Part shown: positions 1-64,000 of the stretch, piece after piece
Layout: each line of letters begins with the position of its first letter
Position numbering within the stretch: the stretch's first letter is position 1
Origin: Thermothielavioides terrestris NRRL 8126
Lineage: Eukaryota > Ascomycota > Sordariomycetes > Sordariales > Chaetomiaceae
Length of the DNA stretch: 64,000 nt
Assembly: GCF_000226115.1 (NCBI RefSeq)
Contig: NC_016460.1
Location: 434,001 to 498,000 of the forward strand
Direction: 5' to 3'
Made by a program: the position numbers and the translations under genes
The notes under the pieces: generated by a model
The model's database searches: none
Seen by the model: only the letters and a program-made list of their open reading frames with translations
What the model was told of the DNA's origin: nothing

Positions 1-1522
1 AACTATAGGGCTTATTCCTTCAATCCGAGTGTTTCACTCCGGCTCGGGCCTGGGTCTTTGTGCCTGAAGTTCATCCGACTCGAAGAACACAGTTGAGCCT
101 CGGTGGTTGTTCTCCCGCTGTGTTGTTGCGACGCCAAATATGGCGATGCCGCTTATGGTTGCCGCCTTGATACGAGTTGCCGTCCATCCAGGAAAGAACT
201 TGCCAGCCTTCCAGTGCAAAATGGCCCGTTGGCGACTATTACAACGACCCGTCTCTCAGGTTCGGCTGCCTGACTGGTCCGGTAAGCCATGCACAGTACT
301 ATGCAGGAAGCGTCTCTCCGAAGGCCCTAACTTGTTGGGAAAGGGAACTGCAAACTGCTCAGTAGCCACCCGGGAGGGAAACGGCGGACAAACAGACGAG
401 AGGCACACGGGGGAGTCAATACATGGCACGTACCAAGTCCTTCGGCTCAAGTTGACATTGGGCATCCAAGGTATCATGACTATAGAATCCTGATGAGTCG
501 TAAATAGAGCTGCCGATGAATTAACCACAATATTCTCGGGTCCGTGGAAACGTGCCCCGTTACGCGGCATTTGAAGTCGCCATCTACGCCCCGGACCTCG
601 CCCTGGCCGTCGCGCTGAGCATCTCCACACATGGTCGCGAGATTCTCGACGGCCTGGAATACATCAAAAGACATAAGACGCCCCCACAGGAGTTGCTCGA
701 CCAGACTCCATCGCCCAGGCCGGCCAATGCAAGGCTTCCTGCCGGCTGGCGCGACAAGGAGGTCGCTCAGTTTGACCCCCGCCGTCAGCAAGGGAGAGTT
801 GCCCCACCGGTGGCCGCCTCCGCTGCAATGGATTATGATACAGGCGCGTCGTCATTTGCCACCGGCCAGGATGAACACGGGCTTCAGAACGAGTTGGCAA
901 TGAAACATTTGCTTGGAAGGTCCGTAGAGAGCAGCAGGGTACTTCTCTCGACCACTTCCAGGCAGAGATTGACCAGGGCGCTGGACTGTCAGCGAGCGGG
1001 CAGCAAGGAGATGATTCGAAAAGACGTCGAGGTGCGGGTCACCCGGATCCCGCACACTTTCCACAAAGATGAGCTCCGCTTTGAAAGAAACGGCCGCATC
1101 CAGTCGTCGACCGAGGATGATTGGGCCAAGGGAAAGCGAGACAGCCGGACAGTGTGGTTCTACCGCCATGGGAAGAAGACGGTCTACTGGACTAAGTAGC
1201 TGGGTTGACAAGAGTTTCCTTTGGGATCGTCAGTTTCACAAGGGCGCTTCTTTGCATTCCTCTTCTTTCTTTTTTTTTTTTTTTTTCTTTTTTCTTTTTT
1301 CTTTTTTTTTTTTTTTGTCTTTGATTGCTCTGTTTTAATGCTGCTTGTCGCTCAAGCTCCTCTCAAATGTGACTCCTCTTTCAGAGTTTATTCATCTTTT
1401 CTCACCCATTTTTGTTCACTCATACGACCTCGGGCTTTGGAGGAGCTGTCATGATGGTAATTCAAGCGTTTGAAGCTCATTTCATTGTAGCTGTCCCAAG
1501 ATGGAGACTGTCAAGACCAAGC
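1..1522. other. Left-edge region without a supported gene
   Basis: No reading frame here is convincing. The longest open frame (552-1199, + strand) begins with GTG and its first ATG is at about 828. Part of it has fungal-like codon use, so a fragment of an exon is possible, but I recognise no motif. A long pyrimidine tract (about 1257-1318, mostly T with single C) follows it. The 3' end of the minus-strand gene ending at 1523 borders this region. Confidence 0.4.
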
Positions 1523-3446
1523 TCAATCCTCGACAACTATGAAGCACGATTCTGAGGTGAACCAGAATTTGATGATCCCCGCCATCTGGTGAGATTCCCA
1601 TCCTTCGTCGACCACTGTCGTACGACCTTGAGGAGTTTGTTCGAACCTCACACGCGCTATGTGAAGGTCCTCCCGGTTGGGGCGTGAACACGAGTCTACC
1701 CGGATGCAAACGCGGACTGGCTGGGCGACTTTCTCTGTCGGGTCCACTTGGAGGCGGCACTGGCCTACGGCTCGGGCACCCCCGTTCCGGTAGTGGAGGA
1801 GAATGCCTTTGCAAGCCCCGTTGCTCTCGTCGTAAAAGACTAGTGTCGAGGAGACGTCGCTCAGCGGGGCCCACGAGAAGTATGCCATAGTAGCGCCCAT
1901 CGGGCTGCCATGGGGGCTTGGCAGGCAAAACGGCTTGGTGGGACCTTTATCAGGTACCCTGCAGAATGCGCCGAAAAAATAAACCGGGTATGGTTGCTTC
2001 GGTTCCCCGTAAATCATCGTCAAAGGGGCCGAGCTGCCAAGGCTATAGTCTTGAACAGCGCCTGTGCATTGCATCCCAACAAAGACATCGCCGACAAGCT
2101 TGGTCCTGACGACAATGCTTTGGATCCGGGTAATTTGTACTTCTTCTCGGACTCCTAGAAGAAGGGGGGAGTCTCGCTTCGAGACCGGCAGATAGATCCA
2201 GACAACGCCTCGCCGTTGTTGGTTGGAGAAAGCCCGAGTACAAGAGTCGAGAGCGCAGGATTCGCCGCGATGATGGATGTGGAGGCCGCACAAGCGGCTG
2301 AGGGAGAAAAAAAACGTAATGCCATCTATCTCGTCCATTTCAACGGCATAGAAGGTTTGACAGCGGGCGATCTCGGCAGGGCACGCTCTGCAAAGAGTGA
2401 AACTCGGTGGCGCAGGAGTGTTCCACAGTTGGAAAGATGGCCGGTCCAAGAACACAAGACGCAAGCGTCCGTCCTACAAGTCAAGCGACATAGTTAGTGC
2501 TATATATAATCAACTCACGCCTTAGAAAGCATACCTGGAGTTGTGCTAGAACTTTAGAGTCGGGATCGTCTTGTTCGACGATGAAGGCGGATCGAGTTGT
2601 ACACTCCCCTTGGTACTGCGGTCGGTCAGGAAGGCGTTCGACTTTGCTGATACCGCCCGAGTCAACGGTGAATCTCAGTATCGGTAAGGGAGATTGGGAT
2701 GTCGTGACACGTTGGAGCCTTCCATTGCGCTCCCAGGAGTGAAGCTCGTGGAACGGAAGCGTGATGAGAGGCTCGGGAGCTGTAGCTGAGGTATGGCGAG
2801 CTAACTTCAGCACTGGAATACATCTCCACAGTAGCGAATGCTGAGAGTGACTGCGGATGATCTCGAGCAGCTCCTGCGGTAACGTGTGCAGGAGCGGCAA
2901 GCCGCAAAACTGGGATATCATGCTCAAGGTGGGCTTGCCGACCATCGGACAGGAAAAATGGACAGGTCGGGCTCGGCGCCAGGGGCTTCTCCAAGCGGCC
3001 AGGACCCAAAGGCGGCGCAGGGCATCTGGGGCTGAACATCGCTGTCTGAAGATCTCGAGACAGTCGTAATGAACTGGAATGAACTCAGGCGACGCTGCGC
3101 ACCGAGAGCAGTCGGCCAGGCGACACGGCAAGTAACCATCGATTACTGTGCGGGGATATCCTAATTGAGGGAAGGCGAAAGGCCGGGTATGGCCACGATA
3201 AGAGGTCGAATCCTGGTTTCCGAAGACTGAGGGTACAACTTAGCAGGGTGGAGAAGACGAGAAGAGAATGGGACGGCCCAGCGTACGCGCTATCACCCGT
3301 TCGTGCCGGAGTATGAAATCTGCGCAGATGCCGCAGTAAGGATAAAGCCCAAGATGGCCAGGGTCATCCGGGACCGCGGTCCCCGCCATGATGGGTTTTC
3401 CCCCACGCAGTTCTTGCATCTCCGCTGGTGGTGAATAAATTAGCAT
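1523..3446 (-). CDS. Conserved fungal protein of unknown function (large uncharacterised family)
   Basis: The modelled exons are 3446-3287 (tentative), 3145-2535 and 2473-1523, about 573 aa. The 61-bp intron at 2474-2534 is clean (GTATGC...TTGTAG) and joins two frames in phase. The second exon has no in-frame ATG. I therefore infer a first exon from the ATG at 3446 with a CxxC pair (YCGICADF), spliced by GTACGC...CACAG. The sequence resembles a family common in Fusarium and other Pezizomycotina, with elements such as FIPVHYDC, LPQELLEIIRS, LPFHELHSWER, DEIDGITFFFS, VFYDESNG, GQCRLQVDP and IKFWFTSE. No biochemical role is known to me. The Cys pairs and the Leu-rich LPQELLEII segment could suggest a zinc-binding or F-box-like N-terminus, but that is speculative. 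The first exon boundary is the weakest part of the model. Confidence 0.75.
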
Positions 3447-3818
3447 CGTGGCTGTCCTCTCATAACTGGACAGCCCTTACCAAGCGGACAAGCGGGCAGG
3501 GCACGCGAGCGCCGAGGGATTCACGACGGCTTGGCAATAACCAATTGAACGAGCGATGCAAGTAGGGCAGGTATTGAGCTTTGCTTGAAAATGAGAGTCC
3601 GCTAGCAAAGCGGCGACCAGCTGCGGCAGCCAAATTGAAGAAAGCAGAAAGGCAACTGGATGTTCAGGTCCAGGAGTTCAAGCGAGAGCGCCATACAGCA
3701 GAAGGGTGAATTAAGCTCCGGGCTGAAAGAGGGGCTGCAGCTGTGGCTAGGTAGTTCGCTGTGGCTATGATAGTACTGTGGGTACCCGACCCCTATGGCA
3801 TGATTTCCACCCCCCCCC
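3447..3818. other. Intergenic, no feature seen
   Basis: This is the upstream region of the minus-strand conserved gene. It contains a C10+ homopolymer run at 3810-3820, just before the first MITE. I see no coding potential. Confidence 0.4.
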
Positions 3819-3826
3819 CCACCCAC

Positions 3827-4208
3827 GGTCGTCGTTAAAGAGGTCCCGCCAAGACTAATTTCGGAACCTACCGCTTACAAGTATTTACAAATCGCCAAGG
3901 CTACGACGACTTCGAGCAACATCAACAACGAAGAATCGTAAAGACTCGTAGCAACAACTTTGTAAAACCTCAACCAAATCGAAAGAAAAGAAAACGAAGT
4001 TAACCCGTACCCTAACCTTGACCTATACCCTAACCTTAACCCGAATCCTAACCAGCGGGGGGCTGGCGTCGCCCCCCGTACCCCTGGCGAACTAACCCCT
4101 TGGCGATAGAGCAAACGCCTTGGCGATCGGGGTTGCGTAAAAACGCTGTAAAAACGTTGCCGACAATTGGCCGAAATTAGTCTTGGTGGGACCTCTTTAA
4201 CGTCTACC
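3827..4208. mobile_element. Non-autonomous TIR element (MITE), copy 1, with telomere-like core
   Basis: This 382-bp element has terminal inverted repeats of about 38 bp starting GGTCGTCGTTAAAGAGG on the left, with the complement of GGTAGACGTTAAAGAGG on the right. It is flanked by an imperfect 8-bp target duplication (ccacccac at 3819-3826, ctacccac at 4209-4216; 7 of 8 match). It codes for nothing. The core (about 4001-4053) is a run of degenerate CCCTAA/CCTAAC motifs, followed by a 20-nt repeat around ccttggcgatagagcaaacg. A second copy lies at 57766-58185. The 8-bp duplication would fit hAT or some Mutator-like families. Confidence 0.85.
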
Positions 4209-4223
4209 CTACCCACCCTCACC

Positions 4224-5069
4224 CAAGGCTCCCAACAAGTCAAACAAGTCAAATATAAGGCCCTACTTGCGTTGATTTGGGTGCACCGCGATGAGATTTG
4301 GCTTGATTTGTGTTTACTCAAGTGGTTGCTAAATCTAGTCAAATGCTATATATATTCTAACCCTGACAGCCACCCTGCACTTTTTCCATGCCCCACCATC
4401 TTGTTCTGTGCTATACCTCCTTTTTCTATGCCCTCTCTAGGTAGCTCTCTGGCTCTCTGGCTCTCTGGCTCAATGGCATTCGCAATGGCTAAATCGCTTA
4501 AAAATGCAATAAAATCGAGAGTGGCTAGTTTTTTTTCTGACTAAGCAATTGCTTATATAATCCTAGATCTCCTGCGCCCTGCCTAGACCGCCCGCGCCTT
4601 CCTAGACCTCCCGCGCCTGCCTAGACCTCCCGCACGAGTTCTTGGAGGTTGGTGCCAACCAGCGCTTCCAACTGCGTTGCAACGCTTGGGCGGCCACGGC
4701 GTAACACCCTTATAAGCGTAGACTAGCCTATAGAGGCCTCAGATAGATCCGTATGTATGGCTGCGGCACTTGCTAGCTCGCTAGGATGGCCTGGGTAAAG
4801 TCGCGATACAACGTATTTTGTATACCAAGCCCAGAGTGTGGGAAAAAACAGGGTAGTTGTCAGTGGCTGTAGTGGCTGGGCTGGGCTGGGCTGGGCTGGG
4901 CTGGGCGTTATCCTGCGAAGCATTGACCAATATGCGGTCTTGGCAAATATTTGCAAGTAAACAAGTCAAATCCTGGGCCGTATTTGCTTGCGAAGAGGGC
5001 CGATTTGCGTTGATTTGCGTTGATTTGATTTGATTTGCGTTGAGTAGATTTGACTTGTTGGGAGCCTTG
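4224..5069. mobile_element. Non-autonomous hAT-like TIR element, 846 bp
   Basis: The ends are CAAGGCTCCCAACAAGTC and its inverted complement. The flanking 8-bp duplication ccctcacc is perfect (4216-4223 and 5070-5077). An 8-bp duplication with short TIRs is typical of hAT elements; assignment to hAT is inference because no transposase is encoded. The interior has several simple repeats: a CTCTCTGG run (about 4444-4475), a cctagacctcccgcgc repeat (4565-4632), GGGCT units (4874-4906) and TTGATTTGCG units (4993-5045). The left duplication overlaps by one base with that of the adjacent MITE, so both elements hit the same C-rich target. Confidence 0.85.
4874..4906. repeat. GGCTG microsatellite
   Basis: About six perfect 5-bp GGGCT units in tandem, inside the hAT-like element. 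Confidence 0.8.
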
Positions 5070-5077
5070 CCCTCACC

Positions 5078-5541
5078 CTAAGCAGCAAACTGCCACAGCG
5101 AGCCCCCATCTCACCTGAACCCGAAGAGTCAGGCTAGGGGGGCGACCGGCACAATGAGATTCTACGCCCGCTTCGAGAGAGGGCGTATGCAATTGGAAAA
5201 CAAGGCCATTGTTCGACATGTTGTCAATATGCCGGAGTATTCACACGCTGGCTTGATGAGGCTTTCTCCATCACATCCACGACACAATGTACAAGCCGAG
5301 GTCACAAGCTGGCACATACATACAGAAGCGCCGCGAAGAATGCTCAATTGAATTCGATTCCCCGTCTATCAAAACACTCAAACCGCAAAACCCAACGCGA
5401 AACCCGGAAACCTGAATATCCCGCGTGTCTCCCAAGCCCAGGGCCAGCTGGCCAACGCAAATACCGAAAAGTACAGCTTCCTAACTAGAAGGAAGACCAT
5501 CCACATCCATTTCAAGGGCGCGCGACCCCGCCCCAATCCCA
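5078..5541. other. Intergenic, 3' flank of the hsp gene
   Basis: Two short opposing open frames (5154-5351 + and 5162-5347 -) overlap each other and show no recognisable motif or codon signal. I see nothing else. Confidence 0.35.
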
Positions 5542-6324
5542 TCAGTGCGAGCTGATCTCAATCCGCCGCGGGGCGTAGTTCCTCGCCTTGGGCACCGTCA
5601 CGGTGAGCAGGCCATTGTTCAGGCTCGCCGTGACGCCGTCGTGGTCCACGCGCGCGGGGAATGCGAAGGCACGCGAGAATTCGCCCACCGACCGCTCCCA
5701 GCGCCGGTAGTACCGGGTGCTGCGGGGCTCCCCGGCCTGGGCCTGCGTCTCAGGCTGGGCCGCCACCTTCGTCAGCGGTGCCGCGGCGGGCTGCGCGGTC
5801 TCCTGCTTGGGGCTGGTCGCGGGCGTTGAGGCGGGTGTCGAGGCGGGCGTGTTCTCGTCCTCCGGGTCGTCTTCGACCGTGGCTTGGTGCGAGGTGCGGC
5901 GCCGCGGCTCCGGTGCCGTCTCTGGCTCGCTGGGCTCGGGGGCCGGCGCGGTTGTGGCGGCCTGCTCCTGCTGCGCGATGGCCGTGTTGGAGTTGGCGTC
6001 TGACTCCGAATCGTAGTTGCGCTCGATGCGGCCGCGGATGACGAGAGTTTGCGCGTCGGTGAACTCGATGTTCACGTTGTCGCGCTCAAGGCCGGGCAGC
6101 TCGCCATGGAGCTCGTAGGCGTTCTCCGTCTCGCGGACGTCGAACCTGGGGTTGAAGGCGGCCAGCTGGCGTTGGAGATGCTGCCGGCGGTGTGCAACGC
6201 CGGTTGAGGGGCGCTGGACTTGGCGCGAGTAGCTGTCGAAGTCGTCGAGCAGCCGGAACAGCGGCGAAAAGCTGGCTTCGACAGGAGCCGGAGCGCAGAA
6301 CGAGTATGGGAGGATGGACAGCAT
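5542..6324 (-). CDS. hsp30: Small heat-shock protein, Hsp30/Hsp20 family
   Basis: A single exon encodes 260 aa. The alpha-crystallin domain is visible in two parts. Residues about 57-100 contain FDVRETENAYELHGELPG and NVNIEFTDAQTLVIRGR. Residues about 198-258 contain WERSVGEFSRAFAFP, the conserved VTASLNNGLLTVTVPK strand and a basic end. Between them lies a roughly 95-residue acidic and Pro/Thr/Ala-rich insertion (TPASTPASTPA), an arrangement known for fungal Hsp30 proteins such as that of Neurospora. The protein acts as an ATP-independent chaperone that forms oligomers and holds unfolded proteins during stress. The start is supported by the first in-frame ATG and by a TATA-like TATTTAAG and heat-shock element upstream. 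The symbol follows the fungal Hsp30 type; no orthology test was possible. Confidence 0.93.
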   Translation of the reverse strand: MLSILPYSFCAPAPVEASFSPLFRLLDDFDSYSRQVQRPSTGVAHRRQHLQRQLAAFNPRFDVRETENAYELHGELPGLERDNVNIEFTDAQTLVIRGRIERNYDSESDANSNTAIAQQEQAATTAPAPEPSEPETAPEPRRRTSHQATVEDDPEDENTPASTPASTPATSPKQETAQPAAAPLTKVAAQPETQAQAGEPRSTRYYRRWERSVGEFSRAFAFPARVDHDGVTASLNNGLLTVTVPKARNYAPRRIEISSH

Positions 6325-6500
6325 CTTGTTTTGGTGGGTGTGTTTGACTCTAGAAAAGAGCTGGTGTCGCGTTGTGAGGGTGTTGTTGAGAGTTGTTGAG
6401 AGTTCGGGTCACCGAGTTGCGAAGTTGCTTCTGTGTGTGAGAGCTGTGCTGCTGTGTTTTCTGCTGAAGATGCCGCTCAAGGAACTGCGAATTCGCGAGG

Positions 6501-6512
6501 CTTAAATAGCCA
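6501..6512 (-). promoter_or_regulatory. TATA-like box of the hsp30-type gene
   Basis: The minus-strand sequence GGCTATTTAAGC lies about 180 bp upstream of the start codon, a plausible core promoter for a strongly inducible gene. Confidence 0.5.
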
Positions 6513-6703
6513 GCTCGCGTCCTCCTTGGCAACGCCGGGAACCATCTTGAGCGATTAGGAAGGCAGCTTACGAATGTGTCAGCAACGTCGCGAAGCGACC
6601 AGAAGCTTGTTTCTGGTGATTGCGAATCTGCGACTGCCTTCGCGGCAAATCGCGAAACAGCTGTCAGCAGCGAGAGCCAGCGAGAGCCAGCGCGAAGGGT
6701 CTC

Positions 6704-6716
6704 GAACATTCGAGAA
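6704..6716 (-). promoter_or_regulatory. Heat-shock element (nGAAnnTTCnnGAAn)
   Basis: GAAcaTTCgaGAA is a perfect three-unit heat-shock factor site about 380 bp upstream of the sHsp start. A second, looser GAA/TTC array (AGAAGCTTGTTTCT, about 6601-6614) lies closer. These sites fit Hsf1 control of the gene. Confidence 0.75.
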
Positions 6717-6725
6717 CCGGTGAGA

Positions 6726-6752
6726 AGGGTTAGGGCTATCCAGGGTTAGGGT
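6726..6752 (+). repeat. Two interstitial TTAGGG telomere motifs
   Basis: GGGTTAGGG occurs twice within about 27 bp, separated by ctatcca. It may be a relict of a telomere-motif element or chance; it is too short to call a former telomere. Confidence 0.5.
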
Positions 6753-7517
6753 GCACTTGACTTTACTGGACAGTGCACTGGACTGGCATCCGGCTCCACT
6801 GTTCAGTTCAGCCTGCCGGCAACGCAGCCAGAAAGAACAGGGGAGCCATTTCTGTGCACCGGCTGGAATCCGGCAAAGGTACCCAAAGTTGTTGCTGCTG
6901 GTGAGACAGATTCTTACACTAGATTTCTGTCAACGATAGAAATATTGATTTAGCCCATGGCATGGTGTGAGGACTTGGCCCTGAATAGGTGGGTAGCCAT
7001 CATTGTCCCCGGCCACACCAACCATCACCTCCAGCGCAGTCTGGATGTCCTGCAAACTGTTTGCCTGGGAGTGAGCCACCTGGCCGAGCAGGCTGGCGCT
7101 GGAGTCCAGCCTTGTGCCAGAAATAGAATCCGGGTCAACAACTCCCCTTTTAATGCCGCGGTCCAATAAGGTACGTGTATCTGAGAAGTTGTCGTCTTGC
7201 TGCGCCTAACTTGAGGTACCTCACGGTACCCTAATTCTTCTTTTTCGCCGCGGCATGCCCGCAGCCAACACACGTCCAATGCATGGCCCGCGAAATTCAA
7301 GTCCGCTCTCCATTGCGATGCAGTTGGCCGACCCTTTGCTTGCTCTCTTGAGCGCTGTGCAAACCACAAAATCACACCGACAATACCCATCGCCAGTTCC
7401 GCCTGCTGTTATCCTGTGACACGGCGCGCACACGCAAACCACTGTAATATACCTAGTAGTATGCTGCACCGATTCCAATCATCTCGAATCCAATATTTTT
7501 TGAGAATCTGATTCAAT
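6753..7517. other. Intergenic, no gene seen
   Basis: This separates the divergent hsp gene and the phosphotransferase-like gene. Several short open frames occur on both strands, but none has a recognisable domain or splice-compatible continuation. Confidence 0.35.
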
Positions 7518-9231
7518 ATGAGGAGCCAAATAAAAACGGATAAGATTGAGGCGGAGCGAGCCCGATGGGTCGCCGCTCTCAACGACAGCGACGTCTGTCG
7601 TCTCGCCTCTTCTTTCCGGGGCGGCGACCCGTGCACTATCTTCCGGCCGCGCCAGCATGGCGCTTTCAATGTCTGCTTCTTCGTCGAGTTCAAGTCGCCT
7701 TGGCAATGCTGGGTCGTCCGGTTTCCCATTCCCATCACCCTCTCCAAGGCCGTGTTGGACGAGAAGACGGAAGTCGAAGTGACCACCATGCGGTAGGGGC
7801 TCCATCCTCTCCTTCCCCCCTGGTTTGTTCGGGTTTCCTTTCTTGTTTCCTTGCTTTTGCCTGCCTCGGAGATCAGGCTGAGCATGAAATAATCAGATAC
7901 GTGTCGGCCAAAACCACCATTCCCGTGCCCAAGGTGCACGCCTATGCATTCTCAGACTCTGCGCCGAACGGGCTGCCCTATATCATCATGGACTATGTCG
8001 ACGGCCGAAGCCTCAAGGACCTTGGATTCAAGTCTGGCACCGAAACCTGGGGCTCCCTCATCTTCGCCGGACGTCAAACCGCTGCCGCAAAGCACCTCCA
8101 TCGACAGCTCGCCGACGTCTACATCCAGTTACGCCAACTCGAATTTCCCCGGATTGGTGCCTTGGGCTTGCCTTCGCGTGAAGTGTCAGCCTTGACTTGC
8201 GACCTTGACCAGATCGGCGTTTACAACCGGCCGCTCTCGATTGACATGGCTCTGCAGGACCTCGACGGCTTGCAGCCCGATGACATCTTTCCGCCCCGGG
8301 AGACCCTGTCCACAGCCATCGAGTTCGCTGACGGCTTGCTGCGGCTAGCCCACAGCAAGCTCGACAAAGAGCCGGACCAGGGCATGGATGAGGTCGAGCC
8401 TGCATCTGTTCTGTATGTCGCCCACCATTTCGAACGCTTCGTCCGGGACGAGTGGCTGGACAGGTCGGCCGACCGAGGGCCATTTGTCTTGAGTATGTCA
8501 ATCCCCACCTGTGTGCTCTGCACTGTTTTCGGCAAAGCAAAACACAGACCCGCTCGAGCTTGAATTGGCTGACCTACATTAGCGCACGGCGATATGGAGA
8601 TCCTGATGAGCAATCTTCTGTTTGAGAATGACTTCAACCACGTGGGTATTGTGGACTGGGAGTGGAGCCGAGTCGTTCCGGTTCAGTTCATGGTGCCCCC
8701 GATCTGGCATCAACGCTTCCCAGCTGGACTTTGTGCGGCTCATTCAGGAGGACTACTGCAAGCAGGTCAGCTACCTGCGTGCTGCCATCCAGGCACGCGA
8801 GAAAGCCTTGGGTCTGCCACCGCTCTTGTCAACCCAACGGGAACCTCTGGAAAAGTGGTATGTGCTGGCTCTTCTTGCCTCCGTCCCCGAACTGCTCAAC
8901 TTTCATGTTTCTGTTGCTGATAACTACCTGACACGAAAGGTGTCATGGCATCATCGCCATGGGACTCAATTACCCCGAGCATGCCTATCTAGTGTACTGG
9001 GACCTAGTTTTCAGGAAAGAGGTGCCCCGGCTGCGCGGTGCTACCGAAGAAGAGCACGATCAGCAGCACGAGAAGGAAGTTGTCCCACGCATCAAAGCGT
9101 TCATCGAGGCTTCCGAGGAGCGCCGGACCTTCTTGGAGAGGAAGATACGAGAACAATTGGAATATTTCGAGGCCGAGAAGGAGCACTACGGCTACAAGAA
9201 ACCGCGTCCGATTATCGATCGCGTCTGCTAG
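7518..9231 (+). pseudogene. Aminoglycoside phosphotransferase-like (APH/choline kinase fold) gene with two frameshifts
   Basis: Exon 1 (7518-7792) carries the nucleotide-binding start (RQHGAFNVCFFVEF). An intron at 7793-7896 restores MR-YVSAKTTIPVPKV. Exon 2 runs to 8492, and an intron at 8493-8582 precedes the catalytic loop HGDMEILMSNLLF and the IVDWEWS metal-binding motif. After VPVQFMVPPIW (about 8705) the conserved C-terminal sequence (ASQLDFVRLIQEDYCK) continues in another frame with no possible intron. It shifts again near 8942, before HGIIAMGLNYPEHAYLVYWD. The reading then runs to a stop at 9231. Family members are fungal kinase-like proteins of mostly unknown substrate, often near secondary-metabolite genes. 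The two indels suggest a pseudogene unless they are assembly errors. The gene lies at the left edge of the UstYa locus. Confidence 0.75.
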
Positions 9232-9818
9232 GTCAGATGGTATGATGCATCTTTGTTTGGGTCCTGCCTGCTTACTACGTATGTGCCTGAGTATCGAGAC
9301 GTACTCCTCGTTCGGACTGCACATCAAATGAGGATACAAGGAAATGTAGTCTTTGTGTGCACACCGTTTTGATGTTTTCTTTTGGCTCCAAGGTTGTGCT
9401 TGACTTGACCCCTCCCTTCACCTGCAAGGACCCTAGTGGGAACAGAACCAACTGGCACACAGGAATGAAACTTATTGCTGTTAACACCTGCAGTTGGCCG
9501 AACCTTCACTCGCTCTTCTTTTACCTCCGCTAACGAACTTCTGGAATCTTGCCTGTCAATATGACGGTTGGCCCCGTCCCAGCTACAGGTCTACGCACCA
9601 GACCCATCACCATCGCAGCGGCCGTGGACGCAGCCTCGATTGAGTCCCGTCCTCTCCGACCAGCCAGGGGACCGCGAGACGTATGAAGGTGCTCCGCTAC
9701 GATCAATACAAAGTCCTACACCTACTCACTCACAGAATGTGCAGAAACACGCCTCGAAAACTCCTATTCTGCCCCCGAACTCAAATGAGCCCAACATGCG
9801 TCCCGTTCATTCTTGTCT
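9232..9818. other. Intergenic, no feature seen
   Basis: This is a convergent region between the phosphotransferase-like gene and the first UstYa gene. The small open frames have no motifs. Confidence 0.35.
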
Positions 9819-10882
9819 CTAGGCAATCTCCCCCGACTCAAAATCCCCGTTGTCTTCGTGTTCTGCGAACCAGCCGTGGATCTCCTTGAACTCGTGCGTC
9901 ATAACGCGGTAGGGATAGCCCTCAGGCCGCCTCAGATCCACAAAGGCGCCCTCGTCCAGCGCATTGTGCCGCTGCCATGCCAACACGGCATCGTAGTCCT
10001 TGCACCGATGCTGAATGTTGAAGTCCGGGAACGGGTGCTCGAGCGTGTCGGTCCACACGTGCGTGTACACGTCGGTGCTGGCCGAGCACATGATGTTCTG
10101 CGCGAGCAGCCAGACGCAGTGCGTCAGGTGCAGCTGGTGCAGCCCGCTCGTACTGTTGAACCCGCCCGGGTAGCGCGCCGCGTAGTAGTGGTCGAAGCGG
10201 GCTTCGCGCCGCAGCGCATCCAGACAGTGCAGCTGGTGGAAGACGTCTAGGCGCCCGAAGTAGCTGTCATTTCCGCGTCCCCAGTCGGGCGGGATGCGGA
10301 CCGCCTCAGCCGGGTCCTTGCCGATGGCGAGCACCTGCTCGCGCGTCAGCGCGATGGGCCGGGTATCGTACAGCGACGCCCACGCTCTGTCCACCTCGTG
10401 GCTCGGTTCTTGCCGGTAAATGATTGGCGGCTTGGTGTTCAGGAGAGTCCCGTTGATGCGCTTCCGGATAATGCGTATGTCCGCCTCATCGAGAAGGGGC
10501 GCTGTTGACCATCATTAACGAACAAAGTTCCCAATCCCTCATTATAGCAGCCACTCGGTTGGTTTTGTGGGTCAGACTTACATGGCATGGCTAGATGCCT
10601 CCATTCATGGTTCCTTCGCTGCCCCTCGATGCGGTCTACATACAGTGGGCGTGACGGTCTGAGAGACAAGACGAAAAGTGTGCTCGACAGTATAAAGAGA
10701 GCTAGATTTAGCCACACAAAACACGTTGAATAGGGTATCCAACCCCGCGGCGTTTGTTTCGCGGATCCATCATCAATCTCGTGGTTCAACTCGCTCAGTG
10801 TTCCGTCTTCACCGTCAGAATAACCTTGGACAGTTTGATACCTGGGCTTCAGCCGAAAAGGAAAAGCAAACAACGACGGCAT
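9819..10882 (-). CDS. UstYa-family (DUF3328) oxidase, copy A
   Basis: Two exons (10882-10582 and 10501-9819, an 80-bp intron GTAAGT...CAACAG) encode about 327 aa. A single membrane anchor lies at residues 53-73 after a polar N-terminus, the usual UstYa topology. Both signature metal-binding motifs are present, HQLHC at 189-193 and HLTHC at 225-229, followed by the Cys-rich tail FNIQHRCKDYDAVLAW. UstYa proteins are oxidases that cyclise or hydroxylate ribosomal or non-ribosomal peptides (ustiloxin, asperipin, phomopsin, cyclochlorotine pathways). The exact reaction here cannot be told. The gene is divergent from copy B, with a 330-bp shared promoter region. The start is the ATG before PSLFAFPF; an upstream in-frame start would add 16 residues. 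Confidence 0.9.
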
Positions 10883-11212
10883 CTTGGATGGGTTGGTGGC
10901 GTGCCATACTTCGGTTCGCAGGACATGCAATCAGGCGGCGGGTGAGTGTGCTAATTGTTCACCCGATGTCAGCGTCCAAGTCAGCACACGCGCATTCCCA
11001 TGTACCGTCGGTCAGCCCAAGTGTCAGGCTGTCAGCACACGACCGACAAAGTCATCGCCCCACTTCATTGTACATGCGCCAGCAGCAGGAAGTCTAAGTA
11101 GCTAGGCGAGCTGTGTAGGTAGGCAAGGTACCTTAGCTACTGAAGCTCCAACTCTCGTGCTAAACCCTCGCTTCGAAAACGAGAGTATTGTCAATGTCCA
11201 TCAGTCCACAGT
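10883..11212. promoter_or_regulatory. Shared divergent promoter region of UstYa copies A and B
   Basis: This 330-bp gap lies between two oppositely oriented UstYa start codons. No specific binding site can be named with confidence. It would be a natural place for a common element bound by the locus regulator. Confidence 0.45.
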
Positions 11213-12000
11213 ATGGCGACCCCGAAGCAGCTACCTTGTCATATTTACTTTCTCGCAGTTCTGCTCTCCACTGTGTTTGCACTTGTCATAGCACCGTCTC
11301 TTCTCCCAGATCGATTGAAACTCCAAGGCGGTTTCTGGACCAGCCTGAACCCACCCAGTCACGCACAGTGCCCCCAGAATTCCCTTGGATTGCACCTACA
11401 AACTTTCACGTACCACCGAGGCGAAGCGGCAGGGGACCATATGTCGCTCATTGGACAAGCAAGGGCCATACTCAATGAGAGCGCTGGAAACGAATTTGTC
11501 CGGCTGCGGGAACATGGAGCACAACCAAAGCGCTATGGGGTGTCCATGTTCCATCAGTTGCATTGCCTAGACCTGTTACGATCTGCCGTCTACGGCGACA
11601 CTGCGGCCCATGTTCACATCAAGAAGAGGGAAGCGGGAGACAAGATGGAGCACCTCGACCATTGCTTTCAATATCTCGCCCAGGTGAGAAATCTTGCCGC
11701 ATGTTGCTCCTATGGCTTACCTGGTTTGGCGGTCAACTTCTGACAAAGTCGATGGGTACATTACATGAAACATAGGCTATCCTGTGCGCGGCTGATGACA
11801 CGATTGAACCCCCTTTTGTGGCTGAAACCTCGCAAGGGACGAAGGTCCTCGTCATTGACGGAGACGGGGTTGCGCATCAATGTCGGGAGTTCGGGGCCGT
11901 GTATCGAGCTATTGTCCACAGTCAGGCCCAGCCAATTATGGTAGGGAGGAATTTGACACCGGGGGATAGCCTACGGGGCATCTTGAATCTTGGGAGCTGA
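11213..12000 (+). CDS. UstYa-family (DUF3328) oxidase, copy B (short form)
   Basis: Exons 11213-11683 and 11776-12000 (a 92-bp intron GTGAGA...ACATAG, phase 0) give about 231 aa. A hydrophobic anchor is at residues 11-28. The motifs HQLHC (114-118) and HLDHC (147-151) are intact, followed after the intron by AILCAADDTIEPPF and a Cys-containing HQCREFGAVY segment. The protein is shorter than its neighbours, mainly in the region between anchor and first motif, which matches the shorter class of UstYa proteins. The cytosolic N-terminus is almost absent. It probably oxidises a peptide in the secretory pathway together with the other copies; the substrate is unknown. Confidence 0.9.
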
Positions 12001-12393
12001 GTCATTGTCGTCGAGACAAGAAGGTACCCCAATCTACCTACCCCAGCCAACTGTGGCGGCAGTGAGCGCGGGCACGGAGAAATACCAATTCTAATAATAA
12101 ACATTGGCAATCAACTACCAAACTAAGCCAACATGCCTCATTTGAGCACGCCTGAAATGACCAGGGAGATGCTGCATCATAGGTAAAATGGCTGATCACG
12201 GTCTCTCTCGGCCTCTCGCTGGCTCCTGGAGGGAGGGCATGGTGAGTGAAGTTGGAAAGTTTCTAAGGTGAGGACTGAAGTACCCAACGGAAATGACCGA
12301 AAATGGGGCGCAGGCATAAAAGGGAGATTCTTATTGAAATTAGTGGCGAGAACCTGCAGTGTCTTACTAGGTAGATAGCACTAAATTATGGGA
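12001..12393. other. Intergenic between convergent UstYa genes B and C
   Basis: No open frame or repeat of note. It probably contains the two 3' UTRs. Confidence 0.4.
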
Positions 12394-13599
12394 TCATGCG
12401 AGCTCCTTTTTTCCCTCAGCCGCTTCCTGCCTTGCCCTCTCGGCCTCTTCGGGATGCTCTCTCCAATATTTGAAATATGGATTCCCCGGAAACGCCATGT
12501 ATTGGTCCTGAATGTCTTCCCAGGGTGCGTTGTCAAAGCCAGACGCCCGCATAATCTCCTCCGCTTGCTCGGGCGTGACCTTGTAGGACCATGCCCCCGC
12601 TCTGTGCGCCTTCGCCCACTCCTGAATCTTTTTGAAGTTGCGGCACGTGTGTGTTGTCGCCAGGCGCGGCACGATGACCTTGTTCGCCGGGAAGTTGACG
12701 CGAAATGGGATGGGCGCGACGTCGGCGTGGCACATGAGCGCTTCCCGGATGGAATCGACGCAATGGTCTTCAATGATGAATTGAGTTTCAATCCCAAGAC
12801 TCCCAAGGTATCAATGCTTCTTCTGGGACACTTACCCCAATGACGAAACTCAATACTTGTCCGATCAATCACCCCATTCTCGTCAGTCACGGCCGCCAGG
12901 CCCGGAAACCGCTCGGGATAGAGTAACATGCGCAAGTCGTTCAGGCAATGTAATTCATGCCAGATATCCAACTGGATGAGGTAATCCTTTGTTCCTGGAA
13001 TGGGCAGCGTCGGGTGCGGAAGTTTCTTGGCCTCTTCCTCGGTGATCTTGGAGATGCCAACTGCGATAGTCAACCATCGCCCGTATCAATCCTCAGGCTT
13101 CATGGCCTTCAGGGACGGTTCAAGGCAACGGCAGAGGATTAGCTAGGTACTTACACCTGTACAGGTCCTTCCATAGCTCGTCGGTCTCATTGGTCGGGAA
13201 CCCCATGTAAGGGCTCTTGTCAAAGAGTGACGGACGGAATCTGTATTCTTGGATGTATTCGACGGCCTCATTGGCCGGTGCTGCGGTATTTGAGGAAGCA
13301 TGATGAGCATCACGTCTCCAGCCACAGTTCACGTCGCCTGGGGCACACCTACAATACACGCCAAGGGTAGGGTCCTGAATAGGCCTGTCTGCAAGTCTTA
13401 AGGCCAGAGCAAATGCAAAGAGAAGGAGAAGCGCGTTGGAGGCATAGAGACACAGAACGTGAGATCTCGAGTAAAGGGGGATGCGTGTCCGCCCTTCCTG
13501 GCACTGGCAATCAGATGCATGGTCGCGGACCAAGTGTGCCTTCTCCGAGTCAAAGGCACAATCGTCCGAGGATTCCGTCGAGGAGCGACCAGAAGCCAT
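12394..13599 (-). CDS. UstYa-family (DUF3328) oxidase, copy C
   Basis: Three exons (13599-13155, 13060-12836, 12767-12394) with introns of 94 and 68 bp encode about 347 aa. Splicing restores the family's LYRFGISKITEEEA start of the core domain and the junction FRHW-DHCVDSI. A single transmembrane segment is at about residues 47-69. The motifs are HELHC at 183-187 and HWDHC at 222-226, followed by REALMCHADV and the THTCRNFKKIQEW tail, which are hallmarks of the longest-studied members (UstYa, AprY). The C-terminus extends into a charged helix rich in Glu, Arg and Lys. The ATG at 13599 was chosen; an upstream in-frame ATG at 13728 would give a longer N-terminus. Of the six copies, this is the most typical in sequence. 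Confidence 0.92.
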
Positions 13600-13968
13600 T
13601 CTCTGTTGGCTGAGATGGATTGAACAAACCGTATGGCACAGGCAGAGACAAAGAAGAAGCCAAATCCCTGCCGAGGTAAGGTTCGATGTTGGTGTGGTAG
13701 CTTCGGAAAGAAAGTATGGTATGAACATGGCCGGGGACGTCCTCTCTAACAGCTGCCGGCAGCTCTGTCATCAATGCGACAGGCGATAGTAGCCCCCACG
13801 TAGGCTGACACTGATGACAATGTCAGCCAACACGAGCTGACAGTGTCTGTTGCATATAGATTGCTATATTCGTTCAATGCAAATGCGATCCGTCACTCGG
13901 ACAACAACGCGACACAGTACTGATCACCGGCACTACACCCTTACCAAGTGCAGCCTTGAAGCACGTTT
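13600..13968. other. Upstream region of UstYa copy C; no gene
   Basis: Short overlapping open frames only. It is the promoter side of copy C, and beyond it lies the solo LTR in front of the peptide gene. Confidence 0.35.
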
Positions 13969-13973
13969 CTTTC

Positions 13974-14172
13974 TGACACGCTACAGCGAGCTGCGAGGTG
14001 TGGATGCAACGGTGGGATCGTAGTAGAGCATCGGGATGCAAAGAGAGTGCGTTGTTCCAGTACAAAGGAGAGCTAAAGACTGAACAGAGCGTGGTATATA
14101 TACATCCAGGAGTGGGGAAGCCATGGCCAGTGCGCTGTGCCAAGCTCTGAGCCCCTTACCCCTGACGTGACA
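13974..14172 (-). mobile_element. Solo LTR of the Ty1/copia family
   Basis: This 199-bp copy of the copia LTR runs TGTCACG...CGTGTCA on the minus strand. Perfect 5-bp target duplications (ctttc at 13969-13973 and 14173-14177) prove an insertion event. It has few C-to-T changes compared with the LTRs of the full element. It ends 10 bp before the start codon of the small secreted peptide, so it has displaced or replaced that gene's proximal promoter. An internal TATATATA lies at about 14094-14101. Confidence 0.93.
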
Positions 14173-14182
14173 CTTTCCGAAG

Positions 14183-14465
14183 ATGAAGGTCATCTCCGTA
14201 GCCATCTTGCTTCTCACCGCGGCTTACGCTGCGCCCATCGGTACGAACCCCAACTGACATGAAGTCTGGAGCTGATAACGTCGGGTGCTAACCGCTTGTG
14301 CTCCCGGATCTAGACTCCATCTGCGGATCCGGCAAGAGAGACGTGGGCCTTGTCACCAGGGCCCTGCACTCGGTCCTGGAGGATCTCAAGGACAAGCGAG
14401 AGGTCTCCGAAGTCGACGTGGACGAGATCTCCCAGGCTCTTTACGCGACGTGGTGCACGCCTTAG
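14183..14465 (+). CDS. Small secreted peptide with two Lys-Arg sites; candidate RiPP precursor
   Basis: Exons 14183-14240 and 14314-14465 (a 73-bp intron GTACGA...TCTAG with an internal CTAAC branch-like site) give 69 aa. Residues 1-16 form a clear signal peptide (MKVISVAILLLTAAYA) before API. The mature part has Cys near each end (SICGSGKR and ATWCTP) and two dibasic Kex2-type sites: GSGKR at residues 22-28 and KDKR near 48. The last segment is acidic and ends LYATWCTP, rich in the aromatic and Cys residues that UstYa enzymes and related oxidases modify. Dikaritin precursors share the signal peptide plus Kex2-site design but usually hold several core repeats; only one possible core is seen here. 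It could instead be a small effector or signal peptide. It is transcribed between two clusters of UstYa genes. Confidence 0.65.
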
Positions 14466-14732
14466 TGTGCTAAGGGTGGACATCAATGCAGGCCTTCTTT
14501 CTTGGGGTCCCGTTTCAGACAACCTCCACGAACTGTGACCACGGGAACCTACTTGTGCCCTCCTGGAGGCCGGGGATGTTGAAGGCTTGCCGGCATGTTG
14601 ATGGATCGCCGCATGTAGTAGCTCGCTGGGTATTCCGTCGTTGATCGCTCCAGTTATCTATGCTTATGATAATTTTTCAACCATGTCATCTGTACAACGA
14701 TCATAAACTTCTTGCCGAAGACAAATGGTACT

Positions 14733-14933
14733 TGACACGCTACAGCGAGCTACGAGGTATAGATGCAACGGTGGGATCGTAGTAGAGCATCGGAATGCAA
14801 AGAGAGAGTGCGTTGTTCCAGTACAAAAGAGAGCTAAAGACTGAACAGAGCGTGGTATATATATATCCAGGAGTGGGGAAGCTATAGCCAGTGCGCTATA
14901 CCAAGCTCTGAGCCCCTTACCCTTGACGTGACA
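14733..14933 (-). repeat. 3' LTR of the copia element
   Basis: 201 bp, about 90 percent like the solo LTR at 13974 by eye, differing mainly by C-to-T and G-to-A changes. Confidence 0.92.
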
Positions 14934-14999
14934 TACCCCCCAGTTGTTCAACAGAGCGCTTGAATATATACGAGTTGAACAACTGAACTACGAAAAACC

Positions 15000-17900
15000 A
15001 GAATATAGGAAATCCTTATGAACAGTAGGTTATATAGGAGTAGGTTGCGTAAAGCTATAAGAAATTCTAAAGCGCGATTCTAGCTAATTAGAGTACTTAG
15101 ATCTAGGGGAGGTATAAATTTCTACTTATAGGAGCTCAAGCTTCCTTCTTCCTATATACATCCTCTTATTTATATATATAGTAGCTACTACCACTACTAT
15201 TCCTAGCTCCCTAGAGCGTATAAGACCACTATACCTCTATACTTCGACATCTTCTTAGACGAATTGCCTATACTTTCGCCTACCCCTTCAAAGGAGGGTA
15301 ACAATGTTAAAGAGCTTATAGTAGAACCTACTACCCTATATACTACTTCTAAAGAGCTTGCTACGCCTTCTTCCAACTAGCGCTACGGTCCCTTAGTCAA
15401 GTAAGTTATACGCTCTTCCTTCTAGCCCACTACTATATCGCCCTAATATACCCCTTAGTTATACGCTATAAATGACTATAGAGCGTAAGATCCTATATCT
15501 AGGCTATATATATACTGCTCTTATAGGCTCCTACGATAGAACCTACTATAACTATAATAGCTATAGTGTACACTACTAGTACTATAAACGCTTTAACTAT
15601 AGCTACAAGCCAATCCTACCTACTACTATAGAGAAGGTACGAGCTTTAACTATAGCCATCAACGACTTCGACTAGAAGGTAAGTCTCTACTATCCACTAC
15701 TCTATACTCTTTATCTAATACTGTATAGGCTATAAAGAAGATCTGTCCTACGCTTTATATACTCTTGAATAATCTTTAAAAAGTCGAGAAGAAGGGAGAG
15801 TAGAAGGATATAGATATAGTAGAGCCGGTAGAGGAGTAGCCTTAGTAGTAGGCGTAGGAGGTCCTTATAGCCGCCTAAGGTAGAGCCCTAAATAACCCCC
15901 TCGGTTTTACGCCTATAGCGTTGATAGAGAGTGAAGCGTAGAAGGTACTCTCCAAGTAGGTAGAGAGCAACAAATTGGTTGATAACTAGGAACTAGAGCA
16001 GGTCGTTATATAGACAATAGAGTTGGCAAAGCGGTTAGAGATATAGGCAAGGATCCTTCGGCTTTAGAGAAAGGTAGTAATAACAAAGCTTATTAATCGC
16101 TAGAATACGTAGAGCAAGAGCATAGAACAATAGTAGTAGATAGTCTTTATAAAGAAAATGGTTGACTCCCCTACTCTTTTCTTGCCTAATGTATATCTTA
16201 AAGGTTCAATAGAGCATAGAAGTGCTCGAACTTCTACTTCGAGAGCTATTTCGTTAAACTGTCTATAGGCATCTCTATAGTAGGGAGGTAGAGTACGTCG
16301 AACTACTTGTTCTAATACTCCTAGCAAAGCTATATATTGTAAATATCTATATAGCGTAGATGAGTATTAATCTTTATATACTCTCCTACTATAAGCCGAA
16401 TCGTTTGCTAATTGTTATAGAAGATTCTCTAAGGCTCTTTAATTTTAAATGCAAGGTCCTTAAACAAGCGCTTTAGGGCGATTGTCTTAGCTATAGTAAG
16501 CGATAGAGCTTTCAACTCTACCTCGATAGAAGATATAGTGATAGTATTTTACTATATAGCCTTCTAGAAGATCAACCCTCTAAAGAGTATTATAATATAA
16601 CTCTACAAAGAGCGTTGTATATCTAGATTATCGCTATATAATACGTTAGATATAATCTAGAGTACCTAGTAAATGCCTTTACCCCTATACTATATACTAA
16701 GGAAGTGTATAGTATATAGATATTAAATAACTCGTTTCGCCGCTTTGATATACTCTAGTCCTAGATTCGTTAGGAACTAGGAGAGCTTCATAGTTGTAAA
16801 CGCGATATCCGGTTAGATTATAACTATAAAGTAGAGGATCAAGCCTACGAGCTTTTAGTATAGTTTAACCTATTTAGGGGACGCCTCTCCTTCGAACTTA
16901 TAAAGCTCCTTAGCGAAAAAAGGGATAGCTAGAGCGCTCGTAATATCGGAGAGACTATACTTCTTTACGATCTTCTCGATATATTGGTCGTATATAAGCT
17001 AGATCTTATATACTCTATAGTTATAGATGACCTTAATCCTAAGGAAGTGCTCAATATCGCCTTACTTATATACCTTGTACTTCGCTTTAATACCCTTTAT
17101 AATACGCTCTATAGCTATAGCGTTATCTCGATAGTATACTACTAAGAAGTCGTCGATATAGAAGATAAGGATTATCTTCTTCTTAGGATCGAGGAATAGG
17201 CAAGGTTCTTCTATAAAGGGTTGTAAGCTAAGCTCTTTAAGAGTACTATAGAACTCATTGTACTATAAGAGCGACGAGTCCTTTAGTTTATAGAGAGCCT
17301 TTAGAAGCTCTACGCAGATCTTTAGTTTCTTAAATCCGTCTAGAAGCTTATAAGTCACCTACTCTATGTCTAGCCTCTTTATATTTAAGAACGCCTATTT
17401 AACATCGAACTACTTCACTTCGAGGTCGAAGTGCACTATAAGCGCTATAACAGTGCGAAAAGAGTATATAGCGAAGGTAGTTGTATATATATTCGTAATA
17501 TTAGTAGTGTCTTATAGATCGCCTTATATATAGATACGCGCCTTACACTTCTTAAGGTTACTATCCTTATTAAGCTTATAGTCGAATACCTATTTTAAGG
17601 GTAGAGGCTACGTTTTTATATACTTTCGTTTGATCTTTCGCTATATTCCTTTGCTCATTAGATTATAGATCTCCTTATATATAGCCACTTTCAACTCCTT
17701 CCTATACTTATAGTTCTCTAAGTCTCTCTAGCTCTTTAAAAGAGGGGGGAGCTCGGTATTATAACGTATCGTTAGCATCTAGCTAGCGGTAGTAGTAAAT
17801 ACTGTATATAGGGTTTAGAACGACTTTGGGAAAAGCGTTTTAATACCCTCCTAAAACGTAGAGAAGAGCGTCTCGTTGCTATCGTAGGCTCCTTAAGGAG

Positions 17901-20900
17901 TAGGATCTAGGTGATTAGTCTAGAACTTTAACCCTAGGTTCTTCTATATTTCCAACGACCTAATGAAGAAAATGTATATACACTCCAAAGCTATACTTAG
18001 AGCTATATTTTTATATACTTTCGTAGAAGGCTTCCAAATTTATATACTCCTTCTCATAGATATAAGAGGCTCCTTAGGTTTATATCGTAGTTTTAGTACA
18101 CTTAGTACTAGTTTATTGGTCGAAGGTTATATTTATAGAGCTTCGTACTCTATAGGCTAAGCTTCCTACTCCGCTATATATTTTACCGCATTGTAGAATA
18201 TATCCTCTTCTTCACTTTATAGAGCTAGAGGCTCTATAGGCGAAGATGCCTCGTAGTCGCTTTACAGAGCTAGGTGCTCTATAGGCGAAGAAGCCTTATA
18301 TTCGCTTTATAGAGCTAGGTACTCTATAGGCAGAGAAGCCTTACGTTCGCTCCTAGGGGTAGCGCCTTGTAGGACGGCCACTACTAGCCTAAGGTCCCTA
18401 GATACTCTATTGGTCTCTAGAAGAGTACTAGAATTATCGACTAGACCCTTGTTTCTATTATCACTTCTATTTATAAGCTCTTTCTATAGCTAAGCCTATA
18501 GTTCCAATGATATCTTAGGGGTTAAGAGTCTACTCTATACCTACGCTTCCTTTACCCCTAAGTCTTAACCTAGTGGTATACTCTTACACTTAGGAACCGT
18601 AATAGTGATAGACTCTAGCGTTGGTCCTCTATACTCGAGTTTATAGAGCATTCGAAGAATCGACCTAGCGTCCTAGGTCTCTTCAACCCCCTTATCTAGG
18701 TACTTTGCTATATCCTTGACAATAGCAACTTTGTAAGCTAGAAGCTCTTCTTCACCTAGATAGTAAAAGGTCCTCTCGTCGAACGTTACGTTCTTTATTA
18801 CAATGACTTTGTCGAGCTTAGGCACCTAGATATAGTAAATGTTAGATACTCTATACCTAACTAGGTACCCAATTCGTCTACGTAGCTATACTTTGAATTC
18901 TCTCTTCCGATACCTAGCTTTATACTCTTTATCTAAGGGGTATACTCTATAGCTATATATAAAGATCCTAGACTAGTCGAGGCGTAGATCTGCTATTAGC
19001 GTTTAATAGAAGGTCGGTTCCTACTAGCGAAAGTAATTCTTAAACTAGGAGTAGAGCACTTTGTTAAGGCTCTAAAGACTATAAGTATAGCTAGGCGAGA
19101 TAGTATATAAGAAGGCCACTACCTTTATACCCTTTGGCTAGAGCTTCGTAGACAGGTTCATATTAATAAGTATCTTTATACTCTTTAGCTATAAGACTTA
19201 TCCTATATACTCTAACGCTCTATTTGGCTATAGTATATATATTGGCACAAGTTCTAAGTCGATGCCTTTGTCGTATACTTAGAGCTAGTAAGTTGTTAGT
19301 TAGCGATCTTCTAGTGCAATGACTCCTATATCGTTGTCCTAGCGGATCTTATAGACGTTGAGTCCCTACTACTGTTTAACCTAGCGTTCGAAAGCTCTAA
19401 TAGTATTGAAGAGCTCGGTTTAACCCTTGTTAGAGAGTGTAAAAGCCTAAATTCGTCTATTGAATTCGTCCTTAATTATAAGGAGGTACTAGGATCTATT
19501 AAACCTAGGAGGGAATAAAAAGAGGTCCTAGAAGATACGTTAGAATAGCCGTAAAGTACGATGCTCTATCTTATAAAGCGTATTATACTTTTTAACATAC
19601 AATAGAATATATACCTTATATTCGATCGTTGGTGTTCCTTAGATCTTAACGTTCTTTATGCTCTATACCAATGCCTAAAGAGCTCTTTGACCTAGATATC
19701 TAGATCTCTTATACTAAAGCTCCTCGGTATCTTCTCTCTCTTAAAGTATATATAATGTATATAACCTTATATTATCCTTACGAACAACTATATTCATTGT
19801 CACTAGGCCTATAAAGCTCTATAAAGGTTAGAGAGTATAAAAATAAGAGGAAAGGTTCTTCGATTTAAGGAAAACTATATTGAACTTACAAACCAATTGC
19901 TTAACCTTTATACTCTTCTTAAGCGTTCTATACTATAGAGAGTAGTCTAGACCTAAATACTAGATACTAGCTATATATAGAGCGGTCTCTAATATAATAT
20001 TAGTATAAAAGCCCTCTACTATAGCGACGTTCTTTAAGTAGAGGTCTATAGTTCCTTTCCCTTACTCTCTATCTAGTACTCCTTTTATAATATACTCTCC
20101 TCTTCCTAAAATAGGAAAAGTAGTAGTGCCTACTTCTATATAGTCGCTGTCTCCTAATAGTACGAAGGTACTAAGAACTAGGAGCTTCTTATCGTTAACA
20201 ATATATAGAGTAGTATAGTTGTTGAGGAGAGTACTCTAAGAGAGTTAGTAGATAATAGTAGTCGAGAATACAAGTAGGTAGTAAGCTCCTTTACCTAGGA
20301 GGCTTAGGTCGATAATAGTATAGACGACCTTATTAAGAGAAGCTAACTTAGAGTTCCTCTACTCTATAGAGCTAGAGCTATACCGCTTTTAGAGGCTCTC
20401 CTAAAGGGAATTCTACTTTAGTTTATTAAGGCGCTCCCTAATCTTAGTAATCTATACTGAAGTGGTGCAAAACCTCTACACCAACCTGCCCCACCACACC
20501 TAGAACCAGGCGTGCAAGACAGCTTCCAAAGGAATGTAGTGTCCCTCTAGACGGATAAAGATAGTGCGTATCGAGTGGTAGGAAGGCTGTCTTCCGAGAG
20601 GAAGACACATAGCTCAGATACGTCTAGTGGGATACAGCGGAAATACAAGAAAGGACAACAAGAATGCGGTCAGAGCTCAACAGCTCGAATGCCTATCGTC
20701 TGGACAGAGGTAGAACAACAGAAGGAGAGGCTCAACAGCCTTCCTGGAAGAAGAGGGACCACCAACGTAGTATCAACGAACGTATATTGACAACTACTTC
20801 CTGTCTTGCCTTATGATGAAGAAGATGGGCTCAGCCCACTTAAATACATATGACCAGAGGGTCAGACCTCCCCTAGCAACGAATGCAACGCTCTGAGATA

Positions 20901-21960
20901 AACAGAAAAACAGAAAAACTGGGTCCCCTATGTCCAGGTAGTCTATCACCCCAATTCAATACTTTCAAAAGCTTATAGTAGCCCTTCTCTACTTTAGTGA
21001 TTACCGTCTAGAGAAACCAATACTCTACTAGCTTCTACCTATACTTACTATTAGCCTTATAAAAGTATAAGTAGAGCCTTAAGCTATAAGAGCCTATATT
21101 ATCTATAGAACCATTGCCTTAAGCTACTCCTAAAGAGGTAAATACACTATAGCCGAGCCCTTTAGTAGCAGTGTTGTCGATCCAAATACTAAGGCGAGCG
21201 CCTAGCTCTTCAAGAGTAGGAATTAAGCGCCCCTAGGCCTTAAGTACCTCGATCTCAAAGAGCTAGTAACGAGCCTAGTCTAGGGCGATCTAGTGACCAA
21301 CCACTTCGATAAAGTGTTTAGATGCTCTAGGTCCAACTACTTTGGGGATATCGAAGCTCTTTGTATATAGGTACACCTCGTTCTAAGAGTAGTACCACTT
21401 ATATAGATTGATATCTACTCTATATATCTCTTATAATACCATTATATATTGTTGAGTAGCTAAATCTTCAACGAAAGTATCGAAGGGCGTAAGCTATTTA
21501 CAAAGCTTATAAATAAGAGCTTAGGGACTACTAAGTCCAACGTTCGAAATAACGATATATATAGCGTTGAATAGAGGTCAGTGAATAGAGCGTATAATCT
21601 ACTAGAGGATAAACGAATATAACTTTATTCTACTCTCCTAGATAGCTATAAGTATAAGGTATTCCTTATATATAGCTTCAAGCTTAGTAGCAACCTCTTA
21701 TTTAGTAGAAGCTAGGGCTTAGCCTATAGAGATACCTAATTCCTTAGTGTACTTCTTACAAAGTTCTTCGACTACCTTATCCTCTAAAGGAACTTTCGGT
21801 CGCTTATCCTAAGGCTCGTCGAGAGCATCTAGATTATATTCGTCCTAGATACTATTGCTTATAGCTACGAACTTAAGCTCTATAAACCACTCGGTCTAAT
21901 CTACATAGGACTAGAGCGTAATGGTTAAGCTACTCTCGGTAGTCGTTATATTGAGGTATA
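15000..21960 (-). pseudogene. Degenerate copia gag-pol
   Basis: Order on the minus strand is gag side (near 21.9 kb), then integrase/RT side, then the 3' end near 15 kb. The only domain I place with confidence is the RT active site YIDD (17149-17160). Frames are interrupted every few tens of codons by TAG/TAA. A short GA repeat lies in the leader at about 21973-21993. Confidence 0.7.
20458..20958 (-). mobile_element. Solo Ty3/gypsy LTR nested in the copia element
   Basis: This 501-bp LTR matches both LTRs of the Ty3 element at 31740-44839. It starts TGAAGTGG and ends AATTCA on the plus strand. A 4-bp duplication atac flanks it (20454-20457 and 20959-20962). It keeps many CpA/TpG sites that are mutated in the surrounding copia sequence, so it probably arrived after most of the RIP on its host. 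Confidence 0.93.
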
Positions 21961-22043
21961 GAGCGTAAGAAAAGGAGAGAGAGAGAGAGAGCTTACTATA
22001 GGTTACTAGCTACGTACAATTATAGAGCGCCTAGGCTTATAAC

Positions 22044-22244
22044 TGACATGCTATAGCGAGCTACGAGGTATAGATACAACGGTAGGATCGTAGTAGAGCA
22101 TCGGAATGCAAAGAGAGAGTACGTTGTTCCAGTACAAAGGAGAGCTAAAGACTGAACAGAGCGTGGTATATATATATCCAGGAGTGGGGAAGCTATGGCC
22201 AGTGCGCTGTGCCAAGCTCTGAGCCCCTTACCCCTGACGTGACA
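22044..22244 (-). repeat. 5' LTR of the copia element
   Basis: 201 bp, matching 14733-14933; carries the TATATATA promoter box at about 22168-22175. The right target duplication gtact follows at 22245. Confidence 0.92.
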
Positions 22245-22249
22245 GTACT

Positions 22250-22587
22250 CTTGCAATGTATCAGCTGTTGACTTCCTGCCCTAGTCTAGTGCTTGCAGCC
22301 AGTTCAAGCACAAGTTCGCGAACAAACTTAAAGCCTCCCTTTTCCCTTGACACTTTACATAACACAGGACACAATCACGCAGCTTGAACCCATCTCCCTT
22401 CCCGAATACCAAACATCCATATCCCTTCACTAGCAGCTCGGGCGCCATGTGCTTGGTTCGTTCTGATGTTTCCAAGACATCACCTTAGGGCAAGCGGCCT
22501 CAGACAGGGCTATCAAGTCCACAGATGCATCCAGAAAGGCAACGAGACTTCCCAACCCCTCCCGACACTCGTCCTATGTCCTGGCTT
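22250..22587. other. Intergenic between copia element and UstYa copy E
   Basis: Before the copia insertion this was continuous with 14466-14732. No convincing gene; a short minus-strand frame at 22281-22475 has no motif. Confidence 0.35.
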
Positions 22588-23483
22588 CTAAGGTTGATGT
22601 GCTCTTCTCCAAGTCTCCAAACCGCGAGGCCCGTCCCATGCGCGGCATCGATGCACGACCCCGATCCCGGTAAGGCTTGATCTGCCCGGATCGGGTCCCT
22701 CAAGCGTAGCATCCCCCGCACAGACGATTGCTTGCCTAAGATATTCAAAGCAGTGCTCAACGTGCTTCAAGTCCTGCATGTCCCGTCCCCCCAAGGCTGT
22801 CGAGTTCCGTGCTGTGGCCCCCAGCGAACGCACGAAATCGAGATGCAACTGCTTCAAGCAGTGCAGCTGGTGGTGCACACTGAGCATGTACACGTTCTCT
22901 GTCCCAGCAACGACGCCCTTGTTCGGCCGCAAAGAGTAGGCCTGCGGATCTGGGACGTGAACAAATGCTGTCGTCTCTGTTGCGAGCCATGAGAGAGCGT
23001 CCAGGCACATAGATAAGGTCGGCAGTCCTATGACAAACCACGAACCGTAGCTGCGCCAAGCGTTTTCCACCCCGAGAGTGCTCGTGAGATTGGTCATGGA
23101 CGGACTGTGAGTAAAAGCCCGGAGCGTCCAGGGAACTAGCGCAGTATCAGCATCTTAGCGTCGTCTCACCAGTCGTCCGGCAGTTCGAGCGCACTTGGGG
23201 GAACCGGGCTGTTCTCCGATGATGGGTCGCTCCGCGCGTATCTAACGGCCAGCAGGACGACAGCCAGACCTTCCAGCAGGCACAGGCCAGCCAAGACTCC
23301 GACGACAGCTCTGTAGAACTTGACGTTGCGGTTTTGGACTTGACTGGAAGACGGAACTGGTTTGATTGGACCCCGAGAGACCGGTGTTGCTTGCGTGAGA
23401 TTTGGGTTGTGTCCCTTGTCGATCGGGGACTCTGGAATGAGCTGGTAGAAGGCGTGATTTCGTGCTCCGAATGGTAACCACAT
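22588..23483 (-). CDS. UstYa-family (DUF3328) oxidase, copy E
   Basis: Exons 23483-23170 and 23104-22588 (a 65-bp intron) give about 276 aa. The transmembrane anchor is at about 58-80 (YRAVVGVLAGLCLLEGLAVVLLAV). The motifs HQLHC (183-187) and HVEHC (219-223) are intact, with the usual YLRQAIVCAGDATLE following the second. The tail VVHRCRAWDGPRGLETWR carries the third conserved Cys region. The stretch at residues about 126-165 (GLPTLSM...DPQAY) fits the family poorly and could be an unspliced 50-70 bp intron that happens to be open. The role is probably peptide oxidation within the locus; substrate unknown. Confidence 0.88.
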
Positions 23484-23900
23484 GACTTTCGGGCTTATGC
23501 TTGAAGAGAATGGTAGGGATTGCAGTGGAATTCGCTGAGTAGGAGTAGCTCTTCCGTAAGATGAGTTCGATCACACTTCCGGTGGTCCATTTGGTGGCCC
23601 ATACCTGCAAGGAGTATGGCCGCCGGAGCCACATAATGTTGCACGGTGCATGACGCGATCTCCCGCAACTTGGATGTCAGCACACCATTACTGTGGTAGT
23701 GTCAAACACCACCGGGCAAACAAGCAAGGGTCAGCCCAATTTCCCACTGTCAGCATCTGCCCCTCGCGGAGACCTCCATTCCTCCTTTCCATACCTTTTC
23801 CGTTCGTCTCTTGTTTGGTTTTTCTTTTTTCTTGTCATCTCTCTAGATGACAAATTATCTGGAAAGAAGTCACTAAGTTAGTTGGAATCTGCAACGCATT
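23484..23900. promoter_or_regulatory. Divergent promoter region between UstYa copy E and the TPR-like gene
   Basis: A 417-bp gap between opposed start codons, with a strong pyrimidine tract at about 23780-23840 just upstream of the TPR-like gene, common in fungal promoters. No named site is assigned. Confidence 0.45.
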
Positions 23901-24656
23901 ATGGCGGCAGCAGTCACCCCACGCTCCCGGTACTCCAACGACGCTGTCGCTGCCTCCGATGCGGCCCAGTCATTCCCGTGGGAAGCGCCGGTGCCCGTCA
24001 ACCCTTTCTGGGACAGCTTTGACTACTGCACAGCGCGCAACTTTCTGGGCAACTTCTCGGACCACGAGCTCGAACAGCTCCCCATCGACCCGGACAGCAC
24101 GGATGACCATGAAACCAAGCTCCGACTTCTCCTCCGTCTGCTCCAGGCGAAGATAGCCCAGGAAGAAGCGGCCAGTTCTCCGGAGTCTCTGTACACGGCA
24201 GACTACGCCCGATGGTACAGCCTCTGGCAGGGCGTGTACGTGTTTCAAGACAAGCTGGGCCTCCCGGAGGCGGAGCAGACCATCCGCATGCTCGTGGCGC
24301 GGCGGCCGGAAGGCTCGGATGATGTGAGGCCGCTTCATATACTTGCCGAGCACCTGGTCAAACTTGGAAAGTACAGAGAGGCCGAGGACACGGAGCGGCC
24401 AGTGTGCGCGTGGATGGACGCGCGGCCGCACTTGGGCAAGAGCTCGCCGCAGGCTATCAACGCGCGCAGGATCATCGCGAGGGCTCTCTGGGGCCAAGGA
24501 CCCCCCAGGCGAGCTGAAGCCAAGGCACTTCTGGCGGAGATTGCGGAGATTGTCAACAATATGGGCGGCAGTAGATTCGGTGCATATCAGGAAGAAGAGA
24601 GACAATTGAACCGCGCCCTGATGGCTGAGCTGGGAAACCCCGTGCTCGGAGAGTGA
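23901..24656 (+). CDS. Helical-repeat (TPR-like) protein of unknown function
   Basis: A single exon encodes 251 aa. No signal peptide or membrane segment is seen, so it is probably cytosolic. The middle (residues about 110-190) has paired amphipathic helices of TPR type: YARWYSLWQGVYVFQDKLG / EAEQTIRMLVARR, then PLHILAEHLVKLGKYREAEDTER, with the small-large residue pattern of TPR units. The end (ARRIIARALWGQG, EAKALLAEIAEIV) adds two more helices. I do not recognise a specific family. It sits between UstYa copies E and F, so it may be a scaffold or accessory factor of the locus, but nothing in the sequence proves that. Confidence 0.72.
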   Translation: MAAAVTPRSRYSNDAVAASDAAQSFPWEAPVPVNPFWDSFDYCTARNFLGNFSDHELEQLPIDPDSTDDHETKLRLLLRLLQAKIAQEEAASSPESLYTADYARWYSLWQGVYVFQDKLGLPEAEQTIRMLVARRPEGSDDVRPLHILAEHLVKLGKYREAEDTERPVCAWMDARPHLGKSSPQAINARRIIARALWGQGPPRRAEAKALLAEIAEIVNNMGGSRFGAYQEEERQLNRALMAELGNPVLGE

Positions 24657-24807
24657 AGCACGGCTCATGTCTTTACACTGTCATGATGCTTGTCTGGAGG
24701 TATTCGGCGTCTGGATGAAGCAGCCGAGGAAGTCATGGAGCGGAATAAATACATGTGCATCGTGACAGCACGAGCGGATGATATGCTACTGTTCTTTTTC
24801 ACTACCA

Positions 24808-25774
24808 TTAAACAACGTTGTTGCTTCCTCCCCACCACAGATTGTCCATGGTAACACTCTGCACGCCATTTCTCTTCGTCCAGTGATTCAGAGTGTCAAA
24901 GTTCCGGCAGTAGTGCAGGGTCCCAAAATCGAACGACACGTCCCTGTCTGACTCGGAGCCTGGCATCTCATTGGGCTTTCCGTGGTCATCGTAATAGAGA
25001 GTAATGGCGCCTACGTCTCCCCAGCACTTTTCAGCCGTTCAATTAGTCATGGTCCACCGACCGAAGGAACAAAAAAAAAAAAGGTTTCCAGTTGTCTTAC
25101 CATGACGGCCTGGCGTAATCGCTCAAGACATTGGTATGCTCGCTCCCAGACAAGGTCCTCGCCGCCTTGAAAGGCCTTGAGATGAGTATAATCGCGAGAA
25201 GTTCGGTAGCCCACCTGGCGGAGAAAGTTCAGACAGCCAAGCTGCACGGCATATTCCGGCAGCGCAAGGATGGAGTCGGGGTCCTCCGGGTTGCGAACCC
25301 AGGTCGGGGCGTCAGCAGGCCCGGGTTGGGCCAGATCATGAAGTCGAGAAGCCGAGATGGAAATGGGGTGCTCTGCGCATAGAGTCTGTTAGGAGGATAC
25401 CTAGAGAGTCATCCGACTGTGTAATCTACAAGGCGGGTTGCCCTGTGTAGTGCCGACAGTGATTACGATTGCAGGTTAAGGTGCTTACTTGGAAGTAACT
25501 CATCCCAGGCGTCTTCGATCTGGTCCGTGGGTGCGAACCCAAAGTAAGGCGTAGCAATTGCGAATTGGTGATTCTCAAACGTCCTCCAGCGGTAGTTGAC
25601 CATTTCCAGCGCCGGGGACCACGGATAGGTGTGACGATCACATGCTGCGTCGCTTGGCTGAATACGCAGTGCTGCGAAGACGATCACGCCGGCGTTAAGC
25701 ATAAGAAGAACGGAGAGGAGAGAAGTCCAATGTAGCCATGACCGAGCTCCGCGGCTCGTCGTTTGCCCAGCCAT
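24808..25774 (-). CDS. UstYa-like protein lacking both HXXHC motifs, copy F
   Basis: Exons 25774-25489, 25372-25101 and 25026-24808 (introns of 116 and 74 bp) give about 258 aa. Splicing restores continuous UstYa-like architecture: membrane anchor at 17-37, YFGFAPTDQIEDAWDELLPK, then the core. Where HQLHC is expected the sequence is AVQLGCLNF, and where the second HXXHC is expected it is ERAYQCLERLRQAVMCWGD. The Cys residues stay but all four His are gone. The C-terminal LHYCRNFDTLNHW segment is well conserved. Because the reading frame and splicing are intact, this looks like a maintained non-catalytic paralogue, perhaps a partner subunit, rather than a decaying gene. UstYa proteins are known to act in pairs (UstYa/UstYb), which makes a partner role plausible. 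Confidence 0.82.
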
Positions 25775-26023
25775 CACCGTTTGCTTCTTTCAGAGGCGAA
25801 GACTTCCTGTCTAGGTGGGGAAAGGTCTCAGGTTCGTCACTGGGGTGACTCAATACAGATGCACGTAGAGGTGCCCTAGAATTCTGCGGCTCATCGACCA
25901 TGCTGCTGAACTGCTGCAAACAAAGGAAGTACGGACCCAGAGGAGGAGACGATTGCCCATGTCCCACCGTGGGAGTGTGCTGACAACAACGGGTCCGCTC
26001 GCTCGCCGTCAGCTGACGCGAGG

Positions 26024-26074
<51 letters not shown>

Positions 26075-26234
26075 CGACCTCCTGTAGTATTCTGTATTCT
26101 TCCTGACACGCCCTCATCAGCAACGGGCATTGTACGCCAAGAATAAACTCAGGAGCAGCAAAACGTTGACTTGGACCAAGTTTGAGGTAGCCATTATTTT
26201 TTTTGTTGCAGCGGGGAAGCCACTGGAGGGTAGA
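25775..26234. promoter_or_regulatory. Divergent promoter region of UstYa copies F and G with poly-A tract
   Basis: A 460-bp region between opposed start codons. It contains an uninterrupted run of 49 A (26024-26072), which may stiffen DNA and exclude nucleosomes. Confidence 0.5.
26024..26072. repeat. Poly-A tract, 49 nt
   Basis: A perfect homopolymer of 49 A on the + strand. Confidence 0.9.
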
Positions 26235-27276
26235 ATGCCGAGCGACACGCGAATATGCCGTGAACGGGACGTGGAGGCCGACATTCCACTGCTGAAGGAC
26301 ACACCCGAAAGCGAGGAGGGCTCCCATGGTGCTGCGGAACACCCCGAAACCCTCGGCCGTCCATACGCATTGTGGCTGCCGGTGTCCGTGGCGGCTGTGG
26401 TTCTCTCTATTTTGTTTTACGGAGTTATCCACTACCGAGCGGCAAACGATATATCATGCCAGCGTCGTATGTGGCCTTACAGTGAGTTATACCTTCTAAT
26501 CCTAAGGATTGTCTGGCGCTGAATCCGGCTGACAGCGGTTTGGCGTCCTCCAGGCCCCGAGACGGACCACCTCGAGTTCGAGGTACGGCAATACGACTCG
26601 GATCTGATCCCCAACGAGCTTTTCGGACTGCCCACTCAGGAGCGCCGCGATGCTTGGGACTGGTTATGGAAGAGTGAGCGTGTTCCTTCCGGCAGCGTGT
26701 CATGAACCGCTTACGGCCATTTCTTACGCTTTCTAATCTTGACTCTAACTCCACGCAGCGGGACGCATCAGCTTCCCATATGAGAAGTTGGACTCTGTAA
26801 ACAAGTCGACGGAAGCTCGCGAGTGGTGGACGCTGCCTTTTCCGCGGAACGACGAAGTGATTGCCATGTCCGAAGGTGCGTGCAGGCCCAGTTCCCAGGT
26901 TGGGTCAAGTCAAGGTGCTAACGGATTCTTCAACTTGAAAGTGATGCATCAGGTGCACTGCGTCGGCGTGCTCTGGCTGTTCGCCCACCGCGACAACTGG
27001 GACTACCGCACGATTCTCAACAGGACGGAGCTCTTCATGCAGATCCACCAACGCCACTGCGGCGTGGTGCTGCTGGAGATGGTGAAGTGCATGGCGGACG
27101 TGACGCCTGTGCTCTTCCAGCACGATGGGAACAAGCGACTGGGCGCGTGGAAGCCGCGGGATGCGCCGAGACGGTGCAAGAATTTCGACCTCCTTGCACA
27201 GTGGGAGCGGGACAACAGCATCTGTCCTATGGCCTGTACGCCAGAAGATGTATCTCGCATCTACAATCATACCTAG
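26235..27276 (+). CDS. UstYa-family (DUF3328) oxidase, copy G
   Basis: Four exons (26235-26481, 26554-26673, 26759-26875, 26942-27276) give about 272 aa. The third intron is in frame and open, but its GTGCGT donor, GCTAACGG branch site and GAAAG acceptor, and the join MSEVMHQVHC, support it. A membrane anchor is at about residues 44-64 after a polar tail. The motifs are HQVHC (just after the third intron) and HQRHC about 32 residues later, followed by EMVKCMADVTPV and the CKNFDLLAQWE tail. It is divergent from copy F, the degenerate copy, so the two may be co-expressed as an active/inactive pair. The ATG before PSDTRICRERD was chosen; an earlier ATG at 26130 runs close to the poly-A tract and lacks a plausible context. 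Confidence 0.9.
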
Positions 27277-27490
27277 GTAGCTTCCTCTGCGTGATGCGTA
27301 ATCACCGTACTGTATGTACCCCTGCTTAACATGCGGGCTATAAAGTCCTGCCCCGTCCCCGGCGGCGAACTGTTAGTGCACAAATAAACCAGTATGGTCT
27401 TGACTGTTGGCCTCATAACGCGTCAAGCTAATCAGCAGAGCGAGACTTCTTTGCCTCTCTATGCAGAGCCAACTCAATCAGCGGAGGCAC

Positions 27491-28744
27491 TCAAGTGTCC
27501 ATCATATCAAGCACGTCCCCCGTCTCCTCGCTATGGCAACCCCCGTGGGCACCGACACCTATAGCGGCATTCAGGTCCGCGCCTTCCTTGGCCAACAGCC
27601 TGATTATCGGCTCGCACTCGGCGTCCGCAGCAGCGTGCAGCGGGCTTCGGCCGTCATGATCGCGGGCCTCCGGATCCGCTCCCTCGGCCAGCAGCTGCGC
27701 GACAATATCTGCGTGCGCACCGCCCGCTGCGTAATGCAGCGCCGTGCGACCTCGCCAGTCCGGCACGTCGACGTAAACATCGTTCGCCAGAAGGAACTTG
27801 ACGATCTGCGAGTTGCCGCGCTCGGCTGCGATGTGCAGAGCCGTCTTGCCTCTGTGGGCTATGGGGTCGTCGCTGCCGCTGCCGCTGCCGCTGCCGCTGG
27901 ACAGACTCCAGGTTGTCATCGGCGGCGATGTTAGGATATACGGACCCCTCTGCGTTGCTGTGCCCCAATGGGATGGTTTTTGACGGTGCGTGCCTCTGGG
28001 GGTTGGATGCCCCAGGGGTTTGTGAGTGGCGTTTGGCTTGGGGGCGGGCAGCTTTCCTGAGTCCCGATTCGTGATCAGTCCTTCAAGAGCCATGCCAGGG
28101 GCTCTGCTAGAACTGTTCTGCGGCGAGACGGGCACCAAAGGGTCCTGGTTGGGAGACAACCGAGCCGCGGGACTGCAATGAGGGAACCGAAGGTCTGGGT
28201 CCAGAAGAAAGTGAGGGATGGTTTCTGCCACGGTTGCGGAGTCGTGGAGGTAGCCCACGGCCAGGTGCGGCGAGTGTTCACTGGAGTCGGTCCGTTCTAA
28301 TGCCAGAGCATCTCGTGTAGAAGCCGCCGATGTCCTAGGCTCAATGATGTCAAGCTGGGCGGGAGGGATATTCAAGGCGGCTAATGACTGTGCTGACGCA
28401 GTTCGCTTGGGGGTGGCTCCAGTTTGTTCGCCGTTGGTTCGTTCGGCTTGAGAGTTGGTGCTAGGATGGGGAGGGCAGCAGCTGCCGCAGATACCACGGT
28501 GCGATGCCCGAGATCCATCACCTTCGTGGTCTAGCGATCGGTCGATCTGGCTTTCTCGTTCATGCTGTCGCTTCAGCTCTAGTTCTGCCCGCCGCTTACC
28601 TGCCACCGAGCTGCTTAGGCACATAGTCACCAAATCACAGGGGAAGCCTCCTGACTTACGGCGGTTCCTCTGAGCAATGCGGTTCTGAAGCCTTCTTCGT
28701 TCAAGGGCAGCAATTGCAGCTTGCGCATCTGGCTGGGTATCCAT
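27491..28744 (-). CDS. bZIP-type basic region plus ankyrin repeats: bANK (TOXE-like) transcription factor
   Basis: Exons 28744-28660 and 28599-27491 (a 60-bp intron) give about 397 aa. The basic DNA-contact region RRRLQNRIAQRNRR is split by the intron exactly within NRR-KRRAELELKRQ, and no leucine zipper follows. The middle is a long Ser/Pro-rich linker with a GSGSGSGSD run. Residues about 277-374 hold three ankyrin repeats (KTALHIAAERGN, RTALHYAAGGAH, RSPLHAAADAEC). This combination defines the bANK class, whose known members TOXE (HC-toxin) and the apicidin regulator control secondary-metabolite clusters. It ends the locus on the right and is therefore the likely pathway-specific activator of the UstYa genes and peptide. 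Its target sites are not identified here. Confidence 0.88.
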   Translation of the reverse strand: MDTQPDAQAAIAALERRRLQNRIAQRNRRKSGGFPCDLVTMCLSSSVAGKRRAELELKRQHERESQIDRSLDHEGDGSRASHRGICGSCCPPHPSTNSQAERTNGEQTGATPKRTASAQSLAALNIPPAQLDIIEPRTSAASTRDALALERTDSSEHSPHLAVGYLHDSATVAETIPHFLLDPDLRFPHCSPAARLSPNQDPLVPVSPQNSSSRAPGMALEGLITNRDSGKLPAPKPNATHKPLGHPTPRGTHRQKPSHWGTATQRGPYILTSPPMTTWSLSSGSGSGSGSDDPIAHRGKTALHIAAERGNSQIVKFLLANDVYVDVPDWRGRTALHYAAGGAHADIVAQLLAEGADPEARDHDGRSPLHAAADAECEPIIRLLAKEGADLNAAIGVGAHGGCHSEETGDVLDMMDT

Positions 28745-29246
28745 AAGGTGGATTACTAGGTTGTGCAACGGGTCGAAAGAAACATGAAGACCCGGGCTTC
28801 TAGGTAACGCAGGCTAGCGGACAGCTCAAGAACGGTGGGGGCTAGGGACTCAGGAGTCAGGACATTATTGAAGCGAAGCTTCAATGACGATGCCTTTCGA
28901 ATGTGTACTGTGTACACAGAGGAAGCGAGGAAGGAGGCTTCGGTTCATTTACCAGGCCTTTTCGACAGAGTTTCTCGTACGTAGATTGGATACTATAGCT
29001 ATACCGTATCTTAGCGGTAGAGATGTCCCCGATCTTTTTCTCTATCTTTCCCCCTTTTGGCTATATCTCCTTATAGTGCTGATCTTAGAACGACGTAGAA
29101 TAGTAATATCTAGGTACTTATAGCGTCGTCGGCTTACAGTATATATCGGGTTATCGATAGCCGTTTAACGTATCTTAAGAACGTAGTGTAGTAGGCGCTA
29201 TCGAGGGCGATATTGACGTTATAGTGGTAGAGCGGTGTAGCTTAGC
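28745..29246. other. Transition from gene-bearing to RIP-mutated DNA
   Basis: The first 200 bp are the promoter side of the bANK gene. From about 28970 the base use changes sharply to TpA-rich sequence, and no gene is visible from there. It is probably the edge of an unidentified old repeat. Confidence 0.5.
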
Positions 29247-31739
29247 TACTGTAAGGGTTTGACCACTATGAGCCGGTCGACCACTGCGAGCCAGTTCGAC
29301 GGTTCAACCATTGCGAGCCGGTTCGACCACTGCGAGCCAGTTCGACGGTTCGACCACTGCGAGCCAGTTCGACGGTTCAACCACTACGAGCCGGTTCAAT
29401 AGTTCAACCACTGCGAGCTGGTTCGACGGTTCAACCACTACGAGCTAGTCGAGCACTGCGAGCCGGTTCAATAGTTCAACCACTGCGAGCTGGTTCGACG
29501 GTTCAACCACTGCGAGCCGGTTCGACGGTTCGACCACTGCAAGCCAGTTCGACAGTTCAACCACTACGAGCTAGTCGAGCACTGCGAGCCGGTTTGACGG
29601 TTCAACCACTGCGAGCCGGTTCGACCGCTGCAAGCCGGTTCGACGGTTCAACCACTACAAGCTAGTTCGACCACTGCAAGCCGGTTCGACGGTTCAACTA
29701 CTACGAGCCGGTTCAACGGTTCAACCACTACGAGCTAGTTCGACGGTTCAACTACTACGAGCCAGTTCAACGGTTCAACCACTGCGAGCTAGTTCGACCA
29801 TTGCGAGCTAGTTCGACGGTTTAACCACTGCGAGCTGGTTCGACCACTGCAAGCCGGTTCGACAGTTCAACCACTGCGAGCCGGTTCGACTACTGCGAGC
29901 CGGTTCGACGGTTCAACCACTACAAGCTAGTTCGACCACTGCAAGCCGGTTCGACGGTTCAACTACTACGAGCCGGTTCAACGGTTCAACCACTACGAGC
30001 TAGTTCGACGGTTCAACTACTACGAGCCAGTTCAACGGTTCAACCACTGCGAGCCAGTTCGACCATTGCGAGCTAGTTCGACGGTTTAACCACTGCGAGC
30101 TGGTTCGACCACTGCAAGCCGGTTCGACAGTTCAACCACTACGAGCCGGTTCGACTACTGCGAGCCAGTTCGACGGTTCAACCACTACGAGCCAGTTTGA
30201 CCACTACAAGCTAGTTCAACAGTTCAACTACTACGAGCCAGTTCGACTACTACGAGCTAGTTCGACGGTTCAACTACTATAAGCTAGTTCGACAGTTCAA
30301 CTACTACGAGCTAGTCGACTATTGCAAGCTAGTTCGACAGTTTAACCACTGTAAGCCAATTCAACCACTGCGAGCTAGTTCGACAGTTCAAGTACTACGA
30401 GCTAGTTCAATAGTTTAATTACTACGAGCTAGTTCGACGGTTCAACCACTGTAAGCCAGTTCAACAGTTCGACTACTGTAAGCTAGTTCGATAGTTCAAC
30501 TACTATAAGCTAGTTCGACTACTATAAGCTAGTTCGACAGTTCAACTACTATAAGCCGGTCGACCACTATAAGCCGGTTCAACAGTTCAACTACTATAAG
30601 CTAGTTCGACGGTTCAACCACTGCGAGCCAGTTCAACAGTTCTACCACTATAAGCTAGTTCGACAGTTCAACTACTATAAGCTAGTTCGACCACTGTAAG
30701 CTAGTTCGACAGTTCAACCACTATAAGCTAGTCGACCACTGCGAGCTGGTTCGATAGTTCAACTACTACAAGCTAGTCGACCACTGCGAGCTAGTTCGAC
30801 AATTCAACTACTATAAGCTAGTTCGACTACTATAAGCTAGTTCGACAGTTTAACTACTATAAGCCGGTTCGACGGTTCAACTACTATAAGCCAGTTCGAT
30901 AGTTCGACTACTACAAGCTAGTTCGACAGTTCAACCACTATAAGCTAGTCGACCATTGTAAGCTAGTTCAACGGTTCAACTACTATAAGTAAGTTCGACT
31001 ACTATAAGCCAGTTCGACGGTTTAACTACTATAAGCTAATTCAATAGTTTAACCATTGTAAGCCAGTTCAATGGTTTAACCACTGTAAGCTAGTTCGACG
31101 GTTCGACTACTATAAGCCAGTTCAACAGTTCAACTACTATAAGCTAGTTTAACCACTGTAAGCTAGTTTAACGGTTTAACTACTATAAGCTAGTCGACCA
31201 CTGCAAGCTAGTTCAACAGTTCAACTACTATAAGCTAGTTCAACTACTATAAGCCGGTTCAACGGTTCAACTACTATAAGCCGGTTCGACAGTTTAACTA
31301 CTATAAGCTAGTTCAACAGTTTAACTACTACAAGCTAGTTCGATAGTTCAACTACTATAAGCTAGTCGACTACTATAAGCTAGTTCAACGGTTTAACTAT
31401 TATAAACTAGTTCAACTACTATAAGCTAGTTCAACGGTTCAACTACTATAAGCTAGTTCGATAGTTCAACTATTATAAGCTAGTTCAATGGTTTAACCAC
31501 TATAAGCTAGTCGACTACTACGAGCTAGTTAGACAGTTCAACTATTGTAAGCTGGTTTAACCACTACGAGCTAGTTCGATAGTTCAACTACTACGAGCCA
31601 GTTCGACGGTTCGACCACTGTAAGCTAGTTCGACAGTTCAACTACTACAAGCTAGTTCGACCACTGTAAGCCAGTTCGACGGTTCAACCACTATAAGCTA
31701 GTCGACCACTGCGAGCTAGTTCGACAGTTTAACCACTAT
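29247..31739. repeat. 27/19-bp minisatellite array, left part
   Basis: Tandem array of the 27-bp unit (core GAGCCGGTTCGACGGTTC + AACCACTGC) mixed with a 19-bp unit lacking the inner GGTTCAAC part. Early copies (29.3-30.2 kb) keep the GC-rich form. Copies from about 30.4 kb to the Ty3 element are shifted to forms such as CTACTATAAGCTAG, with transitions at C:G pairs only. The array continues on the other side of the Ty3 insertion. Confidence 0.95.
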
Positions 31740-32240
31740 TGAAGTGGTGCAAAACCTCTACACCAACCTGCCCCACCACACCTAGAACCAGGCGTACAAG
31801 ACAGCTTCCAAAGGAATACGGTGTCCCTCTGGACGGATGAAGATAGTACATATCGAGTGGTAGGAAGGCTATCTTCCAAGAGGAAGACACGTAGCTCAGA
31901 TACGTCTAGTGGAATACAGCGGAAACACAAGAAAGGACAACAAGAATACGGTCAGAGCTCAACAGCTCGAATGCCTATCGTCTAGACAGAGGTAGAACAA
32001 CAGAAGGAGAGGCTCAATAGCCTTCCTAGAAGAAGAGGGACCACCAACATAGTATCAACGAATATATATTGACAACTGCTTAATGTCTTGCCTCCTAATA
32101 AAGAAGATAGGCTCAGCCCACTTAAATATATATGACTAGAGGGTTAGACCTCCCCTAGCAACGAATGTAACGCTCTAAGACAAATAGAAAAACAGAAAAA
32201 CTAGGTCCCCTATATCTAGGTAGTCTATTACCCTAATTTA
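31740..32240 (-). repeat. 3' LTR of the Ty3 element
   Basis: 501 bp; its terminal TTCA has become TTTA, a C-to-T change consistent with RIP. Confidence 0.93.
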
Positions 32241-33199
32241 CACTTCCCTTTCGAGCTTGCTATACGCTCCTATAGGCAAGCTCGTACCTTAAAAGCTCTC
32301 TGATATATACCTCTTATCGTCGCTACTCCTTGAGCTACTCTCTATATATAGCTCTCTCGGCTTACGAAGGTCTAGCTAGCTATAGTGGTTGATTACACTG
32401 GCTCTTATACTCCTCTACCTCTTTGATATACACGTCCTAGCCTTGCCACTATACTAGATACTTATACTTATAGGCAAAGGCACGGTCGTATAGGTTGTAT
32501 AGTAGCGGGCGAAGTAGACGTCTAGGCTTCGTAGGTTCCTTGCGAAGGCGCTTACTACAGTACTATACTGAGGGTGACGTTCGGCTAGATAACGTAGATA
32601 ATCCTCGTACCTGAAGATACTTCTATACTAAAGTATAAGGCATCTCAAGGTAGTCTAGCCTCCTTATAAGTATATAGACAAGTGTCTCCTCTTCCTAGAG
32701 GTAGGGATCGAGTACCATCTTCTTAAAGGCTATTCGTGCTAGTACCCTAAGGTTCTTGACTAGGTTATTACCAAGAAGGCGCTTACAGTCTATCTTGTCT
32801 ATAGGGGCATCGATAAGCCTTTATATCGTAGTTGCTTATAGTATAGTAATCTCTATAATCTTAGCTCCGATATCCCACTAGGTCGATATATTGTTAAGAT
32901 CCTCTATAAGTGCCGCTAGCGGACCTAAAGCAACTGGCTAGTCCTTTGGTCGGAGGGGCGGAATAGCGCTAGATACTAGAAATGTACTTTATAGCTATCG
33001 TCCAAAGTCGCCTATAGGGTCTTATAAGGGTAGTACGCCGCTAAACTATCCGTCTAGCGGGAGTCCTACGACCCTATAATAGTATACTCGATACACTATA
33101 TCCTTCTTTGACTAAGGTACGAGGATAACTTAGGTAGCAATAATCACTCCTTCCTCGCTCTAGCTAGGGAGCTAAGCTTCTTTGAACGCTACTAAGTAT

Positions 33200-34130
33200 A
33201 TAGCTAGGATCCTAAGTTCTATATTACTAAAATAGTTGTAGAGATATATAGATAGGTTATCGAATTTAAAGGCATTAGGTATAAACATATCGTTAGCTTA
33301 AAGGACTTTGATTACCTCGTCTTCGTCGTACTCTGAGAATATAGGCTACGTAGGTTCTTAGGTTAGAGACAATAGGTCTAGAGGGAGCTTGTATATCTTC
33401 CCTTCGTTCTACTATAACAAAGGGATTCCTTTAACGTAGAGTAGACAATCCTTAAAAGTGCTAAGAGCATTTCTATAAACTCCTAACTATAAGTATAATA
33501 TATACCGCTATACAACTATCTCGCTATCTCTCTAGTATAGCCGAAGCTAGGGCAGCTTGAACTATGTCTATCCGTCTAAAAGGCGGGGCTAGAGCTCTTG
33601 AAGAAAGGCCTATATAAACTCGAAGGCGAACTATCTATACTCCTATTCTAAACTTTGCTAAAGGCAGTGGATAATAACCTCCTTATATAGCTACGACTAA
33701 AGGAACCTATAAACGGACTAGAAAGTAATCTAGACCTCTAACAAGATATCAATATATATCTCTATACTCTTAAGTATAGAGTCGAAGTAGTAAAGCTGGC
33801 CTACAACTTAGTCGAAGATCGCAATAGCCCAATGCCTTCCGTCGACGAAGCAAAGGAAGACCTAGAAGCGACAATAGTTAGCAATGACCTTTTGGCTAGA
33901 CTGGTAGAACTCCTTTAGTGTAGGACTAGTATCTAAGACGGGCTATAGGTAGAACTAGAGACAGTCCTTATAAAGACGAAAGAAAAACTATATAATGTCT
34001 AGGATTATCTAGCCCTCTAGCTATTCTTTAGCGAGTAGTATACCTTCTATATCGAAGAGCGAAACACTTATATCTATAAAACTGACTTTAAAAAACTGAT
34101 CTATCGTATACCTTCTCTCTAGCTAGCTTA
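33200..34130 (-). pseudogene. Ulp1/C48-like cysteine protease ORF in the Ty3 accessory module, RIP-broken
   Basis: One minus-strand frame reads through with stops only at former Trp/Gln codons. It shows LLAKE-LEG-IILDII at the start of the domain, then GRHWAIAIFD with the candidate catalytic His at 33832-33834, and about 45 bp later QLYYFDSI with the Asp at 33781-33783. The His-Trp plus Tyr-x-Asp-Ser layout is that of Ulp1 (SUMO/NEDD8-type) proteases, which several eukaryotic transposon groups carry. The catalytic Gln and Cys region downstream is not clear, probably because of mutation. The boundaries are approximate. Confidence 0.45.
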
Positions 34131-34942
34131 GGAACAGGTAGCTTATAATCTTAGGGTTTACACTAAGCCGAGGGCTCTGAATCTAGTTAGGCCGCTAGTT
34201 GATCACATTTTATAAGTACTTCTTTAGGGTCTATAGAAATAGAAAAAGCTTAGGACTAGTCTCTCTAGGGTAACTTAGCATCTTTAAGTCTAGCTTTTGC
34301 TCTACGAAGGAGGTATAATGCCTTGTTTAATCGCTATCTCCTATAAGCTTCTACGAACCTAGCGGTATATGAAACTTAAGCTCTCTAAGCAGCTACTTCT
34401 ATCCTAGGGCGACGGTTATATCGCCTTGAGGTTGTATAGGCCCTACGAAATCGAGAATCCTACAACGACCTATAGCAATACTCGCGATAGTATATAAAAA
34501 TTTAGCTCGATAGAAAAGTCGCTTTTTAGGCAGAAAGATCTAGACCGATTAAAGCGATCATAAGAAAATCCAAGGTGTAGTAGGCGAAGCGAAAGAAATG
34601 GTTGATCGTAAGAGAGCTAGTAGGAGGATTAAGAAAAAGGGGTAGGCAAGCCTTCAAAGGTAGGAGGGCTATTTAACTCTTTCCTAAACTAGGCGAAAGA
34701 AAATAGATAAGGCTTATAGCGCCTATTGATTGGCTAAAAATGAGCGTTCGCCTCCTAATTTCTTAAGGCCTTCTTTTCCTCTTTACTATCCTAGAAGCAT
34801 TTTCTTCCTCTAACCTTCTCACCACTTTATTCTAGTACCCTTGTCTCTCTAGGTAGATTAGGTTCTTAGTAGTCAGGTCTTCTACTTCCCTTTCAAATTC
34901 GTATATAGCTCCTATATATAAATTTGCAACCTAGAAACTATA

Positions 34943-36262
34943 ATGCTGAGTAGCTAGCGTACCTACAATACGTTATAGGAAATTACTAATAAAGTAAGTG
35001 ACTAGAGGCCATTGTTATATAGGATTATAAACCGCTAGATCGATCTCTCGCTAGTGCCAAAAACAACGATCTTTATAGCCTAGAAGTACGTTTAGGTAGT
35101 CTGAAACAAGATAAAGGATTCGCTAATACCAAAAGATAAGCGCTATACTAACGAATATACTATAATCTTAGTTGAATATAAGGCTATCTATAGTATAATT
35201 AAGATCTTTCGACTAAACGTTAGATTACTATATATCCAATAGGTCTTACTAAACAATTAGCAAAATTAACGTAGGATATAGCGATTAGTTTATATCGACA
35301 ATAGGCTAGTTGATATAATCGAACAGTATTATAATACCTTAGTTCTTCGTCTAGTGTTTATAGAGCATTACAATAGTAGACCACTTAGACGTTAGATATA
35401 TTATCTTACTATATATCTAAACCGAGCTTCAGCTCTCTTAATCTAGGTATAGGGTTGTAAGTAAGTGCTACACTTCCCTTTTATATTCGCCCTCTAGGTA
35501 GAGGAAGATTAACATTCCTATAGCAACTAAGTTCTTTACTAAAGTTGCAAACTTTTATACTAGCGTTCGACAACTCCTTTTAGCGAAGATAGGGATATCT
35601 ATATAACTTAGCCCTTCAATAGCTACGCTTCTCTCACTCCTCTCTTTGCCAATAAGTATACCAACTGCATCTAGTCGAAGAAGGAATATACCTAGACTCG
35701 CGTCTATAGGAACGATCAGAAGTACCTAGCTTAGGACTTGATCTTATAGAGCCACCTTCCACGTAATCCAAAGAACGATCCTAGGCTAAAGCTACGCCTA
35801 GAAAAGGTAGGCTAAGAGTGGTTTGTCCCGCTAAAGGATACTATTAGGGAGCAAATAGTACGATACTGGGCTAACTATAAGAGCTTATATCGCTAAGGGA
35901 CGGAGACAACGGACAAGGATAGGTAGGGGGTAGGATATAGTCTAGGAGCTTGGCCTATAGACAATAGATTGAGAGACTATATACCCTAATCGTAGATTTT
36001 TCTTAGCCTTGGTTTTTAGCTCTAAGAAACTTAGTCCTATACGATAGAAACTATTTGTCTAGAGGGCAGAAGTGAAAAGAAAAAGGTATAAATGACTATA
36101 AGGCTCCTAAAAGTAGGGTCACCCCCTAGGAAGAAAACTTAGGTACTAGCAAAAAAGAATAAGGTCTCGAGGGCTAAAAACGAGCGAAGGACAGTGGATA
36201 GACGAAGACTAAATAAGATATAGCTAACGGAGATATTATTAGCGAGTAGGAGGCTAATATAA
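34943..36262 (+). pseudogene. Antisense ORF (~440 codons) in the Ty3 accessory module, RIP-broken, unknown
   Basis: Beginning at an ATG (34943), a single + strand frame continues for 1.3 kb. Its internal stops are TAG, TAA or TGA at positions where Trp or Gln is plausible; it ends at TAATAA (36260-36265). Recognisable stretches of ordinary protein composition include EYTIILVEYKAIYSIIKIF, RLVYIDNRLVDIIEQYYNT, KLRLEKVG and PLKDTIREQIVRYWANYKS, and the C-terminus is basic (PPRKK, NERRTVDRRR). It runs against the retroelement's own genes and diverges from the Ulp1-like ORF across an 800-bp gap. I recognise no family. Confidence 0.5.
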
Positions 36263-36999
36263 TAATGGGTATTAGGAAGGAAACGTAGCTAAACGCTAGT
36301 GAAACTATCGGAGATAGTAGCTTTTATATCCTCCTCCTCTTCTAGAATATATGTCCCTATACGTCTAGAGGACTAGTGTTAAAAACTAGGTAGCTTTCTA
36401 TAGGGGATTTCGACAATAAGCTCCTAACGAGGTCGCTCCTTCCTTACCCCTTTTATAGTCGAGCGAGTCTAGCTAGCCTAAAGCACTATAGTACAACTAG
36501 AGGTTTCTTCCTCGAGGACCTCTTCCTCTACTATAATCGTAGCGTCCTTTATAACCGTTTATATAGTTTCCTCCTTTGGTAAGCCGTCGCTATAAATGTA
36601 ATAAAGATCGCTAAGGTGGTGTCGTCGACTAGTCAAGGCGCTATATAGTTCGCTACTACGAAGAAGCCCGACCAGTTGGCTACTATTAGAATTCTTAGCT
36701 AGTTGATAGGGGTAACAACCTATAGTCTAGTCGCTAGTATTCTAATTGTCTTCGGTAGCGCTAGACCCCCCTTCGCTATCCTCGTAGAGCTTTGAGCGAC
36801 TATCGAGGTAGTAGCGTTCTCCTTAGAAGTGTCTAATATACGTTTCTCTGTCGTAGTATATCGAGGTAGCTAAGCCTTAGTTAGCGCTAGGGTCAGGATC
36901 AGCTCCCTCGCCGTTCTATACCTCGCTATAGCGACCGTTATAGCGATACTCGTCGTCGATATACCCCTCTAAATAGAGGAATAGGTTTATACCATCTAC

Positions 37000-39900
37000 T
37001 TCTAGCTAGACGTTATCTAGCTTAAAGAACTTCTTTATATAGTTCGGAGGATATAGCGTCTAGATAGGTATATCGTCTAAAGTCTTTAGAAAGTAAGTGT
37101 CCTAGTCTTTAATTATCCGAATATAGAATAGGCTGAACTAGTGATACTCTAGCTTCTAGACTAAGCTTATATCTAGTTGCTAAATATTATTGTAGACGAA
37201 GACAAGATTGTCGACAGATATTACTACGTTTTCTAGACGAAATTTGCATTTGTAGGCTTTATTGCGACGTTTGGCTAGCTTTTTACGAGCTACGGCAACC
37301 TATTCGACAATAATCTCGCAATTATATTTAGCTTCCTAGAGGATATAAGTATAGAGGGCAATGAGCTTTGTATAGCGTCTAGTGAGATCCTCTTCCTCTA
37401 TCTAGGTATAGACAGAGTTCTAGATAAGAATTCGCTAGGTAGGAACATTAAACTCGACTAGACTAATAGGCTTATAGTTGTAGGCAAGAAAGAAGGGAGA
37501 TATTCTATAAAAGCCCTTGACAGTTATACGATCTATATATAAAATATATGGAAGGAGCTCCCTCTACCTCTTTCCTATACTATTAGTTATCTTCGTGAAC
37601 AAGGTAGTAATCGGGATATAGCTAGCCTCATTCACTCTGTTTATATACGAATTATATAGCGAGATAATAACTCTCTTAATCCGTAGTTTATAGAGGATCT
37701 CTTTAACTTCGCCCTTGAACTCAGAGCCTCCGTCGACAACTACAATAATAGGGTAGCCCTAGCGATAAAAGATATACCGTATAATAAAGGACTTAATAGC
37801 CTTGGAGGACTTGTTTAGCAGGATCTTAGCCTCGACGTATCCTATAAGATCGTTGTAAGCCTCGACGAAGAAACACTTCTTTTCCCTATAGCTAGACGAT
37901 ATATATTGGATATCGAGGTGCTATTTAGCAAAAGGAAAAGGCGAAGGCGCTATCTAACTTGCCGCTTCCTCGAACCTCTAGGCATTGTACACTTGATATA
38001 GTATATAAGCCCGAATCTACTCTACAATATCTTTATATATCCTACGCCAATAGTAGTAGTTCGTCACTCGTTAATACGTCGCCTCTCTTTCGTAATAGCT
38101 AACCTCGCTATAGCACTAGTCGAAGATTAGACGCCTCTCTTCAAAGGTATCAACAACGTACCTATAGTACTATATATGATTCGTACTTTAGAAGAAAAGG
38201 TGACGATCCTCAACAAAGTATTTCAACGCTTCCCTTTTAAACTGATATCGCTTCTAGTATAGACTATAGCTAGGCAGAGCTTCTATCGTCGATAGGAAGT
38301 AGACGATGTCCTAGGAGCGCTAGGAGTAACTATCCCGAAAGCGGATAGGTTCTAGTCTCCCCTCTAGATACAAAGTCTCTTCGCCTATATAGTTGACAAA
38401 GATTTAGGCGTCGACCTAGTCGTCGATATCCTCCTCCGACTCCTTCTCTATATAGTTAGAGGGCCTAGGCGGCTTATAGGACAACGTGTCGGCTACAACG
38501 TTCTTAGGGCCTAGGATATACTTAACCTCGAAGTTGAATAGGCGGATCTAGGCAATCTAGTGTATTATAAGAGTACCTAGAACATCGTTTATAGTACTAT
38601 TAAGCTAATAGACTAGAACTAGAGTATCGGTCTCTATAGTGAAATATACGTTAAAAAGGTAATAGCGAAAATGCTTTAGGAGGAAGAGTAGCCCCTTTAG
38701 CTCCCTCTTTGTAGTATTATACCGCTTCTCTGCCTCTGACTAGATACTACTCTCGAACCTATATAGGTGTCTCTTACTATTGGGACCGACCTACTCGAGT
38801 ATATCTCTCTAGCCAAGGATACTAGCGTTGTAAACTAGGAAGATTATACTGTATTGCGGATCGCTATAGATGAGCGTTGTAAGGACTAGAGCAGTAGTGA
38901 TTTTCTCCTTTAGCTCGTCTATCGCCTTCTACTTAGTAGGCCCCTAAGTCCACTTAGTATCCTTCTTTATTAGGGTATAAAGAGGAATTGCGATAATTGT
39001 AAAGCCTTTGATCTAGATCTAGTAGTATCTGACTATTCTAACGAAGGTATATACCTCCTTAACGTTAGAATAGGTCTTCTACTCCCTTATCTTAATCACC
39101 TTTACTTCCTTAGAAAGGCGTTCGTCAAATGTATAAAGATAACTAAGTAAGACCGCTTTCGGCTACGCCTACTTCGACTTTACTATAGCGATAGTCGTAC
39201 TTGCTAGCTCTACGTTTAGTAACATTGTATCGATATTCTTAAGATACTTGATAACAAATTCGTAACGTCCCCCTTTATCTAGATGGCTATTATAATTAGA
39301 TCGAGGGCCTTTTACTACGATATCGTCTAGGTAGATTCGATAGATATCTAGGATAAGGTTACTAAAGATCGTTGTTATAGCTCGCTAGAACTAGGCAATA
39401 GAATTTATACCCTCTATCGATAGTGTATATATATAGAAGAGACTAATTAGCGTTGAAAAGGTTATTAAATCGTAGTTCCACTTATTAAGATTGACCTAGT
39501 TGTAACTAGAGAAGAGATCTAGGAGAGACATTAGCTTGTAGCTACCGAAGTCCTTACTAAATTCCTCTATAGTAGGTGGGACGAAAGCGTTGTAGATCGT
39601 TATAGCATTGGCCTTTTAAGCATCATTAATGAGCTATAATCCACCGTCCTTCTTGAGAATAAGGAACTAGTTATTATAGTAGCTTGTATAGCTATACTCG
39701 ATAATCCTATATATCTACCTCTCTCTAAGTAGATCAATGACCTTCTATATTAGTAGTTTTGGAATTAGAATGGACTTACTTTGCTAGGCCTTGTATAGGA
39801 TAGTTTTAATGTACTAGGGCAGGACAATATCCTTATAAATACGCCTATACTCAGTGAAATCCTATATAAATGTAGTTTCCTAGTTCCGTAAGATCTTAGT

Positions 39901-42900
39901 AAATATCTCCTTTTCTAGCTTATTGAGGAACTCGTCTATAGTAGCGAGTATCGTTTAAAGGCGCTTCTTAGTAAGCCTCGAGCCCGGCTTAAGATCCGAG
40001 AAACAGAGGACTACAAGATCGTCCTATTCTTTCTCAAACTACATCTTTACTTTGGCCTTTATAAGCCGCTTTTCTCGCTATAACAGGTCTCCCTCCGACG
40101 TAGAGCTATCTAATAATGCTAAATCGACTAGTTGAACCTTGTTCGCGATATTCTTCTAGAGTATAAACGTCTTTAAAGTACGTTTGACCTTACACTCAAA
40201 TCCCTACCTTAGCCTCTAGTTGGAAAAGGGGCTTCCGACGAGGGTCCCCCTCTTCCCTTTTAAATAAAACAACAATTCGATCTCTATCTATCTAGACGAA
40301 GAAGATAAAGAATAAGAACGTATAACATGAAAAAGAGTGCTAAGGAGCGGTATATAGGACTTCTATAAAACAAGATAAAAAACCGCTTTACTTATATCAT
40401 TGTCGAGGAAACCGAAGGCAGTTTCGCCTTCCTTTATCTCTACCTAGTCAAAGATTCTTTTAAGACTCTTTATCAATCTCTAGAATTATTCTTAAATAGC
40501 TAGTCATATTAGAGATAGTAGGCGACTCCGTTGGACAATCTTCTTAGAGACGACGTATACCTAGACTATCTTTCCTTTTATAAGTAGATTGGTAGTAATT
40601 AGATTGTCGTTATAGTAATCGAAGGTTAGAGCGATATCCTTGATAAACGGTATACTAAGGATTGCTTTGTACCTACTAGCAGTGTCCTTAGTTACAAAGA
40701 AGTGAAGGTTGATGCCAACTCTACCTAGGTAAAGAGCGACCTAGGTCTCCCTAAGGAACGGTGCTAAGCTATAAAGACCCTTTGAAACGACTTTAGTAGG
40801 CTAGTATAGCAGTATATATTTCTCGACGACGCTTATCGAGACGTAGTTATACTCTAAACTAGAGTCGATCAAAGCGAAATACTTATTATAATAACCTTTC
40901 TTGAACTAGATATATAGAGTAGGTAGCGACTATACTTTTATTATTACGCTAAGCTCTATATACTCTAAGACTAAAAACGTCGAGACAGATTTCTAGAGTA
41001 GAGTATAGATATAATCGTCAACGTCTCTAGGCGGACCTTTACAAATCTAGTACTCCTAGAGGCTTCTTATATAGATACCCTATACGCCGTCTTTAGTAAC
41101 TCTAAAGATTGCTAGAACCGTCTTGGTCTAGCTAGAGCAAAGGCTATTAAATATATTTATATTAGTATATAGAGCCTATATATAGACCTCTATATCTTTT
41201 AGTACAGTAGCTAGCCTATTAGGCTCAGGGACACTAGACCCTTTATAGTCGATAACCTTGATATTAGTAGAAATGCTCTATAGGTATACGATTAAAGCGT
41301 CTTTGTACTTAGGTAAGATATAGACTAAGTCGTCAAGGGTTAGACCGATCTTCACTTTTATTGTAGTATAGATCGTATCCTTTATATATAGAGGCAACGT
41401 AGCAACCTTTGGCGTAGGCAGCTTAGACTGTGGCTCCTCTTTCTTTATACGATTCGCTATAGCTAGGTTCTTGAGGATGGTTATACGAGGAGGCTCCGCT
41501 AGAGGTATAGGAGTATCGCCTATCTAGATGTCGTCTTCCCTTTCGTCCTTAGTGAACCGACGCTTAGTAGACGATATACTCTAAAGTATAGTCTTCGCTT
41601 CCTTGTCTACTTCCTCCTTAGCTTCCCCTTTGGCTTCCCCCTCGGTCTAGCTAGAGAGAGGAAGAGGTAGTCGATAGAATTCGTTAGCCTTTAGCGTAGG
41701 TCGTAGAACAACCTTCTAAGTCAAGATACGACCTCCCTTTGACGAGACTATATAAAACGACAACTGATTAGACGTTATATAATAGAAGGCGGAGGTAAGC
41801 TTAGGCTCCCCTTCGTATATAAGACGATTGATCGTCGTCTAAACGGTTATAGGCTCCTAATACGGCTTAGGCTATTGGAGGTAGTGCTTGTTCAGTACTA
41901 GGGATATATCTAGCTTGAACGGGCGACTATTTAAGCGCTTGTACTTACGATAGTACGCTTGGTATATAGGGTAGCTATTATATTGTAGGCAATAGGCTAT
42001 ATATATAAGAACGAGCTAGCCGATCTTGCCGACCTCTTGTATACTATTAATATCCGCTTTTGTAAGGGTGATCGTCTTAGCTAGCGTATAGCCCTTCTTA
42101 CTCCTATCACTAAGGCAGTAATCTGTACCTTTGTAATATATTAGACCTATAGCTATAGCTTTTATAGCCTCTATATATTTAAGAACTATATAGTCAGAGT
42201 CACTATAGTAGTAGCAATAGCTAGAACTTATAAGTCTACTATAGCTAGGGGGACAATTGTCAATATATAGACTAGTGACGAAGCTAATATATCTCTCCTA
42301 TAAGCGACTCCGCTATTGCTAAAAATGCGTTTAGAGAACCTCGATCTCGTCAAGAGTAGGATCGATTCTATATAAACGGAGGGCCTCGATCTTCTACTCG
42401 AACTGTTCGACGATCTTCTACTTCTAGATATATAGACGCTAGAGCTGATTAGCCAGATTATCGATGTCGTCGAGTATAGGTATAAGAGCTCTCTTCAGCT
42501 CCTCTTCTTCCTACTCCTACGACTTAGGAGTCGTTTTAATAGTAGACGTAGCCAGAGGTAAGTAGTACTTCTATAGATCGATCTTACGCTTGTAGATCTT
42601 AAAGAAGAGGTCTCTTATATTAAGACCCTTCTAAAGAGTATCCTAAACGAACTTAAGGAAGTCTACCTACTTTGTAGTATAGATAGAGTCCTTGTCGTCC
42701 TTCTTTAGGGTATACCAACGGTCCTTAAGAGCTACCTAGATCCACTAATCAAGCGTATACTATACCGTTGGAACAATTATATACTATAGCTCTTTATAAA
42801 CTTTAGTAGAGGCGATAGTATATATATAGTCAATCAACTTAAAGTAGTTATAAATAACCTTGCCGACTAGCTAGCATCTCTCTTCGATCAAATTATAAAG

Positions 42901-43500
42901 GTAACCTCCGTTACTATACTACTTAGGATCATTGTCCTTCTAGCGCTTTAGGAACTTAGCTTTGAAAGTAGCCTAGGTGTCTCGGTCCTTTTTCTCCTAG
43001 TAACGAATAATAGGCTGGATCGTAGTATTGTACTAAAGCTCAAATAAGTATATACAGGTCTTGTCATTAGTGACCTAATAAGCCTTATATATCTCCTCGA
43101 AGGTCTCGATCTATCGTATAGCATTCTAACTAGAGAAGCGGCCCTAAAGGCTAGCCTTCGCCAAGGTTAGAAAGGTCGCGCTAAGCGTAGTAGTAAGAAC
43201 GTACTTAGCTATCTTCTTTAGAATTTCGGCTTTAGATTAACTAGAAGGTGTTACTACGGATACCTCTATATAGATAGGCGGAGTAGAGGTATCTAGCGAA
43301 GACGGAAGGGGTATCTACGCCGCTTTAGCCAAGTCTTCTTCGCTTAGTATACCTTAGAAAGGCTATAAGATAGATATATCCTTAGACTCTCCCTTAGAGG
43401 TTGGTATCAAGATTAACGATATTATAGAGGTCGATGGGATTCTTAGAGCTTCTATAGACAATATATATATATATCGCTAGAGTCTAGTCATTAGACGCTT
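37000..43500 (-). pseudogene. Degenerate Ty3 gag-pol
   Basis: Reading from 43.5 kb downward: gag side, then protease/RT (YLDDIV at 39322-39333), RNase H, and integrase (LDIQY... near 37.9 kb, DGGSEFKG near 37.7 kb, followed by KRVIISLYN). Stops at Trp/Gln codons throughout. Confidence 0.75.
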
Positions 43501-44338
43501 AGCTATCGTCTTCGAAAAAGGCAACGACTATATCGACAGACTATAAAAAGACTAATATATATACTTCTATAGGAATGTCGACTCCTTCGATGTCTATCCA
43601 AAGGAAGAAAACCTTTTAAGTAGCTAGGTTCCTTCGGAATATATAGTCTAAAGGCCTCGAAAGATGACTATAGGTTCCTTGTAGATCACCTAGATATCCC
43701 TAGCAACTAATATACTAAACCCAACTAGTGTAATAGTAGTAAGAGTATAGCTCTTAAAAAGAAAAGTAAACATCTATACTAAGACCTTATATCCAATATA
43801 AAACAGTGCTAGACATACTATTAAAAGGAGCTAAGTATCGTAAAGGTGTAGTCCTAAGCTCGGAAGTTCGTAAGTAGCTACTACGCTTAACCGCTTTCGT
43901 GACTAGTTTGGCTAAACCGGAGAAGAAAATGACGATCGATAAAAATTCTACCCTTATCTCTACTTAGGAGGATAGGACTATCGTCTTTCGATTAGATTAA
44001 CGTTTTACGACTGCTACGTCGATAATGACGAAGCCTTAATAGATCTTCGAAGTGTTGAGGATAACGGGATATCTTTTCGATGCCCTATACCGTCTAGGCA
44101 AAGGAAGGTCTCCTAGGACAAGGTCTTAATAGACCCCTGGAACGTATATACCTCAATAGGCCTCCGCGCCTCCTAGAGATGTCGATATCGGTGTACTAGA
44201 GCCTCAATAGGTCGGCTATATCGTCGTCGTATAGCTATCAATATAGTATTGTATAGTTCTATGATCTCGGAAAACTTCGTAGTCTATACTATCCCATTTG
44301 GATATAGAGCTGAGCTCCTCCCTAATTAAGCCCCCATT

Positions 44339-44839
44339 TGAAGTAGTATAAAACCTCTATACCAACCTGCCCTACCACATCTAGAACTAGGCGTATAAGA
44401 TAGCTTCCAAAGGAATATAGTGTCCCTCTAGACGGATAAAGATAGTGTATATCGAGTAGTGGGAAGGCTGTCTTCCGAGAGGAAGATACGTAGCTCAGAT
44501 ACGTCTAGTGGGATATAGCGGAAACATAAGAAAGGACAACAAGAATGTGGTCAGAGCTCAATAGCTCGAATGCCTATCGTCTAGATAGAGGTAGAACAAT
44601 AGAAGGAGAGGCTCAATAGCCTTCCTAGAAGAAGAGGGACCACCAACGTAGTATCAACGAACGTATATTGACAACTGCTTAATGTCTTACCTTCTAATGA
44701 AGAAGATGGGCTTAGCCCACTTAAATATATGTGACCAGAGGGTTAGACCTCCCCTAGCAACGAATGCAACGCTCTAAGACAAATAGAAAAACAGAAAAAC
44801 TAGGTCCCCTATGTCCAGGTAGTCCATCACCCTAATTCA
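44339..44839 (-). repeat. 5' LTR of the Ty3 element
   Basis: 501 bp, matching 31740-32240 and 20458-20958 with mostly C-to-T and G-to-A differences. Confidence 0.93.
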
Positions 44840-46732
44840 CTATAAGCTAGTTTAACGGTTTAACTACTACGAGCTAGTTCGACGGTTCAACCACTGCGAG
44901 CTAGTTCGACCACTGCGAGCCAGTTCGACGATTTAACTACTACGAGCTAGTTCAACTACTATAAGCTAGTTCGATAGTTCAACTACTACAAGCTAGTTCA
45001 ACGGTTTAACCACTACGAGCTAGTCGACTACTATGAGCCAGTTCGACAATTCAACCATTGCGAGGCAGTTCAACTACTACGAGCTAGTTTAATAGTTTAA
45101 CTACTATAAGCTAGTTCAATAGTTCAACCACTACGAGCTAGTTCGACAGTTTAACCACTGCGAGCTAGTTCAATAGTTCGACTACTGCAAGCCAGTTTAA
45201 CAGTTCAACCACTATAAGCTAGTTCGACCACTGCAAGCTAGTTCGACAGTTCAACGACTATAAGCTAGTCAACTACTATAAGCCGGTTCAACAGTTCAAC
45301 TACTATAAGCCAGTTTAACTACTATAAGCCAGTTCAATGGTTTAACTACTATAAGCTAGTTTAATAGTTCAACCACTATAAGCTAGTTCGATAGTTCAAC
45401 TACTATAAGCTAGTTCAACAGTTCAACCATTACGAGCTAGTTCAACCACTACGAGCTAGTTTAATAGTTTAACTACTATAAGCCGGTTCAATAGTTTAAC
45501 CACTACGAGCTAGTTCGATAGTTTAACCACTGCGAGCCGGTTCGACAGTTCGACCACTGCAAGCTAGTTCAACAGTTTAACTACTATAAGCTAGTTTGAC
45601 TATTACAAGCCAGTTCGACAGTTTAACGACTATAAGCCGGTCGACTACTATAAGCTAGTTCAACAGTTCAACTACTATAAGCTAGTTCAACTACTATAAG
45701 CCAGTTCAACGGTTTAACTACTACAAGCTAGTTCAATAGTTCAACCACTATAAGCTAGTTCGACAGTTCAACTACTATAAGCCAGTTCAATAGTTCAACT
45801 ACTATAAGCTAGTCAACTACTATAAGCTAGTTCGACCACTGCGAGCCAGTTTAACAGTTCAACTACTACAAGTTAGTTCGACGGTTCAACTACTACAAGC
45901 CGGTTCAACTACTACGAGCTAGTTCGACGGTTCAACTACTATAAGCTAGTTCGACGGTTCAACCACTATAAGCTAGTCGACTCTTGCAAGCTAGTTCGAC
46001 AGTTCAACCACTGTAAGCCGGTTCAACCACTGCGAGCCAGTTCGACGGTTTAACCACTATAAGCCGGTTCAACAGTTCAACTACTACGAACTAGTTCGAC
46101 GGTTCAACCACCGTGAGCCAGTTCAATAGTTCGACCACTGCAAGCTAGTTCGATAGTTCAACCACTACGAGCTAGTTCGACCACTGCGAGCCGGTTCGTC
46201 AGTTCAACCACTATAAGCTAGTCGACCACTACGAGCCGGTTCAATAGTTCAACCACTATGAGCCAGTTCGACGGTTTAACTACTGCGAGCCGGTTTAACA
46301 GTTCGACCACTATAAGCTAGTTCAATAGTTCAACCACTACGAGCTAGTTCGACCACTGCGAGCTGGTTCAACAGTTCAACCACTACAAGCCGGTCGACCA
46401 CTGCGAGCTAGTTCGACGGTTCAACCACTACGAGCTAGTCGACCACTGCAAGCCGGTTCGACAGTTCAACTACTATAAGCCAGTCGACCACTACGAGCCG
46501 GTTTAATAGTTCAACTACTATAAGCCAGTTCGACGGTTCAACCACTGCGAGCTGGTTTAACAGTTCGACCACTATAAGCTAGTTCAACAGTTCAACCACT
46601 ACGAGCTAGTTCGACCACTGCGAGCCGGTTCGACAGTTCAACCACTATAAGCCAGTTGACCACTGCGAGCTAGTTCGACGGTTCAACCACTACGAGCTAG
46701 TCGACCACTGCAAGCCGGTTCAACCACCCGAG
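44840..46732. repeat. 27/19-bp minisatellite array, right part
   Basis: Continuation of the array interrupted by the Ty3 element. Copies nearest the element are TpA-rich; those beyond about 46.1 kb return to GC-rich forms such as GAGCCGGTTCGACAG. Confidence 0.95.
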
Positions 46733-46790
46733 TTAGCGGTTAGGGTTAGGGTTAACAGTTAGGGTTCGGGTTAATGGTTAGGGTTAGGGT

Positions 46791-46794
<4 letters not shown>
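46733..46794 (+). repeat. Interstitial telomere-like block
   Basis: Several TTAGGG repeats mixed with GTTAAC/GGTTCGG variants between the minisatellite and a T tract. It may be a relict chromosome end or part of a mobile element. Confidence 0.8.

Positions 46795-46843
<49 letters not shown>
46795..46843. repeat. Poly-T tract, 49 nt
   Basis: A perfect homopolymer of 49 T immediately after the telomere-like block. Confidence 0.9.
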
Positions 46844-47672
46844 CGGGTAGTCGTTGGCTACAGTAGGCTACGGGTGGCGATCGCATCGGCCTCGGCCCTT
46901 TCAAGCTTCGCTTCACCACTTACTGGGGCGTGGTACAGTCAAGGGTCTTGTATATACTACGGATATAGAAGTTGGTAGCAGCTGCTATATTCCATATATA
47001 CATATAGAACCAACTGCTTCTCGGTGGTGGGATTGCATTGATGACTCTCTCCTTATCTACCAATGATATATCAGATGTTGGATTGCGCAATCGGCTAGGC
47101 AGAGGGGGATGTGAATCCCTCTTTGTCAATATGGAGCCGGTTCGCAATTTGTGTCTTGGTTGGTGTCGGGCTAGCATGCTAAGATCTTCGCCTCGAGGGC
47201 TCGATGTCACGAACAACTTCTGGACAGGCTGCTGCCTCGGTCTATAAGAAAGGTAACCCACTCGAACTGTGTTCCTGCAATCCAGATACCGGACGACCAA
47301 TCCAACTACTGCACAGCGATCGACCTAGCTAGGTACTGTACTGCGATCAATCAACTCTTCCTGCACTCAATTTGATCAATCGCAGTGCAGTAGTTAAGTT
47401 GATCGCGGTACATACAGCGGTAGGTTGATCGCAGTGTAGGAGCCGGGTTGACCGCAGTGCAGCGGTCGGGTTGTCGGGCTAACCGCCGTCGGGTGTCACA
47501 ATGCCGTGGTCAGGCCGATAGCTGTGCAGCGGTTGGAAGTCAACGCAGTGAAGCCTGTGGTCGGGTTGATCGCAGTGCAGTAGTTGGATTTCATCATCGT
47601 AGTGCAGGAAGAAAGTAAGGGACCTGCTGTAGTGGGTCAGGTAGCTACAGGGCACCTACCTTAGCGCGCTAA
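46844..47672. repeat. Non-coding region with an imperfect repeat around GGTTGATCGCAGTGCAG
   Basis: No gene is visible in 46844-47300. From about 47300 to 47610 the motif GTTGATCGCAGTGCAG recurs some eight times with variable spacing of about 20-40 bp and two orientations at the start, a decayed minisatellite. Confidence 0.6.
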
Positions 47673-48056
47673 GGGGGGGGTGGCAAAATAATCTCTGTTA
47701 CCGTTTCCTAGAGCTAAAATAGTTTTCTAGTTTACAATATACTTTATACTATAAAAAGGATCACTACTACTATCGTAGAGTAAAAATCATTATATAATAT
47801 AAGAACTACTTAGATAGATTATATATTTAATAGTAAAATAATCACTATACTAGTTTTTTATTATATTTATCTTAGATCTATAGGAAGATTTTAAAGTTAA
47901 GCTTTTTTTCTAGTTTAAAGATTATTTTCTTTAAAAATAATTTTCTACTTAGAAGATTGCTTTTGCCTCTTTTCTATACTCTCTAGCCTATATACCCTAG
48001 CTTAAGCCCTCTAAATAAGTGTGAAATTCTTACCGAAGTACAATTATAAAATTTAT

Positions 48057-48129
48057 AGTCTTGTAGTATAGTGGTAAATCTATAAGCTTATAACGTATAG
48101 GCCTTGAGTTCGATTCTTCGTAGAGTCTA
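48057..48129 (+). tRNA. tRNA-like sequence, probably a degenerate tRNA or tRNA-derived SINE head
   Basis: A TAGTATAGTGGTAA stretch fits the A box/D arm and GAGTTCGATTC fits the B box/T arm, with tRNA-like spacing over 72-73 nt and a T6 run just after it. The acceptor stem pairs only at about five of seven positions and the anticodon stem has a mismatch, so I read it as a pseudogene; a loop CTTATAA could hold a UAU anticodon. An A/G-rich tract (48144-48212) follows, like the tail of a SINE. Confidence 0.4.
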
Positions 48130-48143
48130 GTTTTTTCAACTAA

Positions 48144-48212
48144 AAAAAAGAAAAGAAAAAAGAAAAAAAGAAAAGAAAAAAAGAAAGAAAAGAAAATAAA
48201 AAAATAAAAAAA
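48144..48212. repeat. A/G-rich low-complexity tract
   Basis: About 70 bp of A runs interrupted by single G or T, inside the TIR element and directly after the tRNA-like sequence. Confidence 0.7.
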
Positions 48213-48901
48213 CTTAAAGTAAATAGAAAAGTTTTACTTTCTTTTATATATAGGTATATAGATAATAAAATTTTTAAAGATAATCTTTTATTTAAAAGTT
48301 GATTTTAAATTAGTTAAAACTATTTTCAATTTTAAGTTTTTTTTTCTTATTAATAATTATCTTTAACTACTAATATTAATATCTACTTAAAATAATCTTA
48401 TTAGTAAAAGATTATTTTTACTATAAGATATTTTTACTCTTTAAATTCCTATTTTATTTGAATTAATCCTCTTAGTTGAAAATTATTTTCTTCGAAAGAT
48501 ATTTTGAACTCGGGACCGGTAGGCGCCTGTTTTCCGGGCGAAATATCTTGACGCTCCAAAATAGTCCCAGAGATCATTTTGCCACCCCCCCCCCCCCTGG
48601 CGCGCTAAGGTAGGTAGGGGAGGTGTGTTTTCTGTTTACCGCAGAAGGTAAGGTAGGTACCTACCAGAAGGGTCAGGTACCTTAGCTAGAAATGTTTTTT
48701 TAGGAGGGGGCAAGGCCGGTGGGCCCGGGGGTTGGGCAGGAGAGCCCAGGTCGGGGCGAAAAAGTCGGGTCCGAGTGAGGTTGGGTTTCCAGAGAGTGTC
48801 AGGATAGCGCCTCCGTACCGAGCGTCACACTCTGCGGTTTCGCCGCCCAGAAGCGCAGCCCGATCCCCGAGTTCAAACTAGCCGCCCCGTCCAACGGCAC
48901 G

Positions 48902-50029
48902 ATGCATTACTACACAGACCTGCTCACCACGACCGACGGCTGCCCACTAGCCCTGCAGTCGTCGCGCCCGCTCCCCCCTCTCCCCTCACTTACCACCACC
49001 ACCACCGCCGCCGCCGCCGCCAGCCACCCAGACCCTGCAGCACGCGACCCTGGAAACCCCCAGACGACGACGCGCACCACCACCACCATCATCGTCCTCC
49101 TGCACGGCTTCTCCGGCTCGTCGGCGTACTTCACGCGCAACTTCGCCGCGCTGGCCGCCGCCGGCCACTGGGTCGTCGCGCCGGACATGCGCGGCCACGG
49201 CCGCTCCGGCCACGGCGCCGTCGCCCGCGGCGGCTTCCACGTCGCGCGCCTGGCGGCTGATCTGCGCGAGGTGCTGCGCTTTTTGAAACGTTCTGCTGCC
49301 GCTTCCCCTACCGCTGCGTACGTGTCTGGGCCCGGGCCGGAGTCTGGCGCAGCAGCAGCAGGGGGAGGTGGAGGCGAGGTCAAGTTTGTGCTCGTCGGCT
49401 GCTCGATCGGCGCGGCGGTGTTGTGGACGCACATCGAGCTGTTCGGCGAGGATCTCGACGGCGACGGCTGCTGCGCCGGGTACGTGTTTGTGGACCAGGC
49501 GCCGCTGCAGGACCGGGCGGGGCCGCTGGGGCTGGGCGGGGCGTGGGACGCGCGGCACGCGCACCGCGGGTGCTTTGACGAGGCCAGCCTGTTTGCTGCG
49601 CAGGAGGCGTGGGTGCGGCGCCCCGCCGAGACGCATCGCGCGCTGGTGGCGGAGTGCTTGGGGTATCGGGTGCAGCCGCGGGAGGGGGATGCGGTGGGCG
49701 AGGAGCAGGCGCGGAGGGATGAGGAGTTTTTTGTGGCCATCAGTGCGCGCTGCGACGGGGTGTGGTTGGCACGGCTGCTGGCGGACCATACGCGGTATGA
49801 TCACCGCGAGGCGCTGGAGGGGATCACGCGGCCGACGCTGGTCATGGCCGGGCGGCGGAGCGGGTGCTTCCCGCTGGAGGGGGTGGCCGAGACGGCGGAG
49901 AGGATCCGGAAGGGCGGCAATCAGCAGGTGGAGATGCTGGTGTTTGAGTCGGGCCACTGGCTGTTCTACGAGGAGCCGGAACGGTTCAACCGGGAGCTAC
50001 TGAGGTTTGTCGACATGTGCACAAGGTGA
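48902..50029 (+). CDS. Alpha/beta hydrolase
   Basis: A single exon encodes 375 aa with very GC-rich codons. The oxyanion motif LLHGFSGSS is at 65-73, and DMRGHGRSGHG at 95-105 is the strand-loop typical of this fold. The nucleophile elbow is G-C-S-I-G with Ser168, an unusual Cys before the serine. FVDQAP (196-201) may supply the acid, and SGHW with His352 is the catalytic histidine. Residues 30-62 are a low-complexity Thr/Ala/Pro linker between the first strands. It resembles fungal hydrolases of broad esterase or carbon-carbon hydrolase type; the substrate is unknown. No signal peptide, so it is likely cytosolic. Confidence 0.88.
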   Translation: MHYYTDLLTTTDGCPLALQSSRPLPPLPSLTTTTTAAAAASHPDPAARDPGNPQTTTRTTTTIIVLLHGFSGSSAYFTRNFAALAAAGHWVVAPDMRGHGRSGHGAVARGGFHVARLAADLREVLRFLKRSAAASPTAAYVSGPGPESGAAAAGGGGGEVKFVLVGCSIGAAVLWTHIELFGEDLDGDGCCAGYVFVDQAPLQDRAGPLGLGGAWDARHAHRGCFDEASLFAAQEAWVRRPAETHRALVAECLGYRVQPREGDAVGEEQARRDEEFFVAISARCDGVWLARLLADHTRYDHREALEGITRPTLVMAGRRSGCFPLEGVAETAERIRKGGNQQVEMLVFESGHWLFYEEPERFNRELLRFVDMCTR

Positions 50030-50083
50030 CCATGAACGGGTTGATCGAATCGCATTCTAGTCTATATTCTACATCCCGCCGAC

Positions 50084-51012
50084 TCATCGCCCGTTCGATG
50101 GGATGCCGATGCGCGCCAGGACGTTCGCGGGGCCGCGTTCCAACCAGGCCTCCATCTTCTCCTCACTGTGCACCCAGACCATGCCCAACATGCCCGCCGC
50201 GTTGGTTTCTGCCCCGGCCCAGCCGGCGGCGCGGCGGGGGATGACCACCAGCCAGTTCCGGTTCATGACCACGTTGTGCGCCACGACCTCCTGGCCGCGG
50301 CCCGTTGCCCCGTTCACTGCCCTGCCGGCCTGGCGCACCAGGCCTTGGTAGATGCCCAGCAGCACGTCGGGGGTCGGCAGGCCGTCCTGGAAGCGGCGGC
50401 GGAAGAAGCGGAAGGGCACGACCGGCGCGTCCTCGTCGGGCCAGAGCGCGAAGGCCTGCGGGTCCGGGGCCGGCAGCACCTGCATGTGCTTGTGCATGCG
50501 GCTGCACCCGCTGTCGATGCCGCAGTTGAAGAGCAGCAGGTGGCGGCTCTCCAGCGCCGAGAGGACCTGACAGGCGGCGGCGAGGTCTTGGAGGTCGAGC
50601 GGCTCGTGCTGCCTCCGGAAGCCGTCCTGGGTGAGGATCAGGAAGTGCGGCCGCGCAGCAGGGAATTTGTTGGCGGCGACGAGGTGGCTGTCCCCGATCA
50701 CGGCCACCTCGAAGCCCGACACGTCGATGTCGCTGCCCGGTCGGCAGCCCGGCTGGTCTGCTTGCGGCAGCGAGGCGGTTTCCTTATCGCCGCGCGGCGC
50801 CTGGGGTTTGTTCGCCAGGCTGCTGAGGACGCGAAATTGGAACTGCGAAGGGTAAGAAGGCCGCGGAGAGTCAAGCCCACGACGGTCGAGCTCACCGAGA
50901 AGCCCTGGTCCGACAGATTAATCAACCGGTAGTTCTGGTTGTAAACCACCAGACCTTGCTCGACGAGGCGGTCGAACTTCTCGAGAAGCTGGCGCTCGTC
51001 AAGCTTCTCCAT
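50084..51012 (-). CDS. Ap4A phosphorylase (ATP adenylyltransferase), Apa1/Apa2 type
   Basis: Exons 51012-50896 and 50842-50084 (a 53-bp intron GTGAGC...TTCGCAG) give about 291 aa. The N-terminus (LLEKFDRLVEQGLVVYNQ, then FQFRVLSSLANKP) matches the fungal Apa N-domain. The catalytic HxHxQ motif is in GCSRMHKHMQVLP, with the preceding FNCGIDSGCS. The C-terminal part has HNVVMNRNWLVVIPR and GMLGMVWVHSEE, both typical. The enzyme phosphorolyses diadenosine tetraphosphate to ADP and ATP, lowering this stress nucleotide. The ATG at MEKLDERQ was chosen; an upstream in-frame ATG adds 15 residues. Confidence 0.92.
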
Positions 51013-51589
51013 CGTGTCGGTCTGGCGTCTGGGGAGCGTCTCAGCGTGGGAACACAACTTTGGGGAGGAGCGGTGAGAAATTGCGAATTTGGCAGAGGCC
51101 GAGATCGGATCCGCAGGGAAGGGCGTGGGTGGTTGGTTCTCAGAGGAAGGGGAAGACCAGACGCTATCCGGGGCCGATATTTGTAAGTGGCAGTAGTGTT
51201 ACCAGGGTTTTTGAGCCCGATAGCAAGCCTTGCCGGTCCAGTGGTCGAAGGAAAATGGGTAAAGACTTTTTTCCTTTTTTCCTTCATCATTTGATTACCG
51301 TCATCTCCGTTTATGCTTGCAGGCTCAACGTCATCGCCAAATAAGACGAGTCCGCTAGCAGTTGATCGTTGAGAGCTGACATAGGAACAACCACATACTG
51401 CAGGATTACTGACGAAGCCCGTTGGCCGGGTGAACGCCGGTGTGTGACCAGTCCTGTCGGATCTGGGCATCAATCTCCTGCGCACCACGCACGCTCAATG
51501 AACTGTGCTAGCCTGTCTTAGATCTATATAGGCGGCAGATGGATGGCGTCGGTTGATTCAGTTTTGAATTGGTTCACTGAACTGTCCTC

Positions 51590-52902
51590 TCACTCGGGTC
51601 CTCGCACATTGGCAGGTCCCCAGTCCGGCACCATCCCGGACGGCGGCGGCTGCTGCTGCTGCGGGCCTGCAGGATGCGAGAAAGCACCCCGCGCTCCGAA
51701 ACCCCCATTTCCATATCCGCCCAAGTTCTCCAGCGGCGTCAGGGTGATAGGCGGCAAGCGACCTCCCGGAAGGGGTCCGGGTCCGCCGGGTGGTCCGCAG
51801 GTTGGAGGAGGCGGCATGAGGCTCGCATCACTCCGCCAGCCGCCAGCTAGTGCCCCGCGGTCCGTAAATGTTGTCCCCTGCTCTGCTGCCATGGGCAGAG
51901 GCCGGGGCAGATGCGCGAGGGGGGGCGGGCCCATGGACGCAATGCTCACCGCCTCGGCCTGTGACTCGCGCGTCTTCTGCTCCAGCTTGCTTTCTCTTCT
52001 TGCCCGGTTGGTGTAGGACCTGGCGTTCGACTGGATCGTCCGCAACCCGACTCCCATGCACTGTCCCGTGTCCAGCCACAGATGTTTGTCAGTCACTCTA
52101 ATCGGACAGAAAGGGAGAAGACGCAGGAGCGGGACAGGGAGAAGGACAGCGAGCGTACCAAGGCCTCGACGACCTCCCACTTCATCCCGACGCGGTCCGC
52201 CAGCCCGGACCAGATATCCCGGCGCATGCCCATGTACTCGTTGGCGATGATCTCGAGCCGGCGGCCGCTGTAGTCGTAGATGCCGCGCCGCTCGACCAGC
52301 CGCTCGTAGCGCTTGCGGCACGCGTTGGCCGTCTTGCCCGGGAAGTGCGCCCGCTGCAGCTCCGCCCAGTTCTGCCCCCGCGTGCGCGCCTGGATCAGCG
52401 TCTTGTCGTCCTCCGCCGTCCACGTGCCGTGGTTGTAGATCGAGTAGGGGTACTCGGCCAGCGTGGCCGTCTCGTCGCCGACGAGGTCGTCGGGGCCTCC
52501 TGCTGCTGCTGGCGGCGCTGACGAGCTTGCGAGGTCGTCGTCGTCGCCGTCTTCGTCTTCGTCGTGATGGTTTTCGAGGAAAAGCTTGCGCTCTGGGACA
52601 ATAGTGCGGGCAGTCGCGCGGGAGCTGGGCTCGGATGTCGTTGGGGAGACTGGTGCGGTCGGTGGTGGTTGTGGTGTTGGTGGTGCCGGTCGTGCCGCCG
52701 CTGCTGCTGGCGGGTATTGGGACGTCCCTACACCAGGCGCGTTGCTCCTGTGTAGATCTGCGGTTGAATAACCAGAGTACCCCGTATTCATGGTATTGGC
52801 GATGGTGTTGAAGTCCCGGAGCCCGGGGGCACCTCGGTTCGCCTCCTCGCCCGGTCTTGTCGCTCGGTCCGGTCGTTGGGGCGCGCCCCGTGTCCTCGTC
52901 AT
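51590..52902 (-). CDS. Myb/SANT-type DNA-binding protein
   Basis: Exon 1 (52902-52159) and exon 2 (52060-51590), a 98-bp intron in phase 0, give about 404 aa. The central domain (residues about 150-250) has a Myb-like repeat TWTAEDDKTLIQARTRGQNWAELQ...FPGKTANACRKRYERLVERR, and a second helical unit up to GMKWEVVEAL-CMGVGLRTIQSNAR is restored by the splice. Flanks are disordered: Ala/Pro/Thr-rich and acidic before, Pro/Gly-rich with a QQQQPPP run after. Similar proteins are found in most Pezizomycotina, with unknown targets. The open frame extends upstream to 52950 but without an ATG, so a small 5' exon may exist. Likely nuclear. Confidence 0.82.
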
Positions 52903-54227
52903 CGCCTCGGCAACGGCCCGCTTAGTTCGGTTGACTGACCTCCTCGCCAAGCCAGATTTACTGAAGGGTTAGCGGGGACCAAATGCTGTCTCGCCTACCT
53001 TCACGCGGGCTAGGAGTGGTAGGCGGGAGGGAGGTTCGACTCGATTTCTATATCGGAGGCAACCCACCGCTTGCTCGAGTCGATGAGGTAATTCTCCCAC
53101 CCAGATCGGAGTTCTGCAGCAGGCAGCCGACTTCCGGGAGACCAGATCGCTGTGGAACCGTCGCCGCGAATCAAAGCGGGTCTGGTGGCCGAAAACTGCT
53201 GCAGCCATGCGCGCCAGAGGGTGGCCCTAGAGGTGGCCGCAGGAGACGCGGCCTGGTGCTGTGACCTGGCCCATCAACAATGGGCGCGTGTCTGCCGGGT
53301 GGCTCAATATTTGCGGAACGCCTCCATGCCGTCTCCAGAGCTGGTGCTGGCATTTGGGCAACGGGGTGCCTGTTCGTCCAGAGTCAGACTCCAGACTGGC
53401 AACAGGCCGGTCTGGCCTCAGGGGAGACTTGGGAACCGCCTGACTAGTTCTTTCTCCACTAGGCCAACCGACATCTACTTTCAGATGATACTCCGCGATG
53501 CAAGAACGTCATCCTCGTTGTCGGCTTCAATGTCTGCCTCTCTCCCCTGACGCTATGGCTGCGTGTATCCCAAGTCTGGCTGGATTTGCCCGTCCACAGA
53601 CGCACAGGCAGTCCGAGAGCTGACAGACGGGGCGTTTCTGTTCCACAACCTGCCGCACTCCAGGAACCTGCTGTCCTTCCCTGCCCACTGCTTTGCTGGC
53701 CAGACGGCTGCTAGTCCTGCAGGTCGTGTATGCTTGCATGTTAAGCGAGCAGCCCAGCCAGTAGCGTGCATTCGGGACATTACGAAGCGATGCACGTCTG
53801 CAAGCTGCACACTCTCACTACGTTTTGTCAATCTCAGGTATGTACGGGGGGCTGGTTCCAGTTTGTCTCCGCAGTTCCATGGCATGGCATCTCCCGATGA
53901 TACGATACAGCACCCCGGGCCGCTTCAGGACGCCGGCTCCATCAAACCCGGCATCAAACACAGCTCATTTTTCCCCGATCCACGTTGCAGTCTTCTGCAC
54001 TCCATCCTCAAGCCCCTGGCGACTTGATCCCCGTCCCTCTTTCCCTGACACATATTGTCCGTCAATGTCATGGATGCTCACATCCTCCAACAGTCCCAAA
54101 ACCAATCTGCGGAGAAAAGCCTTATTACATCTTCCCCTGCCGCCCTCAATGTGTCCTCTGCCCAAAGGACAAAGCATCTTTCCTCCCAGGTAAGTTCCCC
54201 TAGTCCCTCTTCCCCCTGCCATCAACA
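52903..54227. other. Long intergenic region, no gene seen
   Basis: Open frames on both strands (for example 53563-54027 +) are rich in His, Pro and Ser, change frame often and have no motifs. Probably the long 5' region of the Myb gene and the 3' region of the next gene. Confidence 0.4.
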
Positions 54228-54800
54228 TCACTCCCCAAACAGCTCACGCAACCTCCACCCTTCCGGGCCGCGGGCCACATCCCAGCCGCGCTCCCTCAAC
54301 TCCTTGCCTGCCTCAATCTCCACCGCCATGTCGACGCGCACGTGGTCGCGCAGGCCGCGCTGCCGCATCAGCTCGACCTGGCTCTCCACCTCGGCCGCCG
54401 TCAGCCCGCGCATCGGCAGGCGCGCCGCGTGCTCCAGCCCGCCGAAGACGAACGCCCGCTCGACCTCGAAGTGCACCGGCTCGTCGAACGCGTACATGGT
54501 GTGCCGCGTGGCCGCCCGGATGCGCGCGAGGCAGGCTGCGTCCAGCGAGGCGAGGAAGAGGGACGGGTCCGACGGGTCGGTGATCAGCGCGGCGGCGAAG
54601 GCGGTTGGGGGGAATTTCTGGGTGCAGAGGTGGCGGTGGTGGTAGCTGTCTTGCTGCTGCTGCTCGTGGTGGGTGGGTGTTTGGGTTGGCGTTTGAGAGG
54701 TGCCGGGCTGGTGGTGCTCGGTGGCAGGGGAGGCCCAGTGAAGAGTGAAGTGCAGATCGATGAGGAGGGTTGTGGTTCGGTAGAGGGAGAGCATCTTCAT
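54228..54800 (-). CDS. Small protein of unknown function
   Basis: A single exon encodes 190 aa. The first 25 residues (MKMLSLYRTTTLLIDLHFTLHWASP) are mildly hydrophobic and could be a signal peptide. A Gln/His/Thr-rich low-complexity segment (HHQPGTSQTPTQTPTHHEQQQQ) follows. The rest is folded-looking, with DPSDPSLFLASLDAACLARIRAATR and EVESQVELMRQRGLRDHVRVDMAVEIEAG helices. I recognise no family. GC-rich third positions support coding. Confidence 0.55.
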   Translation of the reverse strand: MKMLSLYRTTTLLIDLHFTLHWASPATEHHQPGTSQTPTQTPTHHEQQQQDSYHHRHLCTQKFPPTAFAAALITDPSDPSLFLASLDAACLARIRAATRHTMYAFDEPVHFEVERAFVFGGLEHAARLPMRGLTAAEVESQVELMRQRGLRDHVRVDMAVEIEAGKELRERGWDVARGPEGWRLRELFGE

Positions 54801-55590
54801 GGTTTGGGTAGTATTACCACTTACACTCTGTGTGCTTCGTGCCGCCTAACGAGAATTCAGGGACTGGAAAAGCAAGGAATGGGTCTGGTTCGGGAGGTGG
54901 ATATAAGCATTGCCTTCGGTCTCTATCTTACTACAATGACACCTTTGCTATCACACTGCAAGTGCATACTTTCTTGTTGCTGCCCTCATTGACAAAATGC
55001 CCAGCATTGTTACGACTACCAGATGACTACAGGATTTTTGTTGCCCCCATCGACTTCTGGAAGGTCATGGCCTTTGTCAAGGGGGCAGAAATGCCGGCGT
55101 TCTTGCTCTTACTCACGAAGACAGCAGCAAGGTCTCAAAAGCGGGACCAGTCAAAATCTATAGTAAATCTCAAGTTGCCTAACGGCCTTCACAGCGTGGG
55201 CAATGAGTCGTTGACGCAGGAACCTAGCCATAAGCCGCTTGTGACGCGTTAAGAATGGCCGGCGACCCTCAGCCTCTGCATTGAGGTTGTAAATCTTGAC
55301 ACGAAGTTCAAAGTCATTACATTCAGCACAAGACAAGACAAGCCGGACCATCCATCTAACTGAGGAACCAGGAGAAAAGAAGAGGAATATCTGCAGACTC
55401 CGGGTAGTCTCCAACTCGTACTCTCCCTTGAGCTACAGGCACACAACAGGGAAGGCCAGTGGTGAAATCCAGGTCAGAATCACAAGTCAGACAAAGGAGG
55501 GTGTTATGAGACCATTTAATCGCCAGATGCAGCCATTCCCCCGTATCCGGCCCCGTATACTCTCAGCTACCTGCCAAGGTTATTACCCCC
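54801..55590. other. Intergenic, no gene seen
   Basis: Short frames only; probably the promoter of the small-protein gene and the 3' end of the membrane-protein gene. Confidence 0.4.
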
Positions 55591-57183
55591 TCATGCAGAA
55601 TCGCAAATGCCGTACTCCCGGAGCATTTCCGCCACCACGATGAACCCTCCGACCGCAGGAACGATCAAGAAGCCCAGGGACACGATAAAAAATAGACCTA
55701 AATGTAGAATGCGGACGAATCCATCCTCCATTCTTATCGTCGCCTCTTCGGGGTCCGGAGCGCACACACCAGCATTCATGTCGGCCCACCAGCCGAAAAC
55801 AATGCCAATGATCAGCCAGCTCATGGTCAACCCGCGCTGTGCCACGGTGCTTGCTCCCGCGTTGAACCGGGTCAGGGCGCCAACCACAACGAGCGAGAGA
55901 CTGCTTAGCAGAGTCGGTATGATGAATTCCTGCACCAGCCGGTTACTGAGGATACTCCGCGTCCTGGGTAGTGGTCGAGAATGCGGAGCGAGCGGTGTGT
56001 AAGCTGCCACGGAGAGCATGCCGGCCTCGTTCGCATAACTGCTGGATGATATGTTGATGGAGGGCGGGTAGGCGCCACTTCCGGACACTCGCTCCAGGAC
56101 CTTCACGAACTCCTTTGGCGTCGCTGGGTCGAGGTGCTTGTACTTGAGTTCGTACAATGGAGCATCAGCGTTGCTGGTTTCGATGTCTGATTCCAGGCGT
56201 CCAACCACCCCATCAAAGACGCCACCGCGGCGCCGGGCTTCATCCATCTCCGCGCTGCCGACCATGTAGACGGTGGGGTAGTCGGCCGTCGCAATGCTCG
56301 CCATGAGGTTGACGATGCTCATGACGAGGTAGGGCACTACGGTCAAGCCGAAGGCGGCGTACCCGTAGCGCTGGATCTGATCTCCCCGGGATCGGTACAG
56401 AGTCAAGGCAGCGCTCCCCGCCTGAAAGATGGCAATCAGCGACTGGATCCAGTTGTAGTTTGAGCTGACGTCGGGGGCCCCTCCTGTCTGGGACCCGGGT
56501 TCCTCTCGTGCTGGCTGTTCCCACGAGATTTTGGCATCGGGGGGCACGTCACGCCACGAATAGCCCGGAGGAAGCAACGACAAGCCGTGGAATTTCTGGA
56601 TGGTGCTTTCCGTGAAAGAGGCGAACGAGAAAGGTTTGGCATCATCGCTCTCCTCAGACACGGGATCGTCCTCTTCGGCCAAAATGCCACTGATGGCGGG
56701 TGTGCCTGGCGAGAGACGTTGCGGCGATCCTGCCACCGGGGCCTCCTCGCCCGGTCCGTCTGCTGCAAGCTTTGGCAAGGGTGTACCGTCTGCTAACAGC
56801 ATCTCCCCCCGCTTGTTAAGTAGCGGCCTGACCTGGTCGCCCTCGCGGGGTTCCCAATCCTCGTTTCGGACTACCATGCGAAGAGCACCCGCCGCGGCCG
56901 CGCGCTCCAGCGGATTCCTGTTCCGCCTGAAGCGGGCATGGCGCTTGATAGAGAACAGCGCCCTGATAATGCCCGAGGAAGGGAAGAACAGCGCCAAGCC
57001 GGTAGCAAAGATCGTGAGCGAAGCGGGCGACCCAGGGTACATCTTCACGGTGGCGCAGTGGGCCAGGTAGTTGGAGGCGAAGAACAGGAAGATCGACCAC
57101 GGCGTTGCGGGCGTGCACTGGACATTGGCATCGCCATGGTTGACCGAGTTTACGTCCGAGAGGTTTCCGACCAACGGAGCCAT
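55591..57183 (-). CDS. Multi-pass membrane protein of unknown function
   Basis: A single exon encodes 530 aa. Seven hydrophobic segments can be seen: two near the N-terminus (WSIFLFFASNYLAHCATV, LTIFATGLALFFPSSGIIRAL), two in the middle (IQSLIAIFQAGSAAL, AAFGLTVVPYLVMSIVNLMA) and three at the end (IIPTLLSSLSLVVVGAL, MSWLIIGIVFGWWADM, LFFIVSLGFLIVPAVGGFIVV). Between the first and second pair lies a long acidic cytosolic-type loop (EEDDPVSEESDDAKPFSF). It looks like the fungal conserved membrane proteins often annotated only as hypothetical. The frame is open further upstream, but the ATG at 57183 begins a sequence (MAPLVGNLSDVNSVNHG) with the expected topology. Confidence 0.8.
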   Translation of the reverse strand: MAPLVGNLSDVNSVNHGDANVQCTPATPWSIFLFFASNYLAHCATVKMYPGSPASLTIFATGLALFFPSSGIIRALFSIKRHARFRRNRNPLERAAAAGALRMVVRNEDWEPREGDQVRPLLNKRGEMLLADGTPLPKLAADGPGEEAPVAGSPQRLSPGTPAISGILAEEDDPVSEESDDAKPFSFASFTESTIQKFHGLSLLPPGYSWRDVPPDAKISWEQPAREEPGSQTGGAPDVSSNYNWIQSLIAIFQAGSAALTLYRSRGDQIQRYGYAAFGLTVVPYLVMSIVNLMASIATADYPTVYMVGSAEMDEARRRGGVFDGVVGRLESDIETSNADAPLYELKYKHLDPATPKEFVKVLERVSGSGAYPPSINISSSSYANEAGMLSVAAYTPLAPHSRPLPRTRSILSNRLVQEFIIPTLLSSLSLVVVGALTRFNAGASTVAQRGLTMSWLIIGIVFGWWADMNAGVCAPDPEEATIRMEDGFVRILHLGLFFIVSLGFLIVPAVGGFIVVAEMLREYGICDSA

Positions 57184-57757
57184 AATGCGGCGGGCTGTTC
57201 GTCGAAGATATGGGCGAGTAGTGAGGAGCAGAGGAGCTGGAGCCTGGAGGGAGGGAAGGGGAAGGAAAAGGGGAGTCCAAAGGTCAGCATGGGCGAGCCA
57301 TTTGGCGGCCTGCTTGGTGGCGGACACGGGCTGCGCGAGGCGCCGTCGTCCCCTGGGGAGCTGAATGCCTTCCCTTGCCCTGTCAAACCAATGAACCAAA
57401 ACACCGCCTCTCCACAGCCGCTGTGGCGCCGCACGAGCACGCTCAGTGGTCACCTCCAATGTCCTCAGCACGCCGCAACTCAACCCAAGATCAACAGCAC
57501 ATGCAGAAAACGTCGGCGCTATCCGTGACATGGACACACGGAGTTGCGTTAGATCTACTATATCGCTCTGTTGTTCAAAACCCAGCAAGTGTCACTTGTT
57601 GGAACCACTCCGCGGATGTGGGCGATCGAAGCTATCGCGATCTAAGCACTCAACAGCAATACGTTCAATCGTGGTGTTGACATGTCTATTGGAAGGAAGA
57701 CTGTGGAAAGAGGGCTCCTGTTGGGCGACAATTGGGCTCCCGATATCCGGGGCTGCT
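57184..57757. other. Promoter side of the membrane-protein gene; no other gene
   Basis: The open frame continues upstream of the start but without conserved features. The region ends at the second MITE. Confidence 0.4.
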
Positions 57758-57765
57758 GGATCCTG

Positions 57766-58185
57766 GGTCGTCGTTAAAGAGGTCCCGCCAAGACTAATTT
57801 CGGAGACTGCCGCGTACAAGTAATTACAAATCGCCAAGGGTGAACGAGGCCGCCACGACTTCGAGCAACAGAGCAACATCGACAATAACAAGATCGCAAA
57901 GACTCGTAACAACAACTCTACGAAACCTCAACCAAATCGAAAAAAAGGAAAACAAGGATAACCCGCACCCTAACTATAACCTGTATCCTAACCTTAACCT
58001 AAACCCTAACTAGCGGAGGGCTAGCGCCGTCCCCTGTACCCCCGGCGAACTAACCCTTGGCGATAGAGCAAACGCCTTGGTGATAGTGCAAACGCCTTGG
58101 CGATCGGGGCTATGTAATAACGCTGTAAAAACATTGCTAACAATTGGCCGAAATTAGGCTTGGCGGGACCTCTTTAACGTCTACC
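57766..58185. mobile_element. MITE copy 2 with telomere-like core
   Basis: A 420-bp relative of the element at 3827-4208, with the same 38-bp TIRs and a perfect 8-bp duplication ggatcctg (57758-57765 and 58186-58193). The telomere-like core is at about 57959-58010. It holds one more 20-nt ccttggcgat repeat than copy 1, which partly explains the greater length. Confidence 0.92.
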
Positions 58186-58334
58186 GGATCCTGATGATGG
58201 CGATTAGCTTAGCCCAATAGGCTAGGCTGCGCCGATCTATACTCTAGGCAGTCTTGGACATCACTAGTGCAGTGTAACTGCTGGCGTGGGCCGTTCTGTC
58301 GGTCCGTGGGCTGGGAGCGGCAAGGGCTTATTAC

Positions 58335-58370
58335 AGTCGTTGTTAAAGAGGTCCCGCCAAGACTAATTTC
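58335..58370 (+). repeat. Third copy of the MITE terminal repeat
   Basis: The sequence AGTCGTTGTTAAAGAGG and the next 19 bp match the MITE left end, then diverge at 58371. It may be the left end of a longer, possibly autonomous, relative. Confidence 0.8.
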
Positions 58371-59759
58371 TAGCCCCTGTCAACGCCACCCCCCTACCAC
58401 AACTCGAAGTACTATAGTAGTACTAGTAGGGGGTCTTTATATATGTTCTAGGGTATAGCGCGCTTAAAGGTGGGTAATAGCGCGCTTATACTATAGGCTA
58501 GCTATAGGCTATCGCTATATCTACGCTATATTAGTTAAGTCTATATAGTAGGTGATATAACCTACCTTAGAGCTACTACCATCTTACTATATAAGAATAG
58601 GTTATATATAGAGGCTATAGCTAGGCTAAGGAAGTATAAGACTATATTTGACCTAGGTAGAGCTTAGCTAGCTACTAGGTAATAGTAGAAATATATTAAA
58701 ATAAAACAATTGAACTTAAATATCTACTTTACTCTTATCTTTATCTTTATCTTTACTACCCTTTCTACTTTAAATTTCCTTATACTATACTAATTAACTG
58801 CTAGCTAATTATAAAGTAGAGGTATAGTATATTTATAATATTCTATTTAATATTTATAAGGTACCTATATATCTAGGTTAGTACTTTAGTATATCGCTTA
58901 GCCTCTTCTAAGGTATCTCGAGCTAGCTAGGCTAACTCCTCGATAGCGGTAGCTAGCTATTTAGCAACTATAGCCTAGTGCTCTACTACTAAAGCGACTC
59001 TCTCCTCAATACTCTACTAGGGCTTAGCCTTAGCGAGTAAAAGGTAAGCTATAGAGGTGGTAGAAGCGTTAAACGTAAGTATACTAGCGCTAGCTAAGGG
59101 TAGGGTAGCGGTAGTCTCCTTATATATTGTACCTTTTAGTGCTAGTTAATTAGGTATAAATATAAGGTAGCTATAGAGCTATATAGCTTATAAATAGTTA
59201 TAACTAAACGTTTACCCTATACTTTAAGGTCGATAGGTAAAGGCTTATCTTTATCGACTTTAAGGACTTGCTTATACTATTTAATAATCTCTAGCTAAAT
59301 TATAGAGGGTGGCTACTAGTAGCTTATTAGTACTAGACTAGTAGTCGTTCGTTAATTAATGTTACTTATAAAAATATAGGACTTAGTATAGCTCTACTTA
59401 GTATACTCCTAATATATATTGCCTAGATCTATATATTAGTTAGCGAATATAAACCTAATATATTAAAAAATATAACACTATATTTACTCTCTTAGAAATA
59501 GCAAGCCTATATATCCCTATTATAGATATATATAATATAGACTATATATAGCACTGCCTATACCTCACTATAGTCAGACTCCTCCTTCTTCTTTTTAGCC
59601 TACTTAACGTTAGCTAGCTACTAATTAGTATCTAAATAGCATTCTTTACTAAAGACTTTATACCTAAAGACCTAGCTAGGTGCTTCTAAGGGTTATTAGG
59701 TATAACCGGCTTAGACTTACCTTTGTTAGCAGAGGTAGTGGGGGTAGTAGAGGCGGCGA

Positions 59760-60260
59760 AGGCGGGGGGGGCAGGGGGGGCTAGCTACTTACTAGTAGCG
59801 TTCTTACTACTAGTACTAGTATTAGTAGTAGTAGTAGGCGCGAGGTGTATATAGGAGTGTTGCTACTACTAGCTAGGGGCGATAGAGGCTAAGGGGGCAG
59901 GGGGGGCTAGCTATTTACTAATAGCGTTCTTACTATTAGTATTAGTATTAATAATAGTAGTAGACGTAGAATATATAAAGTGAGCGTAGGAGCGCTACTA
60001 CTACTAGCTAAGGGCGGTAGGAAGGGCAGTAGCTAGGGCGAGAGGGGCGACGAGAGCTAGCTACTCGCCAATAGCGCCCTCGTTGATAGTAGTAGTAGTA
60101 GTGGTGGTAGTAGTAATAGTTAGCGTAGAGTATATAGAGTACGTAGGGTAGGGCTAGAGGCGCTACTACTACTAGTCGAGGGTAGCAGGAGGGTTAGCGA
60201 TAGAGGCTAGAGGGGCGGTAAGAGCTAGCTACTCGCTAGTAGTAGGAGCGTCGTTGTCGG
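59760..60260. repeat. Tandem repeat, ~130-bp units
   Basis: About four imperfect copies alternating G-rich (ggcaggggggg) and GTA-triplet-rich segments. Confidence 0.75.
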
Positions 60261-60899
60261 TAGTAGCGGAGAGGTTGTTCTCCTTATATAGCTCTATATC
60301 GTTGTATTTGAAGTTGCTATATAACTTAATTAGCTACTACTAATCGCAATACTACCGCGATTTCGACCGATTTTTCGATTTAACCAACTTATAAAGTATA
60401 TAAAAAGTATAGATTAAAGCTATAATATAGCTAATTAGCTTCCTAGCGATAACGACGATAGAAATAGCTTCAAATCAACTTATATAACGGTAGCGTAGGC
60501 GGATAGGCGGATAGCAATAGCTATAGCTACAAGGTTAGAAGAAGGAAAGGAAGAAGAAGTAGGTAAAAGGCTCTAGAGCAATAGAAAAAGCTATAGCCTA
60601 TATATCTATATAGTTCTTAAAGAATCGAAGGTTTTAATATCAATTGTATAGAGTAAACATTATTCATTTTTTAGAATCTATCTAACTATAAAGTATCTAA
60701 ACCAGTAGTAGAATAGTAGCTAGCTAACACCTTCTCTATATTTATATTCCTTCCCTAGTTTCTTTATAAAGCTAAGCTTAGAGGTTAGGATAAAATTTCT
60801 ATTTATCTACGATTTTATATAGTATTAAGCCCACTTTTAGAAACTTTGATCAACTCTATAAAGTTCGTCCTAGGGCTAAGACTTAGACCACTAGTAATA

Positions 60900-63300
60900 C
60901 TTACTATATTTTAGCATTATAGAAACTCCTTTCTAAGTACGCCAATTGGCTAAGAACTAAGCAACTCGTTTACAATCTAGTAGCTAGCTAGCTACTAATC
61001 CTCTAACTTCTAGCTATTAATTATTATAAAGTTCTTTAAAGTTGGAGGTAGGAATAAAGATATAAAGTAGTATAATCTAGTGGCTAGCTAGTATTCAACT
61101 AGAGAACTATATATTGCTACTTATTACTAAGATATAAACGAAGGAATATTAAACCTCTAAACTTATTGTAGATCCTCCTAAACCTTGCCTAATAGCTTCT
61201 TTAAAATATAGTCGAGATCCTTTTATAAGCTATATATTGCCTATACGTTATCCTAGATTCTATATATCGTAGTTTATAGCAACTATATTAGCTCCTAGAC
61301 CTATAAGAATAGCTACCGATTGACAGAGACCTTATCTAAGCTAGTGAGATCTACTAGCTATAGAACAACGCTATAGTATATCCTAAACCCCTTCGCTTCT
61401 AAGATATTGACCAACTGCTAGAAGTGCTTTAGCTACAATAAGTTTATTAACAAATGATAATGCTAGATATATAAGTAGGGGAGCAACTAGCTCCTAAACT
61501 ATATATACCTATAGTAAAGGATACTAACTAGCTCTAGAATTAGGGTATCCTATAAGAGCTAAGCCACTTGATCTGCCTAGTTGACTACGTTGTAGTAGTC
61601 TAGGTTATAACGTTTATCTAGAGTAGCCTACCTAAGTATAGAGACCTCGGCAATAATATTGGCAGTACCCTAGGCAGTTAGCTATAGTAGCTAGATAGCT
61701 GCTATACCGCTCTACTACTGCCTATCGTTGTACTATAGACTAAGGAACTAGTCCAGTATAAAAACGCTATTAAAGTTAAAAGGCTCGTTAGTATCGAACT
61801 ACTTATATATTATTAATAGCTTATATATAATCAGTGCTTAAGCTCACTTAGGTAGCCTATTAAAGCCCTAGCTATTAAACCGCTCTATATATATAGCTAG
61901 AAGTATATAATTAAGACTCTTAAACTTAGCCTAGATTGCCTTATTTTAGTAGTCTTATATATAATAATCAAAGTAAATGATTAAACTAGTAAGAGGGAAG
62001 GTGCTAGCTATTTACTACTTTAATATAGGCTTAGCGTTCTTAACCTTTAAGTACTATCCTTCGACTACATTTGTTGTAGTGATCTAGTAGAGTAGGGGGG
62101 TTATATCTTATACCTAATACGCCTATAGTCGAGTATTGCTTAGCTAGTTGTTCTTCAAATACTACTTAAGCTTATCGATACTAGTATAAGCAATAGTAGC
62201 TTTAATAGACTCTATATAACCTTTTTCTAAACGACGGCTTAGAAGAGTAGCTGCTATATAGCTAAGGTACTCTTTATTAGTATTAATCTAACGCTTTAAA
62301 GTCTTTTAGCAATACTTTGTATAAAAGAGATGTTATATATATAGGAGGCTATGTTTATCGTAGCTAAATGCCTCCTAGATAGTAAGTTGTTTAGCTATAG
62401 AGTCGTCGATGATTATATATTTTAGGAGCTAGCCCCTATTAGCTACTCCCCTATACTACTCTAGTAGTATATCTAGGTATACTACGATACTATTAGCAGT
62501 CTACCTCTTTATAAAGAAGTAAGTAGAAGGGAGCTAGTAGCCGTTGAAGTCCTAAACTATAATTGTAAATAGGTATTAACCGCTATAGGCAGTCTTATAA
62601 ATAGTATCTATAATCGTTAGTTAACTATATTTTTTTAATGTATCTAATAGGTCTCTATATACGAAGACCAATATAAAGGAGTTCTCGCTAAGTATAGTTA
62701 GTGCCTTATATTTATATCGATTACTATAGGCTAGTAGCTAGGTAATAGCTTCTATGAATTCTACCTCCTTAAAAACCTTGTAGGACTATACTTTACGATC
62801 ATTACGTTTATAGAGCTTAAGAGATCTATAAAGGTTACGAATCTCCTAGGTTATAATATATTAGCTACCTATATAGTAAAGACATGCCCTAGCCTTAGGA
62901 GTTTCGGTATAGCTATATAGCTAGTGTTCTATAGCGCTATCGCTATATCTAGTAGTAAGGAGGTAGGCAATATACTCTACAATGGTATATAGGTATTTGA
63001 CTATCTCAATGTCTTTTATCAAGTAATTATACCTATAGCAAATTGCAATATCAATAGTGCCATCGTTGTACTAAACCTCGTAGAAAGTATAGCAGTATAG
63101 CTCTATATTCTATAGCGCCCTATTACGTTTATCTTGCCCTTTAGTCTTTTATAGCGTTTTCTAAAGGCGGTAGTGGAATATAGTCTTCATTTGCCGTTGC
63201 CTTAGGGCGTCTCTCCTACTATAGAAATGCGATACCTAGCGCTATTCGGCTTGCTAGGCTATATATAGGAGGGCAAACTCGCCTTCTTTAAACCAATGTT
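60900..63300 (-). pseudogene. MULE-type transposase remnant
   Basis: A minus-strand frame with stops only at former Trp/Gln codons reads LTIIDTIYKTAYSG (first Asp at 62606-62608), then WYLFT-like IIV-DFNGY and STYFFIKR, then KYIIIDDSIAKQLTI (second Asp pair near 62405-62412), EAFSYDKHSLLYI-HLF, and later RRLEKGYIESIKATIAYTSIDKLK-YLKNN near 62150. This follows the D...D...E plan of fungal MULE transposases. It is fully inactivated. The end coordinates are estimates. Confidence 0.6.
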
Positions 63301-63747
63301 CCTAGATCTTCTAAATATTATTAGAAATTGCAAAGCTACTATTTAGCACCCTAGGCTCTAGTCTAGATAGGCAAATTAGAGATATATACCTATACCTACG
63401 TCTAGAAGCTAGTTCCTCTATAGAGGAACTGTCTCCTTTATTAGATAGTTCATTGGACAGTGTAGAGCTGTCTAGTAGCTAGGCAGAGGCTAGAGCAAGA
63501 CTAGGAATACTACTTGATTATAACGATTATACGATTAGAGGCTTAGGGATAGGAAGGAGCTAGGGCAATACCTACTAAGTAGCTAGATCAAGGTTGGGTT
63601 CGGTAGATATATATTCTAGGACTAGGGAGCTCGCTATAGGTATAGTATTAGCAATTCAACGCTAGTGATCAAATTCACTATTTAACTAAATAGCACTTAT
63701 ATATTGAAGGGGACCAAGGGCGCTAATAGGCTATAGATGCTACATTG

Positions 63748-63905
63748 TTTTATTGCTAGCTATATAGTACGTCGTTTTATTGTTAGCTATATAGCGCGTC
63801 GTTTTATTACTAGCTATATAGCGTATTATTTTATTACTAGCTATATAATATATTATTTTGCTACTAGCTATATAGTATATTGTTTTATTGCTAATTGTAT
63901 AAATC
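63748..63905. repeat. 27-bp tandem repeat
   Basis: About six copies around TTTTATTGCTAGCTATATAG; they create an artificial open frame. Confidence 0.85.
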
Positions 63906-64000
63906 GAGCTAGTCTATAGCTAGATCAATACTAAGTAAGTGCTAATTAGCAAGTAGTAAAACAATAGAACTTACTTAGCACGTCTTCTAGTTGCTAGCTA

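What the first reader, a model, noticed from the sequence alone, without database searches (positions are those of the whole stretch)
9819..28744. UstYa-rich locus with peptide, TPR-like protein and bANK regulator but no NRPS/PKS
Six UstYa/DUF3328 genes, a Kex2-type secreted peptide and a TOXE-like regulator lie within 19 kb (11.5 kb without the copia element). Seen: motifs and gene order. Known: UstYa enzymes mature ribosomal peptides (ustiloxin, asperipin, phomopsin) and act on some NRPS peptides; bANK factors control toxin clusters. Inferred: a dikaritin-like pathway with an unusually high number of UstYa genes, lacking the tyrosinase, methyltransferase and peptidase genes seen in the ustiloxin cluster.
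Basis: partly seen in the sequence, partly recalled or inferred. Interest (0 to 1): 0.88.

Follow-up and report, generated by a model that had tools for sequence, protein, structure and literature searches.

The report
Copper-oxidase peptide cluster with inactive member
A heat-loving fungus packs six UstYa-family genes, a predicted gene-switch protein and one small peptide gene into 19 kb, with one DNA motif repeated in the shared promoters; five of the six are predicted copper oxidases, the sixth (conserved in other fungi) has lost the copper-binding histidines and is likely a helper, and together they would make an undescribed modified peptide.

Summary
Window = Thermothielavioides terrestris, contig C4. 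All six UstYa models pass Pfam PF11807; the 69-aa peptide, bANK regulator and TPR protein are sound gene models. No NRPS condensation domain, tyrosinase or S41 peptidase was found on C4; the nearest ketosynthase is about 389 kb away. (1) The locus is four divergent gene pairs (Y1|Y2, Y3|peptide, Y4|TPR, Y5|Y6) whose shared promoters hold 13 copies of GTCAGC against 1.5 expected (4, 3, 3, 3), none upstream of bANK: a co-regulation signature. (2) One UstYa (Y5) lacks both HxxHC motifs, the binuclear copper site of the family (PMC12435403); 0 of 17 aligned Y5 rows, from three fungal classes and metagenomes, have one, although the cysteines stay. It is a conserved pseudo-UstYa. (3) A solo LTR sits 10 bp before the peptide's ATG. 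Best reading: a RiPP-type cluster whose secreted single-copy precursor is likely oxidised by five copper UstYa enzymes with Y5 as non-catalytic partner. Strict dikaritin membership fails (no repeated cores, no tyrosinase). The peptide as substrate is unproven; the one search found no relative outside the species.

The parts
9819..10882 (-). Y1, UstYa protein, 327 aa, one intron (10581-10502); HQLHC and HLTHC
   Evidence: PF11807 193.5 bits; motifs and model
11213..12000 (+). Y2, UstYa protein, 231 aa, one intron (11684-11775); HQLHC and HLDHC
   Evidence: PF11807 83.1 bits
12394..13599 (-). Y3, UstYa protein, 347 aa, two introns; HELHC and HWDHC (second motif spans a predicted intron); a start at 13728 is also open
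   Evidence: PF11807 171.4 bits
14183..14465 (+). 69-aa peptide gene: predicted signal peptide, two KR sites, C-terminal segment EVSEVDVDEISQALYATWCTP; intron 14241-14313
   Evidence: single copy in the genome
13974..14172 (+). solo LTR between Y3 and the peptide gene, TSD CTTTC, ends 10 bp before the peptide ATG; carries TATATA at 14095 and TGACGTGA at 14163-14170
   Evidence: 40 of 97 candidate copies in the genome were scored
14733..22244 (+). full-length LTR retrotransposon splitting the locus, TSD GTACT; its two LTRs differ from each other by transitions only (10 of 201 columns), as RIP would leave
22588..23483 (-). Y4, UstYa protein, about 278 aa (exon borders in the middle uncertain); HQLHC and HVEHC
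   Evidence: PF11807 66.9 bits
23901..24656 (+). TPR-fold protein, 251 aa, single exon, no membrane helix by hydropathy
24808..25774 (-). Y5, pseudo-UstYa, 258 aa, two introns; VQLGC and RAYQC where HxxHC stands in the family
   Evidence: PF11807 105.2 bits; residues 58-258 identical to annotated P0079
26235..27276 (+). Y6, UstYa protein, 294 aa, two introns; HQVHC and HQRHC
   Evidence: PF11807 109 bits
27491..28744 (-). bANK-type regulator, 397 aa with predicted intron 28659-28600: basic region, no leucine zipper by reading, ankyrin repeats in the C-terminal part
10968..11036 (.). four GTCAGC sites in the Y1|Y2 divergent promoter
13804..13841 (.). three TGTCAGC sites in the Y3|peptide divergent promoter
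23676..23754 (.). three GTCAGC sites in the Y4|TPR divergent promoter
25979..26017 (.). three GTCAGC sites in the Y5|Y6 divergent promoter

Best explanation
This is a cluster of four divergent gene pairs with a common promoter motif, next to a predicted bANK-type regulator, that likely makes a ribosomal modified peptide: a predicted secreted 69-aa precursor would be cut at its KR sites and oxidised by five predicted copper UstYa enzymes, helped by a sixth UstYa (Y5) that lacks the family's copper ligands and likely serves as a non-catalytic dimer partner. Shown here: the six UstYa domains, five with both HxxHC motifs, all six with one N-terminal hydrophobic helix and four aligned cysteines; the His-less Y5 clade; the promoter motif; the absence of NRPS/PKS/tyrosinase nearby. 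Inferred: that the bANK protein binds GTCAGC-type sites; that Kex2 cuts the precursor in the Golgi and frees the C-terminal 21-mer with its Tyr, Trp and Cys (YATWCTP); that the UstYa enzymes act on it in the Golgi/endosome lumen; that Y5 pairs with one or more of the others through the coiled coil and cysteines described for CctR and helps fold, hold or present the substrate. The role of the TPR protein is a guess: a cytosolic adaptor for the regulator or for peptide traffic.
For: Six of at least 15 UstYa loci of the genome lie here, all above the Pfam cut-off. GTCAGC is the most enriched non-homopolymer 6-mer of the promoters: 13 against about 1.5 expected, Poisson p 9.7e-9 among 1,115 words, with 4, 3, 3, 3 copies in the four divergent promoters and 0 upstream of bANK; 8 of 976 overlapping control 400-bp windows hold 3 or more; 0 of 400 random sets had a 6-mer as extreme in at least 4 segments. 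The same pattern, all promoters except the regulator's own, is reported for the bANK factor Apf2 (PMC4109984 passages). [quoted passage not shown] Y5 clade: 0 of 17 rows with HxxHC; the four His positions read V/A (16 of 17), G/A (17 of 17), R (16 of 17) and Q (17 of 17 as aligned), the exception being outlier P0094; both motif cysteines and a third invariant, the fourth in at least 90%. 9 of 9 UstYa loci elsewhere in the genome keep at least one HxxHC. Peptide and Y5 relatives lie on contigs of one and the same length in a second T. terrestris assembly.
Against: No expression or chemistry. The peptide has no relative outside the species in one search of 5.8 billion proteins, which scored only 1 candidate, no repeated cores, and an LTR between it and the motif sites (gap 342 bp; about 138 bp without the LTR and its duplication, against 86-218 bp for the other seven starts). 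No maturation peptidase or transporter was seen. I noticed the motif by eye before the enumerated test; for any 6-mer irrespective of spread, 3 of 400 random sets were as extreme. Same-strand triplets of GTCAGC are no more common genome-wide than the reversed control pattern (11 against 13). The Y5 model is weak (pLDDT 68) and found no fold match at E 0.001. Outlier P0094 keeps one His-Cys at its second site. Y5 and TPR relatives are shown on contigs of equal length only, not side by side. The exact Apf2 box TGACGTGA occurs only in the three LTRs, not in the UstYa promoters.
Confidence: 0.5

Rival explanations
1. The UstYa set acts on something else: an NRPS or other product made at a distant locus, or a precursor peptide encoded elsewhere; the 69-aa gene is an unrelated orphan.
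For: UstYa enzymes act on NRPS peptides too (cyclochlorotine, PMC12435403). The genome has NRPS condensation domains on C1, C2 and C3. The peptide is an orphan in the one search made and has no repeated cores.
Against: No condensation domain on C4, nearest ketosynthase about 389 kb off; the peptide gene has coding signal, a predicted signal peptide and KR sites, and shares a motif-bearing divergent promoter with Y3.
Confidence: 0.22
2. A decaying cluster: intact enzymes remain but a solo LTR in the peptide promoter and a 7.5-kb retrotransposon have switched it off.
For: Solo LTR 10 bp upstream of the ATG with three upstream ATGs, two of them in frame with short ORFs; full element inside the locus; AT-rich repeat block next door.
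Against: All nine gene models read through without a stop; peptide identical in a second T. terrestris record.
Confidence: 0.15
3. Y5 is not a dimer partner but the missing accessory protein: copper carrier, chaperone or electron-transfer partner, or an enzyme with other ligands.
For: The CctR authors postulate an accessory protein that delivers Cu(I) or electrons (PMC12435403). The Y5 clade has its own invariant residues.
Against: The family cysteines and the two motif helices are kept while the four histidines are gone, as expected of a degenerate subunit; Pfam found nothing but UstYa in Y5 and NCBIfam, a bacterial and archaeal library, nothing.
Confidence: 0.25

Closest known systems
Phomopsin / ustiloxin clusters (dikaritins)
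   Same: Several UstYa/DUF3328 genes beside a signal-peptide precursor with Kex2 sites; phomopsin has 5 UstYa genes (PMC7329392 passages)
   Different: Here no tyrosinase on C4 and no S41 peptidase in the genome, no repeated cores, a bANK-type instead of a PhomR-like zinc-finger regulator (PMC6514808 passages), a TPR protein, and one His-less UstYa
Asperipin-2a cluster
   Same: A four-gene cluster without tyrosinase or peptidase (PMC6514808 and PMC12048977 passages)
   Different: One UstYa, a transporter and a reductase; repeated precursor sequences (PMC7329392 passages)
Cyclochlorotine cluster (CctO, CctP2, CctR)
   Same: Three UstYa genes in one peptide pathway; CctR is the biochemical model of the family (PMC12435403, whole text)
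   Different: Non-ribosomal substrate; CctR works as homodimer; no His-less member described in the main text
Apicidin F / HC-toxin clusters
   Same: bANK regulator; in apicidin F a promoter box in the cluster genes but not in the regulator's own promoter (PMC4109984 passages)
   Different: NRPS clusters; boxes TGACGTGA and ATCTCNCGNA, not TGTCAGC
TlxI/TlxJ heterodimer
   Same: A catalytically incompetent homologue serves as partner of an active oxygenase (PMC12141560 passage)
   Different: Non-heme iron family; pairing of Y5 is untested

Membership tests
UstYa/DUF3328 (PF11807) | Profile score over the curated cut-off | tested here: met
   6 of 6 models, 66.9-193.5 bits against 25
UstYa/DUF3328 (PF11807) | HxxHC(x)nHxxHC copper motif | tested here: not met
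   Met in 5 of 6 (Y1-Y4, Y6); absent from Y5 and from all 17 aligned Y5-clade rows. Y5 is therefore filed as a His-less branch
UstYa/DUF3328 (PF11807) | Single N-terminal membrane helix, luminal domain | tested here: met
   Hydropathy peak 2.19-2.58 in the N-terminal part in 6 of 6; topology itself not tested
Dikaritin (definition of Ding et al. as told in PMC12048977) | Precursor with leader and repeated core motifs | tested here: not met
   The three Kex2 segments of the 69-aa protein are not repeats of one another (read from the sequence)
Dikaritin | Multiple DUF3328 proteins | tested here: met
Dikaritin | Tyrosinase | tested here: not met
   No PF00264 match on C4, 19 of 19 candidates scored
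Dikaritin | Methyltransferase | tested here: inconclusive
   No PF13489 match within about 0.9 Mb on C4, but only 28 of 68 candidates were scored; other methyltransferase families not searched genome-wide
Dikaritin | Peptidase or transporter | tested here: not met
   No PF03572 match in the genome; no transporter family in 38 proteins scanned in and around the locus; uninterrupted ORFs only outside the locus, so exon-split genes may be missed
Kex2-processed repeat protein (KEP) | At least 3 tandem repeats of at least 8 aa between Kex2 sites | tested here: not met
   Definition from PMC7329392 passages; the peptide has two KR sites and no repeats by reading
bANK transcription factor | bZIP-type basic region without leucine zipper | tested here: inconclusive
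   bZIP_Maf 17.7 bits, cut-off 22; zipper absent by reading
bANK transcription factor | C-terminal ankyrin repeats | tested here: met
   PF12796 98.3 bits; three PF00023 stretches; four repeats in ToxE, Aps2, Apf2 (PMC4109984 passages)
TPR (kinesin-light-chain type) | TPR helical-pair superhelix | tested here: met
   All-helical model at pLDDT 94.8; best Foldseek hits 4y6c, KLC1 and KLC2, but E 1.6e-3 at best and TM about 0.5; profile hits to KLC at E 1e-5; no Pfam TPR hit in the protein itself

The most novel reading that the evidence does not exclude
The UstYa family has a two-component form: an ancient, copper-less pseudo-UstYa lineage (Y5) conserved across three ascomycete classes that pairs with copper-bearing UstYa enzymes and steers them onto a single-core, non-repeat precursor, carried with a TPR protein as a portable cassette that crossed from Sordariomycetes to Aspergillus niger.
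Probability: 0.25. Interest if true: 0.8.

Novelty: new variant of a known kind. Interest (0 to 1): 0.63.

Why it matters
UstYa proteins were shown in 2025 to be binuclear copper oxidases working as dimers (PMC12435403). The double HxxHC motif has been suggested as a reliable mark of RiPP-related members (PMC12048977 passages), so a conserved member without it would escape such screens, and it suggests that some UstYa enzymes work as active/inactive pairs, which could explain why clusters need several UstYa genes. The precursor screen of PMC7329392 demands at least three repeats and would also miss this peptide. The host is a sequenced biomass-degrading thermophile with published transcriptomes (PMC8176577 passages), so both points can be tested.

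Tried and rejected
Rejected: NRPS/PKS tailoring genes. Rejected: Api-box TGACGTGA as the cluster's regulator site; the 3 window matches lie in LTRs of a dispersed family. Considered: pheromone precursor (WC near the C-terminus); no repeats and no relative, and all but three pheromone-type KEPs lacked DUF3328 neighbours (PMC7329392 passages). Led nowhere: viral-contig scans for Y5 and TPR relatives, 31 and 46 pattern matches, none confirmed; fold search of Y5, 56 matches at E <= 10, none at 0.001; solved structures for Y1 (best E 0.27, an APC/C activator, taken as chance) and for the Y5 profile, 0 hits; NCBIfam, nothing for 4 proteins; four papers on phomopsin, victorin, ApnU and AprY are not held. 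Horizontal transfer of Y5 into A. niger: the 8 Sordariomycete rows as one clade without A. niger are rejected (p-AU 0.0039), the 4 Sordariales rows are not (0.078); the groups were named after the tree was seen; kept as a lead. Rows dropped: Y5 tree 14 of 17 rows (P0079, P0093, P0094 left out); TPR alignment 38 rows = window + 37 of the 76 other hits; TPR tree 35 rows = own + 34 of 76. No mention of a His-less UstYa or of this locus was seen in the listings of searches or in the passages read (open-licence papers only).
Full report
WHERE. The window is G000:C4:434001-498000, a 36.9-Mb genome in 6 contigs.

THE SIX UstYa GENES. Exon-joined models score 193.5, 83.1, 171.4, 66.9, 105.2 and 109 bits against PF11807 (cut-off 25). 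The genome-wide search gave 21 matched stretches that I group into 15 loci, 6 of them here (a lower bound, since L016 holds another HVVHC/HTVHC protein). All six have one N-terminal hydrophobic helix and four aligned cysteines. Y1-Y4 and Y6 have two HxxHC motifs each; in Y3 the second spans a predicted intron. Y5 has none.

Y5 IS A CONSERVED PSEUDO-UstYa. The search returned 16 proteins: T. terrestris itself and 15 others, at 27-70% identity to Y5: Aspergillus niger, Podospora appendiculata, Chaetomium, Lasiosphaeris, Apiospora, two Xylariaceae, Xylaria, Glarea and six without a name. A. niger is a Eurotiomycete, Glarea a Leotiomycete, Podospora and Apiospora are Sordariomycetes. At the two motif sites the rows read (V/A)(Q/D)L(G/A)C and R(A/T/M)(Y/H)QC, except P0094; 0 of 17 rows hold HxxHC anywhere. 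P0094, a distant outlier (27-30%), reads ELLGC at the first site and HQDLDHC around the second, where it keeps one His-Cys. Both motif cysteines and a third are invariant, the fourth is in at least 90%. Elsewhere in this genome 9 of 9 other UstYa loci keep at least one HxxHC inside the matched stretch. [quoted passage not shown] His and Cys to Ala mutants lose all activity; CctR, and as told there ApnU and AprY, need dimerisation (PMC12435403, whole text). So Y5 is predicted to be copper-free and inactive yet dimer-competent. Its AlphaFold model is weak overall (pLDDT 68) but has helices 78-94 and 110-131 of P0079 at the motif sites, block means mostly 72-87. A dead partner that supports an active homologue is known in another fungal oxygenase family, TlxI/TlxJ (PMC12141560 passage). 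That Y5 pairs with Y1-Y4 or Y6 is inference.

ONE REGULON. The genes stand as four divergent pairs plus bANK. Enumerating 6-mers in the four shared promoters and the bANK upstream stretch against 103 kb of the same genome, GTCAGC was the top non-homopolymer word: 13 seen, 1.5 expected, in 4 of 5 stretches with 4, 3, 3, 3 and 0 copies. 8 of 976 overlapping control windows of 400 bp hold three or more. Random sets: 0 of 400 had a word as extreme in four or more segments, 3 of 400 had any word as extreme. I had seen the word by eye first. Over the whole window GTCAGC is not enriched: 32 seen, 27.8 expected by shuffling, so the excess is local to these promoters. A same-strand triplet pattern has 11 matches in the genome, 2 of them in Y1|Y2, no more than the reversed control pattern (13); triplets as such are not rare genome-wide, and the case rests on all four promoters having them. 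For Apf2, a bANK factor, the box is likewise in the cluster promoters but not its own (PMC4109984 passages). That bANK binds GTCAGC here is inference.

THE PEPTIDE. Predicted signal peptide, two KR sites, single copy in the genome, good codon score though not used in training. Its C-terminal segment holds Y, W and C. It is no KEP (three or more repeats needed, PMC7329392 passages). A solo LTR (13974-14172, TSD CTTTC) ends 10 bp before its ATG, so its leader and core promoter must be LTR or lie beyond it. The LTR holds TATATA at 14095 and three upstream ATGs, two in frame with short ORFs. All 11 substitutions between the solo LTR and the 5' LTR of the full element are C-to-T or G-to-A (plus two gap columns), as RIP of the full element would leave. 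Without the LTR and one copy of its duplication the motif would sit about 138 bp from the ATG, in line with 86-218 bp for the other seven starts (with Y3 starting at 13599). Whether the LTR now drives, damps or silences the gene is unknown.

WHAT IS ABSENT. No condensation domain on C4; ketosynthases on C4 at 8-9 kb, 54 kb and 3.1 Mb only; no tyrosinase on C4; no S41 peptidase in the genome; no Methyltransf_23 within 0.9 Mb among 28 scored of 68 candidates. Neighbours include HSP20, an APH-like kinase just below cut-off, a lectin, GH18 and alginate lyase on the left and Ap4A phosphorylase, Myb, arginyl-tRNA synthetase and other genes on the right (29 uninterrupted ORFs, so exon-split genes may be missed).

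THE TPR PROTEIN. 76 other hits in Sordariomycetes, Eurotiomycetes and others, one paralogue at 39% on C5, a high-confidence model with kinesin light chains among the nearest solved folds and profiles. In A. niger and P. appendiculata, the two named species besides T. terrestris with hits in both lists, the Y5 and TPR relatives show the same longest contig length (4,980,735 and 11,237,682). These are megabase contigs, so this is suggestive only. The TPR family is wider than the Y5 clade, so it is not tied to it.

VERDICT. Real, coherent, co-regulated by sequence signature, not a strict dikaritin cluster; most interesting for its conserved copper-less UstYa. Substrate, product and Y5's role are untested.

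Noticed in passing
window 29262-31739 and 44838-46721: Two arrays of the same diverged 19/27-bp repeat (GTTCGACCACTGCAAGC type) flank an AT-rich stretch.
   Followed up: no
window 4000-4053, 46732-46790, 57958-58012: Interstitial telomere-like tracts (CCCTAACC / GTTAGGG).
   Followed up: no
window 26024-26072: 49-bp A run inside the Y5|Y6 divergent promoter.
   Followed up: no
window 6577-6668: Two TGTCAGC sites lie upstream of an HSP20 gene (ORF 5545-6408, minus) left of the locus; may be chance or a further member.
   Followed up: no
L016:2666-3451: A 261-aa minus-strand ORF with HVVHC and HTVHC, UstYa-like by motif and not in the family search's list, beside another UstYa gene on C3; not scanned with Pfam.
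   Followed up: partly
Y5 relatives (A1): The A. niger Y5 relative sits among Sordariomycetes in the tree, a sign of possible horizontal transfer.
   Followed up: partly
window 14163-14170, 14924-14931, 22235-22242: All three LTR copies in the window carry TGACGTGA, the box of the bANK factor Apf2, at their 3' end; dispersed copies of this LTR might carry bANK-type sites.
   Followed up: partly
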